A stretch of DNA of 64,000 nucleotides from Kingdonia uniflora. Its lineage: Eukaryota > Streptophyta > Magnoliopsida > Ranunculales > Circaeasteraceae. The stretch spans positions 930,001 to 994,000 of the forward strand of contig JACGCM010001655.1 in NCBI GenBank assembly GCA_014058105.1, given 5' to 3'. The notes under the pieces were generated by a model. That model ran no database searches. It was given only the letters and a program-made list of their open reading frames with translations, and had not been told where the DNA came from. Of this stretch, positions 1 through 64,000 are shown piece after piece. The translations under genes and the position numbers were made by a program. The first letter of the stretch is position 1. Every line of letters starts with the position of its first letter.

Positions 1-760
1 TTGGTCCTTTGCAACTGTCATCGACACCGAGGTAGGCTAAGAAAGGCTTTCGCCAATCATCGTCTCCCCCTTTATCGCCCCCAGTGTTGATCGTGCATAC
101 CGAAATGTGATCAATACTGGGGGTTAAAATGATTTCGATCTAGAGATATCGAGCTTTTGTACCCAAGATCCCAGCTAGATATGCCAAGGAATCGGCGTGT
201 CTGTTCTTATCTCGTAGAAGATAATCGAGAGTTGCTTTCGCAAACTTGCTCATCTTATCTACAACGAGGGTTGTGTATTCGATTATCTTTCCATTCTTCT
301 TATATTGTTAAAAGTAATGGTGGACAATAAGTAGTGAATCTGTATAAACTGAGAGTTTGGGAACATCGAGCTCAAGAGTGTGGTCGAGTCCATAAATGAG
401 AGCTTTGTACTTGGTGACATTATTTGAGGCCTTAAAATCTAAGCGGATTGATTTCTCAATTCTGCCATTAGAAGGGGTAATCAAATCGATTCCGATTCCT
501 GACCCTGCGGGTCCTGTTGATCCATCCGTGAGAACTCTCCACCCTTTTGTTGTAATCTATTCAGCTCGCTCGTCAAATGGTTTGGGGGGTGGATCTTCAG
601 AAGTTTCTTCTGTAAGGTCAGAGTCGTACTCCTCCCACTCGGGATCCTCCACTAGAAAATCTACGAGAAAATTGGCAATAGCCTGACCCTTTTCGGAATG
701 ACATTGTTCGAACATGATATCATGTTCTCCCAAACTGACTGACCACTGTTGCACTCTCCT
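1..760 (-). pseudogene. Element A: linker and archaeal-type RNase H remnant
   Basis: On the minus strand the region carries the connection peptide after the first RNase H (ANFLVDFLVEDPEWEE, near 620-680) followed by a second RNase H. The latter shows LTDGSTGPAGSGIGID, then KASNNVTKYKALIYGLDHTL, then SVYTDSLLIV. These match the archaeal-type RNase H of Tat elements (consensus around NNxAEYxALIxGL). The conserved AEY is changed to TKY, losing the acidic catalytic residue. Further left is the spacer before integrase, homologous to 50460-50540 of element C. There are several in-frame stops. Confidence 0.75.
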
Positions 761-1840
761 TTATTTTTCTTTCTTGGATAGAACTTCTCAAAGTGGGTAG
801 TTCGTCATAACTCTGACTGAATGAGCTTGGAAGTAGCGCTTGAGTTTATGTGAAGTGTAAACAAGAGTGAGAAGAAGATTATCAATTTTAGTGTACCTCG
901 TTTCTGCTAGAGTGAGGGTTTTCGGATGAAGAAGACTGTTTTCTCGATTTTCCTTTCAAGGCGAATGAGATTCGAGCTGAGGGAAGTATCTGTGACTACT
1001 AGGTAGATAATCAGTTCCTCATCCTATACTGGGGTGCTCATTATGGGAGACCTTCCCAAATAGGTTTTGAGATCCATGTGACCTCTACATTTTGCTAAAC
1101 TTTTCCTCGCTTGGTACAACCGTGGGGTAATTGGAATAACCAGCGATAGTAGTCTGAAGATTTAGAAACGAAACGTTTGATAGCGGCAATCTTACCGGCA
1201 AGTTTTTGAACGTCTTTCGTTATTTTTGGAGAGGGTATATTGAGGAGAGCCCAAATCTAATTTGGATCGGCCGCAATCCCCTTCTTGCTAATAAGGTGGC
1301 CTAGAAATTGGCCAGAATGGACCTCAAATTTACACTTATCAGGGTTGAGACGTATCCTGTAAGATCAAAGAATGCTGAATATAATGTTGAGATCTGAGAT
1401 GTGATTGGCTGACTTTATGCTATTGCACAAGAGATCATCGATGTAAGCTTCAACAACTTTCCTTAAATATGTTTTGAACATAATAGTCATCAACTGTTGA
1501 TATGTGGCACCCGCATTTTTGAGTCTGAAGGGCATGACTTTGTAGCAATAAAGACCTCTTTCAGTGATGAAAGTTATCTTTTCTTGATCTTCTTCTAAAA
1601 GTAGAATTTGATTGTACCCCGAAGCAGCATCCATCATAGATAGGAGGTCATGGCCTGCTATAGAATAGAGAATCTGATGAATGTTGGGAAGATGGAAACT
1701 TCCATTTGGAGTATGTTTGTTAAGATCGGTGAAATCTACGCAAACTTGGACTTTTCCGTTCTTCTTTGAGATAACGACGATATTGGATATCTAGTCTGGA
1801 TATTTGGCCTCTCAAATGAATCTCACTTTGATTAATTTCT
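761..1840 (-). pseudogene. Element A: reverse transcriptase and first RNase H remnant
   Basis: The minus-strand translation gives VCVDFTDLNKHTP near 1720-1745, MMDAASGYNQ near 1610-1637, a conserved ITERGLYCYKVMPFRLKNAGATYQ stretch in the 1490-1570 part, and the catalytic YIDDLL near 1430-1445. These are RT motifs of Ty3/gypsy reverse transcriptases, which copy element RNA into DNA in the virus-like particle. An open stretch survives at 1365-1637 but stops and indels interrupt both sides. The remainder down to about 761 corresponds to the RT thumb and the first RNase H (LxLYLVVTDTSLSS-like), heavily degraded. Confidence 0.8.
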
Positions 1841-2099
1841 CAATCTTGGTGTTAACTTCATTTTAAAGACGAGGTGATAGTCATCGCTATTTTTGCTTGA
1901 CCGCCATGGCATTGATGTTGATGGCTTATTTGTGACATGCCTTGGCCGCATCGACCCCATGCATTTCTTCGAATGACCACGCAAAAATGTCTCAATTTAG
2001 TTGCAAGAACTGAATGAGAACATTCTTTTTGTGCTGAACCAGCTTAGTACCAATGAAAGTACCTCTGCTAGGTCCATTAATATTGATATATTCTGTGGG

Positions 2100-4400
2100 C
2101 TCCACTATGGGGGGTTGATCATTGAGGTGATCTGCTTCCTGTAATTGTTATGCAGCAAATCTGTCAAAAGTATCTAGAATAGCAGAGACGGTATTTTCAC
2201 ATGCTTGAGAGAGCTTCTGACTACCTCTGATCTTATAAATACCGCTATTGTATTTAAATCAGAGTGTTTGATGATAGGTGGAAGCGATTGCTTCTATGTT
2301 GTGAATCTAGCAGCGGCCCATAATCCCGAGATAGCGAGATTTGGCATTGATGATATAGAAGACGACGTCGATGGTGGCTGGTTCTGCGGTGATGGGTAAG
2401 ATGATCTTGCCTAATCGTCTTCTCTGGAACCATAGAACCCACTGATATCGGTGTCGCTCTAAATAACTTGGTCGGCTAAACCCATTTGGTCAATAGTGCT
2501 CTGAAATAGAATCTTAATACTGCTCCCAGTATCAATCATCATTGTGTGCATGACAAACTTCTTCATTTTGAGCATTATGACTAACACATCATGATGTAGA
2601 AATTTGACATGGCTAGTATTGTAATATTCAAAGGATATCCCAAGCTGATGATTGCTCGACTCAGGAAAAAGCTTGGCTTCTTTGTCTTGAGGTGTAAGAT
2701 CGCAGCATTCTGATAATCTCATGCGCTTTGATATGTTGGAATTGGTGATCTGATTGATTTCGATCATGTTTTTGTGGCGCATATGGTAAATATGCTTCTC
2801 CTCAGCTTGATCATTGACCTGAATAACTTCAAGCTGCTTCTTATAACTGCCATCTTTGAATGATTCCATGTCGACAATATATTCAAACATCCGTCCTTCT
2901 TTAAAAATGTACTCGAGCAACCTCTGCAAAGCATAACAATTGTCAGTAGAATGATGGTTTACCTTGTGATGTAGGTAATATGGTTGACTATCGATTGGTT
3001 CCAGTGGTTGAGATATGCGATAGAGCTTATCCTTCAAAAGCAGTGGACATTTTTTGGAGATTCGGACTTTCATCTTTGGGAGGATGGGTTTGTTTGGCAA
3101 ACCGCCTTTCCAAGGGTAGCCAGTGTTGCCCTTGGTGCGTTTCTCATCTCCCTGTTTCTCTTTTGGTTTAGTGGTTCAATCTGTAGATGGGCCTTTGGTG
3201 GAGAGGACGGATTTAGTAGATTTTTGTTGCTCATACATCATCCTTTCCAGGTTGCCGTAACTGTTGACCTTGGTTATCATATCCTCCAAGGTCGCAGGTT
3301 TGTTGAGGAATTGGTGTTCTTTAGCCTTGTAGTCGAGCTGGAGCGGGTTGGTGAAAGCAATAACAACTATTTTCTGATCGAGGTTATCCACTTTACGCGC
3401 GAGCTCTAAAAATTTCTTTGCAAAATCCTCGAGCTTCTCTCCGTACGACTATTTATGACTAATAAGAGAATACAAATTCTCCTCTTTGTCCTTATTGTGA
3501 GGATATGTCTTGATGAACTGTTTTTGCAACTAGTCGAATGTATATATGGAGTCCTCAAGGAGAAAATAAAACCATCGAAGTGGTTCCTCTTGTAGACTTG
3601 TGGCGAACAGACGGCAGAGGATGTGGTCGAGATTGGAGTATAACCCCGATGAATAACGGTGCTATTGAATGTACTCCTTTGGGTCAGTACCTTTGTATTT
3701 ACGATTTTTTGGAGTATGGAAACCTTTTGGCATTTCCAAATTGAAAAGCTCTTTGGCAATCAGACTTCTTTATAATTTTATGATGTCGTTGGTAGTACCT
3801 AGAACTTGTGCTTCGATCAACTCCTTAATTCGTTGGTCCATATGCTCTTTTGTGATGTAATGACGTATTGGTTGAATCGCTGGACGAGCAGGTTGCGGAT
3901 GATGAGTGCTCGTACCTTTACTCAGGCAATCTTGTACTAGAACTTGATGTTGAGGTCACTATTCTTCCTCCTGACTGATGGAAATTTAGTGACCTAGACT
4001 GACTTCGGACTAAACTTTACCCCCAAATATATGTAGGGTTGTGGTTCGTGCTGTAGATTCCTAGAAATAGCTTTACTGGCGACTCCTCGAGGTCCCAATC
4101 TTTCCCTTATAAATACACGGGAGATATCTGGCAACTGATCGTGACCTCTGGCTGGAGGAGCCTGCTGGGCAGTCTACATTGTTTCATCTGGCCTTCATGT
4201 CGTTTAAGTACTGTCAAACGAGCTTGTTATTCTGTGATGAGCTCTTTCTCATGGAGCTCCCGATCCTTAGTTAACTGAAGTTCAAGATCGACGCGTTTCT
4301 CTGTTTTGGCATTGAGATTTGCCCGTAACTCTGTAAGTTGCCCCGACTCCATTGAAATATCGAGCTGGATCCCTGTAGCCGGTCGTCTGGAAGTAGCCAT
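2100..4400 (-). pseudogene. Element A: gag and aspartic protease remnant
   Basis: Gag starts at an ATG at 4400-4398 (MATSRRPATG). A capsid-like region follows, recognisable around 3180-3480 by FAKKFLELARKVDNLDQ and EDMITKVNSYGNLERM, which is split into several frames. The nucleic-acid-binding part near 2940-3010 keeps a Cys/His pattern (HHKVNHHSTDNCYALQRLLE). The protease active site IDTGSSIKILF lies near 2510-2535. The longest open piece is 2459-3100. Gag packages the RNA; the protease matures the polyprotein. Frameshifts around 3400-3760 and stops elsewhere rule out function. Confidence 0.8.
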
Positions 4401-4456
4401 GATTGAAAGTTATAGTGATAGAATACCTTAGGATATCGTGGAAATGCAATCTTAAC

Positions 4457-4470
4457 CACAGACGACGCCA
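4457..4470 (-). other. Element A primer binding site
   Basis: Two bases inside the 5' LTR the minus strand reads TGGCGTCGTCTGTG. It differs at one position from the element B site TGGCGCCGTCTGTG. Starting with TGG, the complement of the tRNA CCA end, is the standard position for minus-strand DNA priming. Confidence 0.75.
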
Positions 4471-4472
4471 AA

Positions 4473-5092
4473 TATAATTGCCAAATTCTGTAAGCTCGAA
4501 ATGGCTTAGAATTTGCTATCACATCAATAAATCTGTTATAATTTTCTAATAGGAAGTAAGAAATGACACATGTGATTTTAGCGTGGAAAACCTCTGAATA
4601 GGTAAAAAACTACAGCCTTGAGTGGAGGATTTTTGTAAAAGTATCTTTATTGCTTTTAGCGGATATCTTATTACAAGTGATCTCTTGATATAGAAATGCT
4701 TGAACCTTGTAACTAAGAAGTTTGAATATTGTTAAGAATCTAGAATAAGTAGTTTCTTGATGATCTTTTGTATAATTTTCTGGTCCCTGTCTCTTCTGGA
4801 ACTTTTCCTTTATATAGGCCTTCTCCGCAGCCCTTCATCGTGCTGGAGCACGTTTTTCGAACAATGTGGTTAGTAGCATTTAACTGAGTAACTGACGAGT
4901 TCGTGAGAGAGAGATGTCTTTGATTGGATAAAGCTTTTCGGTTTTTGTTCGGCCCACGTTCTTAGCCAGTTTATGGGGTAGGTTTGAATGTTAACTGGGG
5001 AAGCTATGTTAAAAATGCGTGAGTCTGAGAAGGAGGTGATTTGAACTAACGACAGCTCAACTTTAGGTCAGATCGGGGGATAGTTACCTACA
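4473..5092 (-). repeat. Element A 5' LTR
   Basis: The repeat lies between the PBS and the SnRK2 pseudogene. Its right end CCTACA matches the TGTAG start of the related LTRs in elements B and C when read on the minus strand. The left end is TATAATTG, so the expected TG has decayed to TA. A TATA box (TATATAAAGG on the minus strand, 4807-4818) marks the promoter that would transcribe leftwards. Its 620 bp is close to the 587-803 bp of the B and C LTRs. The partner LTR is outside the window, so ends rest on one copy. Confidence 0.65.
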
Positions 5093-5115
5093 ACTTTAAT
5101 TTCTTTTTACAACAA

Positions 5116-6343
5116 ATTTTCCATAGAGATCTTAAGCTTGAAAATACACTGTTAGATGGGAGCACTGCACCTCGTTTAAAGATATGTGACTTTTGGGTAT
5201 TCCAAGGTGACTAACTTTCTAAAAGTACAAAACTTGGATAAGTTTGATGTCATCAACTATTTTTGGCTATTCATGCCTTGTTATGTAGTCGTCTGTGTTG
5301 CATTCTCAACCAAAATCAATGGTAGGAACACTGGCCTATATGTCTCCAGAAATCCTATCCAAAAAGAAATACGAAGGGAAGGTACTATTTCTATTCTTCT
5401 TTTCCTTATAAAATAGGTGACCATTTTTTCAAATAAATAGTATTTAATTCTCAGGAACTGTAGGTTGCATATGTATGGTCTTGCGGAATTACTTTATATA
5501 TGATGTTGGTTGGTGTTATCCATTTGAAGATCCTGAAGATCCAAGGAACTTTAGAAAGACGATTGGGGTAAGTAATAGTACTCATATCGACATTATTGAC
5601 TAACTTGAGACGATATTTAAATCTTAGAATTTTAGACATGAATAGTCCAAGAATTTTTGTGGAAATATCATGTTCTGAATTTTGGGAAATATAAGGTAAC
5701 ATGTTTTAGGAACTTCTTGAGTTGGGCTCCTTTATTATCATTTGAGCTTGAGTTATGTATTTTTCTCATTTATCAATAGTCACAAACCTTGCACGTTAAG
5801 GGAAAAAAAGAAAGAAAATCAATGTAACACTTCAAAATAGAGTGTTTGCCCATTTTAATTGACATGTTCCCTTATTGCAGCGTATACTTAGTGTCCACTA
5901 CACGATTTCAAACTATGTATGAATATCTATGGAATATAGGCAATTTCTCTTATGGATATTTGTGGCTAACCCTGAAAGGTAATCAAAATTTAGCCAGCAT
6001 TTTACACCTATATTCCTCAGTTTTGCACCATCTTGATTAGCCTATATTGGTTTCAATACAGAGATTAACCATGTCATAAATTAAAAATCACCCATGGTTC
6101 TTAAAGAACTTACCTAAAGATTTAATGGATGATGTAGACGGTAACTTTCAGAGCAACGATATAAGTAATCTTTCCCAAAGTATTGAAGATATTTTTGCAA
6201 TAGTACGAGAGGGTGGAAAACTTGTCGAAGGGGCTACATTTGGTAGGAATATTATTGGAGGCAACATGGATCTAGATGACTTGGATGATGATGTAGACCT
6301 AGAAGATGTGGAGGCAAGTGGAAATTTTATGTGCGTTTTATAA
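5116..6343 (+). pseudogene. SnRK2-type serine/threonine protein kinase pseudogene, 3' half
   Basis: Five exons of an SNF1-related kinase 2 survive: 5116-5206 ([14 protein letters not shown], then LKICDF), 5289-5381 ([20 protein letters not shown]), 5464-5567 (WSCGITLYMMLVG, then YPFEDPEDPRNFRKTIG), 5881-5978 (RILSVHYTI, IFVANPE) and 6062-6343 (KNHPWFLKNLP and the acidic SnRK2 tail DLDDLDDDVDLED). Introns keep GT and AG except a likely AG-to-AA acceptor before 5116. Damage is an extra T in the DFG exon, one lost base in the VADVWSCG exon, TGA in the 5881 exon and TAA at the PEIKNH position. The GTPAYIAPE motif is also altered to GTLAYMSPE. The ATP-binding half is missing and element A sits in its place. 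The intact family members are osmotic-stress and ABA-response kinases. Confidence 0.9.
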
Positions 6344-8496
6344 GTGAATTGCGTCATATAAGACACATCAACTGAGGAAATTTTGGTCAAGTATGAGGTA
6401 CTCCTTCCATGGTAATGAAAACTTAAACGAGCTTTTGTTTCTTTGGGATGACTGGAAAACAATTGCTTATTATCAGTAATATTTCTCTGTGTTATTAGTT
6501 TCTTATGTATACAAATCCCTTACCTTGATGTTGATTTAGTAAATATAAAACTAATATTGCACTTAGTTAGCGTATCTAGGTATCAAATTAAATACTATTA
6601 TGTCACTAGACTCACTACTCATCATTATTAATCAAATCTTTGTGAACAACTAAAAAGTTCCATATAACCGTATAAAACCCTTGAGTTTTAGGAACCTAAC
6701 TCCTATGTAAGCAGATCTTGGAATATAAGAAAGTGAAAACATTAGTTAGCCTGCCCAACAGACTTCTTAAAAAAACTATAAAAGGTTGGTATTATTGGCA
6801 AATAAGCTACAGGGGTGGTTTAAAGGAATGAAGACAAAAATAGCTTAGGTAGGCACTTTGCTAGGAACAATTTTGCGGCTAACACTAGCCTAGGGGTGCA
6901 ACATGCGAGCCACTGCTGATGTTCCCCTTTAGATTTTCTAATCAGATTTTTCTATAGCAATTTATCCTCAGTTTAAATTTTGTCCTAAGACTTTTACTCT
7001 CTAGTTTGTCCCAAGCCTATAAATAATATCCTTATCTCCATATTCCTCTCTTGATTTTCATAATCCAACCTTTTTCTTCCATATTTTCTTAATCCAAATT
7101 TTGTTTTCTAAATTTTCTTCCTATCCTCCTTTGGCTTCTACTAGGCCAAAATTTTCATTATCTAAGTTTTCTCCCTTCATTCTCTCCCAGAATGTTTCTC
7201 CTTCCATATTAATTTTTTTGGCATTGCAGAATCATAAAAAGTTCATTTTTTTGCAAGAATTCGTAAGGAAAATAAAAGAGCGAAGGGATGATCAAGTTTC
7301 TATGTTTTGAAAAGGAGTTGGTTCTTCTCCATTTTCAACAATTTAGAAAACAAAGAAAAGTACTTCCTTGCTTTTCCTCACAATACAATGCACAGAAACA
7401 ATTGGTTTTTGATTTTCTTTCCTTAGTTTTCCATGAACCAAAACACTACGAAGTTGTTAGGTGTGAAACTTTCATAAAAGCTATGAAGAGACAACCAGTG
7501 AAGATGTGATGGAATTTTTACTGATTTAGTCGTACGTAGAAGTAATCTACGCTGTATATCCTATAGAAATTAAGGTTAACATATAACATTGTGGAATGTC
7601 TGACTGTATATATCACTTCAATTGTGCCCCTAAACATGAAACAATGTTCCTGATGTAATCAAGGGTAGCAGATAATGTGTAGGGGATAAGTTTGACTTTT
7701 TTTAGTTTATTATGCTGAGGTCTAGATTTGGATGTCAATACTGTTATTATTATGTTAATTGTTTTCATTTTACATAAAGATAAAATATCATAAAATCAGA
7801 TTCATGCTACAACTGCTATACATTATTGTTCTTATCCTACACCTAATATTAAGTATCAAATTTAAGTAATTCCTTCTCACAAGATTCAATTATTCATTAA
7901 TATAATCTTGATAGTGATACTAATCTAATTTATAAATTGTAATCTTGGAATTGCTAAACACATTTTTGCCAATATCAGGCATTGTTTAAGCATGATTATG
8001 ACTATTATATCATAGTAAATATAAATGGTTATATATACATACGCACAGATGTATCATCTGCTTAATTAATTATGCTTGATAATTATTTAAATTTCATCCA
8101 TGTAGTTATACAAAAAATTATCTGCAGATACTATAAACATATTTGAGAGAGTCTATTTTCCTCTTTAAATATAGGTAAAGTGGTTATGGAACATGGGGGA
8201 AAGATACTTGCTTCGATATTATTTAGGGCGGAAACCAAACCGGGTAATCAAGACTTGTTCCAACCAGCACGGGCCTCTAACTATTAAGATGACGAGTATC
8301 AACTACTCATTCCAAGTGAATGGTCAATAACAGGATAATCTATTTGTACTCCGTCCAACCAGGCAGATAATTTACTCCTGTTTCGTTGTCTTTCATGACA
8401 TTATGGTTGTATTCTATTATATTGGTAATGTATTTCGTTGTCTTGCAGGGAGGAACACTTCCAATTTATTTATTTATTAGGGATTCAAATCTTTTT
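6344..8496. other. Unassigned AT-rich DNA
   Basis: After the SnRK2 stop codon there are several kb of AT-rich sequence. A TATA-like CTATAAATAA near 7018 precedes CT-rich leader-like DNA and two short plus-strand reading frames (7101-7310, 7288-7509). I recognise no family in either, and they may be chance. No repeat, RNA gene or protein family is evident. Confidence 0.4.
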
Positions 8497-8560
8497 GCAG
8501 TGGTGATTGTACCTCTCCACCTAGAGAGAGGTTGTGGATTCGAAACCTCAGGATTATGGA
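8497..8560 (+). repeat. Possible tRNA-derived SINE fragment
   Basis: A GCAGTGGT start (A-box-like), a palindromic CCTCTCCACCTAGAGAGAGG segment and GGATTCGAAACC (B-box-like, 8536-8547) resemble the tRNA-related head of plant SINEs. No flanking duplications or clear tail are seen. Confidence 0.35.
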
Positions 8561-10596
8561 TCCCTATATAAAACTGGCTTGCCTTGCAAAAAAGAGGAAA
8601 AGATTTTGCAATATTTTTGTATCCACTTGAATCAGTTTGAATTATAGTACATGGTATACGTCGCCAGTATCCGAAACTAGAAAATCCTGGCTCCATTCTT
8701 GCATATATATTTATAGTTTTTATAAGAGTTGGTTTATAAAACTTTTTTGAGTAAATCTTACGCAGATGTGTATAGTTGATTGACTCTTTTCATGAAAAAG
8801 TGATTGTTGTAACCCATTTAAGCCAATTTGATGCTAAGTTGGGAATGTTTGGTCTTTATCCTCATAATAAAGAGCGTGCATGTCCCTGTAGTCCGCTAAA
8901 GCAGATGTTCCTTTTACCGATGAAAGTGATTTCCAATTAAAATGTCTTCTAACCTTTAAAGCCTTAAAAGTGGTATGTCGTATATTCCTTTAGTTCTGCA
9001 TTATGATTTGTTTCTTATGTTTTTCATTGTTCATATAACAAACATTATCTGATAGGTATCAATATATATGTGTATGATTTACATCCTCTGGTTGATTCTG
9101 ATAGATTATAGCTCTCTTGTACGGGGATTGATCCTCCAATACTCGACCCTAGTGTTTCCACAGTTGTGGATCGACCATTGATTTTTTAAGCTTTACTCTC
9201 ATACATAAATTTGTGATTAGCCATCTAAATAACCAAAATGTCTGTTATCAGAAACTTTATTCCGTTGTACTAAACAGAGTAATAATGATAATCTTGTGTC
9301 GAATAGCCAAATGGGTTTTACCTCCTATGATCAGCGATATCGTAGGGGCATGACTTCATTACACTCGCCGCCCTCCCCATCCACATATTATGCTTTGCCT
9401 TCCATGTCCAAAAACTGGAAGTGGATTAGGCTCGTACTCTGACCCATGGACCTTCTTCAGCACACGAGCCTTCTTGGCAGTTTTCATAATACATCAGTAA
9501 CCGCTGAGTCTCATTACAGCCTCCGTCGCCGTAGTATCCACCACCGGCTACCATTATTGATAGTTTCTGCACCACCCACAGATGGTTTCTTATTCTAAAC
9601 ATGTATCATCGTCGATATATTGTATAATTGGGCCTAGTCCCTAAGCAAATCTTTTATTTTTATTTTTTAGGCCTAATTGTAACTTTTGAACACTTGTGTT
9701 CAGTCATATATAACAGTGTCATAATCGATGCTTGGATATCCCTAAAACTCCATTTAAATCTCTATCTGAAGCTTCTTCTACCTTTCTCACACTCTTTCTA
9801 GCTAACTCTGGTCGCCTTGATAAAAGGGGACAAGATAATACCCTCCTTATCAAAGCTAAATAATAGAAATTAATGACATGGAAATGTTTCCAGATTTGAG
9901 GAATAAAACATCTATCAAGAGAGAAATCTTGTACTTTAATTCCCAAATCAAACTAAAATGTTACCAGAAGAGTAAGTTGGTTTTACTCTTTTAGCAGCAA
10001 ATCTTAATGGTTCAAGCCACACTAATACAAACCTCAAATTGATGCTGCGATAAAACTTGATGCACATTTAGCTTAGGATAATAAGAACCTAGTGCATAAA
10101 TACTTTCTTGGCATATGATCAATGTTTTGAATTTTTGAGTGTAAGTACCAAGCCTCAGACACAACAAAATAATAAACCTTAGCGTAACAGCATTACAAGA
10201 AATCTACTCTCTTTTATTTCCCACGAGAAATCTTTAAATTGCCATCATACATAACACATTTTCAAATTATTGTAGGCACACACGATAGCGTGTTCCTGAT
10301 TGCTAGTTGTTCAATTAATAAACCTTTGTGGAAAAGAAAAACTTTTGATTAATTTTCGGTTTTTTTTTAAGAAAAAAAACTGCTAGGATTTTATTTAAGA
10401 AGTGGAGGAGAGAGGTGGTAACATGTAAATCATGTAGCCCGTTTAACTGAAATGAGGTGGAGCTCTCCTATTAGTAAGGTAGCTATCTAGCTCCCAAATG
10501 GGTTAGTTAATCAAGACTCAATTATTAAAATCCAAAATCAAAAGAGTATGGGATTTATTTTATAATAAAAGATGTATGACCCAAAAGCCAATGTCT
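8561..10596. other. Unassigned DNA, no recognisable gene
   Basis: Both strands show only short open frames with no family I recognise. The stretch near 9340-9600 is less AT-rich than its surroundings but holds no continuous frame. A low-complexity T/A run lies near 10360-10380. Confidence 0.4.
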
Positions 10597-10662
10597 TGTG
10601 CCGGCTTACCTGGTTCGTGTAGTTTGCGGGCAATTGTACAAGCCCTAGAAGATCTAGTCAAT
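10597..10662 (+). repeat. Possible SINE-related fragment
   Basis: The segment from GTGCCGGCTTACCTGG through GTTTGCGGGCAATTG resembles, from memory, a dispersed plant SINE body. It is short and unaccompanied by box motifs or duplications. Confidence 0.3.
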
Positions 10663-11265
10663 AATTGACGGTCTGGCCAGATGGTTTGAATACCTTCAAT
10701 TACAACAAATAAATATAAAAAGTACGAATACATGATTATGGTTTGAGTTCTTTGAAAGGGTCCACCTAAAACTTGTATAAAACTCATATATTCGGAGAGT
10801 GAAAAGTTGAGAGTGAAGAAAAGAGGCGAAATATAGACGGAGAGAGATTGCCAAAGAGATATTACTTTTGATTATGAGCCATATTAGAATCAATTTTGAT
10901 AACTGATTAATTACATCTAACAGTCAACCGATCCCTTCTCATTTTGGACATTTTCATTTTCTTACATTTCATTCACATCTCTACTCGTTTTAAAAACATT
11001 ATAATTTATTATGTTTAACATCAAAATACGAAAATATATCATCAATAAATTAGATTATTTTGTATAAATCAATTTTTTCCTTTTAAGGATTAAAATATTG
11101 AGTGACCAAAATATTGTGATAAAATAAAAATATCATAATAAAATCACGACCCATCACGGTTCATAGATACACCTGGTTCAATATTTTGATCCATGATTAT
11201 TTATTTGACAAAAGACATTGAGATACTAAACTGTTTCTCAAATGTTATTTCCTCCATTGCAGCAA
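10663..11265. other. Unassigned AT-rich DNA
   Basis: Nothing beyond short A/T-rich tracts. It may be the upstream region of the candidate gene start at 11266-11306. Confidence 0.35.
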
Positions 11266-11306
11266 CCCTAAACCCTCATCACCATGGCACCACTCATGGA
11301 GGAATG
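11266..11306 (+). other. Possible truncated gene start with telo-box
   Basis: AACCCTAAACCC, a telo-box, lies about 15 bases before an ATG at 11284 in good initiation context (CACCATGGCA). The frame reads MAPLMEEW. A GT follows shortly, then a CT-rich tract, as in a short first exon and intron. Telo-boxes are typical of plant translation and cell-growth gene promoters. No downstream exon is visible before the Tat fragment at 11600. It could be chance. Confidence 0.2.
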
Positions 11307-11599
11307 GTTTGCCCTCTCTCTCTCTCTTTCTTATGAATCATTATGTGTTTTATTTAACTTTGAAAGTATAGACTTTAGTTTTAGTTCTCGTGTAAAAGTA
11401 GAGCACATTTTCTTTTTAATAAATGTGTCTTTTTGATTTATGAAATTATCATAGTATCCAATTCTCATTCTCCACAATCAGTTCTTATAATGGTTGTGAA
11501 ATTGAGTCGCTCATATGTTATCGTTGCTAATTACTTTCTTTGTTTATCACTGTGAATTTATTCTTATATTCTGCAGTTGTTGATTAAGTTGTAAAATTT
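11307..11599. other. Unassigned DNA before the Tat fragment
   Basis: A (CT)n tract lies near 11310-11330, followed by AT-rich sequence. TTCTGCAG near 11570 could be an intron acceptor of the candidate gene. Homology to the Tat family begins at about 11600. Confidence 0.3.
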
Positions 11600-11883
11600 A
11601 CTCCACCAGACGATCTTTTGCCTGTACGAGACGTTAAGCAAAAACTGACAAGAAGAGATAACGCTCCTCTGGCGCAAAAAAAATTCTGTTGTAGCATTCC
11701 CCACAGGTACGCATAAGAGTGCCTGTAGATTGGCTCCCTAGGTTCCACCTCCACCATGTTTGGCATATCCCAGTCCAGTCTTTTGTCACCGAAGAACTTC
11801 AACTCAGTAGTTTTTTGCCCTATGCAACAATCCCTAGCAAACCTCATTCTTTGCAGATAATGAGTATACGGAGTAGTATCCAT
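11600..11883 (-). pseudogene. Antisense short ORF 1, truncated copy (tail fragment)
   Basis: It encodes MDTTPYTHYLQRMRFARDC, then LKFFGDKRLDWDMPNMVEVE and SYAYLWGMLQQN. It parallels 23900-24251 in element B and 43017-43360 in element C. The C-terminal part is frameshifted and lost at the truncation. A TATA-like TATAAATATGG lies upstream on the minus strand near 11950. Function is unknown. Confidence 0.7.
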
Positions 11884-12126
11884 AGACTTTTCAAAGAAAA
11901 CAGAAGAAGAGAATGAAGACGAAGAGTGTATATTGTTTACCCCATCTTAGCCCATATTTATACCCTGATTAACCTATTTATTACTCTGAAATCACCACAA
12001 CTACTTAACTACCTTCCATTATTACCTCCCTCGGAATTCCAACAAGCCACAGTCAACCTTCCAACTTCCAATAACCAACAGTCTTTCTCAGCAAACGCCT
12101 CTGTACCTGTTTCCGAGGCTCCTGCT

Positions 12127-12139
12127 AAGAGGGGGCGAA
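12127..12139 (+). other. Polypurine tract of the tail copy
   Basis: AAGAGGGGGCGAA lies directly against the TG of the LTR. It is the same as the minus-strand tract of element C and nearly the same as B's tract before its 3' LTR. It should belong at a 3' LTR, so its presence before B's 5' LTR shows the shared-LTR arrangement. Confidence 0.8.
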
Positions 12140-12726
12140 TGTAGTAGCCTACTCACGACCTCCTACCCCAGTCGAACACTCGAAGGCTATATCGAAGCCT
12201 ATATGCAAACCTCGAAGCCCATTTCTATAGTCAGCTCACCCGACAAGAATGGCACTGCTACTGGTCCTTGCAGCTATAGTGACAGAACCAACAATAACTA
12301 CAGTATTAGAGCACAGTTCCAGACCTGACATTTCCAGCGTCAACACCAACTCTGGGATACCCGCCTGATACCCGGATGGTGCCCTTGTAATGTGACCCAC
12401 CTTGCTGACTCAGCCCTTCCTATGTTCTATAAATAGGAGAGATGGGGAACCAAGGAGGAGTTACAAAATCTTTCCTCTGAACTCTTGCAGTTTACCTTCG
12501 ACCTACCTATAACACACAGTACTCAAACCTTCGACTACTTGACAGTAATATACAATATCTTATAAATCCTCATTAGAGGTCGTGGAGAGACCCATTCTAG
12601 GCCTCCACGCAAGTATATTGTCAATAGATTACTCGTACTATATATTATATGCTTGAATCCTTTGAGTGAAGATAATCCCGTGGAGTAAGAGCCAACCTCC
12701 TCTCCACACGAGGTTAGGCCCCTACA
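12140..12726 (+). repeat. Element B 5' LTR (shared with the tail copy)
   Basis: The LTR begins TGTAGTAGCC and ends GCCCCTACA (TG...CA). A TATA box CTATAAATAG lies at 12427-12436. It aligns with 24508-25254 but lacks about 160 bp present there, near 12233. Confidence 0.9.
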
Positions 12727-12728
12727 TT

Positions 12729-12742
12729 TGGCGCCGTCTGTG
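12729..12742 (+). other. Element B primer binding site
   Basis: TGGCGCCGTCTGTG begins two bases after the 5' LTR, the expected place for tRNA priming. It shares TGGCGCCGT with the Athila site at 40391-40407. Confidence 0.8.
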
Positions 12743-12810
12743 CTTACCCACCCTACAAATCTCCCTTGCCTCATTTTCTCCCTTTTTCCAACTTCTATAT
12801 ATTATTCCCA

Positions 12811-14400
12811 ATGGCCCCCACCCTCCGTTATACTTCTACCCATGCCGAAAACTCTATCGACGGAGTGGCCGCTCATCTCGCCCTACTTTCCTAGCAATTT
12901 GCTCAAGTCGAGGAGCGATACCAAATACAACTGCACCAGAAATGCAAAAATCACCGACAAGAGTTTGAAGCCGAACGGCATCGCCGTTTGGATGATGCCG
13001 ACAGATAAAACTGCACCATCGATGATTTACACAACACAGTCTGAGAGCTGCAACGACTACAACCTCTAGATGCTCCTCTACCATCTCGAGCATCAGCCCC
13101 ATCGCGCGTATCTGCCCGCGCTTGACTGGGGTCTCTACCATATGTAGATGTACCCCCGGTTCATATCGGCGCCAAGGGTGCTCCCCCTACTGTTCCCCCC
13201 ATTGGCTCTACCTATCTTGGCATCCACCCCACAGAGGATTCCTCTGACTCTACCCTTCTCTCCTCTAGACACCCCAAATGCTGCCCTACCTGAGAGTATC
13301 TCGGGGAGCGCAGCGCTGAACAAATACCGAACACTCGGTCTCATTACCCTCGAACCCATCGATCCCCTCCTCATCCTGCCAATTGTGTATAGCAGGACTG
13401 TGAATACAAAATCTAACTTATCGTCCGCGTCAGCGCGAGTCCAACTCTAAACTCATGGATTCGGTTAAATAACCCTTATTGTCCAAAGCTCCTCACTATC
13501 AAGGTCCCTCATAATTTCCGAGCCCCAAAAATCAGTAAATACCGCAACACCGTTCCCCAATCCCACATCCTCGAATTTCAAAATGCCCTAAGCCTTTACT
13601 CCATAGCTGACCACCTGATGTGTCGCCTTTTTCCTACAAGCCTCACTGATAGCTCTCTTCGATGGTACCATAACCTTGCCTGTGGATCTATTCAAAGTTT
13701 CGAGCAACTATCCCTTCTTATCATCGCCCAATTTTCCTACAACAAAGACCGAGAGGTCAGAGTCGATGCCCTCTTCAATTTTAGAAAATCCCCCAGTGAA
13801 ACACTTGAGGCCTTCACTAAGAGGTTTCTCGAGAAGTCGTGCAAAGTCGAAAACCTTGAATGCGCGAACGTCGTACTCGAGTACTCGAACGCCTTGCCAG
13901 ATAATAGCCGTGTCAAAGAGTACCTGCTCCTCCACAAATCTCGAACCCTCGAGGAGATGCTATCAAAAGTCAATGGCCATATCGACCTTGAACGCCTCCA
14001 GGAATCATATAAATAGGGACAACCTTTGACTACCAACCCAAATAAACCTCGAATAGGCCCTTCTTCTACTCCTACACCTTTGATCATTCCCGTCTAACAG
14101 GAGACTGAGAGCCGCAAACGTCCTCACTCTGATAACACTGTAGAAGGTCGTAAGAAATGGCCAAAGCCAGTCCTACCTAGACTCACAACCCCCATCAGCA
14201 CCCTTCTAGCACAGATACAGGCAGACCCTATATAGCGTATTCTTTTCCCCATCGAGGCTAAACCAGGCAAACCTTACTGCGCCAACCACATGTGTAACTG
14301 TCACCACACCGATAAATGCTTCGCCTTGCAGCGCTCTCTCGAAATAATACTTAAGGCGGGTCATCTACATTAGAATGTTGCTGACCTTCATAACTACCTT
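12811..14400 (+). pseudogene. Element B gag remnant
   Basis: Gag opens with MAPTLRYTSTHAE at 12811. The coiled-coil-like LDDADR and ELQRLQPL stretch parallels LDDENRQNRAIDD of element C. A capsid region remains open at 13618-14016 (LTDSSLRWYHNL, FNFRKSPSETLEAFTKRF). A Cys/His nucleocapsid motif lies near 14278-14330 (CNCHHTDKCFALQRSLE). Stops and frameshifts break it at 13008-13450 and 14014. Gag builds the virus-like particle. Confidence 0.85.
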
Positions 14401-14649
14401 GACGGGTCGTACCTCAAACCTCAACCTACCCCTTCTGCCGACCCTGCCGAGGTCTACATCTACAAACTTCATTTCATAAAAGTAAATAATATCGATAGCG
14501 GCCGTTCCAAGAACAAGCGCAAGCGTTCCAAAGAATGCTACAAACTCACTTACCCGGAGAAGTTGCCCGCCCTCTTGCTTGAATCAAGCCTTTGCCATTG
14601 ACCCAAAGGCATATCTTTTATCGAGTGCGATACATCGCATGTTTGTTTT

Positions 14650-15060
14650 CCCCATTCCAACGCTCTAGTCATCATGATTAAGGTTGAACACCTCGTCCTC
14701 CATACCATGCTTATCGATACAGGAAGTGCAGCCGATGTACTCTTCCTGGAGACCATCCAAGCCATGAACAAAATAGACCTCATGACTGCTGCCAATGTCG
14801 AACTAAAAGGTTTTAATGGGGAAACAGAAGTTGTCGTTGGTTGAATTAGCCTCCCAGTCACCACCGCCCCTGTCACACTTCAAACCAGCTTTCTTGTTAT
14901 CGATAAAATGTTTGAATACCTTGGTATCCTCGGGCGCGACTGGCTCCATGCCATGCGTGCCATACCTTCGACCTATCATCAAACCCTTTGTTTCACTACC
15001 CCTTGTGGTACATGGAATTTAAAAGGTCTCAACGCCTCGCCCGTTCATGTGGGCATCCAG
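14650..15060 (+). pseudogene. Element B aspartic protease remnant
   Basis: The active site LIDTGSAADVLF lies near 14710-14745, followed by the C-terminal half ending LGRDWLHAM near 14920-14955. These are hallmarks of gypsy retropepsins. An in-frame TGA near 14843 interrupts it. Element C shares IDTGSAAD at about 52990-53020 on the minus strand. Confidence 0.8.
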
Positions 15061-15269
15061 AGATTGATCAGACCCAGAAACTCATCAGACTCCCATAACA
15101 ATCACTGCCTCCTTCTGTCTCAATACCATCGACACCCGCCATCTTACCCATTGAACCCATTGTTTATATCAAACTTGATGGTCCTGGTAGAGGTACATTT
15201 ATTGGAACTTTTTTAGACGAGGCGGAATGCCTCAAACTTATAGACTTCCTTTAAGCAAACAAAGATGTC

Positions 15270-16560
15270 TTTGTATGGACGTTCCAGAAGATGCCAGGTG
15301 TCGACCTCAGTTTAGCATGTTGCCGCCTCGACCTCATCCCTTACTCTACAGTGGTAAAGCAGAGGAAGCATACATTGGCCCCACGACTTCGAGAAGCTGT
15401 AAACCTCGAAGTCGACAAGCTCATAGCCGCGGGTTTTATCAGCGAGGTCAAGTATACTGATTGGATATCAAGCATTGTTACAGTACCCAAAACGAACGAC
15501 GAGATTAGAATCTGCGTCAACTTCCCAGACCTCAACAAGCACACACCGGAGGATAGCTTCCCCCTCCCAATCATTTTAGTACTCCTCGATGCTACTGCTG
15601 GACACGAGCGCCTGTCAATGATGGACGCAGCTTTGGGTTACAATCAGGTACCCCTCCTCCCTGAGGATCAACTTAAAACTTCTTTCATCACTGAACAAGG
15701 CCTTTACTATTTTAATGTCATGTTTTTTGGCCTTAAAAATGTCGGTGCCACCTACCAACGCCTCGTAACAACCATGTTTAAACCCTTGTTTGGCAAGTCG
15801 GTCGAAGTTTACATCGACGATATGTTATGCAATAGTCTCCAAAATTAGACCCACATCCAGGACTTAACCAAAGTCTTTTTGATACTTCAAACATGCAACA
15901 TGAAACTTAACCTGGATAAATGCCAATTTGGTGTTTTGTCTAGCAAATTTTTGGGCCATCTTATCAGCAAACGAGGTATCGAGATCGACCCTTCCCATAT
16001 TCGAGCCCTTATCGACATGCCTTCGCCCTGAACCAAAAAAGATGTCCAAAAAGTAGTTGGTAAAATAGTGGCCCTCAACAGTTTCATTTCCAAATCCTTA
16101 GATTGTTGTGCTTGGCTCTTTTCTCTCTTACGCGACCAAGGCGTTCACAAAGCAAAAAAGAAAAATAACCCTGAGATTAACTGGACACCTGACTATGAAC
16201 TAGCCTTCCTCGAACTCAAAACATACCTTGCTCGACCACCCATTATCAGTACCCTTATCGAAGGAAAAACACTCTCCTTATACCTCGTGGTCACCGATAC
16301 CTCTATCAGTTTAGTCCTCATTCGAATCGAATCAAACTTCAAGAAAATTGTATATTTTATCAGCAAAATCCTGACACCTGCAGAAACTCAATTCATTAAA
16401 CTTGAGCATTTTCTCCTCACCCTCGTCTATTCCGCCCACAAATTCAAACCATATTTTCAAGCTCACCCCATCCGTGCTATAACATATTATCCCCATCGAG
16501 AGGTACTCACCAAGAAAGAGAAATCTAGACAAATATAACAGTGGTCTGTTTATCTTGGCG
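15270..16560 (+). pseudogene. Element B reverse transcriptase and RNase H remnant
   Basis: An open stretch at 15291-15848 carries ICVNFPDLNKHTPEDSFPLP, MMDAALGYNQ, FGLKNVGATYQRLV and the catalytic YIDDML. Stops follow at 15846-15848 and near 16031. The thumb continues with LGHLISKRGIEIDP. The RNase H domain at about 16160-16540 shows NWTPDYELAFLELKTYL, LYLVVTDTSIS and HKFKPYFQAHPI. The sequence closely parallels element C, which differs at the same gene positions. Confidence 0.9.
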
Positions 16561-16689
16561 AACATGACATCACATTTGAGAAGCAAATATTCTAGAAAGG
16601 CCAGGCAGTCGCCAATTTCCTCGTTGACTTCCCGATCGAAGATATCAACTAGGAGGAACATGAAGACGACCTACCAGAGGACCAGCCAG

Positions 16690-17110
16690 AACTTACAGAC
16701 CCATGGAACCCTAATACAGGCTGACAACTTTTTACCAATGGATCCGCTGGACCTAATGGTGTGGGAATCGGTATCATCCTGGTTACACCTACCAATGACC
16801 GAATTAAAAAGGTAGTCAAGTTAAACTTTGAATGCTCCAACAACGAGGTTGAGTATGAAGCTTAGATCCATGGCCTCGACCTTGCGCTTAACCTCGGCAT
16901 CCCCAAACTTGCAGTTTTCATAGATTCCCAATTGATTCAAAGGCAGAACTCTGGTAAAAATCAAGCTAACTATCGCATGGCTGAATATTCTGTCCTCGTC
17001 CGCCAGCGCATGAACCGTTTCCCTAAAAAATCTTCTATCACCCACTACCCTTGAGGTGAAAATAGTCACGTAGATGCCCTCACCTACATAACAGCTATGT
17101 TAGGCCAATT
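16690..17110 (+). pseudogene. Element B second (archaeal-type) RNase H remnant
   Basis: FTNGSAGPNGVGIGII, FECSNNEVEYEA, AVFIDSQLI and HYP*GENSHVDALTY match the extra RNase H domain of Tat elements. The first catalytic Asp is Asn here (FTNGSA versus FTDGSA in element C) and in-frame stops are present near 16863 and 17053. The domain is thought to assist removal of the RNA strand during reverse transcription. Confidence 0.85.
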
Positions 17111-17159
17111 TAAGTCCCAAACCTTCCATATCGAAGTACTCAAATCTCCAAGTATCGAC

Positions 17160-18483
17160 CAGATGGAAGTCAATGCCATTAATACTGGGGGTGAGAGTCT
17201 CGATCCAGATGACAGGAAAATGCCATTCCTTGATTACTTTAACAATGCTATCCTCTCGGATGATCCCAAAGCCAAGCGGTCATTATTAGAGAACTGTCGT
17301 AGATACACCATCCTCAAATGTGAATTACATCGTAAATCCCCAAATTGCGTCCTCCTTCGGTGCATCTCTCAAAACGAAGCCTCTACAATCCTATCCGAAC
17401 TCCATAAAGGAATTGCAGTGCTCTTACTGCCGGTAGATCTAAAGCCCTTCGAGTCGTCTCTCAAGGTTTATACTGACCCAACATGAAAAAGCAAGCCAAA
17501 GAGTATGCCAAACATTGCGACAAATGCCAGTACCATGCCCATGGTATCCATAGCCCTTCACAAGACCTCCATTTAAGTCAAGTCTCTTGGCCATTTAAAC
17601 GCTGGGCCATCGATTTCATTGGTCCTTTTCCCAAAGCTTCAGGCAGCCGAGAGAATATCCTTGTTGCAACAAATTATTTTACCAAATGGGTCAAAGCCGT
17701 ACCTTTGTGTCGAGCCAGAGATGAAGAAGTTATCAAATTCCTATGGGAAAATATTATTACACGCTTCGGATGCCCTCATATGATTTGATGTGAGAATGGT
17801 CTACAGTTTGTTGGGAACAAAGTCAGAAATTTCCTCAAGAAATACAACATCATCCTCCCACCCTTAACACCCTACTACCCCCAAGGGAATGGTCAGGTCA
17901 AAGCAATCAACAAAACCATAGTCGACGGTCTCAAGAAACATGTCGATACGAAGAAAGGATAACGGGTTCAGGAGTTACAGCATGTCCTATGTGCCTATCA
18001 AACAACACCAAGAAAAGCTACAAGATGTACCCTTTTCATTCTAGCCTATGGTACTGATGCAGTGCTCCCTACTAAATTTGAAGTGCCCGCACGAGATCCT
18101 AACCTCTGAGATGAAGACAATGAGTTTGAACTCGGATGCAACATTCTATGGATCGATAAAACTAGAGACCGAGTCATCGCCAACCTTGGCCGTTACCATC
18201 TATCACTGCAGAAGTCATACAATAAGAGAGTTCGACCTCAAAGTTTCAACATCGGAGACCTTGTACTTCAACGGGTCACACAATCCTCAAAGCCTCAGAA
18301 TGTTGGCAAGCTAGCCGAGTCCTAGAAAGGATCTTATGCCGTATATGATAAAACCGATAAGGGTTCGTATTACCTCAGGACAAAAGATGAAGAGCTTCTA
18401 CCAAATCCATGGTATTTAATGCAGCTAGTCTCATATAATTGGCTACGACCCCAACCTTGTTCACCTGATGTAAACACAAACTA
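17160..18483 (+). pseudogene. Element B integrase remnant
   Basis: The zinc-binding region (KHCDKCQYHAHGIH, near 17510) is followed by the core: WAIDFIGPFPKAS (first catalytic Asp), CENGLQFVGNK (Glu where the second Asp is expected) and YYPQGNGQVKAINKTI (Lys where the catalytic Glu is expected). The C-terminal part ends around WLRPQPCSPDVNTN. In-frame stops occur near 17467, 17786 and 17960. Two of three DDE residues are replaced, so strand transfer would be lost even without the stops. Confidence 0.85.
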
Positions 18484-18531
18484 ATCAATAAACAGTTTCT
18501 TCCCTCTATACTTTGTCTCTTGTTTTCTAGA

Positions 18532-19296
18532 GAATTTCTTGGTTAAGCCTAAGTATCGTGTCAACCCTTCGACCTGATTGATACTTGGGGGCGAGCTTAA
18601 ATATTTTCAAACTCTCAATTTTGAGCAAACTCGAGGGGCAAGGATGGTTGATAGACCGGACCCTCAGGAATCCATTGGGGGCGAACATGCTCTACTTCGA
18701 TTAGGCTCTGGCCTTCGAAGTCCAGTGAATTTCCTAGTTTACTCTAAGTATCATGTAACCTCTCGACCCGACTGATTCTTGGGGGCGACCTTGAAAATTT
18801 TCAAGTCTCCAATATTCGAGCAAACTCGAGGGACACGAATGGTCGAGAGACCAGACCCTGAAGAATGTATTGGGGACTAACACGTTCTACTTCGAATAGG
18901 CTCAGACCTTCGAAGTCTAGTGAATTTCTTGGTTTACTCTAAGTATCATGTCAACCCTCGACCCGACTGATACTTGGGGGCGACCTTGAAAATTTTCAAG
19001 CAAACTCGAGGGGCACGAATTGTCGAGAGACCGGACCCTCGGGAATGTATTGGGAGGAAACACGATCTACTTTGAATAAGCTCATACCTTTGAAGTCAAG
19101 TAAATTTGCTGGTTTACTCTAAGTATCATGTCAACCTTCGACACGACTGATACTTGGGGGCGACCTTGAAAATTTTCAAGTCTTCGATATTCGAGCAAAA
19201 TCGAGGGGCATGAATGGTCAAGAGACCAGACCCTCGAGGATGCATTGGGGGCAACCACATTCTACTTCGACCTAAATCCGACGTTCGAAGTCCAAT
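18532..19296 (+). repeat. Tandem array in element B, four units of about 180-197 bp
   Basis: Four head-to-tail units begin GAATTTCTTGGTTTACTC and contain the anchor CTTGGGGGCGA at 18584, 18777, 18974 and 19153 (spacing 193, 197 and 179). The third unit lacks about 15 bp. Each unit also has a GAGCAAACTCGAGGGGC segment and a GACCGGACCCTC segment. The array lies just after integrase. A homologous array occupies the same place in element C. Confidence 0.9.
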
Positions 19297-19686
19297 TAAT
19301 TCCTTGAACTCTCGGGATACCATCTCGAAGCTCTTCAAGGTTCGATCACTTTACTATCATTCAACACTTACAACATATGCAGATACAGGCATATAAAAAT
19401 TTCAACAAGACGTTTCAGTAAAGTATATATCGGAGAATCAGGTTCAACAAAAATCCATTCAAATCAAGTTCAGAGCATACATCAGGAATCTAGAACAATA
19501 ATTCAGTACAAATAAAGTTAACACAAACCAGTTTCAGTACAGTCTACATCAACAATTCAAAGATTCACAAGTTCAAAGATCAAGTGCAAAACAAGCTCAA
19601 CATTGTTCACATATTACAACCCAACATAAAAATCAGAAAAAAATACTATGGAATGCCTAGTTTATTGCCTCATACAGGCTCCTCAC
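19297..19686. other. Element B spacer between tandem array and antisense ORF
   Basis: A/C-rich sequence with repeated TTCAGTACA- and CAAGTTCA-like words but no regular array and no coding potential. It is the 3' non-coding part downstream of the antisense gene. Confidence 0.5.
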
Positions 19687-21791
19687 TTATACGTCCACAA
19701 CCCCCACCGAAGGATTTGACCCAGCAGCATCCACGACCGCATCCGATGCATTCCTAGCAGTAGTTTCTTCAATCGCCGGAGTCTCCAAGACACCTCCCAA
19801 ACCCACAGCAGTAAGATCTCCTTCTACCCCATCGGCCTGGGCAGCATCGTCAACAACAAGATCTTGGGTAGTGGGGAAACATTGCAAAGTTTCAGGATCA
19901 TACCCCAAATCCTTTATAAATTTGTTCAGCCTGACATTATCAGTACATTCATCTTCATATTGCCCTTGGAAGATTTTCTTATGTTCTGCAATAACCCTAT
20001 CATTCTCAGCCACTTTCACCTCCAATACCCGCGTATGATTGTAATGCTGAGCTTCAGGTCTCCTTTCTCAATCATCCTTGATAGTCCCCAGATCTTGCCT
20101 CCAAATGCCAATTTCTAAAACCAGCGATGCATTGGTTCCTCGAGCAAGCTCCAGAGCGTCAACAGCTTCTTTTAACTTCCTTATTACCACCTTCTGTACC
20201 TTCTTGAAAGCCTGTGCCCAAGCATTTGTCTGCTAGAATATTTGGGTCGTCAGTCTCTATTGAAGCATGGCACACTTAAGAAAATTTTAAAATTTCACAA
20301 AAAATATATAAGCAGTTACCTGATGCATACTCTTCTTCATCTTCCTCGAAGCCTCATCTAGATCAGTTCCACATAGTTCTGCCATCGAAGCAGCCTTAGC
20401 TCAAGCCTGCTCCTTCCGTTCAGACATGGTCAATTCTTCGTCCATCTCCTCCTAATCATCTTCCCCCCAGTGCCCTGCACCTTTTTTGCGTTGGTTTACC
20501 TTCAGCTGCTGTGCCCTCGGAGACTTAGGAAAGATCATGCCCTTCCCTTTCTCAGCCTGTGTTGATGCCTTCTTCGGCCTCTATCTCAAAACATCGCAAC
20601 CTACTTTGGGCACTGTGGCTACCTACTTCGGCGCCTGTTGCCCCTTTGGAACATACCTTCCTTGTCAATCTCTCTTTCTCCATGCCTTCGACCACTTTCG
20701 AGGCACCTTCGCCTCCTTTCTTCTTCTTCTTTGATGGCTTCAGCGTGACGGGTACATTTTAAAGCAGGGAATCAGTCCTTTTCTGCCTCTTCCTCTTGAT
20801 ACCAAGCTTCTTGAACACAGAGTTCGCCCACTCCTCGTTCCTTGGATTTTCCCAAGTTCGGACGGTGGGACCTGCAGAACAAACAGAGATACGTTCATCA
20901 GCCTATTCGATCAGTACGTCAAAAGAAATCTTCGACAAACAACTTACTTGGATTATAGACTTTATGCTATAACCTATAAGGGTCTTCCCCTTCGACATTC
21001 TCATAACTACCCCGCACTACAACTAAGTCTTTATTCTACCCTCGACCCGTCGAGCACAGATCAAGCAGCCATGGCTTATCTGCATGACACTGGGTGTGGT
21101 AGGTGCCCACATTCTGGTTCACCTTCCTTGAGTAGAATGATACAACATCGTACCATTTGATTTAGCTCCTTCCCTCACTCTCCAATTTTACATTCATGTC
21201 CTCGATCACCTTCATCATTTTGTAAAAGTTTCCATTCTTCTGAACCGGGGCAACTTCACAAAAATTCAGCACCTCCTTCACTAGCCCTCAGAGAGGTAGT
21301 TGCATACCTAGTCAGATTTGGCCTCTATATGCCATAATACCCTCTTGAGGTTTCGAGTGGAAGATATACGCTGACCCCTCTACATTTGATACTACTCCTA
21401 CCTTCGATAGACCCAATTTTGTAGCAAATTGATCTAGTCCCAGCTTCTCGCTAGCCAAGACTGAACCTGCGACCTGCTCCAATTCAGTCAACTCCTCCTC
21501 ACTATGATCACTTTGATCCCCTTCTTCCCTTTCATCACCTGAAGGCTTGACACTACCTTCGTCTCTCTCCATCTCTTCCTCATCATTCTCCTCGGTCACT
21601 ACCATCCTACGACGTCTGCTACTCAAAACCCCACCTACTGACACTACCACAGCTAAAGGAGCATCGGTTGCAACATCTAACACCTCTACGTTGTTGCCCT
21701 CATTCATGGAAGCACGAGCAGACACACTTGCCTCATCCTCTTTGGTCTCTTCATCTATCAACCTCATTCTCGAAGATCTACGGGTACGCAT
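19687..21791 (-). pseudogene. Element B long antisense ORF (putative gypsy-type aORF protein)
   Basis: It is read opposite to gag-pol. The N-terminal open piece is 21312-21791: basic MRTRRSSRMRL, a long acidic stretch (VTEENDEEEMERDEG), then QFATKLGLSKVGV and IMAYRGQI. The C-terminal piece is 19687-20025 with DNVRLNKFIKDLGYDPETLQ and an Ala/Val-rich acidic tail ending at a TAA at 19689-19687. The middle is broken. Element C carries the same gene at 45427-47460. The central region resembles the plant 'putative gypsy type transposon' family (PF04195 as I recall it), and the C-terminus looks coiled coil. Antisense ORFs between pol and 3' LTR are known in Tat elements; their function is not established. 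Confidence 0.75.
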
Positions 21792-22959
21792 CTTATCCTA
21801 TAGAAGAAGAGGCACGCAATTATATTGATGCATTAAACTATTATGTGTCAATAACTTATTTTCTTCTGCCCTCTCCAACTGATACAAACACAGCCGAAAA
21901 CTCAACCCCAATCCCAGCCCCACCATCAAATACCCTCAGAATCCCAAATGGGCTAGACCCCCAGATACATGGTTTTCCCCTGTCCTCGACCATATCCTCA
22001 CAACTATAAACCCTAGCAGACTTTATACTACTATGCACTCAACATACAGAAATAGAGGGCAAAACAACAGGATAAAAGTAAGAAGGGCATACCTGTTGGT
22101 GCAAAGTATTTCTCCCTCCTTTCAGCAATTCAGATAATCCCACAGCAACTACCGAGCTCTATAGAACAATGGAGTATGTTTCCCTTTCCCTCACTCTCTG
22201 GTTTTTCAATAAGTGATTAAATGGGAATAGTAACCATGCTCTTATAACTGCATATACCTCCTTGGAATTCAACAAACTGCTTCGATTCCCCAAACCACAA
22301 TCATTACCACTATCCCACTTCCCTTACTTTTTGGCTGAGATGTGTTTTGCCGATTTTACCCTTCATTACCCGTACGTGTGTGTCCCACACTGACATTTAT
22401 ATAACTCTTTATATCATCCAAGTCTAACCTTCTGGTCCCTACTCGAAGATGTCAAATCAGACCCTTAGATCAAATCAACTTTTTTTTGTAAATCAAGGAA
22501 ACATCATGATGACCTGCATGACACTCTGCCCCATGAACAGTACCATTCTGATAGGCTAGCTGTTTGACTGTCAGTTCCTCCAGTCGAAGCTAACAGACTT
22601 TCGACATTCCTTCTTCTCGTACACGAGTAATCGTCTATATCGTGCCTCGAACACTGATTCGCAGACAACCTGATTTTCGACTTCAAAATATGCCAATCAT
22701 TCGATTGCTTTCATCTTCGACATTCAGGAAGATGTTTTTTGCGCCTAAATTACCTTCGAGTACTATATTTGTCCTACTAACAAAAAGTTCAGAATTTTAC
22801 TTCGACAGTTATCTTATAAACTTCCAATTTCATTCGAGCAGACGCCTTTTCACAAAACACTCAAGATCAATAGAAAAATACAACCACCCTTACATACCAT
22901 CCTATATAAATACTTTTACCACGCTAAAGAAGCCCTTATTTATTGACAGGACACTTCTT

Positions 22960-23274
22960 CTTGCACCCAGCCTCAACATCTTCCCTGTCTACCACCCCCT
23001 CGGCCAAATCTTCCAAGAAAGCTAACCAGTCGCTGGGGACAAGGCCCATCATTTGTAGTACCCTCTACAAGTATGCATAGGGCATCCCACTAATGGGTTC
23101 CCCTGGCTCCACTTCAAACAAGTCCGACATCTTCCAATTTAGGCCTCGATCTCCAAAAAAAATTTGTATCAACTCTAAGGTCTTCTCCCGCATTTGAAGG
23201 ACCCTTGTCACCACCCAGTTCTGGTACTTGGTGTCAGGAGCATTTCCGTTGCTTTGGGATGAAGACGCAGGCAT
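22960..23274 (-). pseudogene. Element B antisense short ORF 2
   Basis: It starts with MPASSSQSNGNAPD at 23274 and continues FFGDRGLNWKMSDLFEVEPG and GMPYAYL, then a stop, with a relic tail to about 22960. TATAAATAG on the minus strand near 23325-23338 lies about 50 bases upstream. It is related to short ORF 1 of the same element (shared FFGDRGLxWxM core) and to 43933-44240 of element C. No known domain is recognised. Confidence 0.6.
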
Positions 23275-23899
23275 TGTGCTCGGAGAAGAAAGAAAAGATG
23301 TGTGAAGTTCTCCTAGAAACACACTATTTATACTGAAAAGTAGGTACATTTAAACCCTCCTTAATCAAAACTGCATTAATAACAGTCTTCAAACGTTTCC
23401 CTCAGAAACTCAATAGTCAAACCTTTCCAAATTCCCAGAGTCAACCGTTTCATCAGCATGCGCACCCAACACCTATTTCCAAGATTTTACAGTTGACACA
23501 TCCTCAGCCTCGAACCATCGATCCCTTTTATACATCGTCTCACAACTTTTTTATCGACTTTCGATAATGCAGAGTCAATTATTCTGTTAAAGCCGAATAT
23601 TAATCAACCCCTTCGACCATCTTATTACACTTTAAAGCCAATTTTCCCTCGAAGGTAACCGTTTTTACTTGTTAACATTTGAAGAGATATATTCAATACC
23701 GTGCCTGCAAATCTATTTGCCTACCATGTCTACCAGATACAAAAACACATAATTGTAGTAAAGTGTTATTTTCATTCCATTCTGCAAATTATAACAAAGG
23801 TCCAGTTATGCAAAAATCTACAGACATGGATTAAAATAATAAAACACCAGAAACCTTCAAATACAGTCCTACAAAAAAAACCCATCACAACCATCTTGC

Positions 23900-24251
23900 T
23901 GCCACTTAAAGAAGAACCCGCCCAATTTTCAGATGGGCCAGATTCTCCTGCAGAACCCTGCTCCTTCACGAGACGATCTTCAGCCTGCACGAGACGCTCG
24001 GCCAAACCTGACAAGAAGAGATAATGCTCCTCCGGTGCAGAAAAATTCTGTTGCAGCATTCCCCATAGGTACGTATAAGAGTACCCGTAGATTGGATCCC
24101 CAAGTTCCACCTTCGCCAGGTCCTGCATATCCCAGTCCAGTCCTCTATCACCGAAGAACTTCAGCTTCAACTTAACAACTTTTTGCCCTATGCGACAATC
24201 CCTAGCAAACCTAATTCTTTGCTGATAACGAGTATTTAGAGTAGTATCCAT
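23900..24251 (-). pseudogene. Element B antisense short ORF 1
   Basis: It starts MDTTLNTRYQQRIRFARDC and continues KFFGDRGLDWDMQDL, SYTYLWGMLQQNF and HYLFLSGLAERLVQAEDRL. The open frame runs to 23772, but homology with the tail copy and element C ends near 23930. A minus-strand TATAAATATGG lies near 24322-24332, about 75 bases upstream. It is small, without signal peptide or membrane segment, and charged in its C-terminus. The best conserved block, FFGDxxLxWDMPDL, is shared by all copies and by short ORF 2. Function unknown. Confidence 0.65.
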
Positions 24252-24495
24252 GGACTTTTCGTAGAAAATAGAAGAAGAGAATGAAGACGAAGAGTGTACA
24301 GTGTTTACCCCCTCTTAGCCCATATTTATACCTTGATTAGCCTCCTTTATTGCTCTGAAATCACCACAACTCCTTAACTACCTTCCATTATTACCTCCCT
24401 CAGAATTCCAACATGCCACAGTCAACCTTCAAACTTGAATATCTAGCAGTCTTTCTCAGGAAATGCCTCTATACCTGTATTCGAGGCCCCTACTG

Positions 24496-24507
24496 AGAGG
24501 GGGTGAA
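24496..24507 (+). other. Element B polypurine tract
   Basis: AGAGGGGGTGAA lies immediately before the 3' LTR. It differs by one base from the tracts at 12127-12139 and, on the minus strand, 42762-42773. Confidence 0.85.
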
Positions 24508-25254
24508 TGTAGTAGCCTACTCACAGCCTCCTACCTTAGTCGAACACTCGAAGGCTACATCGAAGCCTACATGCAAACCTCGAAGCCCATTCAATCCATA
24601 AACGAGTTTTCCAAGAATACACGATGATGATGCTTTGAGGACGAAGCCTTGACTCAGAGCAAACCTTAAAGACAGGCTCCACATCAGCATCAAAGGCTTC
24701 GAAGACGAAGCCTTGACTCCACATCAGCATCAGAAACACACAGACGTATCAGACAGCAAGCTCACCAGACAAGAACGGTACTGTTTATTATCCTTGCAGC
24801 TACAATGACAGAACAACCAACAAGTACAGTGTCAGAGCACAGTTCCAGACCCGACATTTCTGGTGTCAACACTTACTCTAGAATACCTGCCTGATACTCA
24901 GATGGTACACTTGTAATGTGACCTACCTTGCTGACTTAGCTCTTCCTATGTTCTATAGATAAGAGGGAGGGAGAATTAAGGAAGGGTTACGAAATCTCAC
25001 CCCTAAACCCTTGAAGTTTACCTTCGACCTACCTTTAACACACACAATACTCAAACCTTTGACTACTCGACAGTAATATACAATATCTTAGAAATCCTCA
25101 TCAGAGGTCGTGGTGAGACCCATTCTTGGCCTTCACGCAAGTATATTGTCAATAGATTACTCGTACTATAGATTATATGCTTCAATCCTTTGAGTAAAGA
25201 TTATCCCATGGTGTAAGAGCCAACCTCCCCTCTGTACGAGGTTAGGCCTCTAGA
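24508..25254 (+). repeat. Element B 3' LTR
   Basis: It begins TGTAGTAGCC and ends GGCCTCTAGA, one base off the expected TACA. It is 747 bp and aligns with 12140-12726 apart from about 160 extra bases near 24600-24760. These contain an internal repeat (GACGAAGCCTTGACTC and CCACATCAGCATCA, each twice). Confidence 0.85.
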
Positions 25255-25400
25255 CTACATGAAACCGGGCAAGCCGATATAAGGCCAACAGGTTCATACT
25301 AACCTCGAAGCCCAGACGGAGGTGAAAATCAAACTCTTGAACTCTCGATGGTGGGTTACGCACCATCCACTAGACCGCAAGCTAGTTGATCAAAATATCC
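25255..25400 (-). repeat. Probable tRNA-derived SINE abutting element B
   Basis: On the minus strand the order is GCGGTCTAGTGG (A-box-like), a short GTGCGTAACCCACCATC stem, GAGAGTTCAAGAG (decayed B box), CCGTCTGGGC and GGCTTGCCCGGTTTCATGTAG. This order is typical of a plant SINE. It starts right at the end of the element B LTR. Flanking duplications were not found. Confidence 0.45.
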
Positions 25401-25744
25401 CTCCCTCAAATGTGTTAAAAGTTGATTCATGCTACTAGATCTGAAAACATTTATATCCTTTTACAAATGGGAAAGAACAAATTTCCTCCTATTCAAAGAC
25501 TGTATGATTGTTATGTAAACCACGTTGATGCTCAAGATGGAGAATTACCATTGTGTATCAAAACATATATTCACAAGGATAAAAGCTGGACACTTCAATA
25601 CCCAATTTTAGTTTTCAGCCTATGCTTTTAAATGGTATTTCTTACAAAAGACGGTCTCATGTACTGCTTGGGTAATTGTGGAACTGTAGGTATTTTTTAT
25701 ATTATTGTTATCCGGTGTTTAAACTCTGCAGTATCAAAAACAAG
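25401..25744. other. Unassigned DNA
   Basis: A 69-codon open frame at 25422-25631 has no family I recognise. Nothing else is supported. Confidence 0.35.
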
Positions 25745-26200
25745 TTAAGGAGATTAGAAAGAGATCAAAACACTTATCGATATATGATCGAGTCTAGTGC
25801 ATGCACACTATCTCCTTAAGACAGATTTGCCCATGCCACAGTGCTTTATAGGATATGATTGACCCTGTCTCTTAGGATACAACGATCAGGCGCAGAGAAA
25901 AAAAAACACTTCTTTCTCTTTGCCAAATGAACTTTTATTGCGTCTATTTTCTCTCTTGAAAATGACTCAAGAAAACTCTAAAAAAACTGATTATAAAAAA
26001 TGAAAACGAAGTTGGCTTATATAGAGTATAGATGACTCTTCACCAAGGGTTAGACCTCAACTTAGTGTCTCTTCACCAAGAGGTCACACATCGAGTTACT
26101 ACCTCTTCACCAAGGGTCACACCTCAAGTTAATTCCTCTTCACCAAGAGTCACACCTTAAGCTGCGTCTGTTGGAGATAACTCAAATCACATATATTACA
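25745..26200 (-). repeat. Probable solo LTR (copia type), minus strand
   Basis: Read on the minus strand it has four tandem repeats, then a TATA box CTCTATATAAGCC near 26012-26025, a T-rich leader and a TTTGATACTGCAGAG segment that faintly resembles a copia primer binding site near 25725-25742. This is the layout of U3, R and U5. Exact ends and TSD could not be fixed. Confidence 0.4.
26036..26168 (-). repeat. Four 33-bp tandem repeats in a putative U3
   Basis: Units start CTCTTCACCAAG at 26036, 26069, 26103 and 26136 on the plus strand (spacing 33, 34, 33) and contain TCACACCTCAAGTTA-like cores. They lie just upstream of the TATA box on the minus strand. Such placement recalls the U3 enhancer repeats of the tobacco copia elements Tnt1 and Tto1, but sequence identity with those was not tested. 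Confidence 0.85.
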
Positions 26201-26799
26201 ATACATAAGTAAATTCTTACTTATAATCTAAAGTTGTGTAACCTACATACCCATAGTGGTACAAAATAAACCACATAGATATCAACCATTCAAACTTAGG
26301 ATAAAACTACAAGGTTTTTTTACCAACAAATATTGCTAAGAAAACTTTGAATAAGATTGCAGTATTGCCATGTGATCCAAATACACTCTTTAGAAATAAA
26401 CTCTTGGTAAATATCAGGGAAAAGATTTTGTTAATTGTAAAAGACTGTACTACAATGAGAATGTTTACATAGTCAAATGTTGCAGGAATGATCGTTCTCA
26501 AAATTGATTGGTCAAAGTAAAAAGTTTAGGAGGTCAAGTACTATTTTTCACTAGCCGTCAACTTGTTTCGGTTCTAGAATCAGCGATACCTGAAGGAATA
26601 CGAGATGGGATTTGTGAAGCTGTTTGTTCGAGTAGTTTTTATCTAGTTGTTGAAAGATGGCGAGAGGTTCGTGTACTCTTGCACTTTCAATAAGATTTTG
26701 GAAGTAGATTCTAAGATGAAAAAGTATGGTAGTGAGTGTAAGTAGATAAAACCCCATATCTTTAGAAAAATAGATTAAGAGAAACCGATGCCACTTACC
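26201..26799. other. Possible 5' part of copia relic E, unrecognisable
   Basis: The gag region of relic E would be expected here. Translations show nothing I can assign, and frames are short. Confidence 0.3.
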
Positions 26800-27360
26800 A
26801 TTGTAGTCACTAGTGACCTTGTTAAAATAGTCAAAATTTTGATCACCTACATTGATATGGTATTTTCTTTCCAGATAGTGCGACATAAGTCTAGTATGGC
26901 TAGAAATGTGATTTCGAGCCAACTATTGGGTTTGAGTATCTTGGAACCTTTTAGTGATGATAAAATCATAAAGGACGTTATGAGTATAACTTGGGATAAG
27001 AGGCGAGAAGTATTCTTGGAAACGCTTGACAGTAATGATGATATTATTAGTATGTATTCTCGGTTGGTGAATTCTAGATCATGGCATGGAAAACTTGGTC
27101 ACGTAAGCAAAGATCGGATGCAAGTAATGTTCTTGACAGGTATACTCAGTGGGTTAAAATCCGTGGACTTGTTTCTTTGTGAGGAAAATATATTCGTGAA
27201 TCGAAGGAACATTGGGTGCTCTAGAAAGAGAAGAAAATGAAAGATGACGTCAGACCATTTATACAATGATGTATGGGAGCCAACAATAGTTAGTTTTGAA
27301 TGGGAATTTCATTGCTTTGTTACTTTCATTGCTGATTCCATGCTAAGGCTTGGTGTACAT

Positions 27361-28060
27361 TGTTGGGGGTGAACGTACAGAATACATCCCCCATGTGCAA
27401 TTTGGTTTTATCCGTTACCTCATGGCAAACAAATAATTAACCAAGAAACATAGACACAATTAACATGTACATAAAACATAATATTTACTGAAGGTTCACC
27501 TTAAGGCTACTCCCCACCACTAAGTTAGAAATCTACTATGTATCTAAGTTCAATTACAAGCTCTCAAGAGATTCCATCGAACATGGAATTATCTAATCTC
27601 ATAATACCCTCACATAGATTTACAGGAGAAGAAGAAAATAAGAGATCCATCAAGAATCCAAAGATTACCTCAACAAAGACCATGTTGCATACTTTCTTCT
27701 TGAAACCCTTCAATCTTCTCTCTTTATTGATTTTTCATCATATCAACCAAGAGGTACTTCCCATCTAACCATCAAATCCCAAGAGAGTACCCTTCACTTT
27801 CTTCCTTGTAAAGACTATATTTATAGAGGCTTTGAACTCACACTCTATATTTATAGACTCTCAATTAGGTCATCAACGAAGTACGTATCACGAAACAAAC
27901 CATTGCCTTAGAATAAATCCCCTTCAGAACGCATTTAACAAAACAAACACCGCAGTTTTCGTTTGAACGACCCAAGTCTCATTCGAACGACTTTATGTTT
28001 CGTTCGAACGACTTAAGTTTCGTTAAAACAAATTCCTCTATTTTGAGCTGTAACCTAACA
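27361..28060 (-). repeat. Solo LTR, 700 bp, perfect 5-bp TSD
   Basis: The repeat begins TGTTGGGGG and ends CCTAACA and is flanked on both sides by TACAT (27356-27360 and 28061-28065). It splits the integrase region of copia relic E. A minus-strand TATA-like CTATAAATATAG near 27818-27832 suggests minus orientation. Near its minus-strand start are three copies of a TCGTTCGAACGACTT-like word (27958-28020). No internal region is present, so it is the product of LTR-LTR recombination. Confidence 0.85.
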
Positions 28061-30150
28061 TACATTTTTTGAAGAATGAAACTGGTCTGTTTTATGTTTT
28101 CGTGTGATGGAGAGTTTGGGTTGAAATTGAGACGGGTTTAATGTTGAAGCGTCTTGGGTCTAACTGTGGTGGCAATTAATTTTGCGGTGATGGGCTTGTT
28201 ATCATTGATACATTTTTTTGGATTGAAAGGCTTGATAAGATACCAATAATACCACGAGAGTGGTATGGTTGATAATACGGTGCATATAAAAATTAAAAGG
28301 GCGAAGAGTATAAGATGTATCTTCGAGTTGTCGAAGACGTTTTGGGTGGATGTGACACTTTCAGTGGTTGATGCTGAACCTTGTTGTGCATTGGATCTTG
28401 GACTATTGGATGAGATCACTAGGATTAAAAAGGAGGTAAATGATTATGCTTTTTTTTTGTCTATTCCATTAGTAGATCCATACTAGATGTTTTATCTAGT
28501 TTATGCATATTCATTGGATATGTTTGTGATGATTTTGGTATAACCAGTTTTGTGATGTGTTGAACCAAAAAATTATCCAAGCTCTGGATGTGATATCCAA
28601 TGATGATATCTTGTCCAAAGATATGGATAAGCAAAAAACAAACAAACAAAAAAAACCGGATGAATTGGGGTCATGTGAGTACAAAAAATTCTTTACAAGG
28701 ATGGTGTTGAAACCATGGGTTCAAGAGGTCCAACGAGAACTGTATACTCCTCCAATTGTTTTGAGAAGAAGAACCAAGGCTTCGTAACCAATGGCTTATT
28801 ATCGGTACTCTCGACATTATTTGTGGTTATTGGTGATGACTACAAGATGGCTTTATAAGGTGAGGTCATGGGTAAGTGGGAGCTTGTCATGGATGATGAT
28901 GAGATGGGATCTCAATCATCTAATCGATTATAAGAGGTGGTCCTATTACTGATGGTAGGAAACATTATTATACAAGTTGGTCTACAAGTTAAAAGAGAAC
29001 AAGTTTTCTTAATGAGGCTTAAGATAAAACTTATCGTAATTTGCTTTCAAGAAAATAAGGGTGTTTATGTCAAGATGTTTGTTCACCGGTTGTAAAGCTA
29101 GTTCCTATAGTGGTGGCTTTTAATTTTCTGATCGAGTGATTCTTGATACGGAATGGTCGGTTCTTTATGATTGGTCTTCTTGAAGATGGGTATGTAAGTT
29201 AACTATATGGGTAAATAGTTACTGGGTGAAGATGCATTACGGAGGCTCATACATGAGAGCTCATATGTTTGTTTGAGACATACACCAAAATGATGGGGGC
29301 TCGATATTGGATATGTTTATATCATTGATGTGTTTAGGAAACACCACGGAGACCATTATTGATTTTATGAGTTTTGAGAATTCATGGATCATCTGTTCTT
29401 ATAGTATGGATGATATGATAGTTGCGCATGCAAATTCTATCATGGATGAGATTGAAGAGCCGTAAACACGATTATCTTAATGAATGGTTGGAATGCATTA
29501 TTGGCCAATCCTTTGACATGTGCGTTGGCTATGCATACGGTATGAGTTTGAGTATGTCTAACGCATGGGCGTTTTGTTTACTAGTGTATGCCATGGGTTG
29601 CAAGAGATTGAAGAATTCCCATGGAGTGGGACCGAGTTGCAAGACGATGGCTATGAATATAAGGTATTTAATGAAAACTCAATTATTGCTTAATGCTATG
29701 GAGTTGTTCTTGTTTGGCTTGCATGGTTGGTGAACTTGATATGACAAATATATTGGTGATACGAAAAGAACCACAACTTGTGTGGTTATACCTAAGTTAC
29801 TTGAGTATCGAGATGACAATGACTTATCGCATCATTGATTGGAAATGCGGAAGTACGATGCGACTTTGGAAGTTTACAAGATGATGGTTTGGTTTGAGTA
29901 ATCAAATACATCGACACATGGTATGTGTGGCACATTTTAGTTTTGATGAAAGAAGTTCGGTTTGGCATGGTTATGATAGTGGTTACTTTGGGAAACCTAA
30001 GGGAATGTCACATTTCAAATTCTAGTGAGAGTTTGTTTAAGAGTGCAAAGTTTTTCTGGTGAGGTGGGTCTTTGTGGGGAAGGCTCGGTGTGCCACAATC
30101 CAAGATTGAAGAGTCGAAGATGGTTTATGAGGAAATCAAAATTATGCTTT

Positions 30151-30870
30151 CAAGTGGGAGATGTTAAGTTGTGAAATCGGCGTTTTTGATTTGAGTATAT
30201 CAATGAGAACCAAGGAAGATGAAGATAGAGAGTTGAAACAAATTAAATAGGAAAATCTTTGAAGAAGAGAATCTGGATGAGATTTTTAAGTCTTTTGGTC
30301 CAGGGAAATTAGGATGCAGGTTTCCATCTGGATTTTATGCTTTGGTTTATTCTTGTGTTAGGCCATTTTGGTAATTCTTTATACCTTGGGGGTTTATAGC
30401 ATCTCTTCCCTTCATCTTGCCTCAACATATGAATCTAGCTATTCCTCTTGTATAAAGAATTCTAATTTGGGAATCTCATGGAACATTGAACATTGTAACA
30501 ACATTGATGTACTTAGCTCTTGAAGAGAGGGTTGAATGTGAGTGAAAATCTAGTGAGAAGGCGACTCCATTAGTGACTCCATTAAAGCTTTTTGAAAGCT
30601 TGAGTGAAACTCTATTGAAGTTCCTTAGTGAGATGAGAGTTTGTATGTAACATCTTTGATTTAACAATAGTGGATTGTGGCGGGGCGTAGATGTGACTTT
30701 CAGGTGAACCACGGTAAATCTATAGTGTTCTTTATCTTTATGTTTTTATGTATGTGTTTGTAGAGTATTCGACTAAATGCTTCTTTGACTCGACTATTCC
30801 GCAATTGCTTGAGGTGGAGTGGAATCATATCGGAGTCGTGACCGGGTCAAATATTACTTCTTCCAAATAA
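30151..30870 (+). repeat. Copia E polypurine tract and 3' LTR
   Basis: CAAGTGGGAGA (30151-30161) precedes TGTTAAGTTGTGAAATCGG, the typical junction of Tork-like elements. The LTR includes the common GGTGAACCACGGTAAATC segment near 30700. The right end is not certain; 30870 is an estimate. The left end is well supported. Confidence 0.6.
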
Positions 30871-31258
30871 CATACAACATTGACTATTTATTCTTGGAGC
30901 AATATGAAATATAAAGCCAAATAAGAATTTACATTCGGGGCCTATTGTGGGATGCATTCAGGTGACTTCACTGATCCTAGTATCGGATCGGGTTTGATAA
31001 AAATTATTCAGTTATGCACCCTTATTGCAGGAAAACATAATTAAGCGGTGTCTTAGTTCACTGGCTGATAGTATAAAAATTGAAACTTTTTGTAAATAAT
31101 CGCTCGATTATGAAGCTCGAAAATTGTTAGTAGGGTTCCCATACAAATTTCAAATTGAAACACACAAAACACACACACACCAAAAAGTGCATCAACTTAG
31201 TTATTTTTGATGTGTCACCTTAGTTACTACTCTTAGCAAGCAATATATCATTAATCAC
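30871..31258. other. Downstream flank of the UGT85 pseudogene
   Basis: AT-rich DNA with a short (CA)n run near 31161-31180. It corresponds to the 3' untranslated and downstream region of UGT85, whose stop codon is at 31261-31259. Confidence 0.4.
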
Positions 31259-31469
31259 TCAATCAAAGTTACTATAAGATGATCCTCCTTCTTTTATAGT
31301 TTTTTCAGCTTTTTCCCGCCATTCTAAGGCATTTCCCCACAATTTCCTCCCTTCCTTACCTTCCATCATTTCCCTAGCAATCCTCTCAATCTCTTCCCTT
31401 TTCACATCAGTGTTAATCTCCATACCCATCTCCCAATTTTCACATAAATAATGATTGTTCTTCTATTGC
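31259..31469 (-). pseudogene. UGT85 exon 2, C-terminal piece
   Basis: Open from the insertion point to the stop: QKNNHYLCENWEMGMEINTD, KREEIERIAREMMEG, KALEW-like NALEWREKAE and the terminal GGSSYSNFD. This is the conserved C-terminus of UGT85 enzymes. It continues in frame from 55657 if one copy of the 5-bp duplication (31465-31469 ATTGC, 55657-55661 GTTGC) is removed. This piece has no internal stop. Confidence 0.92.
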
Positions 31470-31840
31470 TGATGAACACTTTTTCAAGCGTTACTTAATA
31501 CCTCGCTTAAGTACGGATATACCGTTCTAGAAATTATGGAGTAGGGGTCGTACCATGGAGAGTGACAAGATGCGAAAAGCTAATCCTAGGCCGATTTATC
31601 GATGATTTGGTATTTTCTTCAAAACTAAGATAAAACTAAGGAAACAAGATCAAATTAAAAGAAGCTAGCCATGACTAAAGTTCCACCCAACGGAAATAAC
31701 AATAGATCCAATAGCTTTACAAGGCGGATTAATGTACGAAACATTCTGAGTTTGGCATTTTTAGTGTAGATGTTAACCCTAGATCCATGGTTAGGTATCT
31801 ATGGTTTAATCATTAAGTTTCACTAAATCCGATTTGAAGG

Positions 31841-32469
31841 AGAGATTCAACCAATTATGGTTAAGCTTGGTTGGATTTCTTCTCATACATCTTTTCCCCT
31901 TATTGCCCTAAAATTTGACTTAGTGGTTATAACATTGGATTTTGGCAAGAGAGACTAAATTCACTTTATAACTATGGTTCAGCTTAGAAGTGGATTATAT
32001 CCCTTAGAAGATATATAAAAAAAAGCTAATCCTAGAAAACTATATATCACTATCACTACTTAGGTAGGGGCTTCCCTCTAGTCATAGCTAGAAAGGGATT
32101 AGCCTCGCATTATCCTTAAGATCATAGCATTAATATTAATAAAGCAAATAAAAGAGAGAGAGAGATTCAACCAACTATGGTTAAGCTTGGTTGGATTTTT
32201 TCTTATGCATCTTTTCCCTTTACTGCCCTAAAATCAGACTTAGTGGTTATAACATCGGATTTTGGCAAGAGAGACTAAATTCACTTTCAAACAATGGTTA
32301 AGCTTAGAAGTGGATTATAGCTCTTAGAAGATATGGCGAAAAAAAGCTAATCATAGAAAACTATATATCACTATCGCTACATAGGTAGGGGATTCCCTCT
32401 AGTCATAGCTAGAAAGGGATTAGCCTCGCATTATCCCTAAGATCATCGCATTAATATTAATAAAGAAAA

Positions 32470-32480
<11 letters not shown>
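31841..32480. repeat. 320-bp direct tandem duplication inside the LTR
   Basis: AGAGATTCAACCAA begins at 31841 and again at 32161, with near-identical sequence through GGGATTAGCCTCGCATTATC to the GA-rich end. The sister LTR has one copy. The GA-rich boundary suggests slippage or unequal exchange at GAGAGA. Confidence 0.9.

Positions 32481-32528
<48 letters not shown>
32474..32528. repeat. (GA)n microsatellite, about 27 repeats
   Basis: A pure GA run of about 55 bp within the LTR. The corresponding place in the sister LTR (near 41090-41125) has a short interrupted tract. Confidence 0.95.
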
Positions 32529-32531
<3 letters not shown>

Positions 32532-33062
32532 TTGAACAAAAATTACTCTTGTATTTCTTCAATTCCTTTTAGTGCGAGATCCTCATTACAATGGGGGGAG
32601 GGTTCCATTATAGGAGAAGGAACCCAAATTTATAAACAATACATAAATTCTAAAGAATATTTTCACAATAATATCTTCTAATATTACAACCAATCATCTA
32701 ATATTCTTGCATATAATTTCCTTAACTGATGTAGAGATCTTTCTTCATGGAAACTCTTGCATATGTCTTGAATATAAAATATCTTCAAGGATCTTGGATA
32801 CAATATATTCTTTGATCATATTCTCCCAGAATATTTGTGTATATATTTCTTTAATCATAAGATCAAATATATTGTGTCCTTGACTTTTTGTGCTATGAAC
32901 TGCTGAAGACACTTTTACTTAACTTTAAGAGCTTGGCTTCAAATATCCATCTCCAATAGCTGCAATCAGACAAACGTGCATAAGTACCCAAAATTAAATA
33001 TAATGGACGACTTTAAATATATGTTCGGGTATATTAAAAATGTCATAATTACGCGCTCATCA

Positions 33063-34479
33063 AATACCCTGAACTTGTCTTTTGCTCATCCCGAATAAAG
33101 TATAATAAGAACCACTTTCATAGGGAGCGCGAATAGTTTATGCAACAAGCCGTTAAACCCCCAGGTTTAATATGGTGGACGAGTGTTGTCTTGTGAGGGT
33201 TTGCAGTAACTATATCCACAAAAGTCAATAATGACATTTTAAATAATTCTATAATACACATGACTCATTTCCTATGAACTTTTCCTTACTTAGTTGTGAT
33301 AAAAATATATTGATGGGAAATTCTTAAATAAGTAATTCTCTCAAGTATACCAAAGAATATTTTAAGCTTATCCGAAATTAGAGGTACTATCTCAAGATTA
33401 GAAAGAGATTCAAGTATTTTGCTTTAGCGATATTTTAGTGTACAGTGAAAATAATTTTATCACCTAATACGTTGTCTAGAATAATTTACTAAAATTTGTT
33501 TGGTAGTCTAGTTCTTACTGGAATAAATTCAACAGTCAGTTCGACAATTACCTTAGCCAATTCGTCTTCTTAGAATTTTACTTTTTCTTTTTTTATCTTT
33601 TGCAAGCCTTTTCTTTTGAGTACTTTGTTTCTTAGTAAAACCTCCGTAACAAGGAGTTTTTGGTCGACAATCCTAGCCAGTTGTCTAAGGTTGTCGGGGT
33701 GTGGTACCCCATCATGACCTAGACTCAGGATTCTCACAAGTAACATTTTCTCATGCTCCTTTCACATAGTTTATGGTCAAACTCAAGATTGGTGATAATT
33801 TTTCCTCTTTCAATTCTTAATCATGCGAGTAGCCTTGCAGCGTGGAAGTTTTACGAACACATTTGGCTATTTTTTATTCTTTTTCTTCTTAGGAATGAAC
33901 TTATTCTTAGGCAATTGTCTCCCTTGAGGCAAACTATTCCTAACATAAATGTTAAATTTCCCTTATACTGAGTAAAAATCTATTGAAGGTATTATTTGCA
34001 AAACTACAGTAAAGTGCATATTTTTAAAATATGCCAAGGTAACTTGAATTAGTCGCCAATAAAAAGATAGTACATCTAGCTTAAGATAGTCCAAAATATT
34101 CAAGTGTATACTTGGTACAATTTTAAAATTTATGCTTTTCCATAATATTTATGCCAAGGTAAAATTAGTTTAAGTGTTTGGAAATTCGTCAAAAAATATA
34201 TCATAAATTGTCAAAGTGCCATTATTATACTTTTCTTCAAAAATCATTTATTGAAATGGATTCCTACCCCCAAACTTAAATCAAGCATTGCCCTCAATGT
34301 TTGAGAACAAGAAAATAAATGGAGGAAGACTAAAATTTCTTACTTAAATGTCTCATGGGTTGCCTCCCAAGAAGTACTAAGTTTACCGTCTTCAACCAGA
34401 CGAATGTACCTCCATACCTAAATGATTTGCAATTGTACTATAGGGGTACATAATATCAGCTCTGATATACTGGATCATC
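33063..34479. other. Athila 3' internal non-coding region
   Basis: Between pol and the 3' LTR. The part 33063-33346 is homologous to 41665-41958 and the part 34141-34258 to 54827-54942. It contains CCCCCAAACTTAAATCAAGCATTGCCC, here only noted as 34267-34293, a common Athila-type post-pol motif. No ORF is recognisable. Confidence 0.7.
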
Positions 34480-34999
34480 TAGAAATTTATCTTTTCATCA
34501 AAAGAATAGGACTCTAAGTATGGTTTTAATCGTTGGCCATTGACCTTAAAAATGTCGGCATACCAGGGTAATTATATAATAACCATGAGCTGCTCATCAG
34601 GAAATGTCTCTAAGATAGGGAGGAGATCTTCACCACCTTCGATCAGAAGTCGTGATAAATGGCTGCTATAACATTTTTAGCACCTTTCTTCTCTCGAATT
34701 TCGATGTCAAATTCTTGTAATAAGAGGATCCATAAGATTAACCAAGGTTTTGCGTCATTTTTGGATAGCAAATATTTTAAGGCCACGTGATCGGTATAGA
34801 CAATAATTTTGGATCCAACAAGATATGACCAAAAATTTTCTAATGCAAATACAATTGTTAATAACTCATTCTCAGTGGTGGAGTAATTCATTTGTTCATC
34901 GCTGAGTATGCGACTGGCATAATAAATAACATGAGGTTTTTTATCTACTCTTTGCCCTAAAATTGCTCCAACAACGTAGTCAGATGCATCGTACATCAA
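34480..34999 (-). pseudogene. Athila RNase H fused to the integrase C-terminal scrap
   Basis: The open frame 34643-34999 is a gypsy RNase [55 protein letters not shown] and [16 protein letters not shown]. The plant family normally continues to a full integrase of several hundred residues. Here PDEQLMVII and LPWYADI are followed almost at once by FKVNGQRLKPYLE, an integrase C-terminal motif. The zinc-binding and DDE core are deleted. The unit could not move by itself. Confidence 0.85.
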
Positions 35000-35986
35000 T
35001 TCAAATGGAAGATCCCAGTTGGACGGTTGGATGATTGGAGCGGAAGTTAATAGAAGTTTGAGCTTCTTAAAAACTCTAGAACATTCACCATCAAAGTGGA
35101 AATCAGTGTCCTTAGCAAGTAAATTTCATAAGGGTTGGGAAATTTGGCTAAAATCTATGATGAACCGACAATAAAACCCCGCATGGCCATGAAATGATTG
35201 AATGGCCTTAACCATTCGAGGAGGAGGTAAAGAAGAAATAATATCAATTTTGGCCTTATCATGTTTTATCCCTTTGTTGGAGATGATATGCCCAAGAACT
35301 ATCCCTTGTGTCACCATGAAGTGATACTTTTCTTAATTTAACACCAAATTAGTTTGTGTACAATGTTATATCATGAGCTCCAAATGGTGCAAACATTAAT
35401 CAAAAGAAGAACCAAGCACTAAAAAATCATCCATGAAGATTTTGAAAAATTTATCAACCATATAAGAGAAAATGCTCATCATACAACGTTAAAATGTAAC
35501 GGGTGCATTACACAAACCAAATGGCCTACGTCGATAAGCATAAGTCCCGCAGGGACATGTGAATGTGGTTTTCTCCTGATCTTTTGGAGCGATGGGGATC
35601 TGATTATATCCAGAATAACCGTCAAGAAAACAATAATGACTTTTTCCCGCCAATCGTTTAAGTATTTGATCAATGAATGGAAGAGGAAAATGATCTTTCC
35701 TAGTAACAGTGTTCAACTTTCTGTAATCGATACAAACATGCCACCCGGTGGTCATACGGGTACGAATTAATTCATTATTCTTATTTTCGACAAAAGTAAT
35801 CCTTGATTTCTTAGGTACAACCTGAATAAGGCTGACCCACTTACTATCCGAAATAGAGTATAAGATACCCGAGTCTAAAAGCTTAAAAACTTCCTTCTTA
35901 ACCACCTCCATCATAGTTGGATTTAAGCGCCGCTGCATCTTGCATAAATTTTTACACCTTCGTCGAGATTGATACGATGCATGCAC
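35000..35986 (-). pseudogene. Athila reverse transcriptase
   Basis: An open piece at 35489-35986 carries RRLNPTMMEVVKKEVFKLLD, WHVCIDYRKLNTVTRKDHFP, FLDGYSGYNQIPIAPKDQEK and YAYRRRPFGLCNAPVTF, diagnostic of Athila RT. The YxDD region near 35400-35460 is degraded. The thumb resumes at 35126-35317 with VLGHIISNKGIKHDKAKID and FHGHAGFYCRFI. Frameshifts separate the pieces. Confidence 0.9.
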
Positions 35987-36329
35987 ATGGCCGGGCTAAT
36001 TCCCTTCAAGTCTGCTATAGGCCACCCTATGGCTGATTTATGTTTTCAAAGAACACTCAACAATCTACCTTCCTGGTCAGCATCTAGATTGGAAACTATA
36101 ATTACAGGTAGAGTTTCAGAATCACCAAGAAAGGCATACTTGAGAGTTTTGGGTAATGGCTTGAGGTCCAACTAGGGTGGCTTAACAATGGATATAATAA
36201 GAAAAGTAATTGATGGTTTAAGAGGTTCTAGTCTAGGTTTCCATTTGGACATGTTAAAAAAAGGAGTTGAGTCGAGTAAGACATTAAAATCTTCAATGAT
36301 TGTGTCTTCATCAAAGTCATCACCAAAGT

Positions 36330-38711
36330 TTACAAGACATGATTATAATGGGTCCTCAGAAAAGGATTTGGGAAAGAGTTATAAACTAGAGAGTCAATCA
36401 TATTGAGCTCAGCCATGTCATTAGAATCAGGCACCTGAGTATTATTATTAAAAATATTGAGTCTGATTTTAAGGTCGCCCATAGATAGTTGTAAGGCCCC
36501 ATTAAAGCAATTGATAAGGGCGTGGGCAGTAGCAAGAAAAGGGCGGCCCAATATGACGGGGATCTCACAGCTAGGATTCGTGACATCTTTAATGTCTAAA
36601 ACAACAAACTCCACAGGAAAAATTAGAGTATCAACCTTGATAAAAATATCCTCAAGGATACCTCGTGGGTATCGTATTAACCCATCAACCCATTGAAGTG
36701 TCATTCGGGTAGGTTCGAGTTCTCCAAGTCCTAATTTCTGATAGACCGAGTAAGCTAAGACATTCACACTAGCCCTCAAGTCGAGTAATGCCCTATTCAC
36801 TTTCTGATCTCCAATTTTATAAAGGATGGTTAGGCTTCCAGGATCTCGAAGCTGAGGAGGGGTTAATGTCTCAGTCAAGAAGACTTTCTTGGGTACATTG
36901 ATTTTCCTTTTCCAAGTGCACTCATCCTTAAGGAATTTGGCATTCGCATGAATAAGCATAATGACATCGAGTACTGGAATATTTATATGAACTTGCTTAA
37001 ATGTATCCAATATCTCATCAAATTGAATCCCTTTATTAGCCGAAAGAAGGCGTTGTGGATAAGGCACCATTGACTCAGCACGTGCCTTTGGTACGGAAAC
37101 GGACGAAGTAGGCAACTCCTTATATTTCTTAGAAGGTTCATGGTTGCTTACTACAGCTGGTTCACTCGTACCAACCTCATCCTCAATAGCAACTAGTGTT
37201 AGCTCAACCCTAGGTATTTCAACTCGGCTATCAATTTGTCTACTACTTCAAAGAGTAGTAATGGTATTAAGCTATTTTGAGATTGAACTAGAATCAAAAC
37301 CAGGCGGTTCTTTCGGATTAGATATAGGTTGGCTAGGTAGCTGACCAAGTGGTCTCTCATGCAATGCATTTGCCAATTGTCCTATCTCCGTCTCTAGATT
37401 AGAGATAGATTGGGATGCAGAATTTTGATTTAACAATGTCTGCTACTAGAATTACATCATTTGTTGTTAAAATTACAATGCTTGTTTTTGACTTTCCATT
37501 GATTGTTACATGAAGAGAGAAAGGGTGTCTTCCAAAGATGGCTTGGGTGGAGTGGGCGGGAACTGTTTGGATGACTGAAAGGTTTGCTAAGATGCTTGAG
37601 GTTAGGACTGAGAATTGGGATTCCTAGGAAAATTATGAACTGTGGTCTGTGGCTCTTCAAAACCAAGACTGGGTTGGTTGTTCTTCCACGAAAAATTTGG
37701 GTGGTTCTGCCAAGATGGCTTGTACGGGTTAAATGGCCTCTTGTAGGTATTTTTCAAAGCATTCAGTTGCTTTTGATTATCATTCATTTTATTTAACATG
37801 GGACACATTTGAATCACATGGGTGACATCATAACAAATGGTGCACCCCTATTGCTAAACTTGGTTCACACTACCCTTAGATTGATTCATAGCCATAACCT
37901 CGATTTTTTAGGTAAGAGTATCTAATTGGGCTTTTATGGCCGTTTCCTCACTTACTTCATGTAAGCCACCTTTCTTGGTTGTACGAACATTTCTATGTGG
38001 ATCAAAATCCCATTGCTGAGAGTTCTCAGCCAATGTTTCAAACTCACCATAAGCTCTATCGGGTTCAAGGTCCTAAAATTTGCCACTATGCATAGATTAT
38101 AGCCTGTAACGATTCTTAGACGTCATTCCACGATAGAAGATCTGAGCCAAATATTACTTTTCAGAACCATGATGGGGACATTATAAAAGAAGATCTTTAC
38201 ATCTCTTTCATGCCTCGTAAAATGTTTCACTCTTATTTTGGGCAAATTCAATAATTATATTTATAAGAAAAAGGGTTTTACCTATTGAAAATTATTTAGT
38301 TTTGAACTTAGTCTCCATTTGGTCTCATGAATTAATAGATGCTGGTGCTAATAAATTAAGCTAATGACTCACCTTATCTTTGAGTGAGAATGGGAATAAA
38401 CAAAGGCGGACATAATCCTCAGTAAAATGTTGATATTTTGAGAGCGCACAATTTTTTTTAAATTTGTGGACGTGCTTATAAGGGCTCTCAAAATCAAGTC
38501 CATGAAATGTAGGTAACATTTGGATCACACTAGGCTTGATTTTATAATGATTTGTTATGACGGTTGGTAATTCGATACACGAAGGTATATCACTCACCAC
38601 TGGGGTCCAATAGTCCCTAAGAGATTTGGCAGCAGCCATGATTGGTGTTTCAACTTCTAGCTCAACAGGAAGCTCAATTGGGTCAACTCTAGATAGATTA
38701 CCCTCCTCCAA
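36330..38711 (-). pseudogene. Athila gag and protease
   Basis: Gag starts near 38711, with LPTFHGLDFESPYKHVHKF and RLCLFPFSLKDK typical of Athila gag. The middle, 37120-38360, is frameshifted but retains scraps of the Pro/Asn-rich part. The protease region is open at 36330-37115: KINVPKKVFLTE, ALLDLRASVNVLAYSVYQKL, PVILGRPFLATAHALIN. The active-site triad, Asp-[Thr/Leu]-Gly in the family, reads DLRAS instead of DLGAS, so Gly is lost to Arg even where the frame is open. Confidence 0.88.
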
Positions 38712-40390
38712 AATTGGGGGTCCTAAGTTCTCTATTGTGTTGATTGGGCGTGGTAGTCGCCATCTCTACTTGGGCTGAGGTGGTGGGCCATTAATAGGCA
38801 AAGGTTCTTGTAAACTCCCTAAACATTTTTCTCCACGTGTCCAATTAATCATGCATAAACTAATATGCGATAAAATTTGGCACCCGATACAGTAAACAGT
38901 CAATCAAACCTATAATCTAACACTTCAACATTTTTTAAAAGTAATAATTAGGTCTCCCCTATATTCTTCTATATTCACAAAATGGTAGGATTGTAAAAGG
39001 CTTTGGTTCCTAAACTTCTCTGCATCGCTGTGCTAGTACTAGCCTAAAGTAGATGTTCAGTCCTCATGCCCGAGCGAGTCGCCTTATCGTACATCCGCAC
39101 TTGAAATAGTGACATCACAAACCTACAACCAGTATTTTGTGGTACTCGGCTGGGGCCGTATCCTGCAAACCCATGTTTGTACCCCGGTCCGGTACACCTA
39201 TCAAATGGGTGATAAAATCCCGTGGGAATCTCGCAACTTTTTATTATTATCAGTTATTTTCAGGTCTGGGACGTTCAATTTTCGTGTGATAGGAATTTCT
39301 TCGTATCCCTAATGGGTGGTCCCACTTGTTAGAGAGCTTTTTGGGTGATGAAATCCTGTAAGTCTCTAACAGTTTTTACCTTTACTAATGCTGAAATAAA
39401 TAGAAATTTAAGCACAACAATAGGTCAATCCAGCCACAGCAATTTTTTATTATTAGAGCAGCGTGTCTTTACGAAGTCCACATGACTTTATATGTTCTAG
39501 TGCCGGGGCGGAGCGGATATGAACCCTTTCTAAATGTCAATTTTAGAGAAATACCAATCTACGAGAAGTGTTTCCCGGTGAAGCTGTGGCCGCCCCTTTA
39601 CTTAGGGGGCGAAATAAAGAAATGCCCCTTCACTTAGGGGGCACAAGAAGGATGGATTTGATGATGCTTTCAGCTTTGCGAATTTTCTATCCTCATTCTT
39701 TTTTACACTTTAACATCTTTTTACCGTGTCCCAAAACAATAAACCTGAAAAGAGAAAGAATGAGAAAGTTAGACAGTGTTTTACCATAGATATACAATCA
39801 TATACTAAAAATAATAATGAGATTAATTAATTTTCGTTAAGTGAAAGATCAAGTCAGAGAGATGATCAACAAAAATGTGACAATAAAAGGATGAGAGATG
39901 CACTAACACAATGGGACCAGCTAATAAAATACAAGTTTTCAACTTGCAAGATGTAACACATATTAATCAACTTGAGTTGGTGTATCCCAATTAATCCAAA
40001 CAGATGCAACAGGAAGAAAATCACGAGGAACCCATATTATTGTCCAACTCCAAAACTTTTAGAAACCAACCCAAACTTGAAAACCTCAGTACGGTTGCAC
40101 AAGCAGCTTAAATCACAGCTTTAACTGTAGTTGCAAACTACAAGAAAACTTTGGTTCTAGTCGCAAACTCTAAGCAAACTCAATAATCAAGTAACAAACG
40201 GCCTAAAATTCAATAAACACTTAGATTATAACCTTAAGTCCAATACTTCCAATGTTAAGTTCTTACTGTAGCACAAAAACCTTTAAAAAAAGAGAGAATA
40301 TTTTATTACACAAAAAACAAAAAACAAAAAAATGCAAATAAAATAATAAAAGAAATCGGTATTAGTAACGGTCCTTCGCACCGTTGCACT
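38712..40390. other. Athila 5' leader
   Basis: About 1.7 kb between the primer binding site and gag on the minus strand. Long untranslated leaders are usual in Athila. It has no recognisable ORF; purine-rich and A-rich patches lie near 40300-40350. Confidence 0.6.
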
Positions 40391-40407
40391 CCTCGGCAAC
40401 GGCGCCA
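40391..40407 (-). other. Athila primer binding site
   Basis: The minus strand reads TGGCGCCGTTGCCGAGG, three bases inside the LTR. It matches the known Athila-type site (TGGCGCCGTTGCCGGGG, thought to pair with tRNA-Asp) except one base. Confidence 0.9.
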
Positions 40408-40410
40408 ATT

Positions 40411-41664
40411 TGATGAACGCTTTTTCTAGCGTTACTTAATACCGCGCTCAAGTATGGATTTACCATTGTAGAAATTGTGGAGTGGGGGTCGTACCACCGA
40501 GAGTGATAAGATGCAAAAAACTAATCCTAGGTCGATTTATCGATGATTTGGTATTTTCTTCAAATCTAAGATAAAACTAAGGAAACAAGATCAAATTAAA
40601 AGAAGCTAGCCATGACTAAAGTTCCACCCAACGGAAATAACAATAGATCAAATAGTTTTACTAGGCGGATTTATGTACCAAAAATCCCGAGTAGGGCATT
40701 TTTAGTGTAGATGTTAACCCTAGTTCCATGGTTAGGCATCTATGGTTTAATCATTTAGTTTCACTAAATCCAATTTGGAGGAGAGATTCAACCAACTATG
40801 GTTAAGCTTGTTTGGATTTCTTCTTACGTATTTTTCCCTTTATTGCCCTAAAATCCGACTTAGTGGTTATAACATCGGATTTTGGCAAGAGAAACTAAAT
40901 TCACTTTCAAACTATGGTTAAGCTTAGAAGTGAATTATAGCTCTTAAAAGATATGGCAAAAAAAAGCAAATCCTAGAAAACTATATATCACTATCGCTAC
41001 TTAGGTAGGGTCTTCCCTCTAGTCATAACTAGAAAAGGATTAGCCTCGTATAATCCCTAAGATCATTGCATTAATATTAATAAAACAAATAAGAGAGAAA
41101 GAGAGAGAGAGAGTGAGAGAGTGAGATATGTTTGAACAAAAATTAATTATGTATCTCTTCAATTCCTTCTAGTGTGAGATCCCCATTACAATAGGGGGTG
41201 GGTTCCTTTTATAGAAAAAGGAACCCAAATTTAAAAACAATACATTAAATTCTAAAGAATATTTTCACAATAATATCTTCTAATATTACAACCAATTATC
41301 TAATATTCTTGCTTATAATTTCCTTAACTGATGTAAAGATCTTTCTTCGTGGAAACTCTTGCATATATCTTGAATATAAAATATCTTCAAGGATCTTGGA
41401 TGCAATATATTCTTTGATCATATTCTCCAAGAATATTTGTGTATATATTTCTTTAATCCTAAGATCAAATATATTGTATCCTTGACCTTTTGTGCTATGA
41501 ACTGCTGGAGACACTTTTACTTAACTTTAAGAGCTTGGCTTCAAATATCCATCTTCAATAGCTACAATCAAACAAACGTGCATAAGTACCCAATATTAAA
41601 TATAATGGACGACTTAAAATACATGTTCGGGTATATTAAAAATATCATAATTATGCGCTCATCA
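40411..41664 (-). repeat. Athila middle LTR (5' LTR of the surviving unit)
   Basis: It runs TGATGAACGC to GCGCTCATCA (1254 bp), with a minus-strand TATA box CTATAAAAGG near 41204-41213. The PBS adjoins its left side, but its right side is the 3' internal tail of another unit instead of host DNA. It is therefore shared by two tandem units. Confidence 0.9.
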
Positions 41665-41958
41665 AATACCCCAAACTTGTCTTTTGCTCGTCCCGAGTAA
41701 AATATAATAATAACCACTTTCGCAGGGAGCGCGAATGCATTTAGCATATGCAACAAGCCGTTAAACCCCCAGGTTTAATATGGTGGACGAGTGTTGTCTC
41801 GTGAGGGCTTGCAGTGACTATACCCACAAAAGTCAATAATGACATTTTAAATAATTCTAGAATTCACATGACTCATTTCCTGTGAACTTTTCCTTTCTTA
41901 GTTGTGTTAAAAATATATCGATGGGAATTCCTTAAATCTGTTATTCTCCCAAGTATAC
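41665..41958 (-). mobile_element. 3' internal tail of the second Athila unit
   Basis: About 290 bp homologous to 33063-33346, with the AACCCCCAGGTTTAATATGGTGG segment near 41764-41786 present in both. It is interrupted at CAAGTATAC by the start of Tat element C. Confidence 0.88.
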
Positions 41959-42761
41959 TGTAGGGAGCTAACTCCATTCAGAGGGGGAGTTAGTTCTCAC
42001 AACGTATAATCGATCTTCAGTTAGAAGATATATTTGGCCTAAAATAAGATTTATCTTAAGATAAATACTTGTGTAGAGGCCCGAATGTGACTCTCTACGA
42101 GCTCTGATGAGGATTTTTTAGACAGATTGTATTACTGACGAGTAAATAACAGGGTTCGAGTACAGGGTGGTCAAAGGTAAAATACAAGAGGCTGGAGATC
42201 ATTTTTCTTACCCCTGCTTGGTTTCCCCTCTTATCTATTTATAGAGACATAGGGAGCTGAGTTACAAATTATAGGTCAGGATTACATGATTACACTGTCA
42301 GAAAATCTCGGTGAGTTATGGGCGCCGGTCTTGGCGGTACTGTTACTGCTGCATTTATTGGTGATGGTTCTGATCGACATGGTGGTTGGACCTGTTACTG
42401 TAGATGCACGGGCCAATCAATGCACTATCTTATCTGATGAAGTTGTTGTCTGTCTTGTCTTGCTTCGACCGTGTGTTAGTGAGGTCGAAGGGCTTCTGCT
42501 GTAGGATATGGATCCATTCTCGAAGCTTTGTCTGGTAGGTTGACTGTCTGTCTTGTCATACTTCGACCATATGTAGATATGGTCGAAGGATGTCTACTGC
42601 AATATACTAATCTGTCCCCGAAGCTTTGTCAGGTATCGAAGGTTCATCTCTGGGGGATCTCTGGGGAGCCTGTTTTAGCGATTGAGTGGGCTTCGATACA
42701 TTCGAGTAGGCTATGAAGTGGGCTTCGACCGTCTATCAAAGACTACGAGTAGTCTACTACA
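41959..42761 (-). repeat. Element C 3' LTR
   Basis: Plus-strand ends are TGTAGGGAGC and AGTCTACTACA; on the minus strand it starts TGTAGTAGAC like element B. It is 803 bp with a minus-strand TATAAATAG near 42233-42243. Many direct CGAAG-containing words in its right half resemble those of the element B 3' LTR. Confidence 0.85.
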
Positions 42762-42773
42762 TTCGCCCCCTCT
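42762..42773 (-). other. Element C polypurine tract
   Basis: The minus strand reads AGAGGGGGCGAA against the LTR, identical to 12128-12139. Confidence 0.88.
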
Positions 42774-43016
42774 AAGCGAAGGTCTCGAAGCCAGGTGAAG
42801 AGGTGTTCACTGAGAAAGCTGTTTGGTCTTGGAATCTGAGTGGTTTGACTGTCTTGTTTTTCAGGAAAGTAATAAAATGAGGTTTTTAAGATATACAGGT
42901 GGTTATAGGGTAATAAATGCATTGAAGCCTATAAGTTTGGGTTATTATGGTGGTATACTGTATCTTATTCCATCTGCAATAGTCTTATGCTCTTTCTCAA
43001 TATTCTTAAAATTTGG

Positions 43017-43360
43017 ATGGATACCATGTCGAACACGCGTTACCAGAAGAGGATGGGGTTCACTCGCGATCGTCGAGTGGGGCGGAAGATGGCGGAACTG
43101 CATATGAAGTTTTTTGGGCAACATGACCTGAACTGGGACATGCCAGACCTGGTGGAGGCAGGGCCTGATGAGTTCTTCAATGGTGATCCATATTCTTATC
43201 TGTAGCAACAACTGAGGTTTCATTTTACGACTGCTGGGAGGCGTTATCTCTTTCTGATGGCTCTGGCCAAAAGTCTCGTTTGTGCAAAGGAGGTCGTCGA
43301 GGAGTGAAATGCGGCAAGTGGAGCTGGTCCTTCCGGAAGTAGGGCTTCGAGTTGATGGTA
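43017..43360 (+). pseudogene. Element C antisense short ORF 1
   Basis: It starts at an ATG at 43017 (MDTMSNTRYQKRMGFTRDR) and continues KFFGQHDLNWDMPDLVEAGP and DPYSYL. A TAG replaces the Trp codon found at this place in element B (43203-43205). After it homology goes on: RRYLFLMALAKSLVCAKEVV, a TGA, then GPSGSRASSW. The start, core and C-terminal charged part correspond to 23900-24251. Conservation of the same ORF in both diverged copies suggests past coding function. No domain is known to me. Confidence 0.65.
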
Positions 43361-43932
43361 GAAATATTTGTATTTCTGTAGGCTTTTGTTTTGCTGTGTG
43401 GGAGGGGGTTGTTTTTGCGTTTTGAGTCGTAGTAAAATTGTAATTTGTTTATTGGATTATCTATTTGGAATGGACAAAGTATTTTCTGCGTACTTATATT
43501 GCTGTATCTGATTGATACTGTAGATGAATGTAAGCGAATACTCTTATAGGCGTGAGGTATAGAGATGATCGAAGGTTATTGTTATCTGGGTTATGATGAT
43601 CAGAACGAGATATAGTTGAAGGTACGATGAAATACTTCTTGTAATAATTGATGGTTATAATGGCCTAATGCTCAATGTGGGTGATGTGCTCGACTAGAGG
43701 TCCTTGGGAATGAGGTTTGAATGCATGTACCGATGAATCAGTTACGTCTAGGAAGTTGGAGAGGTTGCATGTTTGACTTTTTAAGGTTGGAAATGAAAGG
43801 TTGTCATTAATTTTGTTATGGGAGAGGAAAAGTCGTGGTGGATTTATAGGTATAAAAGGGGATAGATTGGAGGGAACTTCTTCATCTGTCTAGCATCTTT
43901 CTCTCTATCTCTTACTTTGTTTGTTGATCAAC
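43361..43932. other. Spacer between the two antisense short ORFs, with a TATA box
   Basis: T/G-rich DNA. TATAAAAGGGG near 43851-43861 lies about 75 bases before the next ATG and has the position of a promoter for short ORF 2. Confidence 0.5.
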
Positions 43933-44240
43933 ATGGCTGAAAATGTGCCAGTTCAGGAAGATCAAGCGGCGGTGAGGGCCAGGAGGATCCAGGAGGCTTT
44001 GTTGGGTCTTCAACGGAGGTTCAGAATAGAGGAGGATATTGATGTCGAAATGCCAGACATCTTTGAGGCGAAACCTGGGTACCACTCTATGACATGCCCT
44101 TCGCGTACTGGTGGGGCATAGCGCAGATGAAGGGGCCGTTCCCCGGTCACCGACTATCTCTTCTCAAGGGCTTCAAAGAGGATATAGTAGACCAAGAGGA
44201 TGCAGATGCAGTGGCCATTGACAAAGAGGAGTAGCCCACT
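43933..44240 (+). pseudogene. Element C antisense short ORF 2
   Basis: It starts MAENVPVQEDQAAVRARRIQ at 43933 and keeps a core RRFRIEEDIDVEMPDIFEAK similar to WKMSDLFEVEPG of element B's short ORF 2. The frame breaks after about 55 residues (TAG near 44119) and a relic tail runs to about 44240. It is related at the core to short ORF 1, suggesting the two short ORFs arose by duplication. Confidence 0.55.
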
Positions 44241-45426
44241 AATAGCTAGGGTCCTCTGTAATGTGGTGGTGTTGTTGATTTCTTTTCGTCTATTTCTTTT
44301 GTCTCTTGTTTTGTTTTGTATGAGGTCTGTAATGTTAGCTGCTTTTCTGAATGAAAATGATTTCTTTAAATAACTTGTTTTGCCGAACTGTGGGTAATAG
44401 TAACACAATCTGATATTGAATGGATAATACAGTTGTCGAAATGTATAGTTTGAGTTGTTCGAAGATAAAAATGAATTCGTCGAAGGGAAAAGTAAAATGT
44501 GGCGAAGCTGAAAAATTTATCCGTAAGCCTAAGGTTTTTGATTGGTCAAACTTATGACTGTATTCGGTTGAAGGGTCAAAACTTTTGAGTTAAGGGATGT
44601 GTTAGATATCGAAGGTCAATGTATTTAGATGAATTTGCTTGAGGCTAGATGCTGAGGATTGTTCGAGATGTGAAGTGGTTGAATACTCGAGTGCAGGAGT
44701 GTGTCGAAGATTGAGTTTGATTTGACTAGCTGCTCTGACAACCCAGACGGCTGGTCTATCAAACTGGTACGAGCACCTGGGGCAGTGTGCAAAAGGTAAT
44801 GATGTTGTTTTTCTCGTATGATGGAAAAAAGGTTATGATGTGACTGTTTGGACTTGATTATTTAGCTTCGAGTAGGGGAAAAGATGGTTCGAGAGGGTAA
44901 ATTGGTTAAGCCACATTGGAGTCGAAAAACTGGGGTTGTAGGGTCGTGGTAATGATAGTATTGAGGAAATCGAGGCAGTTTAGGTTTTTTGAAAGATATA
45001 TAAGTGGGAGAAGAGTGATTACTGTACTGTGATAATCAAAATGTTGGGAGAAGAAAATATACGTTATTTTAAACTTTAGGGGTTGTTCCTGCTGTTGTGT
45101 GCTTGATCTTGCTGATCTGAGGGTAGTGCTGCTAACTACTGGTAAGTCACTTGATTTCTGTCATGTTTATTTTGTTTTGTTCTCTGTCTGAGAGGGTGGG
45201 TAGGAGATTTTGCGTTTGAGGTTTAGGGGTTATTTTTGGGGGTAAGGAGGCTTGTTAGAACTGGGTTTCGACCCAGGCTGGGATTTGGTGAGTTTTTATT
45301 TTGGAGGAGGTATTGTGTATGAGATTTGAGGTTGGGAGAAGTATCTGAAAGGGATAGATGGGATAAGGGTGATAGACACGGGATTGTCAAATTTTCTACC
45401 CTAATTGCGTGCCTCTTCTTCTGTAG
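44241..45426. other. Promoter-side region of the long antisense ORF in element C
   Basis: No gene is seen. It is rich in T, G and CGAAG words. GATATATAAGTGGG near 44993-45006 is a TATA-like box some 430 bases before the ORF; a GTAAGT at 45142 and pyrimidine-rich CTTCTTCTGTAG at 45414-45425 could bound a leader intron. Confidence 0.4.
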
Positions 45427-47460
45427 GCAAAAATACGTAACCGTCGAGCTTCGAGGCGGAGACTTGTAGATGAAGAGGTCAGCGAGGTCGAAGCTAGTAC
45501 TTCTGGTCGTGACCCAATGGAAAGGGGTAGAGATTTAGAGGTGTTAGATGTGGTAACCGAGGCCCCGTTGTCGATGATTCTGCCAGCTGAAGATGTTCTG
45601 GTCACGAGACGTCGAAAGACAATAGTGACCGAAGATAGTGATGAAGAGGAAACAGTATGGGAAGAGGGATGTGATATAGGGCCTTCGGGTGGTGGGGAGG
45701 GAGGTAAGGTGCAGAGGGGCGATAGTGAGGATTTGATAGAGTCGGATAAGGTCGAAGGTGCCATTTTGGCTAAAGATAGGGTTAGGTTAGATCGGTTTGT
45801 CGCGAAATTTGAACTCTCGAAGGTGGGTGTGTTTCTTAGTGCTACGGGGGCAGGGTTGACCTTCAGATCAGACCTTAGGGAAGGGATTATAGCTTATAGG
45901 GGCCAAATTCGATTGAGAGTGGAGCTTCCTCTTCGGTGATTGGTGAAAGAAGTACTGAATTTCTGGGGGGTGGCTCCAGTGCAGATGAACGGTAATTTTT
46001 ATGAGATGATGAGGGTGATAGAGGGGATAAATGTGAAATTGGCTGGTGAGAGTCGAAGTTTAATTAAGTGGTTTGAAATTATCACCTTTTATTCCTGGAA
46101 GGCTAGTCAAAACCCAGGGACCTATCACATCCAATGTCACCCAAAGAAACTATGGTTCTTTGATCTGTGCTCGACAGGCCGGGGGTGGAATAAAGATTTA
46201 CTGACAGTAAGTTTACTGTCGAAGGGCATGTTGTTGATGTGTTTATGAAATAAGTGATAACTCTGTTTTTGCTTTACTCTGCAGGTCCGAAGAGTTCGTC
46301 TTGGGATAATCCGGTAAATTATATTGATACTATGCTCGAGGCTAGCGAAGACTGGGTAAATTCGGTATTTGACAGTCTCAAGATCAAAAGGCAAAGGAAA
46401 GAAAAGGTGGATTCCCAGCTTCGAGACGTACCCGCTACCCCGATGTGACCAAAGAGAAAAGGAGGGGTAGGTGTTTCGAAGGAGCAAAAAGAAATGGGAG
46501 GGGAAAAGTTGCCGAGGAACTACCAGTTTGTGCCGAGGTCGCGGAGGGGTGCGATGCAAGCGGCGTCAGTTTCCGAAGGGGGTGGAGAGGCTTCGAGGAT
46601 GAAACCAAAACAGGTGTCTTCTCAAGCCGAAAAATGGAAGGGTCGGGTAGCTCCCGTAGCCCCTAAGGTGCAGCAATCGAAGGTTATTCAACATAAAAGG
46701 CGTAAGGTGTTTGGGGAGGATGATACAATGGAGGAAGATGAAGAAATGACGGAGGCTGAATGACAGGAGCAGGCTTCGATGGTCGAGCTCTGGGAAGATG
46801 TCCCGGATGAAGCTTCGAAGGAGATAAAGAAGCATATATCTCAGGTAACTATATATAGCTTTCTGTAGTGATATTTTGAGGTTACTTGAAAATTCTTCGA
46901 GTTTCGAGATTCACTGATATCTTGAGTATTTTTAGCAAACGGAAGTCTGGGTAGAGACTTGCAGCAAGGCGATGAAGTTGGTAAAGGTGAAATTGTGACA
47001 AGCGATGGAAAATCTGGATCTTTCTCGTGGGAAAGAGGCATCATGGGTGTCTCAAGTCAGGAAGATGAAGCAAGATATAAATGTGCTTACTGAAACTTAT
47101 GATGAGAGCCTCAAGCAACAGCGGTCAAGGTTGGAGCGAGAGTGGCTGGCCAAGCTTAATCTGTGTGAGAAGGCGAAAGCGAAACAGAAGGTGGGTTTCC
47201 AGCGGCAGTTTGATAAGGAATGTATGGAGAATGTGAGGTTGAAGAAGTTTATAAATGGTATGGGGTATGATACCGATACATTGCAACCTTATCTTGTGTC
47301 TCCAGAACTTGTTAAGGGGGATGAGTTGCAGATGAAGGAAGGGGAGGTAAACGTTGTTGAAGAGGCAATTGGAAGTATTGGGGGTGGTGTGGAAACTTCT
47401 CTTCTTGGTGTGCCCATTGGTGGCACTGCTGATAGTCTGCGCGGTCGAAGGTTCGAATGA
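45427..47460 (+). pseudogene. Element C long antisense ORF (putative gypsy-type aORF protein)
   Basis: Read opposite to gag-pol. First part 45427-45939: basic RRASRRRLVDEE, acidic VTEDSDEEETVWEEG, RFVAKFELSKVGVF and IAYRGQIRLRVELPLR, then a TGA. The frame continues at 45940 with VKEVLNFWGVAPVQMNGNF and GTYHIQCHPKKLWFFD. GTAAGT near 46207 and TTTACTCTGCAG near 46273-46284 look like an intron. Then SSWDNPVNYIDTMLEASEDW, a Lys/Arg-rich part with KRRKVFGEDD (nuclear-signal-like), another likely intron before 46937, and a coiled-coil-like C-terminus (47005-47460; QSRSRLEREW-like and ENVRLKKFINGMGYD). It is the counterpart of 19687-21791. The role is unknown; the family resembles plant 'putative gypsy type transposon' proteins. 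Confidence 0.75.
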
Positions 47461-47942
47461 GGCTGCTGAGGTTGGTGGTGCCGGGGCATCTGTGGAGCAA
47501 GAAGGTGCAACCGCGCCCATATGAGGTATTTGAGGTTGGGTTCTTATGTCTTCTTCTGCTGGTTGAAATGTTGAGTTGTACTATATTTGAAAAATGTTAT
47601 TTTTTTTGTTGGTTTCTGAACTTGGTAGAGTTTTTTTTTGCTTTGGTTATTTGTTAAATTTTTGAAGTTGATGCTGAACAAATTAATGCGTATTTTCTGA
47701 ACATACTGATTCTGAACTTCTGATTCGATATCTGTCTTGCGGATGGATTGTGTTATCTCTCTGACTTTGAATTGTTAGAATTTGAATGCACATTCTGTTG
47801 ATTACGCCTGTTTTGAACTCTTGATGATTGATCTTTGAATTGCACTGCAACTGTTCCTCTGATGGATAATATGTTGAATGTACTTTGCATTTTGTAGTTA
47901 GTATTTTTGTATATGGTTGCTGTTTAGGACTGTAGAAGTTTG
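47461..47942. other. Element C spacer after the antisense ORF
   Basis: T/G-rich non-coding sequence with loosely repeated CTGAACTTCTGATT- and TTGAATTG-like words leading into the 24-bp array. Probably the 3' untranslated part of the antisense transcript. Confidence 0.45.
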
Positions 47943-48238
47943 ATCTGTTGGAATTGAAAGTCGATCTGTTTGAAGTTGAAATTGGATCCGTTTGATGTAG
48001 AAACTCGATTTGTTTGAAGTAGAAATTTGAGCTGTTCGAAGTTGAAATTAGAGCTATTCGAAGTTGAAATTTAATCTGTTTAATGTAGAAATTCGATCTA
48101 TTTAAAGTTGAAATTCGAACTGTTCGAAGTTGAAATTCGAACTGTTCGAAGTTGAAATTTGATTTGTTTGATGTAGAAACTCGATCTATTTGAAGTAGAA
48201 ATTTGAGCTGTTTGAAGTTAAAATTTGATCTGTTTGAA
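47943..48238. repeat. Minisatellite of about twelve 24-bp units
   Basis: Units vary on GAAGTTGAAATTCGATCTGTTT. Variants such as GATGTAGAAACTCGAT recur in the same order at about 47994 and 48170, so a longer repeat of about 176 bp is superimposed. Element B has no equivalent array at its matching place (19297-19686). Confidence 0.9.
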
Positions 48239-48299
48239 TGACTGCAGTGTGATCAAAGCCTGAAGAGTATCAAATATGTAGATCAAATTCTGGATGTTT

Positions 48300-49170
48300 T
48301 GCTGGACATCGAAGGCCGAAGCCTCAGCGATGTTGAAATTTTTAAAAATTTCTAGGTCGCCTCCGAGTATCAGTCGGGCCGAGGGGACGTGATACTTAGA
48401 GGAAATCCAAAAATTTACTGAACTTTGAAGGCCTGAGCTACAGCGAAGAAATATCTGATCGCCTCCAACGTATTCCCGAGGGTCCGGTCTTTCGACCATC
48501 CTTGCCCCTCGAGTTTGCTCGAATGTTGAAAACTTGAGAAATTCAAGGTTGCCCCCAAGTACCAGTCGAGGCGAGGGTGGACATGATACCCGAGGTAAAG
48601 TGAGAAAAGGATTGGACTTCGACGGTTTCAGAGCCTGGATGAAGTATATCTGATCGCCCCCAATGCATCCCCGAGGGTCTGGTCTTTCGACCTTCCTTCC
48701 CCCTCGAGTTTACTCAAAATTGGAGACTTGATCAATTCATGGCCGCCCTCAAGTATCGGTCGGGCGAGGGTGGACATGATACCTAGGTTCAACAAAGAAA
48801 AAGACTGGACTTCAAAGGCCTAAGCCACAGCGAAGCAATATCTGATCGCCCCCAATGCATCCCCGAGGGTCCGGTCTTTCGACCTTCTTTATCCCTCAAG
48901 TTTGCTCGAAATTGGAGACTTGAGCAATTCATGGCCGCCCCCAAGTATCAGTCAGGGCGAGGGTGGACATGATACCTAAGTTCAACCAAGAGAAGGACTG
49001 GACTTCGAAGGCCTAAACCACAACGAAACAATATCTGATTGCCCCCAATGTATCCCTGAGGGTCTAGTCTTTCGACCTTCCTTGCCCCTCGAGTTTGCTC
49101 GAAATTGGAGACTTGAGAAATTCATGGCCAACCCCATGTATCAGTCGAGACAAAGTTGGACATGATACCT
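48300..49170 (-). repeat. Tandem array in element C, about five units of 192-194 bp
   Basis: Anchors of GGCCGCCCCCAAGTATCAGTCG type occur at about 48355, 48548, 48741, 48932 and 49126. Each unit contains CCCCGAGGGTCCGGTCTTTCGACC and TCGAGTTTGCTCGA segments. Read on the minus strand the unit is homologous to the element B unit (GATACTTGGGGGCG, GAGCAAACTCGAGG). It lies directly after integrase in pol direction. Confidence 0.9.
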
Positions 49171-49249
49171 AAGTTAAACCAAGAAATACAGAATGAAAAC
49201 GGAGACAAAGTCTGGGTGGAACAATCTTGTTTATTGAATATGCTGGATT

Positions 49250-50420
49250 ACATTAGTTGTACATGATTGGAGATAAGGCTTGTTATAGGAGACCAGCTGC
49301 ATTGTGTTCCAGGGGTTTGGTAGAGGCTCTTCTTCTTCTAACATTAAGTAATAAAAACCCTTGTCTGTTTTATCTTAGACGACGTAGGGTCCTTCCCAAG
49401 ATTCGGCTAACTTACTGGCATTCCAAGGTTTCAAAGATTGATTGACATGTCGAAGTACTAGATCTCCAATGCTAAAACTTCTTGGTCAAACTCTCTTGTT
49501 GTAGGATTTTGAAGTGAAGTGTGGTAGCGGCCAAGGTTGGCGATAGCTCGGTCTCTGGTCTTATCGATCCATAACATGTTACACGCAAGTTTGAACTTAT
49601 TATCTTCGTCTGGGAGGTTAGGGTCTCGGGTGGGTAGTTCAAATTGAGTGGGTAGTACAGCTTCGGTCCCATATGTCAGGGGGAAAGGGGTACATCCTGT
49701 GGATTTTCTTGGTGTTATGCGATAGGCCCAGAGGACGGGTTGTAATTCTGGAACCCATCGTCTTTTCTTTGCGCCGACTCTCTTCTTAAGACCGTCGACA
49801 ATTATTTTGTTGATTGCTCCGACTTGACCGCTACCCTGAGGATAGTAAGGTGTTGAGGGTGAGAGAATGATACTTTGTTTTTTTAGGAAGTTTCTGACTT
49901 TACTACCATTCTCGCATCGAATCAGATGGGGGCAGCTGAAGCGAGTGATAATGTTTTCCCATAAAAATTTGATAACATCTTCTTCTCTGGTTCGGCAAAG
50001 AGGAACAGCTTCGACCCATTTAGTAAAGTAATCGGCTACGACGAGGATATTTTCTCCGCAACCCAAGGCTTTTGGGAAGGGTCCAATGAGGTTGATGTCC
50101 CATCTTTTGAATGGCTAAGAAACTTGACTGAAATGGAGGTCTCGAGAGGGGCAATGGATGTCGTGAGCGTGACGTTGGTATTTGTCACATTGTTTTGCAT
50201 AGTCTGAAGCTTGTTTTTTCATATCGGGCTAAAATAATCCTTGGGTAACAACTCGAAGGGCCATAGAATGACCAACAGTATGAGCACCGCAGGTTCCTTC
50301 TCGAAGTTTGACTAAGATTTGAGAGGCTTCTGCATGGGATATGCATCGAAGGAGGACGCCATTTGGGGATTTTTGATGTAGTTGGTTTTTGTGGATAGTA
50401 TATCTGTGGCAGCTTTCTAG
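49250..50420 (-). pseudogene. Element C integrase
   Basis: The best frame is 49458-50066 (NILVVADYFTKWVEAVPLCR, ITPRKSTGCTPFPLTYGTEA, DKTRDRAIANLGRY). The first catalytic Asp lies just upstream in the degraded WDINLIGPFPK-like part (50070-50110). The second motif is CENG, with the QFVGNK residues after it deleted. The third is YYPQGSGQVGAINKII, with Gly for the catalytic Glu. The zinc-binding part lies at about 50150-50260 with a frameshift. The C-terminal domain ends near 49250. Confidence 0.85.
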
Positions 50421-51040
50421 CTAGGATCGTTTGGCATTGGGATCATCTGGGAGGGTAGCGCTATTGAGGCAGTGAAGAGATGGTGTCCGCCAATCGTCTG
50501 GATCGTGACTCTTGCCCCCAGTATTGATGGTATTGATTTCCATCTGGTCGATACATGGGCGTTCGAGTACTTTGATATGGAGTATCTGAGATTCTGATTG
50601 TCCGAGCATAGCTGCTATGCAAGCGAGGGAATCTGCATGTCTATTTTCTCCTCGAGGGTAATGTGTGATTATGGATTTTTTGGGGAATCGGTCCATACAT
50701 TGTCGCACAAAAAGAGCATAATCAGCCATGCGACCGTTAGCTTGATTTTCTCCTGTGTAGTATTTCTGAACAAGTTGGGAATCTGTAAAGACTACAAGTT
50801 TGGGAATGCCAAGGTCGAGTGCGAGGTCAAGGCCGTGGATCAAGGCTTCATACTCTGCTTTGTTATTAGAACATTCGAAGGCAAGTTTGACAGCTTTTTC
50901 TATGCGATCATTAGTGGGTGTTACCAAGACAATACCAATTTCTGAGCCATTAGGTCCTGCTGATCCGTCTGTGAATAAACGCCAAGCAGTGAGAGAGTCC
51001 CAGTGATCTACTATTTCGAGTTGGTCTTCTGATAAATCGT
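50421..51040 (-). pseudogene. Element C second (archaeal-type) RNase H
   Basis: The open frame 50421-50927 plus upstream codons shows FTDGSAGPNGSEIGIV, CSNNKAEYEALIHGLDLAL, LVVFTDSQLVQ and YPRGENRHADSLA. Asp, Glu, Asp and Asp of the active site are all present, unlike elements A and B. It is followed by MEINTINTGGKSHDPDDW, the linker to integrase seen also in A and B. This is the best preserved Tat-diagnostic domain in the window. Confidence 0.88.
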
Positions 51041-52306
51041 CTTCATGTTCTTCCCAATCAACATCTTCTACCAGGAAGTCAGCCAGAAAGTCTGCTACTA
51101 CTTGGCCTTTTTGGGATATTTACTTCTCGAAGGTAATATCGTGTTCGCCAAGATATGCGGACCACTGTTGCACTAGTCTGGATTTTTCATTTTTGTGGAG
51201 TACTTCTCGAAGGGTATAACTGGTAATAATACGGATGGGATGAGCCTAAAAATATAGTTTAAGCTTACGGGCTGAATAGACAAGTGTGAGGAGTAAATGC
51301 TCGAGTTTTGAATATCGAGTTTCTGCGGGGGTTAGGTTTTTGCTGATAAATATACAGGTTTATCGATGTTGGAATCAAGTCGAATGAGCATTGAACTGAG
51401 AGAAGTTTCTGTGACAGCAAGGTATAAAGAGAGTGTTTCTCCTTCAGTAGGTGTGCTGATAATTGGTGGACGGCCAAGATAAGTTTTGAGTTCAAGGAAG
51501 GCTTGTTCGCACTCAGGGGTCCAGTCGATCTCGAGATTGTTTTTCTTTTTTGCTTTATGGACGCCATGCTCGCACATGAGGGAGATGAGCAAGGCACATC
51601 AATCTGAGGATTTTGAAATAAAGCAATTAAGGGCGGCTATCCTGCCTGCCACTTTTTAGACGTTTTTCTTGGTTTGGGGCGAAAGCAAGTCTATGAGGGT
51701 TCGAATGTGGATGGGGTCAATCTCTATCCCGCATTTACTGATAAGGTGACCCAAAATTTTTCTGGATGATACGCTAAATTGGTACTTATCTGGGTTAAAT
51801 TTCATATTATACGTGCGAAGTATTGAGAAGATTTTTGAGAGGTCTCGGATATGGGTGTATTTCCGAAGGCTCTTGCATAACATATCGTCGATGTAAACTT
51901 CGACAGATTTGCCAAACAAGGGTTTGAACATGGATGTGACAAGGCGTTGGTAGGTGGCACTGACATTTTTAAGGCCGAAGGGCATAACATTGAAACAGTA
52001 AAGGCCTTGTTTAGTTATAAATGAAGTTTTAAATTGATCTTCGGGGAGGAGGGGTACCTGATTGTAACCCGAAGCCGCGTCCATCATGGATAGGCGCTCG
52101 TGTTCAGCAGTGGCGTCGAGGAGTGCTGAGATAGTTGGGAGGGGGAAACTGTCCTTCGGAGTGTACTTGTTGAGGTCTGTGAAGTCGATGCAGATTCTGA
52201 TCTTACCATTCTTCTTAGGCACTGCCATGATGTTCGATATCCAGCCTGTGTACTTCACTTCTCTGATAAAACCAGCAGCAATGAGCTTGTCAACTTCAAG
52301 GTTCAC
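51041..52306 (-). pseudogene. Element C reverse transcriptase and first RNase H
   Basis: RT is open at 51656-52306: NLEVDKLIAAGFIREVKYTG, ICIDFTDLNKYTPKDSFPLP, MMDAASGYNQVPLLPEDQF, LKNVSATYQRLVTSMFKPLF, YIDDMLCKS and LGHLISKCGIEIDPIHIR. A stop and frameshift near 51595-51655 separate it from RNase H at 51332-51592 (IDWTPECEQAFLELKTYLGR, LYLAVTETSLSSMLIRLD). The TDTS motif of relatives is TETS here. Confidence 0.9.
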
Positions 52307-52639
52307 AGCTTCTCGAAGTCGTGGTGCCAGTGTATGGTGTTTTTATTTTATTATTGTGGAATAGGGGATGAGATCGAGGTGGTGGCAGGCCAGGTTGGGG
52401 TTGACACCAGGCATTTTTTGAAATGTCCAGGCGAAGATGTCTTTGTTTGTTCAAAGGAACTCAGAAAGTTTGAGGCGCTCAGACTCGTTAAGGAGGGTTC
52501 CCATAAATGCACCCTGACCAGGCCCGTCGAGTTCAATATAAACAGTGGGTTCAATGGGTTGGGTGGTATCTGTCAAAATCGAAGGGATAGAAAGATGCTG
52601 TGATTGCTATGAGCGGCTGACAAGTTTCGTGTTTGGCCG

Positions 52640-54812
52640 ATCTCTGGATGCTCGCATGAGCGGGCAAGGCGTTGAGATCCTTTCAAATTCTAAGTACCCT
52701 CGTGATTGCTGAGTCAAAGGGTCTGATGATAGGTCGAAGGTATAGCTCGCATGGCGTGAAGCCAATCTCGTCCGAGTATACCAAAGTATTCAGACTTCTT
52801 GTCAATGACGATGAAATTGGTTTGAAGGGTAATGGGACCTAAAGTGACGGGTAAACTGATACGGCCAACAACGACTTCTGCTGATCCATTAAAATCTTTT
52901 AGTTCGATGTTGGCAGCGGTTAGAGGTCTGTTTTCTTTATGGTTTGGATTGTTTGGAGAAAGAGGACATCAGCTGCGCTCCCAGTATCTATGAGCATTGT
53001 ATGAAGGATGAGGTTCTCGATCTTAATCATGATGACTAATGGATCGGAGTGGGGGGAGCGAACATGTGCGGTGTCACAGTCGATGAAAGAAATACCTTCG
53101 AGTCAAGGGTGAGAGCTTGATTCTGACAGAAGGGTAGGAAATTTCTCCTGATAGGTGAGCTTGTAACATTCTTCGATGCGCTTTCGTTTGCTCTTGGAAA
53201 GTCTACTGTCTATGTTGCTAACTTCGATGAGCTTGACTCTGTAGATGTGTACCTCGGCTGGGTCAGTAGTAGAGGTGGATAGGGATTTGAGGTAGGACCC
53301 ATCGAGGTATCTTGGTAGATTAGCAATATACTAGTGCAAACATCCTGCTCTGAAGATAAGTTCGAAAGAGTGCTGAAGGGCGAAGCATTTATTAGCATGG
53401 TGACAGTTGCACTTATGTTTGGTACAGCAAGGTTCACCTGGTCTGACTTTGATGGGGAAAGCGATGCACCAAATGAGGTCTGCCTGTATGTGTGGTAGAA
53501 GGGTGCTGAGGGGGACAGTAAGTATAGGTAAAACATGCCTTGGTCGCTTCTTGCGAGCTTCGGTACTGTTATCAATGATGGGGTGTTTGCAACTCTCAGT
53601 CTCCTGTGAGACAGGAGTGATCAGGGGTGTGGAAGCAGAGTGGGTGTGTTGCCGAGGTTTATTAAAATTTGTTGTTTGTGAAGGCTGGCTCTGTTTTCGG
53701 GACTCTTGAAGGTGCTCGAGATCGATATAGCTGTTGACCTTCGAAAGCATCTCCTCGGGAGTTTTTGGTTTGTGGAGGACTAGGTGCTCTTTTACTCGGT
53801 TGTGGTCGGGCAGGGCATTCGAATATGCTAAAATAACATTCGAGCAATCGAGATTCTCTATTTTCCGGGATTCATCGAGGAATCTTCTGGTGAAGGCTTC
53901 GTGGGTCTCACTGCTGGATTTTCTAAAATTAAAAAGAGCGTCGACTCTGACCTCTCTGTCCTTATTGAAGGCGAACTGAGCGATGAAAAGTTGTGAAAGT
54001 TGCTCGAAGCTACGAATCGAGCCATTTGGGAGATTGTGGTACCAACGAAGGGGATTATCGGTAAGGCTCGTTGGAAAAAGGCAACATAGTAGGTAGTCAG
54101 CCGTAGAGTAGAGGCTCAGGGCTTTTTGGAATTCGAGGATGTGGGATTTAGGGTCTGTGTTGCGATATTTACCAATTTTGGGAGCAAGAAAGTTAGAGGG
54201 TATTTCGATAGCCAAAAGTTTAGGGCAGATCGGGTTATTGAGGCGGCTCCAGGAGTCGGTGGCTAGGCTCGCGGTAACGCGAATTGCTGGTTGTATTTTG
54301 TGGTCGAAGTTCTGCTGTGTAACGTATGCAGGATGAGGGGGATATTGATGAAGTCGAAGGTTGTTGGGTCGAATATGTGGTATAAAATTAGTGTTGTGTT
54401 CCCGAGCCGTTCTCGAGTAGGACGGCGTCTGAGATTTCTGGAGGAGCGAAGGGTTGAGTCAGAAGAGTCTTTTGTGGGATGAATCCCGAGGTGGACAGAG
54501 CCGGTTGGGGGAATGGTACAGGGAATACCTTCGGCCTTGGTATTAGCTGGGGGTAACTCGAGGTTTTGTGGAGGGCCTAGGCGGGTGTCGGCAGATACGC
54601 GCGATGGGTCGGGTGCCTGGGACGAACGAGCGGGTTCCAAGGGCTGTAATCTCTGTAGCTCTCGAACGGTGTTACGCAGGTCGTCTATCGCTCGGTTCTG
54701 TCTGTTTTCGTCATCGAGACGGCGATTCTGTTCAGTTTCCAACGCCAAACGGTGGCTTTCTCGCTCCTGATTCAGTTGGTTCTGGTGGCGCTTCTCTGCC
54801 TGAGTGACTTGT
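52640..54812 (-). pseudogene. Element C gag and protease (gag N-terminus cut)
   Basis: Gag enters at 54812 without its first residues: LDDENRQNRAIDDLRNTVRE near 54640-54710, then the capsid in an open frame at 53331-54215 (PSNFLAPKIGKYRNTDPKSH, SLTDNPLRWYHNLPNGSIRS, DALFNFRKSSSETHEAFTRR) and a Cys/His motif (CNCHHANKCFALQHSFE, near 53350-53410). The protease IDTGSAADVLF lies near 52985-53015. Frames are broken at 54216-54262 and within 52600-53330. Confidence 0.88.
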
Positions 54813-54826
54813 TACAATTTAAAGAA

Positions 54827-54942
54827 ATGCCAAGGTAAAATTAGTTTAAGTGTTTGGAAATTCGTCAAAAAATATATCATAACTTGTCAAAGTGCCATTA
54901 TTATATTTTTCTTCAAAAATTATTTAAAGAAATGGTTTCCAG
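54827..54942 (-). mobile_element. Athila internal scrap
   Basis: About 115 bp homologous to 34141-34258 (both start ATGCCAAGGTAAAATTAG). It lies between the broken gag of element C and the truncated Athila LTR. It is part of the mostly deleted Athila unit. Confidence 0.85.
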
Positions 54943-55656
54943 CTCTTAGAAGATATGTTGAAAAAGAGCTAATCCTAGAAAACTATATATCACTATCGCT
55001 ACTTAGGTAGGGGCTTCCCTCTAGTCATAGCTAGAAATGGATTAGCCTCGCATTATGCCTAAGATCATAACATTAATATTAATAAAGCAAATAAAAGAGA
55101 TAATGAGAGAGAGAGAAATGCTTGAACAAAAAGTATACTCTTGTATTTCTTCAATTCTTTCTAATGTGAGAACCTCATTACAATGGGGGGATGGTTCCTT
55201 TTATAGAAGAATGAACCCAAATTTAGAAACTATACATTAAATGTTAAAAAATATTTTCACAATAATATCTTTTATTATTACAACCAATCACCTAATATTC
55301 TTCCATATAATTTCCTTAGCTGATGTAGAGATCTTTCTTCCTTGAAACTCTTGCATATATCTTGAATATAAAATATCTTTAAGGATCTTGGATGCAATAT
55401 ATTCTTTGATCTTATTCTCTAAGAATATTTGTGTATATATTTCTTCAATCTTGAGACCAAATATATTGTGTCTTTGATTTTTTGTGCTATGAACTGCTGG
55501 AGACACTTTTACTGAACTTTAAGAGCTTGGCTTTAAATATCCATCTCCAATAGTTACAATCAAACAAACGCGTATAAGTACCCAAAATTAAATATAATGG
55601 ACGACTTAAAATACATGTTCGGGTATATTAAAAATGTCATAATTACGCGCTCATCA
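54943..55656 (-). repeat. Truncated Athila outer 5' LTR
   Basis: It aligns with 40936-41664 of the full LTR, from AGCTCTTAGAAGATATG to the terminal GCGCTCATCA. The inner 525 bp or so are deleted. The intact outer end adjoins UGT85 at GTTGC. Confidence 0.9.
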
Positions 55657-55881
55657 GTTGCTCAACAAAAAAAGGCCAACAAACAGCAGGTACTCCACTA
55701 AATATAGTCTCAAGTGTAGAGTTCCATCCACAATGTGTTAAAAAGGCTCCAAGTGAAGGGAGCAAGAGCACATGCTCTTGAGCACACCAACTAGCTATCA
55801 ACCCTCAGTCTTTAGTCTCGTCCAAGGACTCTTGGGATAAAGTTGCCAATTTACCCATTATGGCATCAGTTCTAATGATCC
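55657..55881 (-). pseudogene. UGT85 exon 2, PSPG-box piece
   Basis: It encodes the plant secondary-product glycosyltransferase (PSPG) signature that binds the UDP-sugar: [17 protein letters not shown] then [20 protein letters not shown] and VCWPFFVEQ. Upstream are FLWIIRTDAIMGKLA and LSQESLDETKD followed by TGA in place of the conserved Arg. It ends at the Athila insertion. Confidence 0.93.
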
Positions 55882-55891
55882 ATAAAAATGG

Positions 55892-56646
55892 AGAAAAAGT
55901 TTAATTCTAAGTGCTTAGGACCGAGAACCGTCCTAAGCGCCTCCCCATTCGACATGTGTCTTATTTAACCAAACTTTTTAATCGTAGTTAGTTAGTTACT
56001 ATTAACAATTTTATCCTCCTTAATTGATGGTTGTGCTAAATTACCATATCAATTATAATTAATCTTCCTATTTTGATTATTAATTTTTGTCTATAACCAA
56101 AAGAAAAAGAACTCCATGATGACAATCAATCCAAAACATAAAGATTACAGTCTGTTTACCAAAGTTCGTACACTATTGGAAATATTATTGACATGGACAA
56201 GATCTTGGAGGCATAATTGTCATCTAGTTAGAATACTTGGGCATGGAGTTTTATCCATTAAACCCACTTTCATTAAAGTTTTAGTCTAACAAGATTTATC
56301 ATAATTACTATTCAATTACATAAAGAAAATTTGTGTACCCTAATTAAGAAAATAAATAAATAGTGGTGCTTATGTTTGTTGATTATTCTTAGAGCTGTAG
56401 TAGAAACTATTTTATCTCCAACACTTTCATTTTTGGCGCCAACTAAATCATGTGTAAAAGTAAGTCATGAAAATAGGAAACTCTAGTATTTTTAATTGAT
56501 ATCCAACCCTTAATTGGAGGAGAAATGATAAGACTAAACAACTAATTAACCAAGGTATAGAAGTTGGGTTAAATATGACACATGTCGAATGGGGAGGCGC
56601 TTAGGACGGTTCTCTGTCTTGAGCGCTTAGGGCCAAACTTTTTATT
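55892..56646. mobile_element. Mutator-like MITE, 755 bp, in UGT85 exon 2
   Basis: Terminal inverted repeats of about 77-80 bp (GTCCTAAGCGCCTCCCC and TTCGACATGTGTC in both arms) and a perfect 10-bp target duplication ATAAAAATGG (55882-55891 and 56647-56656). TSD of 9-11 bp with long TIRs is the mark of Mutator-like elements. The interior is AT-rich without coding capacity. It splits the codons of the HPFLW motif of UGT85. Confidence 0.92.
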
Positions 56647-56656
56647 ATAAAAATGG

Positions 56657-57107
56657 GTGCTTGCTATTTGCAAGTCCCTAGGCAAATTTTCTCAGTTGTT
56701 TCTCAGTCATAACGGTTACACTCCAAAAATTTACGTATAAAATGGAACTGAGACTCTGTTTATCCAACCACTACAGCAATCAAAATCGTCCTTCCACAAG
56801 TTTGTTCCCAAATTTTTCACTTTATTCTTTGGAAGATGTTGTCCAAGCACTGAAAGGGGACCTATCATATAAATGTTAGGAGACATAAGCATGATTTCAT
56901 CCAAAACTTCCCGTTCCAAATCATCAAAAGTATTAAAAATGATAGCAGGAAGACAATTATGAACTTCCTTTCCCACAAAATGAAGCATGACATCATTAGG
57001 ATCGGTTGTTCTGATAAAAGATGGTACATCCATAAGCCGCATATTTCTTAAACCGGGTATTGAGTCAACATGGTTATCGACATATCCGTTGCTATAGCAA
57101 CTCTCAT
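56657..57107 (-). pseudogene. UGT85 exon 2, first piece
   Basis: It starts at the splice acceptor (TTGCTTGCAG, then ATGAGAG) and reads ESCYSNGYVDNHVDSIPGLR, LMDVPSFIRTTDPNDVMLHF, AIIFNTFDDLEREVLDEIML and NIYMIGPLSVLGQ. These are UGT85 group motifs. The frame is lost near 56735. VNFWSVTVMTEK and QLRKFA, a TAG, then GLANSKHPFL follow in another frame up to the MITE. Confidence 0.93.
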
Positions 57108-58220
57108 CTGCAAGCAATTGGTAAAAATAAAATTATAAGCTTGGGCTTACGGATACTAAGACCGACGTAAGGAGGTATTTCTTACAAGGAGGTATTTCTT
57201 ACGTTTGATAATAGGTAAGAAATGGAAGATTATGCCACATGATGTCAGCGTCAATATGAATGTCCGTGTGGATTGCCAAAACTATCCCTCAATAAAAGTT
57301 AAATGAAGCAACAAAAATAAGGGTAAAACAGTAATGTTGCTGATTTCTCTCAAGATCTCTTTCTTCTCTCTCGCGATCTCATACACCTCTCAATCTTCTG
57401 GAATCTTCTACTTTTAGTCTCACTCTAAAATCTCTCCTTCGATTTTCTTCATTCTCGAATCTAGCAAAGAACCGGGAACAACGTAGACACTAAATTGTTG
57501 ATGCGTTTCTTTGATTTCTTTGTCTCAGGTTTACATATAAGCAATTTAAAAGAGATTTGATATTGGTTTAAATCTGGTTTCAATAAGAAATGATTTTAAC
57601 ACCATTACATATATTATAAGGAATTTGTAGGTTTTACTCGGGATTTATTCTTTCCCACTACCAAACTTTTGAATCTACAAACCAAGAATCTCTACATCTG
57701 TGCTTTTTGTTTTTTTTAATATATAATTTATTTTGTTTGTTTTATACCTTGATTTCTAGCACTACATGTATCTTCCTGCATGAACATTGGATATCTTTAG
57801 TATCTAACATTAGTTAGAATAAATTGGTAATTTCCAAGAACCAAATTTAAGCATTGAATTTGCTCAATGACTTTTTCGGAGTAACACCCATTACAAGATT
57901 CCTCAATCATTTCGGTTCACTGGCAACTTGGTATAAGGTGTTCCCCGCAAACTTGGTTACACCCTCAACAAGATATATTCGGATTACCAATTAACTATGT
58001 AGCCCTTTGTAGCAAAACACGTTGAGAGTATTTTGGATGCATTGCGGTTATTTACCAATATCGACTATCCACAACATTTGCAAATCGTAATTACCATGAT
58101 TGAGAAAGAGAGTGATTGTGTATATTTCATGTTTAAGCTTTATAGTATATAACAGTCGGTCCCTACCGTTCAGTGGTATACTAGTTTAGATTAAAACAAA
58201 TGAATAAGAACAAGTTCTAC
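57108..58220 (-). other. UGT85 intron
   Basis: It begins GTAGAAC and ends TTGCTTGCAG on the minus strand. Splicing K-G|AT gives TPLKDESCYSNGYVD, which matches the family. It is 1113 bp. A duplicated GGAGGTATTTCTTAC (57171-57202) lies near its end; no other element is identified. Confidence 0.85.
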
Positions 58221-58727
58221 CTTTCAATGGTGTAAGACCTATTTTAATAAGGTCCTTGAAATAGAGATAACACATGAACCCGCAAGCCGACACAGTTTAA
58301 AGTTGAACCTCAGGTAGTCCTAGCTGTTATACGGTTTTTACACTAGAACTCATGACTCCATCGGAAACTACACACATTACATCAGGCACGTCTAAGGAAG
58401 AATTGAGCTTCCAACTAGCTCACAAAGAGGACCAAGGCAATTTTTTTGAGTTGAATCACATACTGAAGGGACATCTTGGGCAGCATCACCGTTGGACGGT
58501 GGCAATCCATCAGGTATATTCTCAAAACAAAAATTGGGTACACTTTATAGTTTATCAAGTCTCACTGACCGCAACAATCGTCTATGGTTGTATTCGGTAT
58601 TGACAAATGTGATATGAAAGTCTCTAGAGTGCAGAAGCTTTGTAAATTGCATCATTGGAGTAATGTGGCCTTGCGCAAGGAATGAAATGGATACAACATT
58701 GGGCTTATCAACTACGTTTGAACCCAT
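58221..58727 (-). pseudogene. UGT85 exon 1
   Basis: It starts [20 protein letters not shown], with [20 protein letters not shown] and [14 protein letters not shown], the acceptor-binding N-domain. A TAA at 58547-58545 replaces a codon after DKL. NFCFENIPDGLPPSNGDAAQ and CDSTQKNCLGPL follow. A shift near 58385 leads to VPDVMCVVSDGVMSSS; a second stop stands at the Trp of VQLW. CGFMCYLYFKDLIKIGLTPL leads to the donor site. The start was chosen because the family begins at this MGS; an in-frame Met 23 codons upstream is probably leader. Confidence 0.93.
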
Positions 58728-58848
58728 TTTAATGGAATAAAATGTAGAATTGGGACTAATAAATGTTGAGCGATGAATGATGAACTTAAAGTACAAAAAT
58801 AGCTTAACAAAAGACCCTTATATACACATAACTAAAGTATGAGGAATT
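58728..58848. other. UGT85 upstream region, cut by copia LTR
   Basis: The 121 bases before the ATG are all that remains of the promoter side before the copia F LTR. No clear TATA box can be assigned. Confidence 0.4.
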
Positions 58849-59095
58849 TGTTGAGGAATAATAGAATCTAAGCTACCAGTTCTATATTGAGAGCAATTGA
58901 GAGAGAAGAGGATTTCTTATCAATTGGATACGGTTTCTTAGTACGTACTATAAAGAAGATAACCCTACAATATAGGTTACCAAACCTACTCAAACTCTCC
59001 CCATAAACCCTAAAAGCCTATGGGCTTGTTATGAGTCCAATAGGACACCCCGACCCAGTTGGGCTCCTAGCTTGGGCTAGACCCATCTCCTAACA
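58849..59095 (-). repeat. Copia F 3' LTR
   Basis: It is 247 bp, with plus-strand ends TGTTGAGGA and TCTCCTAACA (TG...CA, imperfect inverted ends). The minus-strand polypurine tract AAGGGGGGG (59096-59104) abuts it. The partner LTR is outside the window, so the TSD cannot be tested. Confidence 0.75.
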
Positions 59096-59329
59096 CCCCC
59101 CCTTGGGGTATTTCTTTCCAGGACGACTTGCCTCATCAAAACCTCTGCCTAACAAAACCCCTTTGGGCAAAAAATTGTGCAAGGAAAGAGTACAATCTTA
59201 TGCCCTGTATGGGTTGTGAACACGTATACGTTGCTTTATCAAAACCTCTAGTCAGTAAAACCTCCTAGGATAAAAACTGTACTATCAAGAAAAAAAGTAC
59301 AACACGCATGTGTCCATGTCAGACTAAGA

Positions 59330-59770
59330 CTACTCCCCATGATGTTGATCTCCCTGATATCTTTCTTCATGAGATACTAAATCGTGTAAACTTTGCATGA
59401 AGATTCCGTGTACCAATCTCTTGAACGTAGGATGTGCAAGAGCCTTCATGAATAGATCAGCTAAGTTATCTTCTGAATGGACTTGAACAACGTTGATCTC
59501 ATTCGTCTTCTGCAACTCATAAGGATGGAATGGCTTTTGTAAAATGTGTTTCGTTCTGTTGTCATTGATAAATCGCCGTTGATTTGAATAATACAAGCTG
59601 AATTTTCTTCATAAATAGTTGATGATTTATCTTGGATAGAACACGCCACAACTTTAGTTGATGTATTTTGGAGCGTAACCATCATTCTTTGCCAACTTCA
59701 TGAAGTGCAAGAATCTTCTTGTGGTTTGAGGATGTAGCTACCGCTGTCTGCTTCATCTATCTCCAAGAAT
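59330..59770 (-). pseudogene. Copia F RNase H remnant
   Basis: IYEENSACIIQINGD (59590-59640) is followed, after a frameshift, by TKHILQKPFHPYELQKTNEI, VHSEDNLADLFMKALAHPTF and KRLVHGIFM. These correspond to the C-terminal RNase H of plant copia polyproteins, where DNxADxFTK carries a catalytic Asp. Confidence 0.88.
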
Positions 59771-59999
59771 CTTTAAACATCCCCGTACATAAACACATAA
59801 TCCATATGACAATGGCCTCTGTGTGAGTCTGACAAGTAATCGGTATCGGTGTACTTTATATTTTACCATTTACCATTTTAAGTAGAATAGACTCCAGTCT
59901 TTCATACCGATCAGATACATCAGAATGTGCCTGATCTTACACCAGTGCCTTTGGGTATGAGCAGAACTATGGCAAGCCAAACAGTTTACTGCGAATGAG

Positions 60000-61350
60000 T
60001 CATCGGGTTTAGTATACCCATCTACCTATAGCAAAACACCTCTTAGCTATGGCGTCACAACTCTAGGAGTTTCTCCCCCATTAGGATGGTGAAAGATGTT
60101 GTTATCTACACCCAAGTGATGGACGTGCAATAAATGACTTAGCACCATGTGCTGCATCCATATCGAAGTGTTAGATAACTCTTTCGATATATATATTTTT
60201 TGGTGTACGAGTATGCCACTACCAGGATGTTTGATCTGCAACTCGAGACACTACTTGATTTCCCAAGGTCTTGTATTTCAAATTCATTCCAAAGGTATTC
60301 GGCAGCTCTCGCGATCTCCCCCGGAGTTCTAATGATATCTAAATTATTTAGTATACTATTATTACGAGTGAAGCTAATATCTATGTTCTAAATTAGAATG
60401 CATGAACATATAAATATATTTACAAATTCCCCGACCTTCTAATACTCAGTCAACTTACTATGTCCCATGGGCCTTGATTACTTCAAGTCAATAATAACTT
60501 TTCCAACTTTATTACATAAATACCTCGTGTGTCGGGCTTTATTACTTCTAGAAGCTTATACCTCCCCATATGTCTTCATGAAGATATCCGTATCTAGTTT
60601 CCCATATAGATATGCGGTATTTACATCAGACGCATGTCTAGTTTTTCCTCGATAACTTGATAGACTGATCAGTACAGAAATGTTACAACGCCTATAACCG
60701 GGTAATAGGTCACATTGCAATCGATGTCAGATCTCTTAAGGATTTTCTGGGCAACTAATCTTGCCTTGACCAAATTATATCTCCGAGTTAATTATGTTTC
60801 TGTACCTTTCCCATTTATAATCGGCTGGCTCAATTGTGTTACTTCATATTATGCTAGCAAGCTGAGCTCTGCTTGGATTTTTAGATGCCCACTTTGGCCA
60901 ATGTACAATAACATACAATTGGTTAGAATAAGTGGTTCTGAATCCTCATCTTTGATAGTGAGCACAATAGCAAATATGAATACCTTGTCGACAAATCTCT
61001 ACTGAACGATCCTAGGTTGCGCTTTTTACAGACTTTTAATAGATTGAGATCTCATTATTATCATACGTATGTGCCACCCTGGGCTAGTTTTGTAATACAT
61101 TAACTGGTCACGTAACTACTATTGCCTCGTCGATGGGTGGTTCCATCCTCGATGAACCGACTACACCATCAGTCATATTTATCCCATATTCTGCAGCTCC
61201 CGAGCTCTGAATATTTTCTTCCAATGGTGCCCCGCACTAAGCGCGAGCCTCAGATTCGTTTTTGGTACTAATTCCCCTGGAACGTTCGACTGTGGTACTA
61301 GTTCCCTTGGAACGTTCTACTGTGTAGGTGCATTACTTGCAGGTACATAC
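60000..61350 (-). pseudogene. Copia F reverse transcriptase remnant
   Basis: From 60850 downwards the frame scraps read IDCNVTYYPVIGVVTF, SDVNTAYLYGKLDTDIFMKT, ARHTRYLCNKVGKVIIDLK and HPGSGILVHQKIYISKELSN (60180-60240). They parallel the IDYxETYSPV, DVxTAYLYGxLDxDIYMK and GILVHQ motifs of plant copia RT. The YVDD motif was not located. Confidence 0.75.
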
Positions 61351-61399
61351 ACTTATGGTACTTCAATAGTATTTATGAATGCATTTGACAATTCATTTA

Positions 61400-62950
61400 T
61401 GACCTACTGGAGGTTTGTAATCCGTTGAACCTTATTGTCACCTAACTTATGTATAGGGATCTAGATGAGACAACGATAGTATTTTCTAAGACCTCTTAGA
61501 AACATTCTCAGCATTGACTGTCATATCTCCCTCTAATGCTGGGAATATCATTTCATCAAAGTGATAATTATCTGCCGTGCAGTAAATACGCCGCCAGTGG
61601 GTTCCAAATATCCAGTAATAAATGCAAATCATAACCCACAGAATTCCAGGCCGATGTTAAAGGTCCCATCTTCATACATTGTGATGTGATTGACACCTGT
61701 AAAGAACATCCAAATGTTCGTCGATGGGCGACACTGGGATCCGACCCAGTTATTAGTTATTTTTAGGAAAAAATAATTTGACGATTTGCTATGGGATGAA
61801 GCCTAATTAGTGTTGTGGGAGTAAGAATGCATACCCGCACACTAGTCGGAAGCTATAATTATAATAACAGCGGCCTAATGATTATCATAAATCTCTTGAT
61901 TAGGTTCTCTGCCAATCCCAAGCTGGGTATGTTATGGGGTACTCACGATGCTCAATCATCTATTCCATTTAGCGGTAAAATAATTATCAAAAACCAGTAA
62001 GTCACACTCTCAACCCCCCATCAAGTTATATCGATTGACTTTGATCGGTTAATCCAGGAACTGAGCCTGAGATCGAATGATCTAAGTGAAAAGTCGTGTT
62101 AACATTGTATTCCTAAATTTTAAATATAGGCAAACGTGATACCATCTCATAGATGCTTCTATTATGACCATAAATATTTAGGTAGGCCACAATGTGGATG
62201 GATAGGTCCACACGTGTTTCTGGATGCGTTTGGAGCAAAGGCTGGAGATCCCACTCCACTTTAGTCATACTAGGATAAAATTATAGACTTTCTTCAAAAA
62301 CTATTATTATACATACACTCTCTGAATCTTTGCTCCTTTTAAGGAAAGTTGAGATGTAATCCTGATAATCTTCCTCACTATCCCATCCCTGAGGAGTATA
62401 TTGGAAATTATTCCAATAACGTATTCTAACCTTTAGACATGGAGTGAATACACATAACCTTTTCTATCATTTTCTTTGATAGTCATTACGTGATAAGCAT
62501 TATCATGTATCTCCCTAAACTCAGAAAAATCTGGCAGGATTTATTAGTTCATAAAGTGGACTAGATACCCCGTATCGTATCGTTAGAGAGTAATAGCGGG
62601 ATGCACTCAGTGCGTTATACCGTGTTGGCCGTGCTAATAATATTCGTATCATCCCTGATGCACAATGGTAGACAATAAATATATTAATATCTCAAAAAGG
62701 ATCGAGTGCATGGTACTAATGTCTCTTAGATATGTGTCGCCACTCATTCGATTATCGGTCATGCTCAATGAGCAGATAGATCCACAGGCGGGTTGTATAT
62801 AGCAGATCAACTATCTTAGATAGAATTTAACTACTTTTCAAACAATAAATTTGAATAATCACAATTTAGAACAAATTGAAAATCTCATGTATGTCACGAG
62901 CACTTTATTGAAATATAATTGATTTGTTCCAAACATAATCAAAAATATTG
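61400..62950 (-). pseudogene. Copia F integrase remnant
   Basis: The C-terminal part is recognisable at 61530-61740: RRTFGCSLQVSI, KMGPLTSAWNSVGYDLHLLL, IWNPLAAYLLHGR and YHFDEMIFPALEGD, matching LRxFGCxVYVPI, KMGPQRR and CHFDExxFP of plant copia elements. The catalytic core further right could not be read with confidence. Confidence 0.6.
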
Positions 62951-63099
62951 ACAAAAAGTAAATCAAGTCTCTCTGAGAAAATAAACTACTAGTGCTCTCT
63001 ACTGTGACATCACATGTCTACTAGGATATCATTACTGATTACTCCGCATGTTGATCCATGCTGGCATTAGTGTCGCTGAAGAAGTTTGACACTGTTAAC

Positions 63100-64000
63100 T
63101 TCATAGTGATAGAAGTTTTGTCAGTGGTGATGTGGTTAGCCTAGACTTTGACTTTAGGCATCCACGGTGTCTTGTAGTTTCATACCCAGTGTCCAGCTAC
63201 CCCACATCTCAAGCAAAGAGATTCTGAATCTGGCTTCTTGATTTTCTTTGGTGTCTGTGGTTTACCAACTTTTTACAACCTGTTGTGCATCTAAGGGCCT
63301 AGGAATCCCCGATTCCCACTTCTTGAACCCCATTCGTAGTTGTCTTTGTCATGAGATAAGATCTTCCGTACAACTGGTTACTTCCTCCTAGGGGGAAATC
63401 TTTTTTTTTCTTAAAACTAAATTTACCTTCTTGTTCCGCAGTGAGCAAGAGTTGGATCAGATCTCTAGGACTACTAAATTCTATTTTTGGATAGTGGCCC
63501 CTGAGAGCAGCCTGTGAATGTAGAAATATGGAAAGAGTCTTTTGCAAAACCTCTTCCACGAAGACATAATCATTATTGAGCCTCCTTGCCAAAATAATCT
63601 TCTATAGTACTAAGTTATAGCCAGCTGTAGTCATGAAGTCACATAATCTCAAGTTATTCCAGCGGTTACGGCTCTTATAGTTCGTTAGGGCCTGTTGTAG
63701 ACCAAAGCGTTCCTCTAAGCTTGTCTATAATGCATATGGATCTCTGCAACATGTATATTCAAACCTCAGCTCTGGCTGAAGGTAGGCGCAAATAGCTAAC
63801 ATGGCATGTGTCCTGAGTGGTTCAAAGATGGTATTATCTTCAACAATCGACTTTGAAACGTTCATTATTTGCAGATGTAGTTTTATGTCCGTACACCATA
63901 AAAGGTAGTGGGAACCATTAAGCCGCAATGGTTCATAATCATAACGTGGGCTGACAAACATTTGTTATGCAAAATGTAGATCATAATTAGTGACAATTCT
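63100..64000 (-). pseudogene. Copia F gag remnant
   Basis: Two open pieces, 63725-63961 (YEPLRLNGSHYLLWCTDIKL, LRTHAMLAICAYLQPELRFE, YTCCRDPYAL) and 63299-63592 (ARRLNNDYVFVEEVLQKTLS, HYPKIEFSSPRDLIQLLLTA) correspond to copia gag (UBN2-type). A zinc knuckle CLRCGVAGHWV lies near 63185-63220 with its last Cys lost. Gag extends close to or past the right edge. Confidence 0.8.

Follow-up and report, generated by a model that had tools for sequence, protein, structure and literature searches.

A UGT85 pseudogene of Kingdonia uniflora, very probably interrupted in its second exon by an Athila-like LTR tandem and a MITE

On its minus strand, the window analysed here (the whole 64,000-nucleotide stretch of Kingdonia uniflora DNA) carries a transposon-riddled pseudogene of the UGT85 type, a plant sugar-transfer enzyme (Table 1). 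The pieces very probably represent one gene broken in exon 2 by an Athila-like element and, independently, by a Mutator-like MITE, with later reshaping of the LTR insert. The sequence supports the splitting of a single UGT85 gene by an LTR retrotransposon that duplicated 5 bp on insertion, because the gene pieces adjoin with one residue (LTR insert) or none (MITE) between them in all 90 homologues compared, the insert has LTR ends and a flanking duplication, as the MITE has its own duplication, and the separated tail matches UGT85.

The insert (31470-55656) is bordered on each side by an LTR end. The left LTR begins TGATGAACAC at 31470, directly after ATTGC, and the right LTR finishes GCGCTCATCA at 55656, directly before GTTGC, which are the break points that an earlier note on this DNA had given. 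The ends are of the TG...CA type (TGATGAAC.../...CTCATCA), and the two copies of the duplication agree at 4 of 5 positions; by hand calculation, two 5-mers match at four or more positions by chance in 16 of 1024 cases. The single mismatch counts against the insertion explanation. Duplications of 5 bp are given for 93.4% of surveyed plant elements in PMC6317226.

Table 1. Gene pieces, insertions and duplicated sites in the window
Feature	Position	Strand	Remarks
UGT85 exon 1	58221-58727	-	ATG at 58727; six-frame reading, tblastn with UGT85 homologues
UGT85 intron	57108-58220	-	GT and AG ends, phase 1
UGT85 exon 2, first part	56648-57107	-	one frameshift, 56776 to 56770; TAG in frame at 56678
UGT85 exon 2, middle part	55658-55882	-	WCxQ...HCGWNS region of plant UGT signature; in-frame TGA at 55805
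UGT85 exon 2, C-terminal tail	31223-31469	-	premature TGA at 31259; homology on to 31223, then stop
5-bp target-site duplication, left copy ATTGC	31465-31469	.	one mismatch to right copy
5-bp target-site duplication, right copy GTTGC	55657-55661	.	from sequence
Athila-like LTR, left edge	31470-33062	-	internal tandem duplication of ~320 bp
Athila-like internal region	33063-40410	-	fragmented open frames (protease-like, reverse transcriptase, RNase H); primer binding site by 40410
Middle Athila-like LTR	40411-41664	-	internal sequence on both sides
Second Athila-like internal region, start	41665-41958	-	matches 33063-33350
Tat-type element inside second internal region	41959-54826	-	LTR at left end only
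Second Athila-like internal region, remnant	54827-54940	-	matches 34151-34264
Third Athila-like LTR, truncated, right edge of insert	54928-55656	-	BLAST match
MITE, 755 bp	55892-56646	.	terminal inverted repeats by self-BLAST
MITE target-site duplication, copy 1, ATAAAAATGG	55882-55891	.	from sequence
MITE target-site duplication, copy 2, ATAAAAATGG	56647-56656	.	from sequence

The C-terminal tail lies 24,187 bp from the rest of exon 2 (57107-55657). Joining the flanks with the right copy of the duplication kept gives VEQ-Q-KNNHY, while the left copy turns the same codon into a stop; the earlier claim that dropping one 5-bp copy restores the frame holds for the phase with either copy, but for a sense codon with the right copy only. 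Exactly one residue separates the tail from the preceding piece in 90 of 90 UGT85-like homologues (120 were listed; 90 of 460-520 aa were kept and 30 dropped for length), which supports a split of the tail from exon 2 of the same gene, and that residue is the one supplied by the duplicated site. Aligned with 2PQ6, the upstream piece stops at residue 403 and tail residue 4 corresponds to 408, placing the tail's first residue at 405. The coding frame on either side proves that the two ends belong together, despite the rearranged insert. As for the limits of the tail, its right edge is as first described, but its other end is not at 31259, the premature TGA beyond which homology continues.

The best structure match of the tail is 2PQ6, which we take to be UGT85H2 (65.5 bits), followed by a weaker match to 7ZER, a UGT85B1-type cyanohydrin glucosyltransferase (47.3 bits), and by a UGT74 (39.8 bits). 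The lead of 18 bits over the next structure rules out an origin of the tail in another UGT family and upholds its UGT85 assignment. 2PQ6 is the best structure for each of the three pieces tested out of six, the tail included (65.5, 88.4 and 93.8 bits). The piece at 55658-55882, which covers 2PQ6 residues 329-403, reads SWCAQ...HCGWNSTLE...VEQ in one frame with one stop, and matches Pfam UDPGT at 9e-13. It carries the plant UGT signature region (WCxQ...HCGWNS...E Q), whose last Q codon falls at the LTR insertion site. Homology to the UGT85 family (2PQ6; Kingdonia uniflora P0009 and P0013) extends in six pieces along nearly the whole protein, and the read-through is 63% identical to P0009 and 61% to P0013; it differs in being a pseudogene, interrupted twice and carrying six in-frame stops and two frameshifts. 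Among the 120 homologues listed, K. uniflora supplies the closest full-length proteins of normal size. Among the 90, the three best relatives of the tail are a Ranunculus and two Kingdonia proteins, and the best relative of the exon-2 pieces upstream of the tail is Kingdonia P0009. The single-gene explanation is weakened by the first exon-1 piece, for which Kingdonia is not on top (P0009 34th and P0013 72nd of 90, with 137 and 129 bits against 146 for the best), and by the recognition of Pfam UDPGT in just one of the six pieces. The tail's sole Pfam match, a sub-threshold DUF6082, is taken as chance.

UGT85 genes often occur in tandem clusters, and body and tail might be different genes, namely two tandem paralogues, one truncated at its 3' end and the other at its 5' end by an Athila-like element, that were fused later by recombination or deletion. 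The slightly different best relatives of body and tail (P0009 versus P0016, 97.1 versus 98.2 bits) and the mismatch in the 5-bp duplication point this way. Such a fusion, however, requires that insertion struck one codon boundary twice, independently and with a matching 5-bp site, must account for the one-residue spacing in all 90 homologues, and sits poorly with the similar loss of conserved columns in tail (3/17) and body (21/131); we consider it improbable. More improbable still is an artefact in which the assembler joined both LTR-gene junctions through repeats. Assembly of tandem LTR structures is difficult, the insert consists of repeats, and the 24-kb repeat region is known from one sequence, but at each junction an LTR end stands beside a near-identical copy of the duplicated site, a pattern not to be expected from random mis-joining.

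A second interruption of the single gene is the MITE, whose terminal inverted repeats of ~140 bp each are 78% identical by BLAST and 74% ungapped. It is flanked by a perfect 10-bp duplication, and ATAAAAATGG occurs at no third place in the window on either strand. The flanking exon pieces abut with 0 residues between them in 90 of 90 homologues, in agreement with the claim that this interruption heals exactly at the duplication. Mutator-like MITEs have terminal inverted repeats and a target-site duplication of 8-11 bp and lack a transposase. The 10-bp duplication suggests that this MITE is Mutator-like, and it would have inserted in exon 2 independently of the LTR element. Self-BLAST detected no second MITE copy in the window.

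In exon 1 the reading frame meets stop codons at 58545, 58327 and 58297 and shifts once between 58410 and 58395, and its 3' end is a GT donor in phase 1; the intron-flanking pieces have 0 residues between them in 90 of 90 homologues. Altogether, the pieces examined hold six in-frame stops and two frameshifts besides the two insertions, so the gene makes no working enzyme now. A gene otherwise intact once both inserts are discounted is ruled out by the same lesions. Searching the window by tblastn with three homologues returned the same number of pieces, six, for each and no further UGT pieces (next match E=0.09).

The stops and frameshifts also bear on the order of events, because the gene may have died of them before the LTR element came, the insertions then being passengers and not the cause of death. 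This order, which is compatible with the main explanation, comes close to an even chance. Had decay started only when the LTR element inserted, 2.3-2.5 in-frame stops would be expected in 471 codons at d=0.045, which is half the distance between left and right LTR, and the six observed exceed this (Poisson P 0.03-0.04); P is, however, 0.09-0.13 at d=0.06 and 0.4-0.5 at d=0.1. Against an earlier death, 24 of 148 conserved columns are lost, near the ~10% neutral loss at d=0.045 plus Kingdonia losses, 9 and 14 of 150 columns being already lost in two Kingdonia proteins.

The 24-kb insert is a three-LTR Athila-like tandem that carries a Tat-type element without its second LTR and has suffered deletions. 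Three LTRs of one family, the one-LTR Tat-type element and the deletion junctions imply at least four events within it. The sequence past the middle LTR matches that past the left LTR for ~290 bp (K=0.098), and divergence among the LTRs is K 0.075-0.106. A single ordinary 24-kb Athila is ruled out by the three LTRs in register, and a separate full insertion made of the middle and left LTRs, with a duplication of its own, is ruled out by AAATACC..., internal sequence as at the left LTR and not a copy of ATTGC, after the middle LTR. The LTR ends that the earlier note placed at both breaks hold, but the insert is not one Athila; the scars of both the LTR and the MITE insertions are readable, but not as the only two events in an otherwise sound gene. 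Homology to the other Tat-type copy stops at 54804, which leaves 54805-54826 unassigned. The BLAST matches of the internal remnant and the third LTR overlap by a few bases, with the junction near 54928-54942.

We propose that an Athila-like LTR retrotransposon integrated, probably through its integrase, in the codon after ...WPFFVEQ, duplicating 5 bp. The insert is now a three-LTR tandem in which the first internal region is long and the second mostly deleted. A Tat-type element would have entered this second region, and later deletions would have taken the second LTR of the Tat-type element, the greater part of the region around it and ~40% of the third LTR. The array may have integrated ready-made in one retrotransposition event and not been built later by recombination, a tentative and rather doubtful reading favoured by the one 5-bp duplication around the array, the star-like LTR divergence, a middle LTR without a mosaic pattern and an exon from which the sequence before insertion can be read to the codon. 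In particular, a mosaic middle LTR from unequal crossing-over was looked for and no switch was found when sites unique to each LTR were counted in either half of the overlap (right 20/17, middle 18/9, left 9/8), although the power of 711 sites is low and an exchange shortly after insertion would not be visible.

Plant tandem LTR structures described by Morales-Diaz et al. 2025 (PMC11899658) likewise have several internal regions sharing LTRs, with one short duplication round the whole array; here too, none is seen at the middle LTR. LTR identities are 85-89% in one rice case there, compared with K 0.075-0.106 here. Unlike those tandems, the UGT85 insert lies in an exon, has a mostly deleted second unit and carries a Tat-type element. 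Their discussion leaves open whether LTR tandems insert as such or are built at the site, a question for which the UGT85 locus is a usable case, since its original target sequence can be read from the exon. Judged by title and start of abstract, none of the publications listed by the literature search describes this locus. It is ordinary for a plant pseudogene to hold nested transposons, and no new mechanism is revealed; the locus illustrates cleanly how a gene dies amid such insertions, and warns that a UGT fragment beside an LTR may be the lost end of a gene 24 kb off.

We call the three-LTR element Athila-like from sequence features. Its internal region has RVT_1 and RT_RNaseH Pfam matches, and with the Athila lineage of the Ty3/gypsy OTA group (PMC6317226, PMC1142308) it shares a Ty3/gypsy-type reverse transcriptase and RNase H and LTRs of ~1.3-1.6 kb. 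On the minus strand, the middle LTR is followed by AAT and then TGGCGCCGTTGCCG, which may be a primer site complementary to the 3' end of tRNA-Asp, as PMC1142308 reports for Diaspora and Calypso; the spacer is 3 bp here and 5 bp in Diaspora. Neither an env-like frame nor a Pfam match to Athila ORF-1 turned up among the frames scanned, and the 120 matches listed for its protease-region frame were almost all unnamed proteins, with no Kingdonia name. The hallmark of the Tat clade is an additional archaeal-type RNase H, according to PMC6317226. Consistent with this, the Tat-type element has RVT_3 (1.5e-18) and RNase_H matches at 50424-51119, between the reverse transcriptase frame and an integrase-like frame, and the RVT_3 match may represent the additional RNase H.

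The UGT85-type gene of the window reads on the minus strand and is divided into six coding pieces, all of which were found by tblastn with each of three full-length homologues. The same searches detected no second UGT gene in the window, the next match having E=0.09, so the pieces belong to a single gene. The gene carries six in-frame stops in 471 codons (lowest bases at 58545, 58327, 58297, 56678, 55805 and 31259) and two frameshifts, at the 58410/58395 and 56776/56770 intervals. Pfam identifies UDPGT in one of the six pieces, and the C-terminal piece of exon 2 (the tail) matches DUF6082 only, below the cut-off. Pseudogenes with nested transposons, such as this one, are very common in plants. 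In its intron a 17-bp repeat stands twice without mismatch (57169-57202). About 120 bp upstream of the ATG, a short-LTR-like stretch (58848-59097, starting TGTTGAGG and ending CTCCTAACA) was noticed by eye, with no duplication evident by eye in its flanks.

Coordinates of the pseudogene pieces and of the elements within the insert
Feature	Position	Strand	Remark
Coding piece, exon 1 first	58727-58410	minus	
Coding piece, exon 1 second	58395-58222	minus	
Coding piece, exon 2	57108-56776	minus	
Coding piece, exon 2	56770-56648	minus	
Coding piece, exon 2	55882-55658	minus	
Coding piece, tail	31462-31223	minus	31469-31463 is the duplicated site plus the shared codon
Left LTR	31470-33062		
Middle LTR	40411-41664		
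Third LTR	reaches 55656		truncated
Tat-type element	41959-54826		nested in the second Athila-like internal region

The insert that splits exon 2 is 24,187 bp long. At its left edge, ATTGC ends at 31469 and the LTR starts with TGATGAACAC at 31470, while at its right edge the LTR finishes with GCGCTCATCA at 55656 and is followed by GTTGC; the break points proposed in the earlier note are thus right to the base. Duplications of 5 bp were reported for 93.4% of plant elements in the survey of PMC6317226. Evidence independent of the duplication comes from protein adjacency. In all 90 homologues of 460-520 aa (from 120 listed, 30 being excluded for length), exactly one residue separates the upstream piece from the tail, and in the UGT85-type structure 2PQ6 the upstream piece ends at residue 403 and the tail begins at residue 405, leaving a one-residue gap again. 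This adjacency supports the earlier claim that the tail belongs to the same UGT85 gene. The codon for the missing residue overlaps the duplicated site. Removal of one 5-bp copy, suggested as the way to join the frame, keeps the phase whichever copy is retained, and this codon reads Q when the right copy is retained and a stop when the left one is.

The second interruption of exon 2, a 755-bp MITE, is bordered by ATAAAAATGG on each side (55882-55891 and 56647-56656), a decamer absent elsewhere on both strands of the window. Its inverted repeats of ~140 bp are 78% alike by BLAST and 74% without gaps. In 90/90 homologues no residue separates the pieces on its two sides, bearing out exact healing at the 10-bp duplication.

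The subfamily of the tail agrees with this assignment. Among structures, the tail scores best with 2PQ6 (65.5 bits), ahead of the cyanohydrin glucosyltransferase 7ZER (47.3) and a UGT74 (39.8), and not with another subfamily; 2PQ6 is also top for the two other pieces compared with structures. Among the 90 homologues, the tail ranks Ranunculus P0016 (98.2 bits), Kingdonia P0009 (97.1) and Kingdonia P0013 (95.5) highest. P0009 ranks first for all three preceding exon-2 pieces and P0013 for the second exon-1 piece. The first exon-1 piece, which ranks P0090 first (146 bits), P0009 34th (137) and P0013 72nd (129), is a misfit to this simple picture; we take its ranking to be noise, the region being one that changes slowly. 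Of the columns conserved in at least 95% of the 90 homologues, the tail has lost 3/17 and the preceding pieces 21/131, a similar proportion.

The insert had been described as an Athila element. LTR ends do sit at both edges, but the insert is made up of a three-LTR tandem and a second kind of element. Self-comparison and alignment place the three LTRs in one family and one orientation. To the right of the left LTR, and again to the right of the middle one, the same internal sequence extends for about 290 bp, which puts the parts in tandem register, LTR-internal-LTR-internal-LTR. A primer binding site left of the middle LTR indicates that the outer element reads on the minus strand. Of the second internal region only remnants persist, at 41665-41958 (matching 33063-33350) and 54827-54940 (matching 34151-34264), and at a second deletion junction internal sequence runs straight into the third LTR at its middle. 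Pfam detects RVT_1, RT_RNaseH and a protease-like match just under the cut-off in the outer element, and nothing in two further frames. The outer element appears Athila-like from its reverse transcriptase type, its LTRs and an apparent tRNA-Asp primer site. Priming by tRNA-Asp is described for Diaspora and Calypso in PMC1142308; the Athila/Tat division follows that outlined in PMC6317226. A ~320-bp tandem duplication (31840-32486, 92% identical by BLAST) is present in the left LTR only; the middle LTR lacks it.

Here the exon pins down the target site of a tandem with three LTRs, the one feature that may be of wider use. PMC11899658 describes LTR tandems enclosed by a single duplication in rice and other plants, and leaves open whether such structures integrate already in tandem form or are produced by recombination.

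The nested Tat-type element carries gag and RT together with RVT_3, an RNase H-type domain additional to the first, and an integrase match below the cut-off; it is 73% identical over 6.4 kb to a copy at 12902-19301 by self-comparison. LTR sequence is found at its left end only, and its homology ends at 54804, about the end of the other copy's first LTR (12902 versus 12724), indicating that its right LTR and adjoining Athila-like sequence were lost. It also contains a 193-bp repeat in ~4.3 copies (48358-49186), related by self-BLAST to an array at ~18526-19306 in the other copy, and a 22-bp (88-bp higher-order) tandem repeat at 47932-48238. That other copy lies in a second Tat-type element, which spans 11601-25252 on the plus strand, with approximate ends and LTR-like repeats at 11601-12724 and 23964-25252 (K 0.151). 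A copia-type gag_pre-integrase frame (26779-27237) lies between that element and the tail, and an RVT_1 fragment (1368-1790, minus strand) near the left end of the window.

In the part shared by the three LTRs, K is 0.075 for left-middle, 0.090 for left-right and 0.106 for middle-right. The three-way alignment has 711 sites without gaps. All three LTRs agree at 624 of them, the right, middle and left LTR stand alone at 37, 27 and 17, respectively, and all three differ at 6. The divergence is star-like with unequal counts (chi-square 7.4, 2 d.f., P about 0.025, hand calculation), and unique sites over the shared part reveal no switch in pattern along the middle LTR. Plant LTRs accumulate 0.7-1.3e-8 substitutions per site and year, giving an age of ~3-6 million years for the outer pair that is only indicative.

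Decay beginning at LTR arrival (d=0.045) predicts 2.3-2.5 stops, and six or more would have P of 0.03-0.04, or 0.09-0.13 at d=0.06. The pseudogene has lost 24/148 conserved columns; in leave-one-out comparisons, living homologues lose a median of 2/149, P0009 9/150 and P0013, the highest, 14/150. Together, stop counts and column losses suggest that decay since the LTR insertion explains most of the damage, and that death of the gene before the insertion is possible. Decay of seed-development genes in Kingdonia is reported in PMC9866071, from which we draw nothing for the UGT85 locus.
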